From Coffea arabica (taxonomy: Eukaryota; Streptophyta; Magnoliopsida; Gentianales; Rubiaceae): a stretch of 64,000 nucleotides of DNA. Within the stretch, counting starts at the first letter, position 1, and the number at the start of each line of letters is the position of its first letter. The DNA is taken from positions 16,510,001-16,574,000 of the forward strand of contig NC_092312.1 of NCBI RefSeq assembly GCF_036785885.1, read 5' to 3'. Below the pieces are notes generated by a model, which had not been told where the DNA came from, searched no databases, and saw only the letters and a program-made list of their open reading frames with translations. The translations under genes were made by a program, and so were the position numbers. Below, one piece after another: positions 1-64,000 of the stretch.

Positions 1-381
1 TTCCAATAGTCTTACTAGGAATGCAACCTAATATGAGAAAGCCAAATTTTGAACAAAGTTAGAAACAAGACAAAAATTTAATAACTGTCTTCATTTGTCT
101 AAAAGTAATTAGTGCTAATCTGCACATTTTTAAGTATGGAATGATGTGACTGTCACTAAACAAGTGTTTATTTTCCAAAATTCAGCTTATCGCTTTCCAG
201 GTTTTAGAAGAAAATTTAAGGAAAATATAAGCTTACGAGCAAAATCTTGCATTGCTAACTGGAAAACCTCAAATGATGTAACAGTTGAATTAATTACATA
301 ATTAAGCCAATCTCAATTCACTTCAACAGAGAGAGACTAAGCGAGTAATTTGGGCCACATAAGGAAACAAAACCCACATAC
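1..381 (-). other. SWI3D intron (partial)
   Basis: AT-rich non-coding sequence after the exon 3 donor at 381-380. The acceptor and following exons are outside the window. No other feature is seen. Confidence 0.8.
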
Positions 382-3300
382 CAGTGTCATCACAGGATTA
401 CCAGCTTCAGCAAAAGAAAGCCGTTCACCCGGCGAAGGGAGAGAATTAACAATTTCAAATGCTTCAGTTAGTGCTTTCACAGCAAAATTCTCACCAACTT
501 CACAGACTGTTGATCCATCAGTGTCTTCAGGCTTTGAACTTTCCATCGGAGAAGATGAAGGGTCGTCATCTTTTGCCTTGACCTTGCTCTCAGCTGTTTC
601 AGGACCATCTTTTGGAGCTGAAGTATCATCATTAATTGGAACTGCATCTGAATTTCCTTTAGAAGGAATGTCACTTTCATCGCAACTATCCAAGAATGTA
701 TCTTCAATTGGCATTTGGACAAAATGCAAAATACACTGAGCTTTAGTTTTAGTAGCGACATGCTCAGCAATCTCATTCCAATTTTCCTTGAAAAGTTCCA
801 AAGCTTCAAGGAGTAGGAGGGTCTCCTGATCTGTCCAATTTCCGCCACTAGCACCACCGGCCTCAGCAGGCTCCATCACAATAAAATCGGACGGGGACAT
901 ATCAGAACCGAACTTCCCATTGTTAAAACATTCAGTGCATAAATCAAAATCTGCCTGTGTAACAGAGATACAATCAGCAGGAGTGAAATTTCAGGAATAT
1001 TATAAGAACCCAGTCCAATATTGGTGGCAAAATAGCACCTTTAACGTCATGCATTATTGGCAAGTATTGTTGAAATAAAAAATTAACAATTAAAAAAAGT
1101 TTAAAAGGCAACAAGAGCTCCTCAAAACATATGTCAATTTCATGGAGTACGCCTATTTCTTTGTTTGCAATAGAAAGGATCCCTTCTTTTTAAAGTTACA
1201 CAAACAAACAACCCCATATTGTGCAAGAGATATAAATAAGTCTTTCTTGGTGGCATTTTGACTACATAAATTGACCTAAACCAATAGCGTTTTTTGGTAA
1301 GGCTAAAATGATCTTGGAATAAAAACGAAATGCATTTTGTCATCTTCGTCCGCAATTAAATGAAGTGCAGCAAATTTTGGTCAAAGATTAGCTTTAGATC
1401 CCTTGTCAGACACTATAAGTATTCTTCTATGTTTATAATCAGTGCCAATAAGGTCCAATTGCCATCTCTGCATATTTCTATCAAATGAAGGCAGATTTTG
1501 ACCAATAATTAGGTTTAGATCACTTATAATATTCAATGACTTCAACTTTTAGAATCTGTGAAAATTTTGATTACTATTTTGATCAGTGCATCCTGTATTA
1601 TGGTAAACTTTTGTACAATCAATAAGCAAGCATGACAATGTTATATCCCCATAAGTGACATAAAGCAGTTGATAATCAGCGATCTGAAGATAAAATGGAT
1701 ATAGATGGCAAATTGAGTTAAATATTATATGTTATACATTCATTGGAGACAATAAATACACAAGGCATGTTAGGGAGAGTTTATGTGGCAAATAGGGGTG
1801 AGTGTATATCGAAAATTTTGCAATCAGACGCAAATGACATAAAATAATTGACTCTACTCGCTGTTTTAGATTCCAGATATCTATATTTTGTCGTTGCCTC
1901 ATTAAATATTTTGCTTGAGCATGCATATCAAATATGGTCAAGCGAAACTTTACCTTCGAATCTTACTTTGCAACCAATCCACATAATTTTAGTCTTCCCT
2001 TGACAAATAACTAAATTAATACTTATCCACTTATAACAAGATACTTATGGCACTTTCCTTTTATATTCAGACTTTGATATTGTTTCTCATGGACCTTTGA
2101 TCTTAAAGTAAAGGGAATAACAGAAATGTGAATTCACTCATACAGCCTTTCATTAGACAAAGTTGAACTCTAAAATGATTCATATATTGATTTCATGACA
2201 AGGTGATCGCAATGTTTTGTGGCATCAAAACTATACATGAGTTTAATTTATGCTAAGCAGATGCTTAGAACAAATTTATGCAAAGGAAATAGAAAAAATT
2301 GAAAATGCAAGGTTAAGAAGGCCTTAGTGAAGGGCATAAATGGAATTATAATGAAACAAGGACTTCTTCAAATTAACCAGGTGATGATTCACCTCGGAAG
2401 AACATTCGAAGACTTTGAAAGTCATTGTTTGGAACTCCATATAAGGACCAAAAATTAAACATCAAAATTGTAATTTTCAGCATTTACTTTAAATGGCAGA
2501 GTTGTGGATTTCTGGATTGGAAATACTCTCGAATCATCACGTCAACAGCTCAAAGGTTTCAGTTAGCTAGGCAGTTAATAGAACTCACTCGATTACAAAC
2601 TATGCAAACTCAAAGTTGATATATTGATCACACAGTGGTCTAGAATTAGGAAAAATAAATACTTCAGCTGAAACAGATTCATAGCCTGCAACACGCTACA
2701 GGGAGGATAAATCATAAGCGACAAAATGGGCAACATAAACCTGCTTCTGGCAATGATAACGCTTGCGAGAGCAATCAGCTGAGCAAGAATTGCAATGGTA
2801 CTCAACTCCCTCAGACTTGACCAGTTCTTCAGAAATTGCAGACTCTGGAAATAACCCAGATGACACAGATGGTGTTGCCTCACAGTTCCTGGGAATAACT
2901 CGCATACATGATTGATCGGATTCAAATCGAAACAAACTTTCCAACAAAGATTCAGCCTTTCCGTCTTTATGAGCATCACCTGTGATGCTCACAGTGGTCA
3001 GATCATCTTTTGGGAAAGGGTGGTAATTAATCAGCCCCCAGTAGTCCAAAAACTCCATCACCTCCTGCCTTGCATCCAACTCGCCAACCGATATCTCTGA
3101 TAAATCTTTGAACTCAATATTTGTGTTGGGGTTTGCATGAAATTTTTTCATAATCCAATTACGTATCTCCATGTATATTTCAGGAGTCCTACTTTCAGAT
3201 TTCCCACTGAAGAAAGATGGCAATGTTTTCTCTTCCAGGGGATGAATTTTTGTCCAAGAAAACCACCCTATACAAGTTTGAATAATAGCAAGAGAAGCAA

Positions 3301-4117
3301 TAAATAAGCGTTAAGTTGCTTGACATATAAAGCACATTGATCAGTTATAACACTGCCAGAACGTTCGCAATAAAGAACTTCCTTCGCATAGACACACTAA
3401 TAATGTTTTTATTACCGCAAAGTATAAAAATTTTGAAAAAGTGCGTATAGGTGTTTGAGAGAAACAAACCTTCTGTGTATTCTTATTTACTAACCAGAAC
3501 TACAATAAATATTATCCCTAATCTCCGGAAATTACCCTGTATAAGTTTCATTTAGCAAAATTTATCAATTTCTCAAACTTGGAAACCTGAAAAATAAACA
3601 ATGCAAATAAACCTAAGTGGTTTTCAAAATCCAGCAACATCAATTCCACCTCACCAGCATGATTGGGCACCACATGAGCAATAGACTCACGTGATCTAAT
3701 TGCTTCATAATCAGCCTCAAATTTGGCCTCCAGAGCTTGCAAATCCTCCTTGGCCGCCTCATTTGGTTCGTCCCCCTTCAAAACTTCTCCGCCTCCAGCC
3801 TCTCTCTTAGCCACCTCGTCCAACTCATTCTTCACACCGGAAGGCGAAGGTACAAAAGCGGCCCCGTTATTCGGCTGCTGCCGAGCTCTGGTTAACGGAC
3901 CATTGTGGATCGGAGGGAAAGGTACGGGCGGCGGCTTCTCACGAGCCTGGCGCTTGGACGAGGTTGTTTGTGGAGTCGAACTGCTGCCGCTGCCGGTGGC
4001 GCTTGCTTTTCTCTTCTGTCCTCCGCCTCTCCTCCTCGAACTGGCAGGTGCATCGGTCACCGGAGCCTCGGCCGATGAAGCCGCCGGCGGTGGGGTTCCG
4101 GTGCGCTTTTCCTCCAT
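382..4117 (-). CDS. SWI3D: SWI/SNF subunit SWI3D, N-terminal exons (partial, continues left of the window)
   Basis: Core scaffold subunit of plant SWI/SNF chromatin-remodelling complexes, acting in the nucleus. Exons read on the minus strand: 4117-3655, 3267-2741 and 954-382; all joins are GT-AG and keep frame (521 codons seen). Residues 1-154 are a low-complexity basic/proline-rich N-terminus beginning MEEKR, as I remember for Arabidopsis SWI3D; an in-frame ATG two codons upstream (4123) is the alternative start. The SWIRM domain spans about residues 155-245 (GWFSWTKIHP to DYWGLINYHPF). A ZZ-type zinc finger (CNSC, CxxxxxxYHC, CTEC) at about 311-348 is split by the 1.8-kb second intron; this finger separates SWI3D from SWI3A, B and C. 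A SANT domain (NWTDQETLLLLEAL) follows at about 369-419. The exon at 382 ends in a clean donor (CTG|GTATGT) just after GNPVMTL, so the leucine-zipper C-terminus lies beyond the left edge. Confidence 0.93.
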
Positions 4118-4189
4118 TTTCAAGTTTTTAACTACTGAGGGTGTTGTCTTCTGCGCACTATCTGCCTATACTACTGTATTTATAATTTA

Positions 4190-5442
4190 ATGCAGGAAAA
4201 GGAATCAAATGAATTTTAAAAATCTTGGGGAAAAATATATGACCAAAATTACTTTTTCCACCTTGTATAACTTTGATAACATGGATTGTCGGTCTATGCT
4301 TAGTTGGGTGCGTCTGCAGGACAGGTCACTTGGGGGCATGGAGTAGTAGTACACTAGTACTAATGCTACTGGTCTACCGCAGCCTTCTCTGCCTATACTA
4401 CTGATCATGATTCGTGCGTACAAAGAGATCAGACTAACTTTACCTATTTGACGTTCTGGATGAGGCGTCACCTCTTGATTGGACTCGACTTCATTTCTAT
4501 CTTTTTGTTCTGTACTTTTTCGAAGGTTAGTTTAAGGAGTTACAAAAAAACCTTAACATGAAGGTTTTTTTTTTTTTTTTTCACTGGGCCAATGGCTCAT
4601 AGCCAACAGGAAGGGAATTAAGTCCTTCTTTGAACTGTGCAAAAAAAATCTAAAAGTTGTGTCATAGCACTTCCTTGATGTAGTTGAGTCTGTATACTCA
4701 CTATCCCTTATTACAGCCTCCTTAGCTCCTCCTCTCATCTAGATTAGGATAGAGTATGCTATATAAATGTATCGTTGCTGACCAAAAAAAAAATTAAGTT
4801 TTTTTTCAAAAAAAAAAAAGGAAAATTATTACTACAATAGGAATTTTTTTTTTACACGAATATGGCAAAACATATCCGTTTGGATTGGTCATTTTTTTTA
4901 AAAACAAATTTTTCAAATACAATAATACAATAATACATAATAATTCAAAAAAACATTCCATCCATACAATATATCAAATATTTCAAAAAAAATTATAATA
5001 AAAATTTTTCAAATACATTGTTACAGTAAAATTTTTCAAAAACATCTTAAAAAATAACTAATTCAAATGGAGCCGATTCGTAACAAATAATAGAACAAAG
5101 TCGTAAGGAAATTGCCTAGAATATGTGGTTTTGTAAGGAAAATTGGAAAATAATGATAAAAAAGAAAAAGAAAAAAATATTTATCTGTGGAATACATCTA
5201 TTTGCTATAGTTTCCAATTAGAGTTGAATTGTTCGCATTGATGTGGAAGTTTTAGATGTTAATTGTTGTAATACATCATGCGAGGACGTTGGTCTCTTTA
5301 CACAAAATACAGCAGTTAGTAACATTTTTTTAATCCATTTACCTCTCTCCACATTATTTTTATCTTCAACCGTTAGGTACACAGTTTGAACCCTTTCAAC
5401 TATAAACTTTAATGATAAAAACTCTAAAAGCTTTCTCTTAAC
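4190..5442. other. Intergenic spacer upstream of SWI3D
   Basis: Contains the SWI3D promoter side, a probable SINE 3' fragment (about 4583-4795), and AT-rich sequence with long A and T runs at 4780-5060. No supportable gene. Confidence 0.6.
4583..4795 (+). mobile_element. Probable SINE 3' fragment
   Basis: The end of this stretch (ctagattaggatagagta, then cgttgctgacc and a poly-A run at 4783-4792) resembles the tail of the fuller SINE copy at 32445-32683 (tagattaggatagaataa, then cgacgaatgac plus poly-A). No clear A or B box is visible upstream, so it is probably truncated or diverged. Confidence 0.45.
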
Positions 5443-5445
5443 TTA

Positions 5446-6389
5446 GGGCCTGTTTGGAATATGAGTTTTTTGGGTGTTTGTATAAAACTTTTAGAGTAGA
5501 TCACTGTAGAAGTTGTAGAAAAACTTTTGTAAAAATTTGGGTGTTTGTAAGATGATTTTTTTTTTTCCTTTTCATTTTCTTTCTTTCTTTTTTCTTTTCC
5601 TTCCTCCCTTTCTTCCTCTTCTCCCTTCCCCTCCCCTCCCCTCCCCTGATCCCTCTCCCAATTTTTTTTTTTCCTTTTTTTCTCTTCCCCTCTCCCTCCC
5701 CCGCCATCCCTCTTGTCCCTCCCCCTCTCCCCTTCCCCTCTCCCTTACCCCACCACCCTCTTTTTTTTTTTTGCTTTTTTTGTCTTCTTCTCTCCCTCCC
5801 CCGCCACCCCTCCCTCTCCCTTCCCTGCCATCCCTTCCTTCCCCCACCGGCCCTTCCCTTCCCCTTCCTTCCCCAACCACCCTCCCCCTCCCACCTCCCC
5901 TAGACCAGATCGCGGCTCCCCTCCCCCCTCCCCCTTTGCGATCTGGTCGTGCGACCAGATCCGTCAAAGAGGGAGGGGGAGGGTGGCGGGGAGGCAAAGG
6001 AGAAGAGGGAAGGGGGAAGGGAGAAAAAAAAAAGGAGCATCAGCGACCAGATCGGGTAAAGGGGGAGGGTGGTGGGGGAGGCAGAGTCGAAGAGGGGAGG
6101 GAGGAGGGGGAGAAAAAAAAAAAAAAAAAAAAAAGAGGACCGCCCGAACTGGTGGCCGGAATAGTGATCGGCGCCGGAAGTGGTGGTGGAGGTGGTCGTC
6201 GGCGCTGGAGGACGTGGTGGGTTGGGTGGGGGAGGAAAAAGAAGAAAAGTTAAAGGGAAAGTTTTTTGTGTATTTTTTAAGTGTGTTAGGTTAAAAATTT
6301 TGATAAGTTTTTTGGGTTCATGTGGCAAAGGTTGTTAAAAAACTAGTTTTATACAAACTTGGTAAAAAACCAAGCTTCCAAACAGGGCC
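5446..6389. mobile_element. PIF/Harbinger (Tourist-like) MITE with purine/pyrimidine interior
   Basis: Begins GGGCCTGTTTGGAA and ends TTCCAAACAGGGCC, inverted repeats with one mismatch. It is flanked by TTA at 5443-5445 and 6390-6392, the 3-bp target duplication typical of PIF/Harbinger and Tourist elements. The 944-bp interior is unusual: about 5550-5930 is nearly pure pyrimidine and about 5970-6135 nearly pure purine on the same strand. GACCAGATCG-like motifs lie between and beside them (5904, 5939, 5953, 6043, both orientations). No transposase is encoded; the long open frames across it are low-complexity artefacts. Confidence 0.8.
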
Positions 6390-6392
6390 TTA

Positions 6393-7752
6393 GTGTTGTA
6401 TTTTTATACTAAAGATTGGTGTAAATCAAATAATCTGCACATTCATTTATCCAAGATGCACGGCCCCACTTGATGAGAAATTCCTGTATTTTTAGTTGAG
6501 TGGGCTTGTTTATTCAAGTTCCATTTTACAAATCATTTAGTTTATTATGCCATTGATTTTATGTGATTATCGTGATTTCTATTAGGTGAATAGACTTGAC
6601 TTTATCACACTGAATATTATGGTGTAAATTGCAAAGTTGATTCTTAAGTACTTTACAACAAAATGAGACCGCAATTAGTATACTGGACATGTAGATATAT
6701 AGAACATATTCGCTACCTTTACTTAAAATGACAGGAATAGCTCTTGTTATATGTCTATGACATAAATATCATGATGATAAATCGGAACTTGAGATTTTAG
6801 AGAGTAAAAAGAAGCAAGATTAGTAAAGAAATATACACTTGAAGTGGGGCAATCTTACGTTTTGTAAAAAAACTTGTGAGACACAGTTTAATATTTTCAA
6901 GGAGATAAGTATTTTTTTTTTTGAAAAAAAAAAAGCAACATTTTTTTTGGACACTTGAATAGTACAAAAAGATTTCTAAAATCTTAGGGGGACAAAGTTT
7001 AATTTCTAAAAGAATATAGACAAATAAAATCTTAGGGGAACAAAGGTTAATTTTTCTGACTTTGGGTATGCCTTTGCTGGTGTGATCTTCTTCAGCCCAG
7101 CGGCGGTTCCCACAGCACATTACTGATTCCGAGCAGCACCACCAGATCAGTTCACGATTGAGTCGTCGCGTATGACGAGTTATCCTCGTTAACTTACAAA
7201 ATATCTTCATGCAATCTGCACATTACTGGTCAAGTAGCTTCTTTTTCTTTTCTTTTTTTAATAATATCCTCCTGGTGCTCCAGTAATGTTGGTCGGGTTC
7301 TAGGCCTTTCGTTGATTTCTCAGAATTTGTAATATGGAATTATGGATTCACTAATTGACTATTCCACGGTCAGTGACTGTAAGCAAGAAAAATAAACAGA
7401 GGAAGTGGCAGTGGTGGTTTGCGGTGGTTTTTGGAATTGAGGTGGCTGAGATCGGTCGGTTTTGATTTTGGAGTTGGGTAAAGGCATGGTGGAGTTTGAG
7501 GTGGCTCATGGCTGTTGAAGGGAGGGTGGTGGCGTCGACGTTTGCAGGAGTGGAAGATGTAAATGTTTATTCAGAGGGGACAATATCCATATTTCCCAAA
7601 CGTACGGTGTGGGGCAGAATTATACATGATATAATAAGATAGATGTTAAATTATTCATACATGGACAACAACATAATTACTACTACATAATACAAACGCT
7701 AGCGCCGGAGCGGGGGCTTCCTTAAAAAGCAAGAGTAGTTGTTTCTTCCGGC
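6393..7752. other. Intergenic spacer
   Basis: AT-rich with homopolymer runs near 6900-6950, and a G/T-rich stretch at about 7400-7560. No gene is supported. It ends at the 3' side of the DUF2775 gene whose stop codon is at 7753. Confidence 0.5.
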
Positions 7753-8430
7753 CTAATTGGCGTAGAAGGTAGCACCAGGCCTTGGCTCGAAGTCTTTCGT
7801 GAAAGTTTTTCCTTCCTTCTTCAATTTAGCATCATCTCCATAGGCGGATAGGTTGGGTCTTGGTTCGAAGTCAGTGGCAAAGACGGACTTCTTGTTGTTT
7901 GTAGCTTCTGCCACAGAATCCTTTTTGTTGGAAGTGTGACAATCACTGGCAGTCGTAATTTTCTTCGTGTCGGAGAGGGTGGAATCTACGCGGACAAGGT
8001 GCTCCAACAGAGCCTGATCATTTCTAGCAGCAACACCTTGCCAGTACTCTCCAGTGTCTTTTCTTGCTTCTGTGATGCCCGCAAACTGCAAGATTTTGAT
8101 AACAACAAACATATTAGTGGCTCATATCTCGATTCTTCTATCACTTTTCAGTTCCTACCGGTCTAACGTTTAATCAACTAGCTAGCTTCACAATCTTTTT
8201 CAGTTCTCGATCTAGGACTGGCTACAAACCCACTGGGATTCACATAACGAAGTTCATTACAAGTACCAGAAAGAAATCCGTTCTTGCTACCGGTCTGCAC
8301 TTAAAAAAACTGTACAATTTGTTAGAGTAGCTTTTACGAGAGTCAAGGTAGATGGATAGTTAATTACTAGCAATGAGCTTCTTACCAGGACCAGCGAGAT
8401 GAGAGCGATGAGTGCAACGGGTGAAGCCAT
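7753..8430 (-). CDS. DUF2775 organ-specific (ST-type) secreted protein with two tyrosine-ended repeats; candidate cyclopeptide precursor 1
   Basis: Two exons on the minus strand, 8430-8386 and 8085-7753, with a GT-AG join in phase 0, encode 125 aa. Exon 1 is the signal-peptide core (MASPVALIALISLVL). The mature part opens with the family hallmark ARKDTGEYW (residues 22-30). After a Lys/Ser/Thr-rich spacer come two 26-residue-spaced repeats: FATDFEPRPNLSAY (84-97) and FTKDFEPRPGATFY (110-123), with only Ala-Asn after the second Tyr. DFEPRP repeats of about 26 aa are the recognised ST/DUF2775 pattern. The family's classical role is unknown. Proximity to two BURP genes and short stretches ending in Tyr (NLSAY, GATFY) suggest a substrate for a BURP peptide cyclase; that is inference. 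The ATG at 8430 is chosen because it starts the hydrophobic signal and leads into a good donor. Confidence 0.87.
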
Positions 8431-8498
8431 CTGTCTTGTCCTCAAATTGCCTCCACAGCCTGGTTGTCCCTTGAGTCTTGAAACCAAGGCACTTGCTA

Positions 8499-8508
8499 CT
8501 TATAAAGA
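8499..8508 (-). promoter_or_regulatory. TATA box candidate of precursor gene 1
   Basis: On the minus strand this reads CTTTATAAGT, about 70 bp upstream of the ATG at 8430, a normal plant TATA-to-ATG distance with a short leader. Confidence 0.5.
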
Positions 8509-8533
8509 GAGAATTCCTAGTAGCATTGCTTGG

Positions 8534-8535
<2 letters not shown>

Positions 8536-8568
<33 letters not shown>
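8536..8568. repeat. Homopolymer C33 tract
   Basis: Thirty-three consecutive C followed by eight A. It lies 106-138 bp upstream of precursor gene 1, just beyond its TATA candidate. It may be length-variable or partly a sequencing artefact. Confidence 0.9.
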
Positions 8569-8570
<2 letters not shown>

Positions 8571-8591
8571 AAAAAAGTTTCGTTTTTTGTG

Positions 8592-11013
8592 AACTAGCAT
8601 TGCTTGGATGTATTTTTTTGCGAAAAAAATTAACGTCGAATGCATTTTTTTTTCTCATATAAGTTAAATCATTAGTCTCGTAGTCATTTATTTATCATGT
8701 AGGAAGTCAATCAGTCGCAATAAGTAATGATAAAATACAACCACAAGATATTTTCAGTGATTTTTCCACATATGGGAGGTCATCATTAAACTTTATGTCG
8801 TGACACTCTTTATTGATTTAATTGTATGGTAGATATATTTCAGGAAAAATCGTTTAAAACGTTCCTTATATTTTATAAAATGATTTTTTTCGTCCCTCAC
8901 TTTTAAAAGTGTAATTTTATGTCTCTTATATATTCACATTGGTCAAATTTAGTTCCTAACTAGGTTTCCGATCATTTTTTGACCGGAATCCATCACGTGC
9001 AAGGCACATGATCATTTTTTAAGGGTAAATTTGTCAAATTATATTTTATATAATCTAATCTATAGTCCTCCACATTTTATAAAACAAATTTTTTCGTCCC
9101 TCACATTTTATAAAATGATTTTTTCATGCCTCACATTTCACAAAATGAATTTCTCCATCCCTCACATTTCAAAAAATAAATATTTCCATCCCCCACTAAT
9201 TATGTGTGTGAGAGAAACCTTAAAAAAAAATGTGTGTGTGAATACATTTTATTTAAACACATGTATATGTCTATTTGATTTTGCTTAATAATACGAATAG
9301 CATCAATATATGTATGCGTCTATTTGATTTCACTTAACAATATGAATACCATATATTATACGTGATCATTTGATTTCATCTAGTATTAGCTAGTAAAAAA
9401 TCTTGCATTCATTGTCAAGTTGGCCAATAAAATTATTTTCGGTCAAAATACAATAAGAATATGCAAATTAAGATTCTATTGGTAAATATTAGTCATAATC
9501 ATACAAAAAGAGAAGAGAGCCCACAAGTTGGGCCCAATTACATACATGTGTTTATGCTATTATTATTAAATAAAATCAAATAGACATATACATGTGTTTA
9601 AAAAAAATGTATTCACACACATAATTAGTGAGAAATGAAAAATTCATTTTTTGAAATGTGAGGGATAAAGAAATTCAATTTGTGAAATATGAGGGATGAA
9701 AAAACTATTTTATAAATGTGAGGGACGAAAAACTTTATTTTATAAAATATGGAGGACTATAGATCATATTATGTAAAATATAATTTGACAAATTCACCTT
9801 TCAAAAATGATCACGTGCCTTGCACATGATGGATTCCGGCAAAAAAATGATCGAAAATCTAGTTAGGAACTAAATTTGACCGATGTGAATATGTAACGGA
9901 CATAAAATTATATTTTTAAAAGTGAAGGACGAAAAAAATTATTTTACAAAATGTGAAGGACATTTTGGACGATTTTTCCAATATTTTACTCTCTTTTAGT
10001 TGAATAAATAAAATGGGACAAAGAGCGAAATGTGATGTTTTTGTTTTTTTGTTTTTATAGAAAGATCATTTAATTCAAACAAATATGCACTAATGGCAGA
10101 AAATATATCAAACAAATATGACACAAATACATATAGATTTGAAACCAATATATATAACAGATCTAAAAAAAAAATACAAATAAAAATGACACTGATACTC
10201 CTGTATATCTTCCATTTGAATGAATCATTGTAACCCAATACATCAATATATGTGTACTGACAATCATATCTGATTAAAATTGGTTCAAATCCAAAGAGAA
10301 ATTTAGATCTGACAATAATGAAGAAATTGCAGATCTAATAAACCAGATTTTAGATTTACAAAATCTCAAATTTCACAAAGATAAAAATCTAAAAAACTCT
10401 CACAAGCAAAAAACCCAGAAGAAAATAAAATTCTCGTCAGATAATCTCTCACTAGGAGATCCTAGAAAAGAATAATCTCTCATCAGATAATCCTAAGAGA
10501 GAATTTATTCAAATAAGAGAAATTAAAAAATATAAATAGTACTTCCTCCCATGGAAAAATATCAGTTTTGATATCTCTTCCATGGGAGAGATGAAGAATA
10601 TCTTGACTGGAAGAGTTCTAAAGAGGGAGACAAAAGAGTTTTTACCTCTCTCTTGATTTGACACTTTTAATAGATAAACTAGCATTGTTTGCATTGTATT
10701 TTTGCAAAAAAGAGAAACAAAATTTTATGTCTTTTTTTGTAAATGTATGTTTCAATCATTTTTTTTATGTCGTATACATTTAAATCATTAGTTTTGTAGT
10801 CATTTATCATGGGGCATGTCAATCAGCTGCAATGGGTAATGATAAAATACGGCCAAAAGATATTTTCAGTGAATTGTCCACATGCGGAAAGTTATCATTC
10901 AATTTTATGTCATGACTGTCTTTATCGATTTAAGTACATTGTAGATGCACTTTGGTATCTTTTAGTTAAATAAATAAATAAAACGGGATGGAGAGAGAAA
11001 TGCAATTTTGATC
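8592..11013 (+). repeat. Diverged direct duplication, one copy interrupted by the palindromic element
   Basis: Copy A is 8592-8842 continuing at 9980-10030; copy B is 10676-11013. They share ctagcattg, then aaatcattag, gtagtcattta, gtaatgataaaatac, agatattttcagtga and cttttagtt, in the same order. Copy A carries the 8843-9979 insertion; copy B runs through without it, so it serves as a diverged empty site. Confidence 0.7.
8843..9979. mobile_element. Long-inverted-repeat (foldback, MULE-like) element
   Basis: Starts GGAAAAATCG and ends CGATTTTTCC. The left arm (about 8843-9313) and right arm (about 9544-9979) are inverted copies along most of their length; for example GATCATTTTTTGACCGGAAT in the left arm is matched by ATTCCGGCAAAAAAATGATC in the right. 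The arms are separated by about 230 bp of AT-rich loop. Flanking 9-mers TATATTTCA (8834-8842) and AATATTTTA (9980-9988) match at 7 of 9 positions, compatible with an old 9-bp Mutator-type target duplication. Each arm also holds internal repeats (ccctcacatttyayaaaatgaatt). No coding capacity. Confidence 0.75.
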
Positions 11014-13540
11014 ATCAATGGTGTATGTGTCAAATTGATCCCTACTATTTCTATCAAAACAAATTTGTTCCCTAAAGTTTTGAATTTGAGGCACGTTTAA
11101 GACAATTAATAAGAAATCAACAACGAATAATGGTCAAATTGTCATTAGTTAATAGTTTTGATTTTTCACTTTTAGTCCATAATATTTTGAATTTGGATTG
11201 TTATGGTCCCTTAGATTTTAAATAGTTACAACTAGCATTTGAAGATGAGACAACATATGAATTGATTAAATATCCTAATGTCCTATAGAATTTTATAAAA
11301 CACCTTACATTGGCACAGCATCTTTGTTTAACCTAAAGAGCATCTTTTTTATTAAATAAGTTAAAATTTGAAAACAACACATATTTGGCAAAATTTAGTA
11401 TAAGCAAAAGGAAAAAAACTGTAGCTTAGTACATAACTTTATTAATTACTATTACAAAAGTCTTGCATGACTAGCGGATATAGGTTGCAAATGATCGTTG
11501 TTAGTAATTGTAATTATAAATCCTTGTAAGAGTAAGTATCAAACGAAGTGTTCTTAGGAAAATTTAAGAACAAAAAACTTCCTTTATTTTCTTGTTTTTT
11601 CTTCCTATTAAATCCAACGTCTAAAAAATAAAGTTTTAAAATATTTATTTTACTATTTGTTTACTTTGATAATTTTATCGTGTGATTCAAGTAACTATGC
11701 AAAATACCAATTTCATCTCAGACTAAAGTTGGTAATGTATTGAAATTGTTTTCTCCTTGTATATGACTCGAATCCTAAATCCTCTTTTTAAGGGGTATCA
11801 AACCCTTTGCAAATGGATCCAACAATCATTGTGTGTTTGAATTGTCAAATTATTTCAAATGATATTTTGTTTGCATCATAAATACATATTCCAATTCATC
11901 TTTTTATATTCTAAACTACTATTTATCTCACATATATCACATCACAAAAAATACTACAATAATTATTTTAAATAATACTTTATTAAATACATGTCCCAAT
12001 TCATCTTTTTATATTCCAAACTATTTTTTATCTCACATATATCACATTACAAAAAATACTCCAGTAATTATTTTAAATAATACTCTATTTAAACACACTA
12101 GTGATTGCCAGGATAGAGCTGCCCCCTCCTACGCCACGAAACCCAACTCCCAAAACACAAAAACAACGAAAAGTCCCATTATTAGACCGCAGGAGCGGTA
12201 ATCATTAATGGTTTTATCCCTCAAGCTCTGCACCACATGAAACACGCGAGTGCCGTCAGTTGTATTGATCATTTGTTTCGGTAATCTATAACCTATGCTG
12301 GCATTCCCCATATTCATCTCCCTACCTTCTTTATTTTTGGGTGTGTTTTCGTGTACATTGACACTTGTAATGATTGCATGCTACAGGTGACGTCTAAAAA
12401 TTGAAATTTAAACTTTAAATTTATTAAATTATTAAGTATTAAAATATTAATATTTAAGCATATTTTTATTAAATAATTAGTGACTAGGTTTTCACTTATT
12501 TTCGAAATAAAATTTATCTAAAAAATTAAGTGTCATTTAATTAATTAAAATATTCTATTTTTAGTTATCAAGTACGTCTGAATATGTTAAAATCTGGACT
12601 AACTTAGTTTAAATATTAAATTAGGTTATCCAACAAAACCTATATTATTATATGCTCCTTGCTTGGAACACAAAATCGCTCGTGATTTTTTTTTAAAAAA
12701 ATATTGTCATGTGCGAGAAATGAACTAAAATGGAAAGTAAAGTTTTTTCTTGTTAACATACACTCTTTTTCGTTCATCCATACAGTCATATTTATTGTCA
12801 ACTTTCATTTATTTATTTTAGAGTAAATCTTATACACACCGTTAGTATATACACACTATTACAATTGGATGGATGACACATAAGTAAATTTAGATTTCAA
12901 ATTCAAATTTTACACACGTGTTATAAATTTAATAGTGATAGTATATACACTGATAATGTATATAAAATTAATACATTATTTTATCACATTAACTTTAATT
13001 TCTGAAAAAAAAAACTGACTATTTTGACCTTCACTTAACCGTTGAGCTTGCCAAAAAAAAAAAAACGCAGGCATATTTGATGAATGCCGAATTGCTAGAT
13101 AGAGAAGGTATTCCAATTATTCACCTCGCATTAATGATTAATCAAGCGGACCAGGTGAAACCATTTTGTTAGATTAAGGCGGTTTTCAAGTGAAATTCAT
13201 TTGATTTGATTGCTTAATTGTGGAAGGGTGTAGCGTTTCCTTACTCAAAACAAGTGCCTAATAAACCAACAGCTATTTGGGCTGTTGGCAACCATCAAAG
13301 TTTTTAAATTTTACTTCCCATCACTTATCATAATATATAGCTTGTCATTTAAATAGGTACACTATAAATCTAGAGTAGATAAATGACTATTGACAAAAAA
13401 AGAAAAAAACACAAGCGCCTGCTATGACGCACACTTGGTTCGACATGTTATTCAACACAAAGATAAATTTCGTATGGCCAGTTCCCGCTTCTATTGATGG
13501 TACATTACTATTTTTTTTCCCTGACAAGACTTGTACGTCT
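10031..13540. other. Gene-free AT-rich spacer
   Basis: Contains copy B of the local duplication (10676-11013) and a tandemly duplicated MITE fragment (11820-12095). The rest is AT-rich single-copy-looking sequence. No gene supported. Confidence 0.5.
11820..12095 (-). mobile_element. MITE family copy (reverse orientation) with internal tandem duplication
   Basis: The unit beginning ccaattcatctttttatatt is repeated twice (about 11891-11995 and 11997-12095). Both contain ctcacatatatcacat and acaataattattttaaataat or close variants. In reverse complement it matches the elements at 13905-14038 and 21192-21350 (gtgatgtatgtgagataaaa and a flanking 'gatgcaaacaaaata' block). Non-coding. Confidence 0.6.
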
Positions 13541-13725
13541 TATCCATATATATATATATATATATATTTGGTCGACTGGGGGTATCCCGGTCAATTGACC
13601 AGACTAATTCCCCAGATCGGAAGAGCCCGCCCCAAAGATTTCAGCACGTTACGGGGAAGAGTCGAACATGAGCCTTGCTCCTAAAGAGGAGACTACGGGA
13701 CCGGCCGAGCTAACCCCGGGCGTCC
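13541..13725 (-). mobile_element. tRNA-derived SINE with AT-repeat tail
   Basis: In reverse complement the stretch opens with GGGTTAGCTCGGCCGG (pol III A-box-like, 13701-13717). It has ATGTTCGACTCTTCCC (B-box-like, about 13654-13669) some 40 bp further on and ends in an (AT)n run at 13545-13567. The A/B-box spacing and simple-repeat tail are typical of plant SINEs. No exact target duplication recognised. Confidence 0.6.
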
Positions 13726-13825
13726 TGGTGTTGTAATTGGCAAATTTGCCTCTTTTGTAATATCAATTAGGTGTCGTGTCCACCTCAATAGGCATCCCAC
13801 GGCACCTCTATTGGCCGACCATTCC

Positions 13826-14114
13826 AAAATTGGTACATTGGGTAAGATTCTATTTGATTTATTGGGCTAAGGTACGCGCGAAAAGGCTGAGACAAGTTCG
13901 AAGATTTTAAATTATTTGAGATATTTTTATTGTAACATTTTTTATGATGTGATGTATGTGAGATAAAAAGATAATTAGAAAGATAAAAAGATGTGTTGAA
14001 AATTGTAATGATAATGTAAGCAAATAAATTTTAACAAATAAATTGGCACATCGGGTAAGATTCTATTTGATTTATTAGGCTAAGGTACGTGCGAAAGGCT
14101 GAGACAAGTTCGAA
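13826..14114 (+). repeat. 75-bp direct repeats flanking a MITE
   Basis: 13826-13902 and 14040-14114 are near-identical (aattggtacattgggtaaga versus aattggcacatcgggtaaga, continuing to ctgagacaagttcgaa). The MITE copy at 13905-14038 lies between them. Confidence 0.75.
13905..14038 (+). mobile_element. MITE family copy
   Basis: Shares gatgtgatgtatgtgagata and the flanking AT-rich blocks with the copy at 21192-21350 and, inverted, with 11820-12095. Non-coding, no transposase. Confidence 0.55.
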
Positions 14115-15855
14115 CAATCATTTCGGCATTTCTTGTCGAACCAAGAAAAAGAAAAAAAAAAGGATGAATGCAAACAAATTGGATAGTTTGTGAAAATCGA
14201 ATTCGGTTGTTGAAACTTGAAAACAAACGAAAAAAAAAATACTGAAGCCTGTTTTTTTTTTCATTCCTTCAGTTTCGGCCAAGATTCATCCTAAATGTCT
14301 TCATTGCTTCAGAAGAAAAACATTAAAGCATTCAATTATTAATTCACAATGAGTTGATATGGAGATAATTTGTCGTGTGAGGTGTTGATTTGATATGGTG
14401 ACAACTGACTTTTAATTTATGTCGTTACAGCAACCGGTTGGGTCGACAGCTCATGAATGAACAGTGTGTCGATTACTCAATCATTCACTGATCACAATCT
14501 CAAATCTTCAATAACAAGACTGAAGAACAACAATTCTTGATGGCATTCAAAAAACAGAAATTAATAATCTTCCGGTTTTCCAATTCTGCAGCAGCAAAAC
14601 ATATACTACGAAGAAAGAAGATAGTATGATAAAGCACGCAAATTGCAGCAAGTCCGTGAAGGACTAACGCGGCTGTTCAACACCAGTCAGGATGCTAAAG
14701 CTTGCCGAAAGGAATTTTTTTATTTTTACTGTTTATCTAGATTCCGATGGAATATACCAAGTGAAAAGAGTCATGCTTAGCCCAATTCAGGATAGCTCGT
14801 GTGGTGTATTGCTCTTCTTTGGAATTTAGCCATCAAGAATCGAGTTCTAAAATTAACGTGTTCGAGAAAAATAGACCTTTGTTCTCGAGTCGCTCGGAAT
14901 TAGTCGGATCGAAGGCCGAATAATACCACTACTGTGTCCCAAAAAAAGAAGAAAAGAGTCATATGCTTAGCTTAAATGGTCGTTTGCTTGCTTGCTTCGT
15001 TCTTCCTTCCATGCTTACGCCCGGCTTCAATGATTTAAAGATGCGCTGTCAAACCGGGTTCAACTCGCATGCTTATCTGTTCACGAGAAACACGCTTTCA
15101 TGTATCGGTGACTTGGCATTCATATGCATGGATGTTGACGATGTGACGCCTCACTAAGGCCTGTTTGATCAGACCGATGTCTGAAATTTGAATTCTAAAT
15201 TCTCAAAATTAAGCGATGAAAATATTAAGTTACAGAATTGTTTATACTATATTTGTTTTTTCAACTAAAAATATCACACAAATATTGTATTTATATTATT
15301 TAAAAATTTGTCTTTATTTGTGTATTTGGAAAAAAAGAAAAATATGCATTCGTGAGAGAGAGAGAAAACAACGAAATAAGTTAAAGATGGTGTTTAAGTA
15401 CGTGCATTTGTGTGTAAGAGATTGTGTGCATGCCTCTACATGTGTGTGTGTGTGTTTAATATAAAGAAAATAAATAAACATGTACTACGTGGGAGAATAA
15501 ATAATATGAGAGTGAGTTATGTGTATGATCGGTATAGTATGACGTATAATCGATTCAGAAGATTTAGTAAAAAAAAAAAAAAAACTTCTGCTTAAAAATT
15601 TGTACGCAAATTGGGTAGCGCTTAATAAATTAAGTGCTAAGGTATTTCTATTATCAAATATGCTGAATTAAAAAAGTTGTGAATGAATTAATTTTTAACA
15701 TTAAGTAAGTAGAGTTATCAAACGACCTGATTTACATTTCTAACTACCACCGATGAAGGGACCTTCAACGAGCACAATTTAGTTCTCTTCGTTCCAAACT
15801 CAAACCTTTCCTTCAGTTGACAAGCCTATTTCAGTGAGGTGCAACAACCATATAC
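14115..15855. other. Spacer upstream of BURP gene 1
   Basis: No gene supported. AT-rich, with a short GA run near 15353-15366 and a GT run near 15440-15456. The last ~150 bp are the presumed promoter and leader of the BURP gene. Confidence 0.5.
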
Positions 15856-16969
15856 ATGGATCTTGGTAGTTTTGCTTGCAGGATTGGTCACCTCTTTAGT
15901 CTCCTGATTCTGCTGGTAAGTTTTTAATCCTTCTTCCCCTTTCATCTTCAAAACTAATCTTGTCATTAACCAATTAAATTGGCATCGTTTCCAGGGAGTT
16001 CACCTTCAACAAGGTCGTCCCACTGAAGTACACGGGGAGAAATGGAACAAATTGACAGTTAGCCACGACCGAAACGACGCCAGCAAGCAGATGGATATGC
16101 ATTTTTCCATTGTTGATTCCACCACACCCAAGGACCCTAATGTCTTGCGACTGCATAGCATGGATGTTGATGATCAGGAACATAACAAGAAAGATGATGC
16201 TCAAGAACGAGAAACTCGGACAAGGGATGCTCAACCTCACGCTCATACCTCGTCCCATATGATGATGAATCATATGGATTTATCAACAACTGTGTTCTTC
16301 CTTTTAGATGACCTCAAGTTAGGCAAAACTATGCCCATCTATTTCCCCGACAGAGATTTGACTTCTTCATCCTCTCCTCCTCTGTTGTCTGAAACTGAAG
16401 CAGATGACATTCCTTTTTCATCGCAACAACTCCCAAACCTTCTTCGACTCTTTTCATTCTCTCCAGGATCTCCCCAGGCCATAGCCATGGAAGATACGCT
16501 AAGACAATGCGAGATTGCTCCCATCAAAGGGGACACCAAGTTCTGTGCTACATCCTACGAGTCGATGATTAACTTTGCTCGAGAAATCTTGGGGTCTGAA
16601 GCCAACATCCAAGTACTATCAACAATTCATCTTACAAGATCAGTTGCTGGCGTACGGCAATATACTATTATACAAGTTCCTCGACGAGTTTCAGCTCCAA
16701 AGATGGCAGCCTGTCATTCCATGCCCTATCCCTATGCAGTATTTTTCTGCCATCATCAAGAGAGCGAGAGTCGGGTATACAGGGTTTCACTGTACGGCGA
16801 AAATGGTGAAAGGGTTGAAGCTATTGCTGTTTGTCACTTGGACACCTCTCGGTGGAGCCCTAATCATGTCTCCTTCCGTGTGCTTGGAATCAAACCAGGG
16901 ACTTCTCCTGTTTGCCATTTCTTTCCAGCAGATAACTTTGTCCTGGTTGCGTCCACTTCTTCGATCTAG
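15856..16969 (+). CDS. BURP-domain protein 1 (candidate split peptide cyclase)
   Basis: Two exons, 15856-15915 and 15995-16969 (GT-AG, phase 0), encode 344 aa. Exon 1 plus the start of exon 2 form a signal peptide (MDLGSFACRIGHLFSLLILL), so the protein should enter the secretory pathway. Residues about 25-118 are a polar, degenerate linker with a His/Met-rich stretch at 102-114. The BURP domain runs from about 120 to the end. It contains the family signature of four CH pairs at 260, 272, 300 and 327 with spacings 10, 26 and 25, plus the expected two upstream Cys (ECEI-type and FCAT). BURP domains of the lyciumin and cyclopeptide type are copper-dependent peptide cyclases. No QPxGVxxW-type core and no Tyr occur in the linker, so any substrate would have to be a separate protein. 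USP/BNM2-like developmental BURP proteins are the alternative reading. Confidence 0.93.
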
Positions 16970-16999
16970 TCGCGTATTTCTGCTGAAGTATCCATGGCT

Positions 17000-17549
17000 G
17001 AACTGCTCTCTATCATTTTCTAGTACTTGTATGTTAGACTTGTTGTTCAATTGTACTGTTCGGTTTTCAATACTTTTCTTGGGGCAAAACTACTATGAAA
17101 TAAAACGGGGGAAGTTTAAACCCACTAATGATATATAATCTGCCATCCAATCTTCCTCGTCAGGATGATATATTCACTCATTATTTAATGAAACTTTTCT
17201 TAAGAATCAAGTGAAGGATGTGCACAACCGAGTCGCGGTTGGCAGGCATCCAAATTTCTAGTTCTTACCACGAAATCGTCCAAAAACCGTCTGTACGCAT
17301 ATAGTTTCTCAGTTCCCCAACTAATAAAATAGGCATAAAAAAGTCTTCTTTTTTTTTTTTTTGCTTTGTTAATCATCATATTGAGAAGCTCTGAAAATTT
17401 TGGCGATTTATGCGGGTAAAAACTCGTAAATTTGTGTATACTGCTCATCAACCACTATTTTGTAGTATTTCAATCTCAAACATTTCTTCTTATCGCCCAA
17501 ATGATGGAATTCAAGCCATCTGATTTTCAATCCTAAGAAGTCGTACAAT
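17000..17549. other. Convergent intergenic spacer
   Basis: Holds the 3' ends of the BURP gene (plus) and the kinase-like gene (minus). No further feature seen. Confidence 0.5.
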
Positions 17550-20294
17550 TCAGTAGAATTCTAGTTCCAATTCCGCAGATCGCAATGCAGCTGGAGGTTC
17601 GGTTTTCTTCACTGGTGGTGGGAGAACCGAGCTGGAAGGACTAGTGCCATTAGAAGTAGAGAGCCAACCCCACAGCCTGCCTTCTTCAGTTGCCACTTTC
17701 AAAGGGTTTCTCAAAGCTTCAAGTACCTGTGTCATCCGGGGCCGCCTTGAAGGCTTGGGGTTGAGGCAGGCCTTGGCAACCATAGCCACTGCCCATACTT
17801 CCATCAAAAGATCCTCATGATCTATGTTTAAAGAATTGTCTACGATCTTGAGAACAAATTTCCTGTCATCATACATACTTAAGTAAGGCAGAACATCTGC
17901 CATCCAATCTTCCTCGTCAGGAGGATCACTTTTTCCTGGGACACTATGATGGTCAGCTCCAACCGTTACAGGGACGGTTTCTGGCCTTACCGGGTAACCA
18001 CTGGCAGCAGTAAGATCCAGCTTGCTTGTTACTCGCTCAAGCAAAACACTAAGACTTGGCTTGCCGGTTATAAGCTCAAGCAAAACCTTTCCAAAGCAGT
18101 AAATATCATAGGCAATTGTTGCCTTGGATGTACCTGGCAAGTCAAGATGTTTTAGATGATAATGTTCATGAATGCCGGAATAGAATGGGCCAAGGGGTTT
18201 CAAAAGTTGAGATGAGTAAATAGCATGCCCCTTGTGAAGTAAATAAAGAATGAAAAATGAATTGACTAGGAAAAGGTGATTTGTGCAGGTAACCAAGGGA
18301 AGCAACCTCTTAAAGGCATTACTCTTTTATTAACTAAATGAGTGCATGGGGAGAACCTACGAGTTAAGAAATAGATGATTCAATTTGTACTACTCTTCCT
18401 ACCTTATATTTTGGTTGAATAAACATCTATCTCTCCCTCAAGGTGCAGTGCAGTGTCATTTGTTATACCAAAGTGGTAAGATTTTCAATTTGTTTTTCAA
18501 AACAAAAGGAACCCCTAGACAACTGCTAAAGTAAATGAGGAATACCCGTCTCAATCCTTACATTCAAACACAAGAGCAGTAATCCACAGAACCTGATGAT
18601 ATTCATCGAAGATAAAAGGACACGCCAAGACGAGTCTAGAGTCTATTACATGGTAATGTCCAACTTTTAGCTATCAAACTAGATTCCAGATGTCAATAGT
18701 TTTGGATAGCCGTTAGACTCTTGTTCTTGGTAGTTTTTGGAAAGATTATACAGAAAGCATTCAACAGATGGATACTCTGCCATATTGCAATGTCTGATTA
18801 AAGTACTGCAGCGTAGATGGGCCAGAATGTGAAGATTTAAAGCAAATTTTGCCATCTTTGATTGGTAACAAATCCTAATTTGAAGATGGACAAATCCAAA
18901 TTTTACAACTCAGAGTGTAAAGTCAAAGGGACATACCAGAAGTTCCTTGTGCAGCTCCCCTGCGCATAAAGAAAATAGATCGTCAAGAAGCCTCCAGAAC
19001 AATAACAGAACTACAAAAGCAAGTACTGAATTAAGGACAGCGAATAAGGTAAAAGAGGAAATAGTTTTGTAATGCAGACAAAACGGAAAGGTAGGTTGTC
19101 AAGCTTAGGTTTATTTTGGATTTTCAATCCCACAGAGGGAAGTCATTTGTCAATGCAGATGAACACAGGCTGAAGGTCTTTATCAGAATCCAGAAATCGT
19201 GACATTTAAAGTCAATCACAATACCTCCTAATAGTGTAAACAACCCTCATTCTTAACTCTCCTGAACAACTTATTCTGATTCTAACCTTCAAGAATACTG
19301 GATTATGGCCACATTGTGCAAATTAAAGCGAGAATACTCGAGAGAAATGTATAAATAAGAATATAAAGAACCACAAATTTTTTTTGAAGAAAAAAAATAT
19401 TAGTAATTACTTTGGCAGCCGCAGGAACCTGGCAATTCTGTTTTGATTACCGTCTTTTACTTCAGCTGTACAAACCTCAGTCAGGCTTCCTAGACAAATC
19501 TCAAAGTTATCGTCAAGAAGTATGCTGCTAGCTTGAATATCCCTTCAAAGACCAAAAGGAGTAGAATTATGCCAAATGATCAGTACCATCCATCACTCAA
19601 TTACTCTGGCTATAATCAAAGAAACTGTTCAAAGTGAGCAAGTCTTGGGAATTGGGGGAAACCTGTGAACAAGAGGTGGAATGCATTGATGATGCAGATA
19701 AAACAGAGCCTCTGCAACTCCAGTTGCAATCTTCAGCCTGGTTTTCCAATCTAATGTCGGTAATAGCAGGTCATCATCTTCCGAATCAAGTTCCAAAATT
19801 AACGAAGTGGACAAGTCCCTGTTAGACATGTACTTGTAAACCAGGAACTTGTCATCCCCCTGATCCAAACAATGCCCCAACAACGGTACCAATCTGGAAT
19901 GCGAAAGCTTGCCGAAAATTTCCAGTTGCTCTACGAAATAGGATTCATTCTTCAACAAGGAAAGATCAATTTTCTTCACAACAACTGGAGTCCCGCCTTG
20001 TAAAGTTCCATAAAAGAGATCCCCGGAATGGCCATGCTTGATGAGATTGGAGGATTCGTTAAAATAATCGGTAGCGAGGAGAATTTGATGATAGGTAAAC
20101 GATGCACCCGCTAAGAAGCTGGAGAAGTTGAAAGATGAAATTCGGGCAGAGGAAGCAGTGAAGCTAAAGGAGGAAGATGCTGATAACGATGCCAAGGAAA
20201 GTTCACTTGGGGTCCTTTGACCGCTGAGCTTCAGCTCCTCTCTGCGCAGAGTGGCTCTGACCAGCCTTTCCCAGTTGTCGTAAACTCTAGACAT
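17550..20294 (-). CDS. At2g16250-like receptor kinase domain without LRR ectodomain; probable pseudokinase
   Basis: Four exons on the minus strand: 20294-19663, 19542-19411, a 23-nt micro-exon 18959-18937, and 18133-17550. All junctions are GT-AG and the total is exactly 457 codons with one terminal stop. The protein starts MSRVYDNWERLVRATLRRE and has a kinase fold: TYHQILLATDYF, VVVKK (ATP-site Lys), HRDIQASSILLD catalytic-loop segment, and a C-lobe with AYDIYCFGKVLLEL. The DFG position reads CLGS, so metal binding and catalysis are doubtful, as in its Arabidopsis relative At2g16250. That relative is a membrane LRR receptor; here no signal peptide, LRR or transmembrane segment is found in the 1.9 kb upstream. 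It is therefore either a shortened duplicate or a gene whose ectodomain was lost. It lies between a BURP gene and a DUF2775 gene with no evident functional link. Confidence 0.85.
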
Positions 20295-21191
20295 CTATGC
20301 ATCTGTTCTTCATTCCTCGTCTATTAAGTTCTCTTTAGAGTCCTCTTGTTGCCAAAATGTCCGTTGGAAATCAATGAAATGATTAGTGGGATATTTATGC
20401 ATCCCAATTCCAATTCCTGAAGAATCATGAAATCTTGAAATATGTGGTTTGTGAATTTGTACACGGTTGTTGATTGAGGGTTGACAATCAGGAGAGTCTC
20501 TTTTCTTTTTCCTTTGGTTTGGAGGCTTCACCGACGTTTCCTCGTTTACCTCTTAAACTTTCTCCATTCGATAAGACGACTAGCTCTATGGAGCTGTCAT
20601 TGTACCGGCCGACGACGAGCAGTTGTATTTGGGCTTTGTTAATTGGGTCGAGCCCACTTATGCACGGTTGGCTTGGCAAGACTTCGCCAGTTGCCACCTC
20701 TCCTAATTTCCTTCTTTCATTTTTTGTAGAGAAATTTTCAATCAGGGCTTGCTTATATTGATCAATGTAACTGAGCCAATATAGATAGGCACAAACTACC
20801 ATGTCGCACTTTATCTATTTTTGGAGCCCTCTCCGGAATTCAATAAAAGCAAGTGGTAAGTTGGCAATTAAAAAGAATCACAAAAGAGATCAGAAGATTC
20901 AGAACATCTTTTTCACCATTGAAACACAGCTCGATAGAGCAATGAGTGTGGGCTATAGTTGTAACATTACCAAATATTCAAGGTTTTCTCTATAAGAAAA
21001 AAATAACCATGGAAACTATGACTTGAACATGAGAAGAAAACCATGAGGTACCAATCTATCTATCTATCTACTACCGTATAAAAATTATGATGAGTTTTGG
21101 TGGTTAAAAATGTAGGCAGAAGTTGGTGTTAGTTTTTGTAATATCTAAACTACTCTCATCACCAATAAATGGACAAATTGCAAAATGGGTT

Positions 21192-21350
21192 TGTCTGGAT
21201 AGAGTATTATTTGGAATAATTACTGTAGCACTTTTTGTAATGTGATGTATGTGAGATAAAAAAGTGGTTGAAAATATAAAAAGGTGGGTAGAAAAATGTG
21301 TTTATGATGCAAACAAAATATTATTTGAAAAATTTTGATATTCAACAAAC
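21192..21350 (+). mobile_element. MITE family copy
   Basis: Clearest member of the local family: ggatagagtattatttggaa, then tactgtagcac, gtgatgtatgtgagataaaa and gatgcaaacaaaatattat. Related copies at 13905-14038 and, inverted, 11820-12095. Non-coding. Confidence 0.6.
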
Positions 21351-21974
21351 ATTGATTTCCTTAATAATTAATTTTATTTGAAAAAGGAGAAGAAATTTTA
21401 TTAACAAAATATCCAAGTTTATAGAGCACTTCAAATATGAAAACAAAAAGATTAATTACATATAACTCTCTTGTGATTGTGCATAATGTCAAATCTCCCT
21501 ATATTTTTATATGAAGCGAAAAATGGACAAAATACACCATTGTTACGACAATTGAACTAGATGCGATCTAAAAATGCATGTGATAGAACTATAATATCCA
21601 CTTAATCTCCCTATGATTTGTATGCCTTCCACTTTATTCCCTTCTGTTTTTGTGTTTATCCATATAATCTGCTTATGGTCTTATGTCATTTAACCAAGGG
21701 TATTATTGATATTTTAACTAATAATATTATTTAGACTATTTTATATCAAGTTTTCACTCTATATGAAATCATAGAAAATGGAGTGGATATTTTGAAACTT
21801 TTACAGGGAATCATGTGGCAATAAGTGAAATCACATCGGGATTATCTATAGTTTACCCAACAAAACAAAAGATTACCTTGATTCTTCTAAAAAGTACCAT
21901 AGGTCTTTTTATCTTTTAAATACGAGTAATTGATAAGTCTTAAAAGCACCTTTTCAATATGCATATATTGATAT

Positions 21975-22062
21975 AAATTGGGTGGTCGGGGGATAGGAGT
22001 GTAAGTAAAAGGTCTTGAGTTTGAGTCCTTCCACTTGCATTATTAAAAAAAAAAAAAAATAA
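21975..22062 (+). mobile_element. Short SINE-like sequence with poly-A
   Basis: Has an A-box-like ggtggtcgggggataggag, a B-box-like gagtttgagtccttcc about 30 bp later, and an A14 tail at about 22046-22060. Short, so possibly a truncated SINE or tRNA-like fragment. Confidence 0.4.
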
Positions 22063-22194
22063 CTTGTTGATCATGGTTTTTCCGGGCAGTTGCATAGGTT
22101 TAACAGACTATTGCTTCCATCTTCTTATTGAAGTCTACGTAAACTACTAATTTTCATTCATCTTGTGCAGACATACACCGCTCAAGGAGACTAA

Positions 22195-22689
22195 TTAATT
22201 AGCTGTAGTTTCAGCTCTTTCAAATACAGAAACGTCTGCTTCTTTGACAGGAGATTTCTCTCCTGGATGATCAACTTGACCGGTATGATAGATTATAACG
22301 TTTGCCTTAGCATCAAAATTCCTGACGAATTGGTGTTGGTCAGAGTGAGATTCAGCAGTCTGAGGAAGGAGGGCCTTAACCACTTGGGGCATGGCCTCCC
22401 CTTTCATGACGGTGTTCCAATACTCCTGTGGGTCCTTTCTTGCAGTGCTGAGAGTAGTATTGCTGATAACCTGAGACAGAACACACAAGACAACAAAGAA
22501 AAAGCTTACAGGTCATGCTGCTAACAAAAGAAGACACTAGCATATCCATCCAGAGATGATCGTGTAGAAGATCTCAAAAGAATTATTAAAAAGCTTGGGT
22601 GCCTAGCCAGTGATGGGTAGGATTAAGATGCATACCAAAAAGAAAGTCAGAAGAAGAACCGGGGTGGCACAGAGATGTCTCGTCGTCAT
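22195..22689 (-). CDS. DUF2775 organ-specific secreted protein; candidate cyclopeptide precursor 2
   Basis: Two exons on the minus strand, 22689-22636 and 22470-22195 (GT-AG, phase 0), encode 109 aa. Exon 1 (MTTRHLCATPVLLLTFFL) is the signal-peptide core. The mature protein begins with ARKDPQEYW (28-36) and the conserved VMKGEAMPQVVKALL helix-like segment (39-53). A single repeat follows: FVRNF at 66-70, then DAKA and NVIIY at 75-79, with a 30-residue acidic/basic follower to the end. Relative to precursor 1 there is one repeat rather than two, and DFEPRP is changed to NFDAKA. If it is a BURP substrate, the predicted core is (N)VIIY with the Tyr side chain as cross-linking partner (inference). 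The gene is 2.0 kb from precursor 3 in the same orientation, consistent with tandem duplication. Confidence 0.87.
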
Positions 22690-24726
22690 GTCTTAACCTG
22701 ATCCTGTTTTGCTTCTGAAGGCAAATTAGGGTCGCTATTCTTGAAACCTAGTTTACGAGATAGAGAAAATTTAAAGGCTCACCGGCTAAGGATTTTGGCT
22801 AATTGAGTAGAAGATGAGAATGGGTTATACTTCTATTCTAGCAGTCGGTGTAATTGGAAAGACAATAAATGCCATTCATTTGAAAGATCCAAAGAAATTA
22901 ATGCCGTCAATTGTAACAATCCAGGCACTTATAGAGCGTACTAATTTTACTATTTCATTCAATGGATGAAAGAAGCTAGCAGAAAGATTTTGGTTTTACA
23001 CCAGGCACGTTTTCATCGGGGGGAAAGAATCCACGTGAATGTCAAATACAGATAAGGAATGGAAATACAGGTAAGGAATGGAAATCTGGCACACGGCTGA
23101 ATATCCAGAGATAATCTTGGCGACCAAGATTACCAGCAGTTTAAACTAGACATTATGAGCAAATCTCAATTTATTTTCTCTAATTAATGTACGAGAAATC
23201 TCCAATTGAAGCCCCCCCCCCTTTTTTGGGGAATTTAACTCCATAGCTCTTGATCCTGGTCCTCCTGGATGATTTTAACTGTTGTAGTTTTGTGGAGAGT
23301 AATCATCTTTGGAATTTTTTCCGAAAAGAAATTGGTGGAAGTCAATACAGGAACAATCTACTTGCCCCAGAGGCCGATGATGTTCAGACGCTTCAGATGT
23401 TTTCATATTGCTTCTGGGGAAGTTATGGAGATGTGCGTCCACCGAGATGGCTTCGGGAAAGTGTCAGTCCGATATCCATACCAATTCAAGTACCTTAATT
23501 TGACTAAAACTTACTATACCCTAAAGAGAGAGAGTGCAATTAAAAGAAAATTTGGGGAAGAAACAAAAACAGAAAAATTTAGGGGTCAAACATTGAAGTT
23601 TCGATTCTTGTGGTTCTCGTTTCTTATCTGTTGGCAGCGAAGAAAAGCCTCACTCACGCACACAAATTCACCCATATAGAGTCTTCAACCCACAACAGAA
23701 TGCACACTGAAGCCTGAACCTGTTTTTTTTGCTCGACGACATCAGCAGCGGCCACAATGTCACCGCCGCCTGTTCTTCACCCCATAAAAAAAATACCTGG
23801 ATAGCTCGAAAAAGGCTAGAATTAGTCAAATTTAAGGCGATCATGTCACTTGCTAGTAAATGAAAACACATATCGTACATCCAAACGTACGGTGTGGGAA
23901 ATGGAGAGGATATCCACTGAAGAGGAGCTAAATCCAACTTGAGAAGAGTGATGTTGAAGTGTCAAATAACTAAGTATCTCAACTTGACTGGATTTAAAAT
24001 GCATTTATTTAACCTTCGACAGACCAAAAAACTTAGGGGATTTGGATGGACAGTTGAAATCCAAATCCATCCAAACACACCATTGAAGTTATTGAGGTTG
24101 GGTGAACCTTACAACGTAATTCTGCTAATGCTTTTCTCCCAACTTCTAGTCAGAAGGTTGAGCAGGCATTTTCGGAATCAAAATCACAGCGCATTTTTCT
24201 ACTTTGCCACAAGCCAGACAAACACATGTACATAGATTGCAAGGATAGCAAAACAGATTGACATAGTTGACCGTATTTTCTGCACATCTCAATTAGTTCG
24301 ACTTTGATTTGGCTTTGCATCTTTAAACATAGCACCTGCACTTGTCCCCTGACTAACCATTAGTAAGTAGTAGATGAATTAGTTCAGTGCACTAAAAGCT
24401 ATACGTTCTTAAATACAGAAATGAGTCTAGAGTACGTACAATGGGAAACATATTAGGACGATTGATGAACGTTGATAATATATATATAACAAATTCACTG
24501 CAAGCAACGAAAAAATCTGGCTACATGGCCGCTCTTCTTTATCTGTTGCTGTCCTAATACTTGTATACTCATCCTATACGTACCCTGACTTGCATTACAG
24601 CAATAGATATACAATGCCCTGACTTGCTGCTAATCTACATATGCGCGTAATAGCCCAAAAGTAATACTAATATCTCGCCCCATATATGATGACGATGACG
24701 ATGACGACAATGATGAGCTTCGTTAA
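22690..24726. other. Spacer between the two single-repeat DUF2775 genes
   Basis: No gene supported. It contains an 18-bp sequence, ccaaacgtacggtgtggg, at 23881 that also occurs at 7596 downstream of precursor 1. Several open frames near 23250-23680 resemble no family I know. Confidence 0.5.
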
Positions 24727-25215
24727 TCAATGGATGACAACCTTGTTTTGATAGATTATGAGAGTGGGAGCCGTATCAAAGTTTGTGAGGAAACGCTTCA
24801 TGTTCAAAGTCTCAGGCTGCTTCTGGACGTTGATATCGGAGTGGCGGCGATGATGATGATCATCTGATCTTGATGAATCTTCATGGAAGAGGTCTGTGAG
24901 TGCTTTAGGCATCTGTTCATCTTGCATGATCTTCTTCCAGTAATCCTCTGGTCCGTGTCTTGCTGCCTCGCTAATACACACAAGCTGATGATCATGTACA
25001 ATTAAGAAGATCTTAGTAGTGCAGTGGTAGATTCTTGAGGGTAACAAATCACAAGAAACCTGATCACACTTACAGAATCGAGGAACAAGTACTATTGAGT
25101 AGATGCATGCTTTTCTGTTAAAAAGAAAGTACGGAAGCATATATGGTCAAAGGGAGAGCAATTCACTTACCGAAACAACTGAGAAGAAGAGGAGGATCAC
25201 TAAGCAAGATCTCAT
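24727..25215 (-). CDS. DUF2775 organ-specific secreted protein; candidate cyclopeptide precursor 3
   Basis: Two exons on the minus strand, 25215-25171 and 24984-24727 (GT-AG, phase 0), encode 100 aa. The signal peptide is MRSCLVILLFFSVVS plus the first residues of exon 2. The mature part starts AARHGPEDYW (22-31), a variant of the family ARKDPxEYW motif, followed by IMQDEQMPKALTDLF. The spacer is His-rich (HHHRRH at 58-63). The single repeat is FLTNFDTAP then TLIIY at 89-93, followed by only seven residues (QNKVVIH). The IIY end is shared with precursor 2 (VIIY). It could be a copper-handling or structural secreted protein instead, but the position between two BURP genes favours a precursor role. 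Confidence 0.86.
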
Positions 25216-25315
25216 ATTTTCCGTCTTCAAATTAGTTAGGAAAGGTACTAGTTGAATTACTAGTCTTGTTTTGCAACTTATCTGGGGGAAGGAAACTGTG
25301 CTCCTCTGACTTTTG

Positions 25316-25323
25316 TATATATA
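25316..25323 (-). promoter_or_regulatory. TATA box candidate of precursor gene 3
   Basis: TATATATA about 100 bp upstream of the ATG at 25215, in the context GTATATATACAAAAG on the minus strand. Confidence 0.5.
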
Positions 25324-28300
25324 CTACTTCACCACAAGACTTGAGTTCAAAACCACCACTATTTCTTTAGCGAAACGGGTTGGGCGGGGGCGATTGGGTG
25401 CTTCGTGGTCCAGGTTAATTAACACATGACCACATGTAGCATGATCATTACGTAAGAAGAGAATGCATGCACAGTAGTTGCTATACCAAGAAGTAGTACA
25501 GACTTGTTTCACGCCCCAGAAGGGGAAAAAGATATACTCTAACATAATACAGGATCGTGGTTGCACAGGGTCAACGCCATATCGGCAGCTTCTTCGAGTC
25601 TGGACCCTTCTTAAACTAAACGATTTGAATAGATCATCAAAAACAGAACAAAACCACGTACCTCCTTAATAATTGCTTAGCCACCTGTCCTTAGGACGTG
25701 GATGTTAACTGGTGCAGATTAAATAAAATATACTTACAGTCAATTGCAAAGGTTAATCCCCTGATCTTTTCTTTTCCCCCTTCCTTTGAAATTCCTGGGA
25801 ATCAGCTGCAATGGAGAAGGATCTTTTCTAGTAATTAGTTTCTTCTTCTCCTCCTCTTTTTTCTCGACAGTTGCTTTGAATTAAATACTAGCAGTTAAGG
25901 CTATACATGAAAGACACATTAACAGGATTTAAAGTTGTGTGTTTTTGCCTGTGAGGTAAACTAGAGTCTTCTTTCGACCTCAGGAAGGTAACAATAATAT
26001 AGTATCTTGTTTCCTGCGTACATTTGTTGGTTGATTTCTGTGCATCGCCCAGATTAACATAGCCGTTCATTACCAGTTACCAGGCTTTGGCAGCAGCATA
26101 TTCTCTTTGAAAATTGAAATCAGGCTGTCTTTCGACTGGGGAATGTAGCGTTAACTAGCCAATGGCAGGCATCTTCTTGTTCACAGCACAAAACCTCGAA
26201 TGCAAATGATGCATGCCCTCCTAAATCCCAAGTTAGTTGGCCTTTCCGGCCGTAATTAATCACAGATTTATTATTATTATTTTTTTTTTGGATTTACAGA
26301 GAGTCAACGCAAATCCCTGGGCTACAGCTGGGGAATGGAAGCATATAATGCTGATCGATCTTTGACACTGGTAAGAAAATGTATATATTATCCAATCGAT
26401 TCAACGTTATTAATTAGCTTCTGTCAGTCTTAACAGCTAGCTAACGGTGCAAGTTTTGAGAGAAATATATGGACTCATACATCATTTTCTGTCACTAGTA
26501 TGTCATACAATGCAAACTATTTAAGTAGTGCATTTTTTTTTCCTTCTTTTTGGATAACTTCTACTTTTTTTTTTTTTTATTTGAATTATCAATGACAAAT
26601 TAAGAGTCAACGCGTTGGGGACCCATAGCGTATGTCGTTTAGTCAACCTACAAATTATCCGGGACTGTAGCTGAGCTTCAGTCCTTTGTCATCTTCCTAT
26701 TTATCTAGATCGACAGTACCAGTGTTTAAATCTACAAAATATTTGGGGGGCCAAGAATTTTAGCAGCACTTGATTGCACCAAAACAGATGATGAATTCTC
26801 ATTTGTCCGTTGTACTTAATGCATAGCCAGACGAGGCATGGATCAGTAGGCTCGAGTTGACTTGGAAGGGGAGAATAACTTAAGGTCAAGAGAAGCCTTG
26901 TCGGTACATCCGATCCGGGTCACAGACGCTGGACTTTAGTGAGGCCAGAGATCACATTATTCTCTGTTTTAGCAATTATAATAATCAACAATGTTGTGTG
27001 TTGTTTATTGCGTAGTAATACGTGCACTTCCGAAAACAACTCTGCCCTGGTTTTGAGAAATGTAAAAGATTGGAAGCCGGGTTGAGTTGAGGTGCAGAAA
27101 CGTCTAGGAGCGAGTGGGGATGGGAATTTTATTGCAAGACGGCCTATTGGGATTTCTTCCAATTGGAGATTAACGACCAAAAACTATTATGCCAATTGAA
27201 AAAGGGATGCAAATTGCAACTTCTGAATCTAAGACTTGATTTGATGTTCCATCAATTTGCCATGCTTATCTAAAAGACTTTGTGATGACAGATAAAAGTG
27301 CTTTTCAAAGATTGGAATTGCGCATCAGCATTTGGAAATCTAGCTTTTGACTTTGCGTTAATGCGAACTGCAAAGCGGCCTTCGATTTCAACTCTGAATT
27401 AATGCAAGTCACAACATCGACAACCACTGATCCGTTTTCAACGAGCGTTAAAGTATGCCAGTGACTTTGGCAGGCAGAGCATTATGTATCCTTGCATCAG
27501 TAATCACTGATCAATCTGTCGTTGTGATTTTATGTGAAGTTGGTTCAAGATCCTTTTTTTTTTTTTTTTTTGGCCCTTTTGCCCCCTGCAAAAATGCAAC
27601 AAAAATTTGTTACTACGAAGTGTGTAGGAGGAAAATCTGCAGCCTCTATAGCAGAAAATAGACCTAGGATCGATGCCCAGTTGAGATTGGTTAGCTTGGT
27701 TCCTGACCTTTACCGAAGTACATTAGTTTGTTGGCGTGACAATGGGAGAACAGGGGAAATGGAATACACAGACACAACGAGAGGTGCCCGTTAGAGTTCA
27801 AATGGATGGATGAACCTCAATTGTCGGCCAAGGGGGACAAGGAATAAAGTGAAGATCTCTTGTTCAAATCCTCAGTTTAGTTTTCTACTGCTGATCAATA
27901 GTTACCGAAGAGTGCCCTGATGATGTCGGTTGACTCCGTCGAGACAGTAGAGCTGGTGTCATACGTTCCTGGCACAAAACTTGTCTAATGCGTCTTAAAC
28001 ATTCTTCAAGTAAAAAACGACAATCCTAACGTGACAAGGTGGTATCCACTTAAAAAAATGTCAAATTTACTCCATCCCACAGTCACACGTACAAAAAGAA
28101 GAAAAAGAAATGTAGTACTAATTTCCAATAAGCGAGTGAGACCAGGCCAATATTGTCATAGCTCGATCTGATTCGCCAATCTGCAATTGCATGGTAGACA
28201 ATCCACTCCTGGCGCTCGTGCCTGCCTCCATCACACCCCGCTAGGAAGGCGGCCTGCCAGTTGGCTGCACTCTATCCATCATCATCAATATTCCACTCCA

Positions 28301-29870
28301 CGGTGTTTGGCCTTAGCTACAAGGAAGAAGGAAGATAGTGGGGTAGGGGTTGACAAATAAGTAAACCACCGGTTCATTCTTCCTCCCAAAAAAAAAAAAA
28401 AAACCACTGGTTTCATTACAGGATTCATGGATGGTGTCTTAGTTGTCGGGCTGGCATGAATGATGAGCCCTAGGGCCTTGAGCTTCTATTCGTTTCAAGT
28501 CTAAAAACATGACTAATCACTGACACAAATTGACATCATTGTATATTTATTAGGGACGCAGTAGTTGTTATGTCGTCAAGCAAAATAGTAAGAAAGAAAA
28601 ACTTTTGTACAATGCAATAATTTGGACGCAACGATGCCGGTATTGACATGATCATGTGAGTGAAGCTGAATTAATTTTCCTGCAACAATTCCGAGTACCG
28701 GAATTGACTTGAGACTCCATTTTACGCTGTAGCCTGTAGTGTACGATGGAACACAAAAATCATTGAAGTCGGAAGCGTGTCCACGGTGGTCAACTCTCAT
28801 CACCTCCGTTACCACCAACATCACCCATCGGTAAGAGAATCGTTGAACGTGTCGCCATAATGGTCAACTCCATTACCCGTTCATTTGCTACTTCCGCGCG
28901 TGCGTGCGTGTGTTTTTTTCAAATAATAAAATAAAATAATGTATGCTGTAGTAGGACAGGTTCATGCATGCTCTGCTAAATGCTAAATTCGCTACAGGTG
29001 CATTCCACCCCAGACAGAGTGTCCTCCTTTTTTTTTTATACTTTGTGTGATCTCTTCATCTTTTATATGCTTTCCAAAAGTCCACTTTCTTGGATTTGTT
29101 GTTACCTAACCCAAAAAAAAAAAAATTTTTATCAATCAGGTATTCAACAATTGCATTGGCTGAATCATGAATGAGCTGAGCTACGGGTTGCTATTAGGAG
29201 AGTTCCCCTGGTCTTTTGCCCCGAAAGAGACCTTGATTCAAGAAAACAAACAAGGAAAACATTTAATTCTGATCCGCTGGCGGTAAGGACAGGTTTCCTG
29301 CTCATAGAAAGGGACACAATTGCGGAGATAGATTTATTTAGAATATCCAACATACAACTCAACTCATTCGATGCACTTAAACTAAAAGAAAAGATAAGAT
29401 AGATCATCCCGTGCTTGTATCTATTATTTAGATATAGAATGTCTTTTAAGTCGCTCTTTATTTTATAGGTGAACTTTTATTCGATTGGCCGATAAGTTTC
29501 TCCCGACTTTCTACTACATTTCCTCCCGGATTTGGGGTTTATAAGTGCTAGCCGGTCAGCGGAGTGAAAGAATTGCAAAATAAGCTTCCGATGAGTCAGT
29601 CAGCGACTTGTTTGCCTTGAGCTAGTAGTAGCCATGTATGTGGCTCATGCCATTTCCCCACTAATTTAAAGCTTACAATTTGGCTTAATTGGTCAGCATG
29701 CAGAAGATGTACCGCTAGTAGTATTAAACGAACTTCAAGATTTTTCTTATTTACAAGTAATGGTCAAAAGTGAGAAAAAACTTAGCAGTGCAGTACCGCT
29801 TCCTTTTCATTAATTTCATTTCCACGAGTACAACAGAGAAAGCAAAGGAAGTTTTAACAGAAAAGCAGAC
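25324..29870. other. Gene-free spacer between precursor 3 and BURP gene 2
   Basis: 4.5 kb without a supportable gene. Homopolymer runs occur at 26279-26290, 26569-26578, 27552-27570 and 28387-28402. A weak SINE-like segment is at about 27818-27886 (cttgttcaaatcctcag as a possible B box) without a recognisable tail. The last ~200 bp are the presumed BURP gene 2 promoter. Confidence 0.5.
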
Positions 29871-31025
29871 ATGGCTGCTGGACTCCATTCTTGCATTTTC
29901 TTCTTTCACGCGTTAGTTGTCTTGGAGGTAATCGTTCTGTTTCTGCCATGCAAAACACTACTACTACTACTTTATTGCTTTGCAAGTATTTGATGGTTGA
30001 GAAGTGCTTCTTGCCACCAATACAGCTCGTTCTAATTCCTGCTATGCTATGAATCTCATACTGCTACAGAATCTGAAGCGTGTGCATGACTTTGATCAAT
30101 TTGAATTCGATTGCAGTGTGTTTGTGGCAGTAGAGCCAGGAAAATTGCTGAAGAACCCTTAAATGTTCATGATCATAAAGAGACCCGCGAGATGCTACAA
30201 ACAACCAGGCACAACCTTAATGCTCCGATCTACGCTCCGGACAGCGACAATCCCGGCCGCAAGCATGTAGCAAATGGAGTGCCGGAAAAGCTTGATCAAA
30301 TGAGTCCATCTGTGTCGTCGGATAAAGATCATATGTACGAGCTTGCAGTAAAGGTTTTCTTCACCGACAAACAGATCAAACTTGGGAACAGGATTCCAAT
30401 CTATTTCCCCGTCGTAGAGCCTTCTGCCAGCCCCCCTCTACTGTCTAGAGAAGAAGCTGATTCCATTCCGTTTTCCTCGTCCCAACTGCCGTATCTTCTC
30501 CATCTCTTTTCCTTTTCCCAAGACTCCCGCCAAGCCAAAGCGATGATAGATACACTGAGCCACTGCGAATTCAAACCAGCGACAGAGGACGCCAAGTTTT
30601 GCGCAACGTCCCTGGAATCCATGCTTGACTCTGCACGTGAGATCCTGGGATCAAAAGCCCCACTGAAAGTTGTAACTACGAATCACCTAACAGAACAAAC
30701 CTCTAGCATATTGCAGAACTATACAATCCAGGATGAACCCCGAGTGATCTCGCCTGCCAGAATGGTAGCATGTCATGTTCTGTCTTACCCTTACGCAGTC
30801 TTCTACTGCCATACTAAAAAGGATAACAAGCTTCTCAAGGTTTCGCTTGTGGGCGAGAATGGAGGAAGAGTGGATGCTGCAGCTGTTTGTCATATGGATA
30901 CCTCGGATTGGGACCCTAATCATTTAGCATTTCGTGTCCTGAAAACTGTGCCCGGAGGCTCTCCTATTTGCCATTTTCTCCCAGAGAATAATCTTGTGTG
31001 GGTTGCATCGACTCCTGTTTATTAA
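29871..31025 (+). CDS. BURP-domain protein 2 (candidate split peptide cyclase)
   Basis: Two exons, 29871-29927 and 30117-31025 (GT-AG, phase 0), encode 321 aa. The hydrophobic signal (MAAGLHSCIFFFHALVVL) is split from the rest by the intron at the same place as in BURP protein 1. A linker of about 75 residues contains NAPIY at 54-58. The BURP domain begins near VKVFFTDKQIKLGNRIPIYFP and has the four CH pairs at 238, 250, 277 and 304 (spacings 10, 25, 25) plus FCAT and the preceding HCEF cysteine. It is clearly paralogous to BURP protein 1 along the whole domain (shared SPPLLS, IPFSS, REILGS, CHxxxYPYAVF and GENG blocks). Expected role: copper-dependent cross-linking of Tyr-containing peptides in the secretory pathway; a structural or seed/anther BURP role is the alternative. 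Confidence 0.93.
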
Positions 31026-31820
31026 TTATTGCCAGTTTTGTAAATTCTACATGTTTGGAGTGCTAATCCCAGTACTCTCCCGAAATGAAATCTACCTGTT
31101 GTGCAAATCCACAGGGCTTGTTTTTGTTCCATTTTGTATTTGCTTTTATTTGAAGCGACGGCCAACTAGCAAATTTCATCGTCTGCAGGAATCTAACTCA
31201 GAACTGGGGAAATTAGCAAAAATCTATGTGGTGCTGTTGTTTAGATAACTACTCTACTAACTACATCTGTGAGTTGCATCCTTCTGTGCGGAGTAATTGT
31301 TAGAGATTCTCAGTTGCTACTAATTTGAGAAGTTAATGATAAACTTAAATCGAGCTTACGCTGATAGCACAGTGGTAAGTGCTTTTTTCCTTATTCCTTT
31401 TTTTTTAATTTTTTTTTTTTAAAAAATTTGGTTTCGAGCGGATAAGCAATCAGTCCAAAGAATGGGGTTCATGTTGTACAACTCTTAGTAATTTGAAAGA
31501 GGCGATTTATGAATGGTACTCTAGTAATTTGAAAGTCACTTGTGCTTTTTTGCGCTTGCTTTTTTATTTTTACCTTTACTTTTTATGTTGTTGTTAGTCT
31601 GAAATCTGAATAATGGTTTGGAATTGGAATTTCCTTTAGTAGTATCATTTTTTTTATAGAGAATTGGAAAACCTTACATCTTTATAAATAGCAATTGCAC
31701 ATATCTTCAAAGGTTAAATTATCGTGGCTTCAATCGCGCTCTATATCTCTTTTAGGGTCAGATTTTTATCAAATTCCAGTTGAAAACATCACATTTGCAC
31801 ACTTGAAAGGTACATCAAAG
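31026..31820. other. Spacer downstream of BURP gene 2
   Basis: Contains the 3' UTR region, a short A-box-like sequence (tagcacagtggtaagtgc at about 31365) followed by T-rich and A-rich runs, and nothing else that can be called. Confidence 0.4.
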
Positions 31821-32433
31821 ATGGTGAACATCGATTCGATAAGGACTGTTATTGGGATAATTGGAAACGTTTATATCTTTCGACCTCTCTCTCGACCGTC
31901 CCAACATTCGTAAAAATATGTAAAGCAAAATCAGTTGCGGAATTCAGATCAAACCCTTATATTGTGACGCTATTGAATTGTGCAATGTGGATATTTTATG
32001 GTCTTTCATTTGTAAAATCTCAAATCGTCTTAGTTTCGAACATCAATGGTATTGGACTTGTTATAGAGGCCATCTACCTCTCACATTATTCTTTGTTCAC
32101 TCCGATTGATTTGTGGGAAAGGCAAACGATCATTTATTTGCTCATGACTGAAACAATTGCAACTGCCATCGTAATTGGCATTACTCTTGCCGTCTAGCAC
32201 GCCGAGAAGCAAAGGTCTATCTTCGTTGGTGTAATTTGCATGCTTCGTTGACAATTATGAAAAATGTGATCAAGAAAAAAGAGTGTGAAGTACATATCGC
32301 TTGCTAATTTGCTCAATGGTATTGTTTGGGTTATGTTATGCTTCACTCAAATTTGATTACAACGTTACGATACCCAATGGTATTGGAGCACTTTCTGGAC
32401 TCGTTCAGATTGCACTCTATGCTTGGTATTATT
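31821..32433 (+). pseudogene. Intronless SWEET sugar-transporter pseudogene
   Basis: Begins MVNIDSIRTVIGIIGN, a typical SWEET start. It continues, after a frame change near 31868-31925, with AKSVAEFRSNPYIVTLLNCAMWIFYGLSFVK, and then GIGLVIEAIYLSHYSLF. A stop occurs at about 32195 just before the HxxKQRSIFVGVICML region. Further frame changes and stops follow, but [11 protein letters not shown] and the C-terminal [21 protein letters not shown] region can still be recognised across frames to about 32433. SWEET genes normally have several introns; here the homologous blocks run together without them, so it looks like a processed (retro-copied) pseudogene of a MtN3/saliva sugar transporter. No intact product is expected. 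Confidence 0.8.
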
Positions 32434-32444
32434 GCAGTACAAAT

Positions 32445-32683
32445 GGGCCGGCGGCCTTGGTGGGGTAGGAGGTCAAGGTTTCAAATCTTGCCTCTCACTG
32501 ATTGCCACACATAATAAGTGGCTCTTCTAAAAAATTTAGAAGGATGCGTAGTGCATTCGTTTAATCCGATGATGGTTTAGTCCCCACCTGTTCCCCATAA
32601 GCCCAGTTGAACCTCCCGATAGATTAGGATAGAATAAGATATAGATAAAATAGCGACGAATGACAAAAAAAAAAAAAAAAAAG
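32445..32683 (+). mobile_element. tRNA-related SINE with poly-A tail
   Basis: Starts gggccggcggccttggtggg and has a B-box-like ggtttcaaatcttgcc at about 32479. It ends with tagattaggatagaataa, a short AT-rich part, and an A18 tail at 32665-32682. It directly follows the SWEET pseudogene. The tail resembles the fragment near 4730-4795. Confidence 0.65.
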
Positions 32684-32689
32684 AAGAAG

Positions 32690-33508
32690 AAGGCAATAGG
32701 CACGATACTTTGATAGGATTTTATATGTGGTTTCTTTTTTTTCAATAAATGTGGCTTTTAGAGAAAATATTAGCTTCTGTAGTTTTCTTAATGGATTAAT
32801 TTTCTATATATTGAAAGTGTATACATTTTTACAATTGCATAACACATAATTTAAATTTAAATTTAAAATCCAAATTTTACATATATGTCATGCATTCAAC
32901 TATAATAGTGTATACACACTCAGTATTAAAAAATTTACTCTTTCTTAATTACATTACTCAAATATTTTTATTACAGAAAAAAAAAAGAATAGTAATGTTA
33001 TATTCCATACTCTCTAGGTTTTTTAAAAAGTTATATGACTCTTACCGCTATACATATCTAAGTCTTCTTATCATGTTCGATTACTTACTAATCTATTTTA
33101 CAACCATCTCATCTTTTCTTGACCCTCACATTTAAGTAGTTTCTCTCACCTTTATAACTAAAATAAAATTTTCAAAAACTTGCAATAACCTCTTTTCTTT
33201 AGGGAAAAAAAAAACCTTATTAAACATACACTCCAATATATAAGCCTAATAAAATTTCAAATACTCACCAACTAATTACATGGTTTCATTCGATTAACAG
33301 ATTTAATATGTTTTATTGGCGATGGTGGACACTAATTATCGTCATGAGTCCTTTACCTTTCGTTTATTTGCGAAGATGCCCAGTTCTTAGTTTGATTACT
33401 TCTTATCCCCTTTCAAACCTTGTCGAGGCTGCCGTGGTACGCAGCCCCGTCTCCTCTGCTGCTTCTCGTTCCTGCATAGACACAGACTGCGAGAGCATAA
33501 TCAGAAAA
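32690..33508. other. AT-rich spacer upstream of CLPP6
   Basis: No gene supported. The last ~150 bp (33360-33508) are less AT-rich and likely the CLPP6 leader. Confidence 0.5.
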
Positions 33509-36500
33509 ATGGTGGCTTCAACAATTGCAGCTCCGTTTTGTTCACCCAGAGTCTCTTATCCACCGAGAACGACGCCGTATTTAGCTGCTTCATCCCTTGA
33601 CGGGTATCCTCAAATTCACAATACAGAGACACGCACACTGATACTCAAAGCTGCACTTATTTATTGTTACTTTGATAATTTCAATTCTGTTTATAGATTG
33701 TTTTCTCTTAGGAATCAGAAGCGATCTTTACCATCTGCTCTGCCCAATCCCCGTGCTGATTTATCTGCAATTGGTAAGTGTTTGATATTTTTGAACTGAT
33801 AATAAACCTAAATTATTTATTATTTTTAATACCCATTGGGGAAAGAAGTGTACTATCTTTTCATTTTCTTTTCTTGTCTTCTTTCCCCGTACAATCAGGT
33901 CCTTATTTGGTTTTAGGAACATTTGTTAATTATTGTTCCAATCAGTTTCTTAACAACGTTATTGGTAAATTAGCAGGATTATCTAGTAAAACAAACGGGT
34001 TCTTGTTAAAGCATGAGCAGAATGATCCTTGTGCTGGCTCGAATTCCAGGTTGTCTATCGTCTCCTTGTATTGTATTAAGCTTACAAATATTAGTCCCTA
34101 CTCTAAATGTATGCTCATTTCCATGTGTGTAATGCGTCTTTATGGATATAGGACTCATTTGCAGTTTTCTTTTTTTTTCAAATGTTGCACGTGTTTATGA
34201 GCAGTTAAGTTTCATTCATTTTCTGCGTGTTTGGGACAAAATGAACTCACTGTTATGAATCTCATGAAGGGATTGGATTGTTCTTTAAGGAACGAATGTT
34301 CATGCACAATTTAGTATTGTTGACTATTAAAGGTGTAACATATGGACGATTTTGCTCCTATCTAATTAATACCATCAATTTTTTAGGGGTTTTTTTTTTA
34401 AGTTAAAAATTTTCAGCCATCTTATGCTTATTGTCTGAGGAAGAAAAAGTTATGGCATTCTTTTTTCTGAGGTTGGGGCATAAAGCATCCACATTTCATG
34501 GGCTTTCAACTATTGAGAAATCAAAGTAGATACAAGACTGTTGTACTGATCCAATAAGGTGGCTGTCTCCATCTCAAATATCCAGCATTATGCTGTTATT
34601 ATGCAAATAGTACATTAAGTTTGAACATGCCCACATGAAATATATGTCTAGGCTATTTTTGCCTCGCTACTAGCTAGGGTGAAAAAAGGAACTCCATCTG
34701 CGATGAAGTGGTGTCTAGAAAATAATTGTGGTGGCAATAATGAAATGTTCCTTTGTAGATATTGTTGAATTTTGCTTCAGGGTTTCCTCTCAAAACTCGT
34801 TGTAGTGGACCAGAGTACACCTTGTCGTTGAAATATTTGTTCTAAAAGTGCCTAACATTAGTATCTTTACTATCACTTAATCACTAAAGACAATTTAATT
34901 CTCAGTGATTGGTTGTTTGTGGTGCAGATTTGACATGGACAGTAGTTTCTTTTAGATTTTTCATGCTCATCTTTTACCTGGAGAATGGTTTCCTTGATTT
35001 TGAGACACTATGTTCTTATGATATTTCATCGCCTACAGTTATGGTCCTATAGAAGCCAAAAAAGGGAACCCTCCCATTATGCCGGCTGTAATGACACCAG
35101 GGGGACCGCTGGATCTCTGTACTGTCCTATTTAGGAATCGCATTATCTTTATTGGTCAGCCAGTTACTTCTCAGGTGGCTCAACAAGTTATATCACAGCT
35201 CGTGACTCTGGCCACTATTGATGAAGATACTGATATTTTGGTGATGTTATATAACCTATCAACCATAAAGTTAAAATTTTAGTAGAGTGACATGAATAAT
35301 TGATAACCAGTATTGCATTTTCTGCATGTCAGATGTATCTGAACTGCCCAGGAGGGAGCACCTACTCTGTCTTGGCAATCTACGATTGCATGTCCTGGGT
35401 AGGCATAACTACTCTTTCAAAGTTCTGTCAGTGATTTTATACTTCGATTGATATTGCATGCCTTTTCTCCTCTGTAAAGCTCATATTATGCTTGAATTTT
35501 CGATGTTTTTTTAAGAGTTTGTAATTAGAAGATTTGCAGTTGGTTTAATGTCTTCACTCATTACTTTTACAAGCGTAGCTTCTCTTTTGGCAATTGTTTT
35601 GTCTCAGATAAAGCCTAAGGTCGGTACAGTATGTTTTGGAGTTGCTGCAAGCCAAGGTGCGCTGCTGCTTGCTGGTGGAGAAAAGGGCATGCGGTATGCG
35701 ATGCCAAATGCACGTATTATGATACATCAACCACAAAGTGGATGCGGGGTACAATGCCATTCTTTATTTCAATTTTTTCTGCTTTTGGAGTAAATGTCAT
35801 CATTGATGGACCTTAAAAAAGAGAGAGAATGAGGAACAAATTTAATAATAGCTTATAAAGTGCAATGGTGTGTGCACCAACTTTCTGTTACTCTTGGGTT
35901 TCCCTTATTCAACTTCATTTCCTAGAAGGAAAGGACAGGATGGTACAGAATGATGATAAATAGGTTATTTTATCTTTGGCAGATCTTTATTTCGACACAA
36001 AGAAACCACCGTTTTGCTAGCTTCTTTTGACATAAAGAAACCATTTTTTATGCTTGGCAAGATTGATTAACTGTCCGTCACAAATGGTTTTATTTCTTCT
36101 TCTTGCAGGGACATGTGGAGGATGTAAGGCGCCAAGTGAATGAAGCAGTTCAATCTCGTCATGTCAGTTTTCTTTCCTAATCAGCTTCTTTACTTTGATG
36201 TTCTCCACTAATTATTTCAGTTTATGATTGGCTCTTCCGGCTTCTTTGCTGGAACCATCAGTGTTTTAACACTGCTTTGGTATACCAACATGTTGTTAAA
36301 ACAGAAACCAACAACCAATTTGTTGTTTCTTTGTATAGAACATCTCTCCTCTGATGTCAATGAAACTTTGATTGCTTAGGCTGGGTTTCTGTTAGTATGA
36401 TATTTATCTGTGATCCCAGACTTGTTATAATTTCATTTAGTACTTCTACTACCTGTCAACTTATAGTTCTTCACTCCTTAAATTGTTATGTAATGCAGAA

Positions 36501-36804
36501 AATTGACAGAATGTACGCTAGTTTTACTGGCCAACCTCTTGAGAAAGTGCAACAGTACACTGAAAGGGATCGTTTCTTATCTGTCTCTGAGGTAATGCTG
36601 CTAGCTTTGTCCTCTCCTTTTAGTTTATATTACACAAATTATTAAAAGACTTTGTCCATTAAGTGGAATTAGTTTGAGAACATCGGCTTTTTTTTACTGT
36701 AGCTGCCACATTTGTTAGCAAAAGTAGCATTTCTTCATGGCTATCTTAATTGCAGGCTATGGAGTTTGGTCTAATTGATGGGGTTTTAGAAACAGAATAC
36801 TAAA
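33509..36804 (+). CDS. CLPP6: Plastid Clp protease proteolytic subunit 6
   Basis: Nuclear-encoded catalytic subunit of the chloroplast ClpPR core protease. Nine exons with GT-AG, frame-preserving joins: 33509-33603, 33712-33773, 33899-34049, 35039-35240, 35333-35398, 35608-35748, 36109-36162, 36499-36591 and 36757-36804 (303 aa). The first ~100 residues are a Ser/Pro-rich transit peptide. The core starts near [11 protein letters not shown]. Catalytic triad: Ser207 ([11 protein letters not shown]), His232 (MIHQPQ) and Asp281 (TERDRF). The Ser-His and His-Asp distances (25 and 49) equal those of E. coli ClpP. It ends [10 protein letters not shown], as in Arabidopsis CLPP6. The first intron (33604-33711) is 108 nt, has no in-frame stop, and would add 36 residues to the transit region if retained. 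Confidence 0.95.
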
Positions 36805-38552
36805 ACGTAGACGTGATACGTGAAGCTATAGCATGTTTTCCAAACAGTGACTTGCGCTAGTAAAAACGGCAGAGCATAGCAAGGCTTGATGTTGCACAAG
36901 CAAAGTGGCGGCACGGCATGGCATTTAGCAGGTGCCAGGCAATGCTTGTTTTGCAACCTTTTTGGAACATCTTGTTGACTGAGACATTAAATTGCAAACT
37001 CTCCCCAGCAAAATTTATTGAAATTCCTTGCTTTTTTACAACACACTTTGCATATTGTATCGGTTATGTAATTGGAAGTCGTGGAATGAGTCTCTGTTGT
37101 TGTGATACCAGTAGAACCTTAGTGAATCATTTAACCTGGACGTGTTATGCGTAAGAATAGAACCTGGCGAAGGTGTAAAATGAAGCATCTTTGCTTATTG
37201 GTACGGCCGGTGCTTCTCTTCAAGTTGCTCTGCCTTCCTTGTTTGTACTAGAATTAAGTCATTAGTCAAAAGTGACGTGGTTTCTTGCATTCAATTCCCT
37301 CTTAATTTCTTGCACCAAGCAAATTCAGCAGTGTGTGGTGGCGGGCAGAAGAAATGTGTAGTATTACGTTCATGATGCTGCAGCTGTCAAGTACATCTCT
37401 TACATTTAGAGTCAATTGTTCTTTCCAGGCATATAGAAATTGCGATGGTAGATAAGAAGTATGATAAACAATTGAAGCCTTTTTTTCCTCTTATTATTCC
37501 TTTCAACTAATGCCACCAACTATATATGTCCCAACCCCATAGGACCAAGACATCTCCCAACCCCCTACTCCTAAGAGGAAAAAAAGAGCAAATGGAGTAC
37601 AAACATTTTCCATCACGTGATGAGTTTACAACGGGATGAGTTTACGAAATGGTCAATCAATTGGGCATACAAGCCAATAGGTACCTTTTAACTTTGGTCC
37701 TACAATCAAAGAAGAACATTCTCAATAAAATGCAAACCATACTAGCAGCGTCTGTCAGGTCCATCTTCCGAATTCTGCTCGTCCCACAAGATGACGTCAC
37801 TGCGGATGAAATTGCTTACGAACCTGGGAAGAATTGAAATCAAGCACAATGAAATTCAGGTTATATCGTGTCCCCGAGACGCCACCTAATCATAAGATAT
37901 CCCGAATTCTACTCCCAAACTCTCCCTTATCTCTCTTCCCCTCTTACTCGGACCAAACAATAAATTCAGGTTATACCGTGGCTCACTTGCGTTTCCCATG
38001 TTTATTATTCAAAATATGCCCACAAACCAATAAAAAAGCATTCTTTCAAGTTTTGACATAAAAAGAAAAAAGAAAGCTAATAAAAAGTGAGGTTTAAGAC
38101 ACCAAGAAGTGCAGATCCCAAAGTCGTTTATTGGAATACAGAAATTATTAACTTAGACCGCACATTGCTCAACATGATAAAACCAACCACAGCCGCCACC
38201 TATCAATGAAGAGCAACTACTCACCATTTTTCATTAGATTATACTTGCCAAATACGGTAAAAAGATGGAAATGGAGATGAATAACATGATAGTTTTCCCT
38301 GATCCCAAATGGAGGGGGATGGAAGGTTTGATCTAAACTCTAAATGAGCCAATGCAGACCTGCAGTTTAATCTGATAGGAAATTCCTGAATGAAAACTTA
38401 TTTCAAACTTTTGACCACATGAAGGCACAGCGACCAGAGCATCAGTTGTTTCTGAGAATAGATTAATGGAATTAATTACTTCCTTCTGTATTTAAAAGTC
38501 TTCTATTTTATCCTACTTAGGACTCTTGTTTTTGTTTATTTTTTTGCATGCG
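36805..38552. other. Convergent spacer between CLPP6 and LEW1
   Basis: Holds the 3' regions of both genes. No additional gene or mobile element recognised. Confidence 0.5.
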
Positions 38553-41500
38553 TTATGATGGAAGGTCATTTGGGAGATCAAGAGAAAGAACCTTACCATA
38601 ATTTTGATGCACCATAGTGTACTTGAAAATGGCTTTAACAAGGGAACCATAACTCATAGACTTCAATGGCCCCATATGTCTGCAACATACAGCAAACAAG
38701 AAATAATTCAAGCGAACCATTCTGATGCAAGAACTGAAATTGGCATTTGACACTCAAATAGTCAATATTTATAGCAAAACAAACGTGATTTACAAAAGTC
38801 GCATTAAAACGTTTTGTACCAGTATCAGGAAAAAATAGTTTGTACAGGCGCGTGCGCGCACGCACACACACACTCTCTCTCTCTCTCGGGAGGGGGAAGA
38901 AGCAGGATAGATCAATTATTATAGGGATTCTACCTGAAATCCGAATTTCAATGATACCAATGCCTAAGATATTTCAAAAAGCAGGCAAAGCAATGAACTA
39001 AAACCACAGTGACTGGGCCAGAACAGCACAATAGTCTATTTACACAATTTCAAGCAGAAACAGATGCAACTGTGATGGGACTATTACAAAGTAATCCACT
39101 AAAGCATATCCGAGAAAAGTTCTTGGCACCTTAAGAATTGACAAAAACAGCAGCAATGAGGAATTTACTCCTATAAAAATAACATCGTAGCACTTTACTA
39201 ATTTACTTACACTATTTCAGTGTACCGAAGTCTCCATGCTGGAAACCCAAGATGGCATCTTGTGGGTCCATAAATTAGTAGCAGATCAGGCTCAGCTCCT
39301 CCAGAACCTGTTAAGACAATACTAACAAGAATAATATAAACTTGCACAGACAATGCTAGAAAAATATCTGCTAAATGTTCGGAAAATCTGGGAAGACAAA
39401 AAGAGGCAAGACAGGATACCAATGGCTCCTAAAGCTTCAGCCATTTGAGGCTCTGTAAAATCTGACTTTTCCTTAGTACCATTTGCATAGTGCTTTACAA
39501 AGAGATAATTAGCTGCTTTGGCAACTGCTTCTTTTCCATCCTCAAATGAAACAAACTCCAAAGTCAGATTTCTGCGGGTAACAAGCCGACCATTAACAGC
39601 AGCCTCCTGCAAGAAATCACAATCCAAGTCTATTATGCACCATCTTTCTTTCAAGTTTATCAAAATTCAACTAGAGCTTTGCATCAAACCTATGACATTG
39701 GCTATATCAACACTTTTTCCCCCACTAAAGCCATACTTCGAAAGGCGTTACTTAGCTATTCCATTTAAATAATCATATCCTGTTACTTCCTTTCATGTTT
39801 CCTAACACCTTTATTATCCTTCAGTCCACCATTACAAGTTAATATTTCACTCTTCAATCCAAATAATTGGACTGGTTACAGAGACCATGTATCTTGAAAA
39901 AATATTACCACTCAGGCAATAAGCAGGAGAAAGGGCTTTGACACATCTCTTGGGCTCAACAACTCGGCAAATCAAAACTTCATTTACATTTTCACCATAA
40001 TAACACACTGAACCAGCAGATTCCAAACATAAGATATTATGTCATGCATACAAACCGCCCCTAATGTCTTTTACACAAAATAGATATGTAAAATTGATTA
40101 CTTCATTAAAATATGCATCACAATGGAATATTGAACTGACAAGGTTGACATATGACATATACTGTCATGAATACTTGTAGAAAAGGATCTAGCTAATTGT
40201 GGATGAAGATCATGATACCTCAGACAAGTTTGCACTGCTGAATCTTTGCATGATAGGTTCCTTGTTGTTTTTCAACACACCTGCAACAGGAAAATGCTAT
40301 CACGCCTGTCAGGTGAAAGTTACCAAAGGAAATGTTGAGTAAATTCTAAAGCATTTTCACTTTCTGGATATCCCTTTTACCTTCTGGATCATAAAGGCAG
40401 ACACTTTTCACACCAATATCTGCAACCCACTGCAATAACTCCAAAACTTTTGAAAGTTCTTGAGCTTCTTCACTGTCTATTACCATTGCCAAATAACGAA
40501 CCTTGCTGATATCAAGGGCTTCATATTTCGTCAATATATCACTAGCAATGAGAAAGCTCTCAAAAGACTGCACTACTCCCAGCAGAAAGTACCATATGGT
40601 GACGGCAAAATGCAGAATGAGCCAAAGTACACGAAGACCCAGATTTCCACTCTAAACATAAATAGTAAAGTCAAATGAATATCCACAGAATAATGATGAT
40701 CCAAGGACACGGAAAAAGTATTGTACACCAATCAGCCCAAACAACAACATGAATCGATATTGTTAGTTATTGAAGTAAGGAAATATCAAGCATTTACCAA
40801 TCATAAGGCCAAGTAATCTCCAATTTGAGATTGACTAAGATTGAAAAATGCTTGAATTTGATTAACAGCACAGCAAAATAAATTACCCTTTTTCCTGGAT
40901 AAACTTTAAATTCTACTTTTTAGAATGTTCTGACTGGGAATCATCTAATATTGTTTATAAGGAAATCTATCCCTTGGTCAAGGTCACAATCATCAGCACG
41001 TAAAGAAAGCCAAACCCAGCATCACAAATGTGGCCTATTGCGTAAAATGACTGAAGCAGATTAAGAAGTAGCTATAGTCCCAGAACAGATTCAGTGATGA
41101 CACCTATAAAGAGAAAATAGCCCAAACTAATGACATGAGACAAGTGGAAGATCCAGGAGCTTATCTCGTAGTCCATTATATAGGTAAAACAAGCTCTTGC
41201 ACAGAAGTCATTTTGAGGAGAAAAAGCGATTCCAAAAAGTTAATCGAGTGAAGGCGAGTGTTCCACCATGTTTAGCTCTTATAAATATGGTAGTGGCGTC
41301 CAATGGTTCAAATGGTTAGCAAGTTCTTACTTTGTGCATTTAAACCATGAACACAAAGAGGCATAAGCCCAGAAAAAAAAAAAACCAAGATCTGGAGACA
41401 TATTTGAATGGAAATTTTCCAATAGAAGAAAATTTTTATCCATGTTACAACTCAACCCAACTAAATGCCCCTAAGAAGCACTTGAAAATAAAACCAACAA

Positions 41501-41604
41501 TAGGGATTTGGGAAAAAAGGAAGAGTAAAATTCTTGAACCTCAATCACTCACCCGGGAAGCCCATTTAAGAAGCTCCTGTGTTTCATTTCCATAATTCAA
41601 AATC
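38553..41604 (-). CDS. LEW1: LEW1/NUS1-like subunit of dehydrodolichyl diphosphate synthase (start uncertain)
   Basis: Non-catalytic partner of cis-prenyltransferase in dolichol synthesis at the ER, needed for protein glycosylation. Minus-strand exons: 41604-41553 (probable), 40651-40381, 40280-40219, 39606-39420, 39307-39211 and 38679-38553, all with consistent phase. A hydrophobic N-terminal segment (VLWLILHFAVTIWYFLLGVV) precedes the degenerate cis-prenyltransferase fold (ALDISKVRYLAMVIDSEEAQ, EAVAKAAN). The conserved end GxGGAEPDLLLIYGPTRCHLGFPAWRLRYTEI is present; the RxG-type tail is replaced by HQNYGK and 12 further residues to the stop at 38553, or a last small exon follows a possible donor (ATG|GTAAGG). 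The expected first codon aligns with TTG in LNYGNE, not ATG, so translation must start upstream or the annotation of the first exon is wrong. Confidence 0.85.
38848..38887. repeat. Compound microsatellite in a LEW1 intron
   Basis: GC/CA-rich run passing into (CA)n and then (CT)n. Confidence 0.85.
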
Positions 41605-44465
41605 CTGTGAACAATGAAAAAGGCAGACAAAAATGATTTTTTAGACCAATAATGACATCAAAAACCAATCTTCGAGCACTCATTAGTTGAAATCTAACGC
41701 ACCAACAAGTAGAAAATATAAAAAATAAATAACAAAGAATGCATGATAAAAGAAAAAGAGAAGAGAAGAGAAATTCTGACACTGATTGAATCTGATGAAG
41801 CACCATAATCACATTCAAAAGATCCAAGTGTAGAATCTTTAGTGAGAAAGCAAACTTAAGCTTAGAATGGCTGCCAGATAAGAAATTCCGGACTGAAACC
41901 ATGGTCGACATGTTGACGAAAACAAAAAAGGAACCCAGATGATAAAATTGAAGAGTAAGCAGCGGTACAGAACAGGGGAGGACGTAAGAGTAAGGTCAGT
42001 CACCACAAGAAAAAGAGGGAAAAATCAGGGAGAGCGTAAAAATAAGTGCAAACTGCAAGGTGGGGGACGATAAGGGCAAGATATACGTGGGGTTGGGCCC
42101 CTTGGCGGCTTGGCCTTTACCTGCAGCTGTCATTGCGATTGCATGCCTTACTGATGATTCCTGTATTTCCCATTCCCATACCCACAAGTAACAAGTTCCC
42201 GTACATACAGTCACACACACCAACAAACACGCAGCTCTCGGACATCCCCATCCCCCCACGGTCCCCATTCCATACCTCTTGGAATTTATTTTACAGAACA
42301 TTATCATCTTTTTCCTGAATTTAGAGGCAATCATAGAACCCTTATGCGAACCAGTAACTTTCTTTTCGTAGATGTTTTGGCCTGGGGCTCGAGTACGTGT
42401 TTCTGTGGTGACCGTGGAAAATCATGTGCTTGATTAGGAAGCCTGGCACGTGTTCATTTTTCGCCTTCGTTGCGGAAATTTGATTCGTTTAATTGCAGAG
42501 GCAGAGGCAGAGGTAGAGGTAGTACTAGCACTCTTCTTTCTAGGTACAATTTGCGTCACGAGGAGCCTCAGTTCTCACCCAAGACGCGTTTTTCACGAGA
42601 CTCGAAAGTACCAGAATTTAAATCAACCTAGAAAAGATGCCCCATGTTGATCATCGTGTTATGCGTGGGCACGACAATTTGGATTACTATTTTTAAAAAA
42701 ATTTTATTAAAAAAAATACTCCCTTTATTTTTAAAAGAATAATTAAAAATATATGTGCATAAAAAATATAAAAATTTCTAGCTTTTTGACATTTAACATT
42801 TTTTTTCAAATGAAGGCCCGTCATTAAATTGTACCTATCACATTTTGGTGACAGATAGATAGGCTGTGCTACGGTGTAGTATCTCATAAACAATGGAAAA
42901 TTGGGAAAGCGTCACTCGTACGCTCCCCCGCTCGCTGTGTCGTCTGGTGTAAAGGAACTTTTTGTTGGCATAACTCGCATAAGGTGTCAAGTCGAATAAC
43001 TCGCGCATTTGGGCAAAACTCAAGTCAAAAACTTTTAACATTCTCTGCACCTGCTATTTCACATTAGTTTGATCCACGACTATCAGTAGTTCTCTTTCCT
43101 TCTTTTTGATTATCCGACTAAGGTCCCTTCTGGTAGTGGAAAACTCCGATGGAAACTGAAGTCGAACGAGAATAAATGCACCTTTTTAGACCCGAGATTT
43201 ACAGGCTGCTTTTACTTCAAGGGAAGAGTCCAACTTCAATCCACCCCCCCCCCCCCACCATTACGAGTTTCCTAGGCCATCGGGAGAGAAGTCTTGTGCC
43301 CATCAGTTCTGGTTCTTTGCAAGTCTCCTGCAAACACTAAAAAAGTTCTAAGCTTTTTCCAATTGGATAGGAAGAGCTATTATATTAAGATGGACTACCA
43401 AGCCTTTTCCTTGTTAACAAGCACTGAAGGTAGATGCATCCTACCAGTCTGCGTTACAAAGTTACAAGGAAAGCAGAAAATTCCCCATGAAACACATGGA
43501 AGCAAGTGTACTCCCAGTTGAATACAGGATATTGATGAGTAAAAAAAAATGATGTTGGTTTCAAAGGTGTTCCTGTGGGAAATTTCATGAAACTACTCGA
43601 TATGAGTCATTTTACACATAACCGAATTAGATCTTGGGCTTGTGCGGTGGCAAAGATTAAGAATTCAGATGATGAGTACTGAGATAATGCATAGCGTGAC
43701 ATTTTCCTGACAAATGATTGCTTGCCCTAATAAAACACTCTCTCTGTATTCCAGGATATCCTGGAAATCAAAACCAAAAACCATCATTCCAGTGAAACTT
43801 CTTACGGATGTAGGCTAATGAACAAGCATTCTCAAGCGAATAGTAGGGTGACTTAGTTATATCACCAACTTAACTTCTTAGGCAGAGAAACTTGGCCAAT
43901 CTACAATATGTTCTAATAACTCAAGAATACTTGGGCAGGACATCTGATGCATAAGAATGAAAGTTTAACCTTGACACGAATGAAAAAGCAAAGAAGATGA
44001 GCTCCAAATCTGCAGCGATAAAACAATTTCAACAGAACTAATAAAGATCAAACCACAGATTGCCCATCCAACCAATGCACATGTTTAAGCACACTAGAGA
44101 TGAACTTATTAATATTGAAGGTACCCACCCAAACGTCATTATGCATCACTTGACTAAAGCTCAAATGGTGTTAAAAGAAACAAGTCTCAGCAATCAGCAT
44201 GTGAAACTCACATTTAAAAAAAAAAAAAAAAAAAAAATCCTAGATGTTACTGCACAAAAATCAGCTAACAATCTGAATGACTTCATTTTGGAGAATACAT
44301 ATGCCAGCCATGTGTGACAATGAGAGCATCCGAGGTACAAGACAACTGATATTCACCTAAATTTTCTCAACAATTACTCAGCAATTCAACATGATCACAT
44401 TGTATGACAAGTAAATTCGTTTACACAAATACAAAACAACTCAACAACAAAAAGCTCATGCTTAC
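41605..44465. other. Spacer between LEW1 and MED32
   Basis: Probably contains the LEW1 leader and promoter (about 41600-42400, where the minus strand has ATG-bearing short frames such as MTAAGKGQ at 42151). AT-rich sequence lies at 42690-42850, a C14 run near 43243-43256, and an A18 run near 44217-44236. No separate gene supported. Confidence 0.45.
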
Positions 44466-44900
44466 CTATTGAGCTGCATCTTCAGAAAATCTTGCATCAA
44501 ATGGAGCTGATGAATGGGAATGTGAAGAACAACCAGCAGTTCCACCATGCTGCAGTTCAATAACTAGCCATCTAACAGCTTTACTCATCTGCTCCAGGCG
44601 AACTGCACTTATGGGTGGAAGACCACTTGTGGCAGCCTGCCCTGGCTTCCCTGCAACCGAGCCAGTGGCCTCATCTACGAGACACTCAGAACCTATTATT
44701 TGTTTCACAGACTCCACAAACTCCTCTGCTTGATCACAAGCTACTCTAAACAATTCCCATCGCTGTTTAAAATTTTCCAATGCTGCATCAGTGGCTGCCG
44801 TTTTTTGACCCTCAGAACTTTCCTTAGCTTCAAGTACATTGGCAGCTGCAGCAACAAATTCTTCATAGGCATTGTTCAGGGAGTCCACATGATTGTCCAT
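44466..44900 (-). CDS. MED32: Mediator complex subunit 32
   Basis: Plant-specific tail-module subunit of the Mediator complex, a bridge between transcription factors and RNA polymerase II in the nucleus. Single coding exon of 144 aa, close to the Arabidopsis length. It opens MDNHVDSLNNAYEEFVAAAANVLEAKE and keeps the long conserved helix block (ATDAALENFKQRWELF, CDQAEEFVES), IGSECLVDEATGS, LPPISAVRLEQMSKAV and the end SAPFDARFSEDAAQ. ATG at 44900 is preferred. The frame is open further upstream, but a splice acceptor (TTGTAG) lies just before it, implying a 5' UTR intron. A GTAAGC donor-like site directly follows the stop codon, so a 3' UTR intron is possible. Confidence 0.95.
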   Translation of the reverse strand: MDNHVDSLNNAYEEFVAAAANVLEAKESSEGQKTAATDAALENFKQRWELFRVACDQAEEFVESVKQIIGSECLVDEATGSVAGKPGQAATSGLPPISAVRLEQMSKAVRWLVIELQHGGTAGCSSHSHSSAPFDARFSEDAAQ

Positions 44901-44942
44901 CAAACACCTACAAGGTGCCGTGTTTAACATCACTTCAATCAC

Positions 44943-45607
44943 ATCGTATCATTGTCACAACATAAAGGGGGAAATAGTCCACTGCATTATTTCCTAAAAT
45001 TACAAAACATGAAGTTCGTAATGCATATGTAGAAGATTTCTGGTTAAACAACATGTTTGAAATTACAAGATGCAATTAACAGATCAGCAAAAATGACTCG
45101 GATAATTTATAAAAGACTATCCCCTCCCTTTCGCCTTCACCACACCATCAGATAACCATCAGCTGATATATGAAACCCTCACCAAGCCATACAATTGTGG
45201 GATTTCTCTCATCTTGCCTTTTTTTTTCCCTCTGTAATCTCCCCTTTTCAGGCCGTTCAACTATTAAACAAGCACTCACCAGACGACACCACTATTCATA
45301 CAGAACACAACCCACAACAAGCCACAACCTCATTATAAAACTTATATATATGAAAGACAAAGTTATCCAAAAAGATGAATCAAGGCCTCCAGACCTTCAT
45401 ATCTGTCCAATGGAAATTAACAAACAACATGTAAATCTCACTCCAACAGGCAAAGACCAAGTCAATATGCCCGGACCTGGCTAATGAACAAACCCCACAA
45501 AAAGTGCCTTTCGTTGTACTGAAAATTGGAGATTATCCAGTGCTCAAGAAGGCTAGGTCCTAGTGAATTTAGTATCAGCAGTAGCTTATAACTGCTTATC
45601 CCCCAAG

Positions 45608-45643
<36 letters not shown>

Positions 45644-47666
45644 GTCAGACATAAGCATAATTATTGCACAGGCAATAAAATCAGGGAAATCTTTTCCCTG
45701 CTTCTTTTTCAAAGAAAAACTTCTCTTTTCTTCTGTTTTTTTTCCACATATATAGCTGATTTTTCTCTTTTCGCTATGTTCTTGTAGTAATCTAACGCCA
45801 AAAACTTAAAGAAAAAGGAAAAGTCAACAGAATCGGAAACAAACAGCAGATGCTAAAATAGAGAGGCTATTATCAATCAAATCAACAAGCAAAGCTTCAA
45901 TGCTTAGCCCCCAAAAAAAAAAAAAAAGAGTAACAAAAAGAGAGAGAGAGAGAAGAAGAAAAGGAAAAAAATTACAACAGAGATCTGTGAACTCACAAAA
46001 AGAAGCCGAACCCAGAATTCGTTTTCTATTGTTCTTTCTACGTTCTGCCCAACTACAAATAGCTCCAGTTATTGAAAGGAAAATAGGAAATGGGGAACTC
46101 ATTCCATCGCGCTCCTTAAAAAAAAATTTGCTAACCAAAAAAAAAAATTTTTAAAGAAGGTAAAAATAATATAATTCCCGCATCGCACCATTCACGTTAC
46201 CGGGCTAGTATGGGTCCGAAACCTATGCCGCTATGCATGGACCCAATCCTTTGAGACCCATCATTTGTTTAGTAGATTTAAAATGCCGAGAGCTCAAGGG
46301 AGGAATGATGTGGAGGCCCGTATGTATTTTCCAAGTTGACAGCCCAAATAATTGTTTTCAATTTGCCCCTCTTCTCAATGCAGCAAATTCAATGAACTTG
46401 ACGGCCGGTAGTAAAGTCGCATATTATGTTGTCAAAATTTTGGTGCATTATCAAATGATATGAACATCTATATAAATTCTCACATTAACCAAGAAAATGC
46501 GGCTGTCCCCTGCATTTCCTATTGAAATCGACCTTTGTGGAATTTTAGGTGTACTCTATCATGTAGGGATTCCAAGAGTTTTTATGATCATGGATTTTTT
46601 CCGGTATTTTAGTAGCCATATTCATTTGTCTATTTTTTAAAAAATTTTAATCGTTGATAGGAGATCAAAAAGAACGAAGAATGAATTGAATATTCTTTTG
46701 ACGTTTGTCCTATTTTTTTTTTTATTTTTAAAGGCTGAATGAAAGCTGAAGCGGGAATACTCCCGTGGCAATTATGAACTCATGATGTTTTGGTTACAAT
46801 AATCCACCAACTAATATGGTTAAATTCTTATGAGTACTTCGTAATTCATTAGACACTCGCTAATACGCTTATGTCGTACTTAATTTACCATATAATCCAC
46901 CAATTAATATACACTTATGACATTATTTTTTTAAAAAAAATATTAACACTTAAACTCTATCTTATGGACACTTGTCAGACAGGCCTTTTTATTAATAAGT
47001 TCTGTATGGGAGCATCTTCTTGATTTGGTCGTCCAATTACCAAAGGTAGCTTGAATTTAAATGGATGAAATTAATTGTGAAACATGACTATGGTTGTTTT
47101 AGGACCCGGACTCATACATTTCCTTTATTATTACCCTGTCAAATGAAATTGTTCGATCGTATGTAATTAAGTCCAGATAATCACAAGAAGTTGATGTTGA
47201 TCGTTTCCATTTCTTTTTTTTTTTTTATCTTTTCCTTGCATAATCCTCAATTCAACTCATCAATAATGAGTGGCGCAGGACCATGCCCGCGTCCAACAGC
47301 GGGTAATTGTTATTGAACGCTTGTTTGTTCAAACATCGTCCCAGCCATTTTCTGCGAGATTTGTAGTGCATGACAACGTGAAGTGTGAACACAAAATTCC
47401 TGCAAATTTTCGACAATATCACTTGCCACTCTTGAAATTTGAAAGCTATCACGTACGTGTGTTTCGTTCACTTTAAACTTTTTATAACATTTGCAACATG
47501 CTTCAAAATATAACATTAAAAAAGCATATCTCGAGAGAGAGAGAGTATAATCTCAACTCAATCTTGTTCTTTTGTCGTCTTATTTTTTAGTACAAGCCAT
47601 GAAGATTTAAATATGATGGGACAAAATATAGTATGTTTTGAAAAAACAAAGACTTCATGTTTGAAA
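44943..47666. other. Spacer upstream of MED32
   Basis: Contains the presumed MED32 leader (44943-46150), an (AC)n(AT)n microsatellite at 45608-45643 and AT-rich sequence. No other gene supported. Confidence 0.45.
45608..45643. repeat. (AC)n(AT)n microsatellite
   Basis: Alternating AC for about 11 bp followed by AT for about 24 bp. Confidence 0.9.
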
Positions 47667-48288
47667 CTATGTTTTCAAAACCGGACCGGATATCGACTCG
47701 GTCAATCTCAGGGGTCAAAGGTCAATGGGTTCAACCGAATTCGATAGGGGTTGAACCAGATGACGTCATAAATAAAATTTATTTAAAAATTAAAATATTA
47801 TATGTAAAATATCTAATAACATGTTTATATTAAAAAAGGTATATTCATATATATATATATATATTTGATGTTTTAAATATATTTAACAAGAAAATACAAA
47901 GAAATTAGAACAATTAAGTAACAATTTATATTATTCAATGAGTATTAACAAGTTTAGAATTAAAATTATGGATTTAATTGAAAAATAATACCAAACTTTA
48001 AGAAAATATTGATAAAGTATGAAATATTTGATGTATATTAATAATTTTTAACAATTTAGGGGTCAAAACATAATATTGAAAAAGATTTGAGTTTTTTTTT
48101 TTTGAAAAAACTGATTGAACCGGAAAATCCGATTTTTTCCGGTCAAACACGGTCAAATCCAGTTTTTGACTGGATTTGACCGGGGTTTTTACTTACCTGG
48201 TTTTGAAGCATGACTTGGACCGAACACTTGGCCGATTCCCGATTCGATCGGTCGAACCGGTCGGTCCGATCCGAGTTTGAAAACACAG
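47667..48288. mobile_element. Non-autonomous hAT element
   Basis: Starts CTATGTTTTCAAAACCGGAC; its end, read in reverse complement, is CTGTGTTTTCAAACTCGGAT, giving imperfect terminal inverted repeats. It is flanked on both sides by the identical 8-mer GTTTGAAA (47659-47666 and 48289-48296), the hAT target duplication length. The 622-bp interior is AT-rich with CCGGTC-type motifs near the ends. No transposase. Confidence 0.8.
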
Positions 48289-49265
48289 GTTTGAAAGTTT
48301 ATTTGAGGTTTTTTGCAATTCACAAAAAATATTATTTTCTTTATTGTAAAATATTTTGAGCTAATTTAAGGAGATTTGTAATTTGTTTATTTTTTTTAAA
48401 ATTTTCAAAATTTTTTGCCCAAATCGATGATTTGAAAATTAGAAAAATCCAAGATGTGAAACTTATATATAACCATGTTTGTGATGTTTTAACATTTTCA
48501 AACTAGTGTAAAAAGTTATTATCAATGTAATAAAAATATTTAAAGTTATTTTTTTACAAGTATTGTAAATTATTTAAAATTGAAAATACTTTAATATTTC
48601 TTATCCAAACCGATGATAGAAAAAATGGGTCTCTTGACCCGTTATCAACTTTTCGAATTTTCATCAAAGAGTTACGTCGACCAAGTTTATAAATATTAAG
48701 AGATAAAATTGTTGTACCATGACAATTAAGGGACCACAAGAAAAAGAGCAAATTTGGAATGAGATTATATAATATCTCCCAACATAAGTTTTTATTTATT
48801 ATTTTTAAACGAGTTGCAATTTTTACAAAATGTTCAATTAAAATTCGAGGGCGCCAAGTGATAATATTAAAAACCTCAGGAATGTTTCTGAAATTATCCC
48901 AAAAAATGAAGAATTCGGATGGACATTTTGAATTCGAAAAAGAAGTCTAACCAAAATAAAATTACACACACAAAATTCCCAATTCTCGAAAGCAGGTTTA
49001 ATAGTCTGTTTGCTCGTCTTTATCTTTATCTCTCAACTCTCTCTCTATCTCTTTACTTACAGTACAAATTACAACTTCTCTCTCTTACACTCCCAACCAA
49101 CTACAAATTTCCATCCATCTCTGAAAACCCTCCCTGTTGTCTTTTGTCTTGAACCCTTCGTCAGATTCACTCTGGCATTTCTTTATACCCTGCATAAACC
49201 TCCCGCAGCTGTTGCTCTTCCTTTTATGCTTTGACCATATATGATTTTTCTTCTTTTGTCCAACT

Positions 49266-50231
49266 ATGAACAACCAAAAAGACATATCCAATGATAATCA
49301 AGAAATCAACAGAAAGAGAAAAACCAACGACAACAACAACCACCATGAATTTCAGATCCCAAGAAAATTCTCTTCTTCTGATCACCTCGTTGAAGATGAC
49401 GACAATGATCTTTTAACCCTTTCCCTTTCGTTTCGCCCAGCAGCCATCAGGCCCCGAAAACATTCCCCAATACACCAACAACCACCACTTCCGCCACCCC
49501 CCTCCATGCAACAACATCAGCCATTCATACCCCAGCCGCCGCCGCCGCCATCCTACCCTCTCTACATGCCGCCCGTGCCAATGCGTCAGCAGACGCAGTC
49601 GCCTCATCTTCTCCCTGACACATCATCACTCCCCACGCTGCGAGCAGTAGTTCATCGTCAAGAACCTTCCTCGGCCTCGGCTGGTCAGTCCCGCCCTGCT
49701 CGCCCCCGCCGAAACCCTTCCCAAGCACCACACGAAGGGAAGAGCGAAACGGTTCCTGCACCGTTCCCATGGGCCACCACCCGCCGCGCCTCAGTCTACA
49801 GCCTCAACTATTTGTTATCAAAACAAATCTTCAAGATCAGCGGGGAAGTCCAATGCAAAAGATGCGAAAAGCGGTACGAGATGGAGTACGATTTGAGGGA
49901 AAAGTTCATTGAAGTTGGGAGTTTCATTGCTGAGAACAAAAGCGGCATGCATGACAGAGCCCCTGGGGTTTGGATGAACCCGGTTCTACCAGCTTGCAAG
50001 TTATGTGAACAAGACAATTGCGTTAAGCCCATCATTCCCGAAAAGAAGAAAGCCATTAATTGGTTGTTCTTGCTCTTGGGTCAGATGCTTGGTTGTTGTA
50101 CGTTGGAGCAGCTTAAATATTTCTGCAAGCATACCAAGAATCATCGTACGGGGGCCAAAGATCGTGTCCTTTATCTTACGTACCTTGGTTTGTGCAAACA
50201 GCTTGATCCCAATGGGCCTTTTGATCGCTGA
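49266..50231 (+). CDS. DUF7086-domain protein with EAR-like motif
   Basis: Single-exon gene, 321 aa, starting at the first in-frame ATG after a pyrimidine-rich leader. The N-terminal half is disordered (Asn/His-rich, then Pro/Gln-rich at about 65-110). It includes LLTLSLSF at 49-56, which fits the LxLxL EAR repressor motif. The conserved C-terminal domain (about 168-321) begins PFPWATTRRA. It has two CxxC pairs (CKRC 197-200, CKLC 244-247), NWLFLLLGQMLGCCTLEQL, and CKHTKNHRTGAKDRVLYLTYLGLCKQLDPNGPFDR-type ending. The paired CxxC and later Cys/His residues suggest zinc binding. The family is plant-specific and its function unknown to me. A nuclear co-repressor-linked role is an inference from the EAR motif only. 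Confidence 0.9.
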   Translation: MNNQKDISNDNQEINRKRKTNDNNNHHEFQIPRKFSSSDHLVEDDDNDLLTLSLSFRPAAIRPRKHSPIHQQPPLPPPPSMQQHQPFIPQPPPPPSYPLYMPPVPMRQQTQSPHLLPDTSSLPTLRAVVHRQEPSSASAGQSRPARPRRNPSQAPHEGKSETVPAPFPWATTRRASVYSLNYLLSKQIFKISGEVQCKRCEKRYEMEYDLREKFIEVGSFIAENKSGMHDRAPGVWMNPVLPACKLCEQDNCVKPIIPEKKKAINWLFLLLGQMLGCCTLEQLKYFCKHTKNHRTGAKDRVLYLTYLGLCKQLDPNGPFDR

Positions 50232-50796
50232 AGAAAAAGGAAAAAAAAAAAGAAAAGAAAAGAGAAGAAAAAGAAGAATAATGGTAGTCTACTTCTGATT
50301 TCCTGGATTGGATTCGTTCTTCTAGCTGTAGCTAGTATGATGATCTCTAGTGTATATGTATAACCACAGGATGAAGGTGATTGATTTTTGAGGGTTACAA
50401 CTTGTTGGAACTGTTATTCCTTGTAGGCATTCCTGATAGGTGGTATCAGGGATGATGAACTTTGAATTAGTGAAGTTTCGGATTTAGATGTGATTTGTTA
50501 ATTATGGTGCTCAAATTCTGATTCTGTTTAAGTGTTAATATCTGATGGGCATTGTGTAGTTTGATTTACAGTGCAAAAGTATTCGATTTGGACATTGTGG
50601 AATTTGATTTAGAATTCTAAAGTGTTTCATTTGGATGATTAGATCAATCTTTCCTATTTCTAGTCATCGGACTTGTACTAGACAGTTGTTAAGAATGTTT
50701 CTCATCTTTACCATTTTTATCATTTTATGCAGCCGTTCCCTCGTTCTATGGTATTATCCTCTTTTCTTTTCCCCTTCCTGGTGCGTGTAGTATAAT
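50232..50796. other. 3' region of the DUF7086 gene
   Basis: Purine-rich run just after the stop (50232-50280), then AT-rich 3' UTR-like sequence up to the hAT element. Nothing else seen. Confidence 0.5.
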
Positions 50797-51552
50797 TAGG
50801 AATGGCAACGGGGCGGGGTTGGGACGGGGGTGGGGACCCCCGTCCCCCGCCCCGTCCCCCGCCTCCTGCTCCTCCTGCCCCGTCCCGCCCCCGCCCCGTT
50901 TTCCCCGCGGGTGCCCCCGCGGGGTTAATACAATTTTATTATAATTAAATTTTAATAAATAATCAAGTACTAAAATATCAACACATCATCAAATTATTAT
51001 TCATTGTAATTTTACAATTGAAACTCATAAAAACAATCAAACAGAAGTTATTTGAATACAATCCAATATGATGAAATAAATATAACTAAAATAGTCAAGT
51101 TTTCACTTTTAGTACAAATGCAATCACTAATTCATTATTGTGTTTGTGCTTTTTTTTGAGAAAAAAGTGTTATTCTATTAAGTGTAATTAGAAATTTAGT
51201 ATAAATATATTAGTAAATTTAGTATAACTAATTAATAAATTCTATTAGTAAACATGTAGAATTATTCATATAATTGATAATATCAATTATATTACATAAA
51301 CTAATATACATTATATAATATATCTAACTAATAATATCATTATCATAAGTTTATAACTAATTAACTTACATGTTATATATAATTATATATTTTTTTTTAT
51401 TTTTTTTTGTTTTGCGGGGGCCGGGGCGGGGGATGGGGCGGGGGTATACTCCCCCGCCCCCCGCCCCGTTTCTAAGCGGGGGGAAAAAATTCCCCCCCAC
51501 CCCCCGTCCCGAGAGCCCCCCGCGGGGGCACCCGCCCCCATTGCCATCCCTA
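50797..51552. mobile_element. Non-autonomous hAT element with GC-rich foldback ends
   Basis: Starts TAGGAATGGCAACGGGGCGG and ends, read in reverse complement, TAGGGATGGCAATGGGGGCG. Perfect 8-bp target duplication AGTATAAT at 50789-50796 and 51553-51560. Both ends (about 50810-50925 and 51415-51540) are dense G and C runs that can fold back on themselves; the 450-bp middle is very AT-rich. No coding capacity. Confidence 0.9.
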
Positions 51553-51560
51553 AGTATAAT

Positions 51561-52305
51561 TAGCCTTATTTTGTAACTTCATTTCAGAGTTTTGTCTTAC
51601 CTTGCTTTGGTAAGCACGACAGATTTCAGTGCGGGGCTTGTTTCTCTATGACAGTTTTGGGTCTCTTTTGTTTAATTCTTATCTCTCTTGCGGAAAAGTT
51701 AATTCGAGGGTTATCGGATATACGCAGACAGTTTTTTGATTGTGGTTTGCACACATGATAGGAAATTCGTTTGTTTTGTCTTAAATACCAATGATACATG
51801 GTTAAGCTTTTGGTACTTATTTTTGGGATTTAACTTTTGATCAGTACGTATTTGGGTTTTGTTTGTATGCATATCTGACAGGATAGTATTTGTAATTGTA
51901 TATATACAGTAAGGTCTTGTTTAAAAAGCTTTTTTTCATCAAACAAATTCGACGTTTTCAGTTAACAAATTTTCTAATTACCTTGTCATCTCATTTATGT
52001 ATATCAAATCGTTACAGTGCATTTTTTATATTTCAGAAGAAATTAGATTTGGAGCATCTACTTACTTTTCTAATTAAGACTAGTTTGGGAACTGAATTAA
52101 TTGGTCTCATCTCGCTGCACATAAAAAAAGTTTATTCTGTATTTGGATTTTCTTTTCTCTTTTTTGCTGAAGGCCAATTTGCAAATAAATAAAAACATTT
52201 TTGTATTATCAGCAATATTTTACAGATTAAGAATCAGCGGATGATTATTTCTCACTAGAGGTACGATCCAAGAAAAAGAAATTGCATGAGATTTCCAAAT
52301 GGTAC
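51561..52305. other. Spacer between hAT element and LINE
   Basis: AT-rich, no gene or repeat called. Confidence 0.5.
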
Positions 52306-55300
52306 AATATATATATATATTTATCAAAACGGCAATACTTTATTAATAGTCTAACCTAGATTATATAAGAGATGAACAACTGCCCTTACAATCTGCTTGT
52401 GCTAACTCAAGCAGCCAGACTAGGAAGTCATCTGTCCTTTTAGCAGATTCCTTCAAGTTAATAGCCATCTTAGCTAATTTATGACTAACAAAGTTGTTTA
52501 CCCTTCCAGTAAAGGTAAAACAACATTCATCAAAGTTGGACTTAAGTTTCCTGATATCAGATGCTACTGTTGAAATGATTACATCATCTTCCTCTCTACT
52601 TATCCTATTCACAACTTGCATACAATCTGTTTGAAATTTTACTATTCTCCATCCTTGCTGCTTCGCCACTAGCCTAGCAGTTCTTAATGCCAATGCTTCC
52701 TCTAGCTTTGGATTTTAGCAGCTTGAGTTTGGCACTACCCAAGCTCCCAGTACCTTTTTTTGCCAGTTCCCCACAACTATTCTCCAGCCTACTTTATCAA
52801 TTTTTTTGGGGTAGAGCTGTATCAGAAGTCATCTTAACCCAATTCTCCTTTGGTTTCTTCCAACCACTCCACACATCTTCTTTGCTCTCAATACATTCCC
52901 CAATTTCTATCTCTGCATCTTGAGTTTCTTGGTACTTCCTCCATTCCATTATCGCTTTATTAGTTGCTACCATTGGGTCCCTTCCTTTGTCATTAAATTG
53001 CCTCTCGTTTCTTGATTTTCAGAATTGTCAAAGCAAATTTGCATTCAGAACAATACACTTTCTTCCATTCTTCTTGTTCATAGCCTCTTTTAGTTCTTCC
53101 CATCAATGCCAAAAGTTATTTTTGTAAATCTCCAGACCCTTCCAGCTCAGTGAAGCAGCTTTCCAGATAGACTTGGCATTGCTACAAAAAAAAAACAACA
53201 TATGTTCAATGGTTTATGGGCTTTCCCCACAACACTTGCATATATGGTTTCCTTCTGAGCATCTTCCATTTATTACTGTATCCACTGGTAAAATTTCTTG
53301 CAGGCATCTTTAGATGAAATGCTTAATTTTATGCTTCATGTTCAATCCCCATAAAAAATTCTAGCTTTGTGTTGCATTTCTACTTCCGTAGCTGAATTCT
53401 GCACCTGACCTCCACTGACCCTCCCTTATTTTCATGTTTTTTGCCAATATGTATCTTGATTTTACTGTATATACCCCAGTACTTGACATTACCCAGTATA
53501 TTCTGTTTTTCATAGGTTGCATACTGAGTGGAATTCTCATTATTTTTCTCCCTTTCTCCTCTTCAAAGACCTGAGCAATCAGCTCCTTATCCCACTTCCC
53601 ATCTTAATAAGCTCACTCACCCTCTGAACCTTTATACCCTCCACATCCTTAGCCTTAACTATTCCATCCTCAGTTTCTGGGAGCCATCTATCCTCCCATA
53701 TGTTTATAGATTTTTCATCTCCCACTCGCTTCCTTATTCCTTCCTCCAGTAGTTCCTTTGCATTCAAAAAACTTTTCCAAGACCATGAGTCAGCACCAGA
53801 ACTCTTTGTCTTCCAAATAAATGTTCCCTTAAAGTATCTAGCTTTCATTATTTTGCTCACCAGTAAATTAGGCCTAGCCAAAATTCTCCAAAGCTACTTT
53901 GCCAACAATGTCAAGTTAAATTCATGTAACTCTCTAAAACCTAACCCTTCTTCGACTTTGACTTTTGTCATTCTTCCCCAACTCAACTAGTGAACTTTAT
54001 GTTTATTTTCCTTCTACCCCCATCAAAACTTTGTCAATTCTGAACATACTTCCTTGCACAAAATCTTTGGTAAAAAACAACAAGATATGACATAAGTAGG
54101 CAGTGCCATTATGACAGATTTGAGCAACACTTCTTTTCCTGCTTGACTCAATAATTTCTCCTTCCATCCCTTTAGCCTTGCAATTACTTTTTGCCTTATA
54201 AAGTCAAAAACTTATCTCTTGGATCTTCCAATGACCAAAGGCTACCCCAGATAGTTACTTTGCAGAACCTGTTTCACTCCCTGCAACTCTTTCATCACTC
54301 CTTTTCTTTTCCTATCTTGCACATTCCTGCTGAAGAACAGTGATGATTTCTTTACATTGATCAGCTAACCAGAAGCTCGTTCGTACACATTTAGTATTCT
54401 CCTTAGTTGCCCTGCCTCTTCAACACTTGCTTTACAAAAAATCAACGAGTCATCTACAAAAAATAAGTGAAATAGGCTAGGAGACCCTTGAGCAATCTTC
54501 ATTCCTCAATCTTCCCTATAGATTTGCTTGCTTTAACGAGGAAAATCCCTCAGGACAAATTAGAATCAAATAAGAGGATAAAAGGTCCATTTGTCTCAAA
54601 CCCTACTTGGCCTAATGAAACCAGTTTTCTCACCACTAATGTTTACAGAATAGGTTATACTAGTAATACACTCCATAATCCATTATATCCACCTAGGACA
54701 GAAATCCATTTTCAATATTATTTTGGCCAAAAACATCCATTCTACTCTGTCGTAAGCCTTAAACATATCTAGTTTGATAGCCATATAATCATCTCTCCCA
54801 GTCCTATTATTTTTTAGAAAGTGAACCCTTTCATGAGCAATCAGAATATTATCTAAAATCTGTCCTCCAATAACAAAGACAGATTGGGAATAACTAATGC
54901 AGTAGTTCAAAACACTCTTGAATCTGTTTGTAAGTACTTTAGAAATGATTTTATAGATAACATTGTACAAGCTAATAGGTCTAAATTCTTTGAATGTTCT
55001 AGGGGAGTCAGTTTTAGGAACAAGGCTTATCAAGGTCTCATTGATAGATTTAAGAAGACGACTAGAATGAAAGAAACTTTGTATTGTATTAACAACATTA
55101 GTTTTAACAATTTGTCAAAAATTTTGAAAGAAAAAAGGGGACATACCATTTGGCCCTGGAGACTTGTTTGGATACATCAAAAAGACTACATGACTAATTT
55201 TTTGATCTGTGACTTTCTAGTCAACTTCCTATTAATCTCAGCAAGGATAGTACGTGGGACTCGTTGTAAAATTTTTGCAAAGTCATCTAATTTTTCTGAA

Positions 55301-58140
55301 GTAAAAATCTGCTTAAAATAGTCTATGATTTCCAGGCAAGTTTCCTCTTCATTCTCACACCAATTCCCACTCCTTTTTTGCAGCACATTAATCCTATTTA
55401 TTTTCCTCTTACCAGTCATTTTAGCATGAAAATAGCTAGTATTATTGTCCCCCTCCTTTAACCACTTTACCCTAACCTTCTAACTCCAATATAGTTCTTC
55501 CCTTTTATAAGCTTCAGCCAGTTTCCACTTAAGACCAGCCAACTTAATCCTATAACCATTAGTTTTACTCTCATTGACTTCTTTAATTTTCTTTTTAACC
55601 AGTTCTATCTGTTTCTTAGAGTTGCAAAAGCATCATTTACTCCAATTAAGTAAATACACTGACTTTTTTTATTTTACATTGAACTTTATATAACCTGGAC
55701 CCCGGTTGGTGTTCTCTCCAAGCTTTCCCTATTACCTCCCCTATATTTTCTTGCTGTAACCATTCTCTATCAAACATAAATCTTTTTTTTCCATTTCTTT
55801 CCCATTGGCTTAGTATCCAGAACTAGTATATAGTGATCAGATCCCTCAGTTTCTACATGTATACATTTTGCCTTATCAATCTTTTCTATCCAGCCTTTAG
55901 TTCATAATATCCTATCCAACCTCTCTTTTACCTCTTCCTCATTTCCCTAGTTATTGCTCCAGGTCCAAGGAATTTCTTCAAATCCAATGTCAACCAGTTC
56001 ATTATTATTTATGAAGGAGTTAAAATCTTGGAACCTTACCTCAACTCTCTATTTACCTCCCCATTTTCACCATTAGAGGTAATGTTATTGAGATCACCCA
56101 TTATAGCACAGTACTTACCCCATATTATGTTTCTTCTAGTTATAACTTTCACTGCTCTCTTCTAACACCTACATCTGAACTAGCATAAGCACATATACAC
56201 CACCGGTCAATCTTAACTTCATTGTCCTCTATTAGCAATTCAATAGTAAAACTTGTAAACAAAAACTTTTTCACCTGCACCACATTTTTTCATAATACAA
56301 CCAAACTCCCAGCCATACCAATTAGATCAACAACAAACACATTGTCAAATTTAATCCACTGTTTCACTTTATTCAAATAGCTTTAATTTTTTTCTTCTTT
56401 GTTTCTGACAAGAACACTAATGAAGGATAATGGAGTCTAATGACCTCCATCAGTTGAGGAACTGTCAAGGGGTTCTCCACACCTTGACAGTTCCATACCA
56501 TAGCCTTCATTTAAACCTTGAAGCCTCATTTAGAGTGGGCTCCAATCCCTCGGACAGTTCCATCGAGTCACTATTTCCATTCTCAACTCTGATTTTCTTC
56601 CAGTTTTCCTTCCCTACTTGCACCTCATCTCTTTCTCAATCCATAATTTCCACCTTTCATTTTCTCTTTTTCAGTTCTAGTAACTTCTTTGTTAGCCTCA
56701 ACCAGTGGTTTTCTCCTGCTCCCGTCCAACACTAGTCTTTTCCATCTCTTACTTACCATTTGATTCCCTTTAGCCCTACCCTTTTGCTTTCCTACCTCCA
56801 CTTTACCTTCATCTCCCTCATATGTTATCTCACATTTCCTCTCTTCTATTATTTCCTTAGCAATCTTATCCTTATTATTCTTACTCTGGACACCATCAAT
56901 CCACATCAGATCATCTGCTCCTTCCACTGTTTTCTCAAAACTTCCTCCATCCTGCTGTTCCATTTGCATTCTTTTTCTTCTACTCCCCTTTCTCTTTCCA
57001 ATGTCCCTACCTCCTGCCTTACCTAATCCTTTTTCCCCCTGTCTCCCATCTCCCTTCCCATTCTCAACCCCTTCAGTCCCGCTCTCTTCATGCGTACTCT
57101 TCACCTTTCTACTCATCAAACCAGTATTCATAGTCAACTATTTCTCAGAAGTTTGTTTTAGTTCCTCACCTTATAGAATTTCTTTGTATAGGTTAGCAGC
57201 AACTTATGTTCATCTCTTTTTACATTCCTATTGTCCTGAGTTTGGTGTCTCTCTTCTTTAACACCCCCAGTCCCATTTCCATTTCCATTTTTCTTAGTAG
57301 GATTTCGAGGATAACTGGCTCTCAACCAATTTTCATACCGAAGTTCCCTTCCTATATTCATTCCTTTTTTACTACAGTTTCGTTCACTATGCCTAATCAA
57401 TCCACAATCAAAATAGAAATTTAGACATTTTTCATATTTAAATTCAATCCACCTCTTAAACCATTACTATTGGCCATAAACCCTCTAGGTAATGGAATAG
57501 AAAGATCAATTTCAGCCAAAATTTTTAGATGTTTACTTTCTTTTCCTCTACTCTGCGGAATGATCACCTCATTTACTTTTGGAAATATGATGCCAATCTT
57601 CTTTTTTGCTTCCTTCGTGACCCAGTGTAAGGGTATATTCTGGATTTGGGCCCAAATTAATGTTTTACTCAGGGCTTCTTCATTTTTCTCCAAACCAGTT
57701 TTCCACTGCAGTAGAATTAACGGTTGACCATCATAGATTCATGGCCTCTTGCTCATCACTACCTCTATATCATTCTCCTTCTCAAAAATAAAGTGGAACA
57801 AATTACGTCCAATCTCCATTACTTTCAGATTATTCACCTGTGACCACATACTGTTTGCGAAGCTCTTAACTCCTCTAATATTTGTCTGCTTTCCCCCCCA
57901 AACTTTACCAATCAAGCTCAGTTTGCATTCCAGAACACCTTTAGCCATTTCTTTGTTGTCCAAATGAACTCCATCTCTTTCCTCCTCTGAGAATTTGAAT
58001 CTTCTTAATACCTCTTCAATATTCTCCATGATCCTTCCCACAAATCTCACGCTATAGTTTCCGATATGCTTCTAGTCCCACACAGATCCGGACCTAATCC
58101 GAGTTCTTGTAATACCTCCCAACAAGTTCCCAATTCCAGT
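52306..58140 (-). mobile_element. L1-type LINE retrotransposon, decayed (boundaries approximate)
   Basis: Read on the minus strand. ORF1 lies at about 58050-56630, with a DUF4283-like N-terminal domain (58050-57739), a CCHC zinc knuckle near 57405-57365 (CGLIRHSERNC) and a Lys/Glu-rich tail. An endonuclease region lies at about 56400-55450 (GDLNNI remnant near 56090). Reverse transcriptase lies at about 55420-53900, with RPISLYNVIYKIISKVL, KLDMFKAYDRVEW (motif A, near 54770) and FVDDSLIF in place of the usual FADD (near 54455). The zinc-binding/RNase-H part (RVT_3 type) ends at the stop at 52361. Frames are broken many times in ORF2, so it is not expected to be active. No certain target duplication seen; the 3' flank is an AT repeat at 52307-52320. 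Confidence 0.85.
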
Positions 58141-59473
58141 TACTCCTAATTCAAAACAAACAAACCAAAAACAAGATTAGAAGCAGAAATAACTAAGACT
58201 AGCAAAACACAACGAAGAAGAAAATTGTGATTAGATATGAAAGCTATCACATCTTATTCAATAGGAACTGGAAAATAGAAATAGTTATGGCTACTGTCAC
58301 TAGAAAATCCAACGCTATTCCAAAGATAATGGATGAGATCGGTAAATTTCCTTGAATGAAAAGTTTTAAGATTGGCTTCTAAATTGGTAATTCAATTTTT
58401 GAAGTTTTCAAGAAAATGTGGACACCACAGAGGGGGATTTTCTCTCTCTAGGATAGAGAGAAAATTGCTCTCATAGCGAGAGACTCGTCTTCCAAATGGC
58501 ACAATAACGATGAATTTTTTTGTGTCTTTACATATATGAAAGTTGTAAAAATTTTATTTCTCTTTTCTTTTCACCACAACTCATTAAAGTATTAAATAAA
58601 AATTCGTTATACCATGTTTTATCAATGTTTGTAACTGTATCTTTTGTATGTATTATGAAACACTAGTTCAAATTTCAATCAATCATGAAAGTGGGCTTTT
58701 TTCCTGTACCCGTGGTGATTCATATGATTCCATCGAGCACCATAGAAACCGGGTTGGACCCCTTAATCATCAGTTATATTACCCAACCAAGGCCGCCTTG
58801 CGGCCTTCGAGTTTGTTAAAAAAAAGGGCAGAAAATTACCAAAAAAAAAAGGGCGAAAAGTACTAGTGGGGAAAAAAAAAAAAAAAGGAGGAGGTGGAGC
58901 GAAAAAAAGGCATTCGAGACCGAACATTAGAATTTAGAAAGGTAGGAAAATATTAAAAAAAAAAAAGGAAAAGAGCGAGAGAGACAGAGAGGGGCGCGAG
59001 ACGTTGCAGAAACAACAAAGGTTGCAGGAACAACAGCGACGTTACGACGCCGCATAGATCTTCACGACCCAGTACCACCTCCGGTCGTCCCTTCAACTAC
59101 AGCCGCTGTAAACCCTAATTTCACATCTTTTTTCTGCAATTATCCGACAGCATTATTTTTTTTAAAATGCTTTTTACGTGGATATTTATTTACTCGTGTT
59201 ACTTTTGTCAATTCTCTCACCTTTGACCCTTGCAGTCCGCATTTTTCCTCTCATATGTGATCTAGTTTCTCTGATGCAATTTCGCGGACAGCTCGAATTT
59301 TCTCTTCAATTGTGTGTAGTTTTGCTATTTATTCAACTAAGAGTGATTTCACCAAAATCTTTGAACATAATTCAGATGGCGATCATGGCGCAGAAGAATT
59401 CAATTTTGCAATGCGGGAATGAGCTAATTTACACGTTGATTTGTTAGTGCCTTCTGGTCTTAAATTTGCGGAA
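58141..59473. other. Promoter and leader region of PI4K-alpha1
   Basis: Contains a small perfect hairpin (attttctctctctaggatag mirrored to gagagaaaat, 58438-58466), A-rich runs at 58840-58980, a GA-rich stretch (58970-59000) typical of a plant 5' UTR, and a short upstream ORF (59376-59447) ending 26 bp before the PI4K start. Confidence 0.5.
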
Positions 59474-62400
59474 ATGGAATCGTTGATCGAGCTGTGTGAC
59501 TTAATTGCTGAAAAACCCGAGCAATTCGCTGACAAGTTGGTCTGGATATGCGGCCGGTGTCCTTCGGCGGAGTCTCTCCTTACCGGATCTCCTAGGGTTT
59601 CGAGATCTCAGCTCAATGCCGTCCTGGCAGTGGCTCGTTTCCTCTCCAAATGCCCAAATTACGACGATCAACGGCCTAAATCCCTCCTCCTTGCCTTCTA
59701 TCGCGCAATTCCATCCTCTTTCACCCCTTCTTTCTGGCCCCAATCATTTGGCAATGACGCGATTGCCTCCTTCTTTAACGACTACTTTGCTTATATGTGT
59801 AGAGCTGCGGAGTCAGCCTCTGATTTTGCAACTGACATTGCTGGCTTCACTGGAGAAATTGTGATCTCTGCCACAGGCAATGTCTCTGGGGATTTGGGGA
59901 TTTCCAGGGTTTTCTTGAACGCCTTGGCCTTGAATTTCCCGCCCATTCTTTCGTCTGATGCTAACAGGTTAGTTTCGTGTCTTCTTGAACGGCTTGAAAT
60001 CATGGTTCCCAATTCACCGAGGGAGCTTATTTCTTCCGAGGCTGCTTCAAGTCAGAGTTCACCCTTGAGTTTGAACCATTTTCCATATCACTCTAATGAG
60101 AGGGCAAGTCCAGGGAATGAGGTGAGTAATGCCTCCGGATCATCTGGCAGCGTTGCTGATGATGCGTCGTCATCAAAGGGAATTGTGACCAATGGGGGCA
60201 GCGCTGGCTGGAAGAGCAATGTGGATATCTTGAACGTAAGCACAGGGCTAAATGATGGCGGTGGAGGCAAGGGAATTCTTATATCTTTTGAGCAAGAGTC
60301 CTTGGAGAACCTTGAAAAACAGGAAATTGCTTTTAAATTGATAAGGCATATATTGGATAAGGCCACGGTTGATTCCAAGCTTTTGGAACAAGTGAGACTT
60401 GTCACAAAGGAACAACTCCAATCAATGTTAGCATTTTTAAAGGTAGGATTTCTGAATTATTCATCTTTTAGTTTTTGTAACTCGTTACTAGGCCACAAAT
60501 TGATTTTTAGAAGGAAAAGGGCAGTACTAGTGAAAGAAAGTTGAGCCGGTTATCTTGTCTCTTCTCTGGGCAGATAAGAAAGCGTGACTGGTCTGAACAA
60601 GGGCATTTATTGAAAGCAAGAGTCAGTACCAAGCTATCTGTTTACCAAGCAGTGGCTAAGTTACAGATTAAGATTCTTGCATCTGTTGACCTTGACGGAA
60701 AGTCATCAAAGAGGTTCTTGCATGGAACTCTTGCATTGTTGATAGAGGCTGCTGAGGCATGTTTATTTTCAGTGTGGCGGAAGTTGAGGATTTGCGAGGA
60801 GCTATTTGGCTCTTTACTCGGTGGAATTTCCCAAGCTGCTGTTGCACGTGGTGGCCAGCTGTTGCGAGTTTTGCTTATTCGTTTCAAGCCCCTAGTGCTG
60901 ACTACTTGTATTCAGGTTTACCATTTATTTGAGTTGTGATGGTCTAAGTTCTAGTGCCTTGAATGCGTCACTTACTGAAATGTTGGTGCACTTTCATTTT
61001 TTCAAACAGGCTGACACTTGGGGCAGCAGCCAGGGTGCAATGTTTCAGAGTGTCTTGAAAGCAACTTGTGAAATAATTGAATATGGATGGATCAAGGAAC
61101 GGCCGCCTGTGGATACTTTTATAACGGGATTAGCTACTAGCTTTCGTGAACGTAAAGATTATGAAGAAGAGGTAGGTTGATATGCAACTCATTGACATTT
61201 TGAATTGCAAACTGTTTAAGTTGCTATCATGTACATATTGGACATGAATTTGCATTCTTGAAGTTGCAAAAGCATATGCATGTTTGTCCACTAGTCAACT
61301 ATCCGTTTAGTGTGTGTCTTTACATTTTTCTCTTCATGCATGAGCTATGAGATGGGAGCCTAAATTCTTCATTTTCTGATACGTGGGCTTAGTTTGGGAG
61401 TTTGGAGAGAAACGGAAAGAAGCGAACAGAAACGTAAACATAAAGTTATGAAAGAGAAGAAGGGAAGAGAAAATGATTTTGGATTGATAATACGTTAAAT
61501 TTTTGTTCGTGAGCATTTGATGATTAAAGTTGGTTTTCAGAAAAATTTTACAAGGGAATTGTCAACTTTCTTTCATTTTCTCTCCATCTTTTGAGAGAAA
61601 ACCTTTTGCCCATTTTATTCTTCCATTTTATCCCTGTTCTCTTTGTCTCTTTTCATTTAAAGGTTCTCAACAAAAGAAAAGCTTTCTCTTTCCCATTTCT
61701 TCCCTTCTAGGCTCTTGCCACAGCAAGGATGTTTTTTCTTCTATGCTGTCCTCATCATTGTTCCCCACCATTATTGCCTAGGTTCTTGATAACTTTTTAA
61801 TTCAACTCAATAGAATTCTTCTCTGGTGCACTCAGCAGCAACTTTTGGTAAACATCGTCTTGCTCGTTTTCCTCTAAAAATCGAATGATGCGGAAGACCA
61901 TTTTCTCATTTACCTTTTGATATTCCGTACTTGCCTTTTGGGATCAGTTTTATCTTTAAAGTTGAAGTCGTGGAGATACAGAGAGTTATTGGTACAAATG
62001 CTGTTGTAGAGAACCCATTTGTTAATCATGACAGATCTGCAGATGAGGTTGGTGCATGCATAGTATCAAGAGATATTTTTGTGAAACTAGCCCTTCTGGG
62101 CTCTTAATCCATGGCAGCTCTGTGTGCTGGTTGCCCTTTAGGTGAGCACATAGGACAGTTTCATTTATAGCGTTTTTTGTTTGACCTTTTACTGGTGCAT
62201 GCTGTTAAAGCATTGGCAGCTATAAGAAGTGTAACATGTGCTTGTCAGGATGATAAAAACAGTAGGAAGGGAGCTGGGTAATCTTGGCAATTCAAGGTCA
62301 TGTTTTCATATTTGAAAGTGTACTCAAACTACAATTGTTGTATTCTGCTGGTAGTACTATAATCAGGAGACTGTATAGGCATTAGTCATTCTTCCTCGCC

Positions 62401-63619
62401 TGATTTTCACATTGGCCTTGAAAAGTGGTTTATGGTTATAAAGGCCCAATTCATTTGCTCCTTTACCAGAGTGATATGTTTTTGATAGATTATGTGGTTT
62501 GTCCTTTAATTGTTGTAGCTTCAGCAATCGCATGATGCAAAAGATAAGCAGGCAGCTTCTGCTGGGCAACTTAACATGATTCGCTTGCTTGCGGATTTAA
62601 ATGTTTCTGTTAACAAGCCTGAAGTGGTTGACTTGATATTACCACTATTTATTGAAAGTTTAGAAGAGGGAGATGCCTCGGCCCCAGGCCTACTGAGACT
62701 CCAGGTATAGGGTTTATTAGCGATCATGTCGGGTCTTTTAGATACTACATGACTAGCATTACTAGTTTGCTAGCTACTGCTAATATTGAACCTACAGCAT
62801 CATCTCTCAACCTGTTTTTGTTGAGTTACTGCAGCTTCTTGATGCTGTTTCTCGCCTGGCGAGTTTAGGTTTTGAGAAATCTTATCGTGAAGCTGTTGTT
62901 CTATTGATCCGAAGCTACTTAAGTAAACTCTCTGCTGTTGGCTCTGCTGAAAGTAAAACTGTGGCACCAGAAGCCACGACAGAACGTGTTGAGGTACGCT
63001 GTTCCCTTTGGATGTGAGAACTTGTCCATGTATCTTTTTTGCTATGATATTTTGTCATCTTAAATGCTATGCTCACTGGTTCAATCACATTCTAGACTCT
63101 TCCTGCAGGATTTCTTGTGATTGCTGGTGGCCTAACTGATACCAAATTGAGGTCAGATTTTCGTCATCGTCTGCTATCTTTGTGTTCAGATGTAGGCTTA
63201 GCTGCTGAATCCAAAAGTGGAAGGTGAGACATTCTGATATTAGATCCAAAATAGTATTGTTTGATAAAATGTGTTTGGATATTGTATGATCACTAATGCT
63301 TCACATTTGCAGGAGTGGAGCAGATTTTCTCGGTCCTCTACTCCCTGCTGTGGCTGAAATATGCTCGGATTTTGATCCTACTATAGATGTGGAACCTTCA
63401 CTCTTAAAATTATTTCGCAATTTGTGGTTCTATATAGCTCTTTTTGGGCTAGCTCCTCCAATACAAAAAGGTCAGGTGACGACAAAGTCAGTGTCCACTT
63501 CTCTAAATAGTGTAGGTAGCATGGGTGTAATTGCAGTCCAGGCTGTTGGTGGACCGTACATGTGGAATGCTCAGTGGGCTTCTGCAGTTCAGCGCATCTC
63601 TCAAGGGACTCCACCCCTA
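59474..63619 (+). CDS. PI4KA1: Phosphatidylinositol 4-kinase alpha 1, N-terminal exons (partial, continues right of the window)
   Basis: Plasma-membrane PI 4-kinase making PI4P. Seven coding exons: 59474-60442, 60574-60915, 61010-61171, 62519-62704, 62835-62993, 63096-63223 and 63313-63619, all GT-AG with correct phase (751 codons). The start MESLIELCDLIAEKP and ICGRCPSAESLLTGSPRVSRSQLNAVLAVARF matches the N-terminus I remember for Arabidopsis PI4Kalpha1. Later landmarks are KRDWSEQG, RGGQLLRVLLIRFKPLVL, PVDTFITGL, LPLFIESLEEGDAS, LSLCSDVGLAAESKSG, FLGPLLPAVAEICSDFDPT and LKLFRNLWFYIALFGLAPP. This is the alpha-solenoid scaffold region; the lipid-kinase catalytic domain lies beyond the right edge. 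The Ser-rich stretch at about 185-260 is poorly conserved and probably disordered. The intron between exons 3 and 4 is long (1.35 kb). Confidence 0.95.
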
Positions 63620-64000
63620 GTAAGTTCATATTTTCTTTATACACACACGCACACACACATCTTACCTCATTTGATTTCCATCACATCCTGTATTATTTCA
63701 CAAACATAGCTAGAACTCTTTGGATTTTGGCTGAGCACAGCTCAGTTATTAGTTCAATATATCTGCCTGTTGCTTATTGTTGTTTTGTCAAAATTTTTGG
63801 ATGTATGAACATTTGAGGATGTTTGTTGTGTTAAATGCGTGCAATTTCTTGTCAGTGTAAAGGTGTCTTCTATTTGTGCCATTATGTAACCTTTAAGCCA
63901 GGGCTGTTTACTGGGAATTTCTTTTTTTACTGGGTTGGCATGATGTCGGTTCAGACTACCTAGTGAACACGTTTACATCCATTTTGCTTAAGCTTTAAGC
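63620..64000 (+). other. PI4K-alpha1 intron (partial)
   Basis: Non-coding after the donor at 63620. No further exon of the gene is recognised before the window ends. A short CA-rich run is at 63641-63659. Confidence 0.7.

Follow-up and report, generated by a model that had tools for sequence, protein, structure and literature searches.

Burpitide cyclases encoded apart from their precursors have been demonstrated in Coffea, Ceanothus and Ziziphus (PMC12186524, PMC12871766), and of 700 plant transcriptome assemblies surveyed, 66% contained potential transcripts of split burpitide precursors (PMC11250218). A proven coffee precursor, ArbA2 of the Coffea arb cluster (ArbA/ArbB; arabipeptin A), is assigned to the DUF2775 family PF10950 (PMC11253845); its cyclase is ArbB2. 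The Arabidopsis SST1-USPL1 pair (At1g49310 and At1g49320) and a gene cluster in Medicago truncatula have been proposed as DUF2775 split-burpitide cases (PMC11991032); that DUF2775 proteins are split precursors is thus a plausible idea, but one published before and not new here. Two subclasses of these proteins have been published, and the role of both is unsettled. ST proteins contain at least one (D/E)FEPRPx4Y repeat (PMC3499167) and a cysteine within the non-repeat zone, and SST proteins feature a signal peptide, a single 5' intron, a mature N-terminus of the form R-x5-7-YW, an F-x3-F unit and IIYH, with no repeats (PMC11991032).

The window analysed here is a stretch of 64,000 nucleotides from Coffea arabica. 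Its relevant features are as follows.

7753..8430, minus strand: ST-A, a DUF2775 (PF10950) protein of the ST type, 125 aa; exon 1 at 8386-8430, exon 2 at 7753-8085
15856..16969, plus strand: BURP1, a BURP-domain protein, 344 aa; exon 1 at 15856-15915, exon 2 at 15995-16969
22195..22689, minus strand: SST-B, a DUF2775 protein of the SST type, 109 aa; exon 1 at 22636-22689, exon 2 at 22195-22470
24727..25215, minus strand: SST-C, a DUF2775 protein of the SST type, 100 aa; exon 1 at 25171-25215, exon 2 at 24727-24984
29871..31025, plus strand: BURP2, a BURP-domain protein, 321 aa; exon 1 at 29871-29927, exon 2 at 30117-31025
49245..50231, plus strand: proline-rich ORF with DUF7086 (PF23324, E 2.7e-69)
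59423..63709, plus strand: exons from the 5' portion of a PI4-kinase gene (PI4K_N; three ORFs match PF19274, best E 3e-59)

A span of 23.3 kb thus contains three DUF2775 genes and two intact BURP genes (PF03181), arranged as two head-to-head (divergent) modules, one comprising ST-A and BURP1, the other SST-B/SST-C and BURP2. All five gene models are clean, with two exons, a GT..AG phase-0 intron and a single terminal stop each. A first-pass annotation had described two paralogous BURP genes with intact CH motifs and three DUF2775 genes in 23 kb, with signal peptides encoded mainly by a tiny first exon. Pfam matches and CH spacings confirm the former, and the latter holds for all five genes, in which exon 1 measures 45-60 bp and encodes most of a signal peptide predicted by eye and hydropathy. 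A kinase-like gene sits between the two modules. When the window was searched with the five proteins (tblastn, E up to 10), no extra copy was detected; the short weak pieces returned, all at E 0.1 or worse (e.g. 21307-21357, E 3.2, and 11721-11747, E 4.8), are taken as chance. In a DNA comparison of the two modules, the BURP exons alone match at E 1e-3, and it is therefore paralogy alone that points to an old duplication of the modules. Five 8-mers are common to at least three of the five upstream 500-bp stretches, no more than in 200 randomised sets, which average 5.8, and Rfam (gathering threshold) and tRNA scans of the window gave no match.

The locus is likely to be a split burpitide cassette, an enlarged counterpart of SST1-USPL1 whose DUF2775 proteins serve as secreted precursors for two copper-dependent peptide cyclases, BURP1 and BURP2. 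Stand-alone PF10950 genes are co-localised with stand-alone BURP genes, which is the layout that defines a split pathway. This is the best reading, and it matches the published ST/SST proposals (PMC11991032), the assignment of ArbA2 to PF10950 (PMC11253845) and the known split cyclases; the ArbA2 assignment in particular raises our confidence in it, and slightly lowers that in two of the alternatives discussed below.

The three DUF2775 proteins match PF10950 with E-values of 4.4e-16 (ST-A), 1.5e-10 (SST-B) and 5.4e-08 (SST-C). Initially treated as one type, they divide between the two published subclasses. ST-A fits the ST definition, with Cys64 and two exact repeats, DFEPRPNLSAY and DFEPRPGATFY, spaced 26 residues apart. 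SST-B and SST-C each contain one unit (FVRNFDAKANVIIYH and FLTNFDTAPTLIIYQ, respectively), both end in IIY, and both have the published SST features, the signal peptide being judged by hydropathy only. Their departures are A-M-P or Q-M-P in place of P-x-P and, in SST-C, IIYQ instead of IIYH. The dN/dS of this pair is about 0.17 (Nei-Gojobori), with dS high or saturated.

All four motifs in these proteins preserve the F-x2-[N/D]-F-[D/E] unit that the first-pass annotation had noted, with Tyr 9 residues past the second Phe; the complete pattern was found in 0, 1 and 0 of 20,000 residue shuffles of the three mature proteins. The Phe of the unit is present throughout. A recognition Phe, or another hydrophobic residue in its place, is expected to have charged flanks; in the SSTs, Asn lies on one side. 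ST-A shares the KDFE-x-x-P recognition unit of the arb cluster, its KDFEPRP resembling the ArbA2 recognition sequence KDFESKP. However, the recognition residue lies 9 residues from Tyr in 4/4 motifs here versus 11 in 4/4 validated substrates compared; ArbA2, with Phe 11 before Tyr and Leu as the partner residue, differs in both respects. Two positions before Tyr is Ile in SST-B and SST-C, and Ser or Thr in the Ser/Thr-x-Tyr endings of ST-A, while 94% of the known cyclopeptide alkaloids are stated to have Leu, Pro or Phe there. The units had also been described as followed by a short hydrophobic stretch closing with Tyr; the Tyr ending is found in all four, but NLSAY and GATFY are not really hydrophobic. 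Likewise, the designation of the locus as a candidate split RiPP cyclopeptide cluster is sustained with regard to the split cassette, but not with regard to the bond and the cores. A Tyr-ether bond and VIIY and LIIY cores go beyond the evidence and are not established, because the register differs and cyclopeptide alkaloids rarely have Ile, Ser or Thr as the partner residue.

The Ile two before Tyr in both SSTs, together with that 94% figure, would fit a different linkage, in which Tyr-C is joined to the Ile side chain (hibispeptin-type) or some other bond replaces the Tyr-O-Cbeta ether, giving a different burpitide class. In the hibispeptins, which have putative split precursors, a Tyr-derived ring is joined to the gamma-methyl of Ile, and when the Leu is replaced by Ile or Val, ArbB2 forms products whose cross-links are unlocated. 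Hibispeptin biosynthesis itself has not been reconstituted, however, and Tyr-O bonds are reported on the native cores of ZjuBURP (by NMR), CamB1 (by residue position, MS2) and ArbB2. We regard a non-ether bond as unlikely, and it overlaps with the preferred explanation, where the bond type stays open.

The split-cassette scheme is an inference as to which enzyme acts on which substrate, the bond type, the limits of the cores, their release and their function. In it, the signal peptide would be removed from each precursor to give a mature protein beginning with Arg, and a BURP enzyme would dock on the Phe conserved in the [N/D]F[D/E] unit. At a two-copper, four-His site and with O2, the motif-ending Tyr would then be cross-linked to a residue 2-3 positions earlier, and proteases would release a cyclopeptide of about 4-5 residues. 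Calculated [M+H]+ values for such cyclic cores are 505.302 (VIIY), 619.345 (NVIIY), 519.318 (LIIY), 620.365 (TLIIY), 565.262 (NLSAY) and 556.240 (GATFY); the calculation also reproduces the published 537.271 for cyclic FPIY. Because the genes form two divergent modules, BURP1/ST-A and BURP2/SST-B/C are the likely cognate pairs, with BURP1 acting on Ser/Thr-x-Tyr cores and BURP2 on xIIY cores. A Pfam search of 21 further ORFs, beyond the five genes, revealed no decarboxylase, methyltransferase or secretory protease. In Ziziphus, where the BNM2-group split cyclase ZjuBURP is likewise co-localised with its precursor (ZjuPrec-FPIY; lotusine A), a decarboxylase and a methyltransferase are known, on other chromosomes; that precursor differs in its cores, of which eleven are FPIY and three FLIY, Pro being the partner residue in FPIY. 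The Gardenia jasminoides gja cluster has the same numbers of genes per region, with three precursors and two complete burpitide cyclases, but spans 266 kb, includes three potential methyltransferases and encodes the cores FFFY, FLFY and FLLY. In the arb cluster, the PF10950 precursor ArbA2 is found beside stand-alone BURP cyclases, 2/3 of them functional.

The literature consulted contains no report of an ST- or SST-type protein being cyclised, and no burpitide product with a Ser/Thr core has been isolated, although the genes are common. The lack of Ser/Thr burpitides is consistent with the BURP proteins acting on the DUF2775 proteins with no small cyclopeptide freed, Tyr cross-links instead stiffening or insolubilising wall or vacuole proteins for structure, storage or stress tolerance. 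ST proteins have been linked with cell elongation, with desiccation and with the storage of nitrogen, some of them accumulating in the apoplast, and SST1-GFP accumulates in granules. The split BURP enzymes studied, however, act inside a single short core, and ZjuBURP has yielded a free cyclic core; moreover, an antibody that recognises recombinant SST1 fails to detect the native protein, for which the authors consider proteolysis a possible reason. Cross-linking without release is distinctly unlikely.

Both BURP proteins match PF03181 (1.1e-76 for BURP1, 3.4e-75 for BURP2) and retain four intact CH pairs, with spacings of 10/26/25 and 10/25/25, conforming to the family definition of PF03181 plus CHx10CHx25-27CHx25-26CH. 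They are identical at 152/315 aligned residues, with a dN/dS of about 0.29 (Nei-Gojobori; dS high or saturated). The sole relative found for either was AhyBURP (PDB 8SY2; E 4.2e-17 for BURP1, 4.3e-15 for BURP2), a fused burpitide cyclase with which all four CH pairs align; unlike the present enzymes, it contains the core inside its own protein, and five residues after its first active-site His (+5) it has Gln instead of Pro. That Pro is present in both BURP1 and BURP2, as is a Met 76 or 77 residues ahead of the same His. By spacing, and without use of the ArbB2 sequence, these correspond to Pro242 and Met160 of ArbB2, tested residues of its substrate-Phe pocket. Since Pro at +5 also occurs in other BURP proteins such as RD22, it is not claimed as a hallmark of split cyclases. 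No BURP relatives were found in bacterial or archaeal genome contigs, viral contigs or plasmids, as expected for a plant family. The two proteins are only tentatively placed as BNM2-like, by layout and synteny; USPL1 is BNM2-like, and ZjuBURP, a working split cyclase, belongs to the BNM2 group. An AlphaFold2 model of BURP1 (exon 2, two-row alignment) had a pLDDT of 30.9 and was set aside.

The N-termini of BURP1 and BURP2 contain neither a PF10950 match nor an Ax6YWx7PMP-like motif, as reported for some BURP proteins; EKWNKL in BURP1 recalls the YW motif only loosely by eye, and no DUF2775-like N-terminus was found. BURP2 does have one NAPIY in this region, and fused cyclases such as Sali3-2 may hold a single core. 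BURP2 might then act on its own N-terminus, or the true substrates of both enzymes might lie elsewhere or not exist, the linkage to the DUF2775 genes being historical. In keeping with this, ZjuBURP additionally cyclises a precursor whose gene lies on a different chromosome, and the recognition distance differs here (9 versus 11). However, the N-terminal PIY is a weak core candidate because PIY recurs at the ordinary start of the BURP domain in both proteins. The adjacency of DUF2775 and BURP genes also recurs here as two divergent modules; in Arabidopsis the two genes are adjacent and reported as co-expressed (z 14.1), and in Medicago they are clustered. A linkage that is only historical is very unlikely.

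A comparison with those two loci further supports the split-cassette reading. As here, the Arabidopsis SST gene adjoins a BURP gene and has a PI4-kinase gene nearby; the small first exon and the IIY of the SST consensus are shared as well. The PI4K_N domain in our window presumably marks the alpha type of PI4-kinase, and At1g49340, numbered two places from USPL1, is PI4Kalpha1. Because of this PI4-kinase gene, the locus is probably the SST1-USPL1 counterpart, and its presence in both species suggests that the cassette has been conserved over a long time. Arabidopsis differs in having one SST and no ST, as opposed to two BURPs, two SSTs and one ST here, with the kinase-like gene between modules. 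The Medicago MtSST2/MtST3/MtST2 region resembles the locus in its intermixed SST, ST and three BURP genes, but its STs are long (359-493 aa), whereas ST-A has two repeats in 125 aa; in this ST-A is like grape VviST4-6, which are marked as non-canonical in the literature.

Speculatively, and with low probability, an old, position-conserved DUF2775-BURP cassette could make a nearly invariant xIIY cyclopeptide with a physiological, hormone-like role in core eudicots, as opposed to a defence alkaloid, here duplicated into modules for IIY and Ser/Thr-x-Tyr cores. If so, the Ser/Thr-x-Tyr module would yield the still-missing 'Ser/Thr' burpitide class, whose common cores have no known product (PMC11250218). 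With both core types and two intact cyclases in one compact locus, the Ser/Thr-core question is testable, and the locus is a good test case, not a new kind of system. In view of the PI4-kinase gene nearby, as in Arabidopsis, uspl1 mutants of that species (SALK_022325) offer a genetic test that is already at hand. Finally, the proline-rich DUF7086 ORF is possibly the counterpart of the 'hydroxyproline-rich glycoprotein' gene near Arabidopsis SST1 (PMC11991032).

The window has a GC content of 37.4%, and its genes mark it as plant DNA; five two-exon genes occupy the interval 7753-31025. Three encode PF10950 proteins on the minus strand (ST-A, SST-B and SST-C, small secreted DUF2775 proteins and candidate peptide precursors) and two encode PF03181 proteins on the plus strand (BURP1 and BURP2, BURP-domain proteins and candidate copper-dependent peptide cyclases).

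DUF2775 and BURP genes of the interval
7753-8430, minus strand: ST-A, PF10950 (Organ_specific, DUF2775), above gathering score
15856-16969, plus strand: BURP1, PF03181, nearly full-length domain match
22195-22689, minus strand: SST-B, PF10950, above gathering score
24727-25215, minus strand: SST-C, PF10950, above gathering score
29871-31025, plus strand: BURP2, PF03181, nearly full-length domain match

In all five genes, exon 1 is 45-60 bp long and encodes most of the predicted signal peptide, the intron is phase-0 with GT..AG boundaries and 79-300 bp long, and there is a single terminal stop. Exon and intron sizes in the three DUF2775 genes are in line with those reported for SST/ST genes (PMC11991032, PMC3499167). 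Four CH pairs are kept in both BURP proteins, with spacings of 10/26/25 and 10/25/25, and all of them align with those of the solved fused cyclase AhyBURP (8SY2), matched by BURP1 with E 4e-17 and by BURP2 with E 4e-15. The first-pass annotation's observation, two BURP genes with intact CH motifs near three DUF2775 genes whose tiny first exons encode most of the signal peptide, is thus confirmed. At 8536-8568 there are 33 consecutive C (read as G on the minus strand), ~100 bp upstream of the first exon of ST-A, and at ~5500-6250 a low-complexity stretch rich in C/T.

The DUF2775 proteins had been treated as one set; all three do belong to PF10950, but they are of two types, one ST and two SST. 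ST-A features two exact ST repeats, DFEPRPNLSAY and DFEPRPGATFY, spaced by 26 residues, with the non-repeat-zone Cys present. By these features it belongs with the short ST proteins that have two repeats, such as grape VviST4-6, which are labelled non-canonical in their source (PMC3499167). SST-B and SST-C each contain a single unit (FVRNFDAKANVIIYH and FLTNFDTAPTLIIYQ, respectively) and depart only slightly from the SST consensus. Shuffling the three mature proteins 20,000 times each reproduced the pattern F..[ND]F[DE].{7}Y in 0, 1 and 0 cases. The N-terminal region of BURP2 (30117-30350, plus strand) contains NAPIY, which resembles the FPIY core of jujube lotusine; it occurs once, without a preceding Phe unit, and may be a chance occurrence.

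The genes form two divergent modules. In one, ST-A and BURP1 are a head-to-head pair whose ATGs are 7,425 bp apart; in the other, the head-to-head pair is SST-C and BURP2 (4,655 bp), and SST-B lies on the far side of SST-C from BURP2. BURP1 and BURP2 are identical at 152 of 315 aligned residues (dN 0.50, dS 1.70, Nei-Gojobori), and SST-B and SST-C at 29 of 80, with a saturated dS of 3.3 by the same method. The module duplication is apparently old, because dS is high or saturated and DNA similarity between the modules is left only in the BURP exons; both cyclase genes are still intact. Given this age, the divergent layout and the two intact cyclases, we propose a putative pairing of BURP1 with ST-A and of BURP2 with SST-B and SST-C. 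Between the modules, on the minus strand at 17550-20294, is a protein kinase piece with a partial kinase-domain match, possibly truncated.

In split burpitide systems, precursor and BURP cyclase are encoded by separate genes. Activity has been demonstrated for the coffee enzymes ArbB2 and ArbB3 and the Ceanothus enzyme CamB1 (PMC12186524), as well as for jujube ZjuBURP (PMC12871766). Copper and O2 are reported as requirements of these cyclases, along with four essential His and a recognition Phe that were tested in ArbB2 (PMC12186524, PMC12871766). The proven coffee precursor ArbA2 is filed under PF10950 (PMC11253845), and therefore the DUF2775 family already includes a demonstrated substrate. 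ST and SST proteins have been proposed as multi-core and single-core precursors for adjoining BURP cyclases, and the same source reports a co-expression z of 14.1 for Arabidopsis SST1-USPL1 and ST/SST-BURP co-location in Medicago (PMC11991032). A Gardenia cluster is reported with three precursors and two complete cyclases (PMC11250218), and USPL1 loss reportedly increases drought tolerance (PMC4198191). Because that proposal, the filing of ArbA2 and the demonstrated split cyclases are already published, the hypothesis in its general form is not new. The locus is useful for testing it in a compact setting, where both types of core accompany two intact cyclases.

The split-cyclopeptide reading of the locus is plausible and matches the published ST/SST proposals, but the Tyr-ether products with VIIY and LIIY cores predicted initially are partly over-specified. 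The hydrophobic recognition residue precedes the Tyr by 11 residues in four validated cores, where it is a Phe in ArbA2 and in both cores of CamA1 and an Ile in CamA2, whereas the Phe-to-Tyr distance is 9 in all four motifs here. Because KDFEPRP in ST-A closely resembles KDFESKP in ArbA2, ST-A may dock in the same way, with a core that begins directly behind the Pro. Two positions ahead of the Tyr, the four motifs have Ile, Ile, Ser and Thr, compared with partners of Leu (33%), Pro (40%) and Phe (21%) reported for known cyclopeptide alkaloids (PMC12871766). Products were made by ArbB2 when Leu was replaced by Ile or Val, with a cross-link that could not be placed (PMC12186524); in hibispeptins, a Tyr-derived carbon is bonded to an Ile methyl; and Ser/Thr-x-Tyr cores are described as common, yet without a known product (PMC11250218). 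Given these distances, partners and precedents, the bond, the core limits and small-peptide release are all putative here. A further reading, in which the cassette with the conserved IIY yields a cyclopeptide of physiological function and the second module yields the missing Ser/Thr class, seems rather unlikely. Among 21 ORFs outside the five genes that were searched against Pfam, none was recognised as a 2OG oxygenase, a methyltransferase or a secretory protease; these 21 come from 220 ORF listings that include a few ORFs twice. This weighs little, since 21 ORFs were covered and the corresponding jujube tailoring genes are reported on other chromosomes (PMC12871766).

Pfam-recognised neighbours include a SWIRM/Myb (SWI3-like) gene, the protein kinase piece, SWEET, ClpP, three PI4K_N ORFs and the following:

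49245-50231, plus strand: a single continuous ORF, proline-rich in its front part and carrying DUF7086, a family of unknown function (Pfam E 2.7e-69)

The ORF at 40.4 kb, which gave no match in database searches including Pfam, is a possible LEW1/NUS1, and we take the ORF at 44.5-44.9 kb, with a weak Mediator subunit 29 match (Pfam E 0.006, below cut-off; PDB 0.18), to be a possible plant MED32. With these two assumed identities, the genes at 35022-44948 are ordered as Arabidopsis ClpP6 (At1g11750), LEW1 (At1g11755) and MED32 (At1g11760). Arabidopsis SST1 (At1g49310) and USPL1 (At1g49320), a DUF2775-BURP pair, are reported near PI 3/4-kinase and hydroxyproline-rich glycoprotein genes (PMC11991032), and PI4Kalpha1 is At1g49340 (PMC9334301). 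Because the PI4-kinase is near SST1-USPL1 and the ClpP/LEW1/MED32 order is found elsewhere in Arabidopsis, the window looks like one ancestral segment that is now in two places there; of the two links, the one through the PI4-kinase is firm, and the one to the second segment is a suggestion. No earlier description of this shared neighbourhood was found in literature searches that were directed at subjects other than synteny and covered texts rather than supplementary figures. The locus represents a further case of conserved DUF2775-BURP linkage. Non-LTR (LINE-type) retroelement pieces, in several separate ORFs on the minus strand at 52361-58071, with RVT_1, RVT_3 and DUF4283 matched across three of these ORFs, separate the DUF7086 ORF from the PI4-kinase gene.
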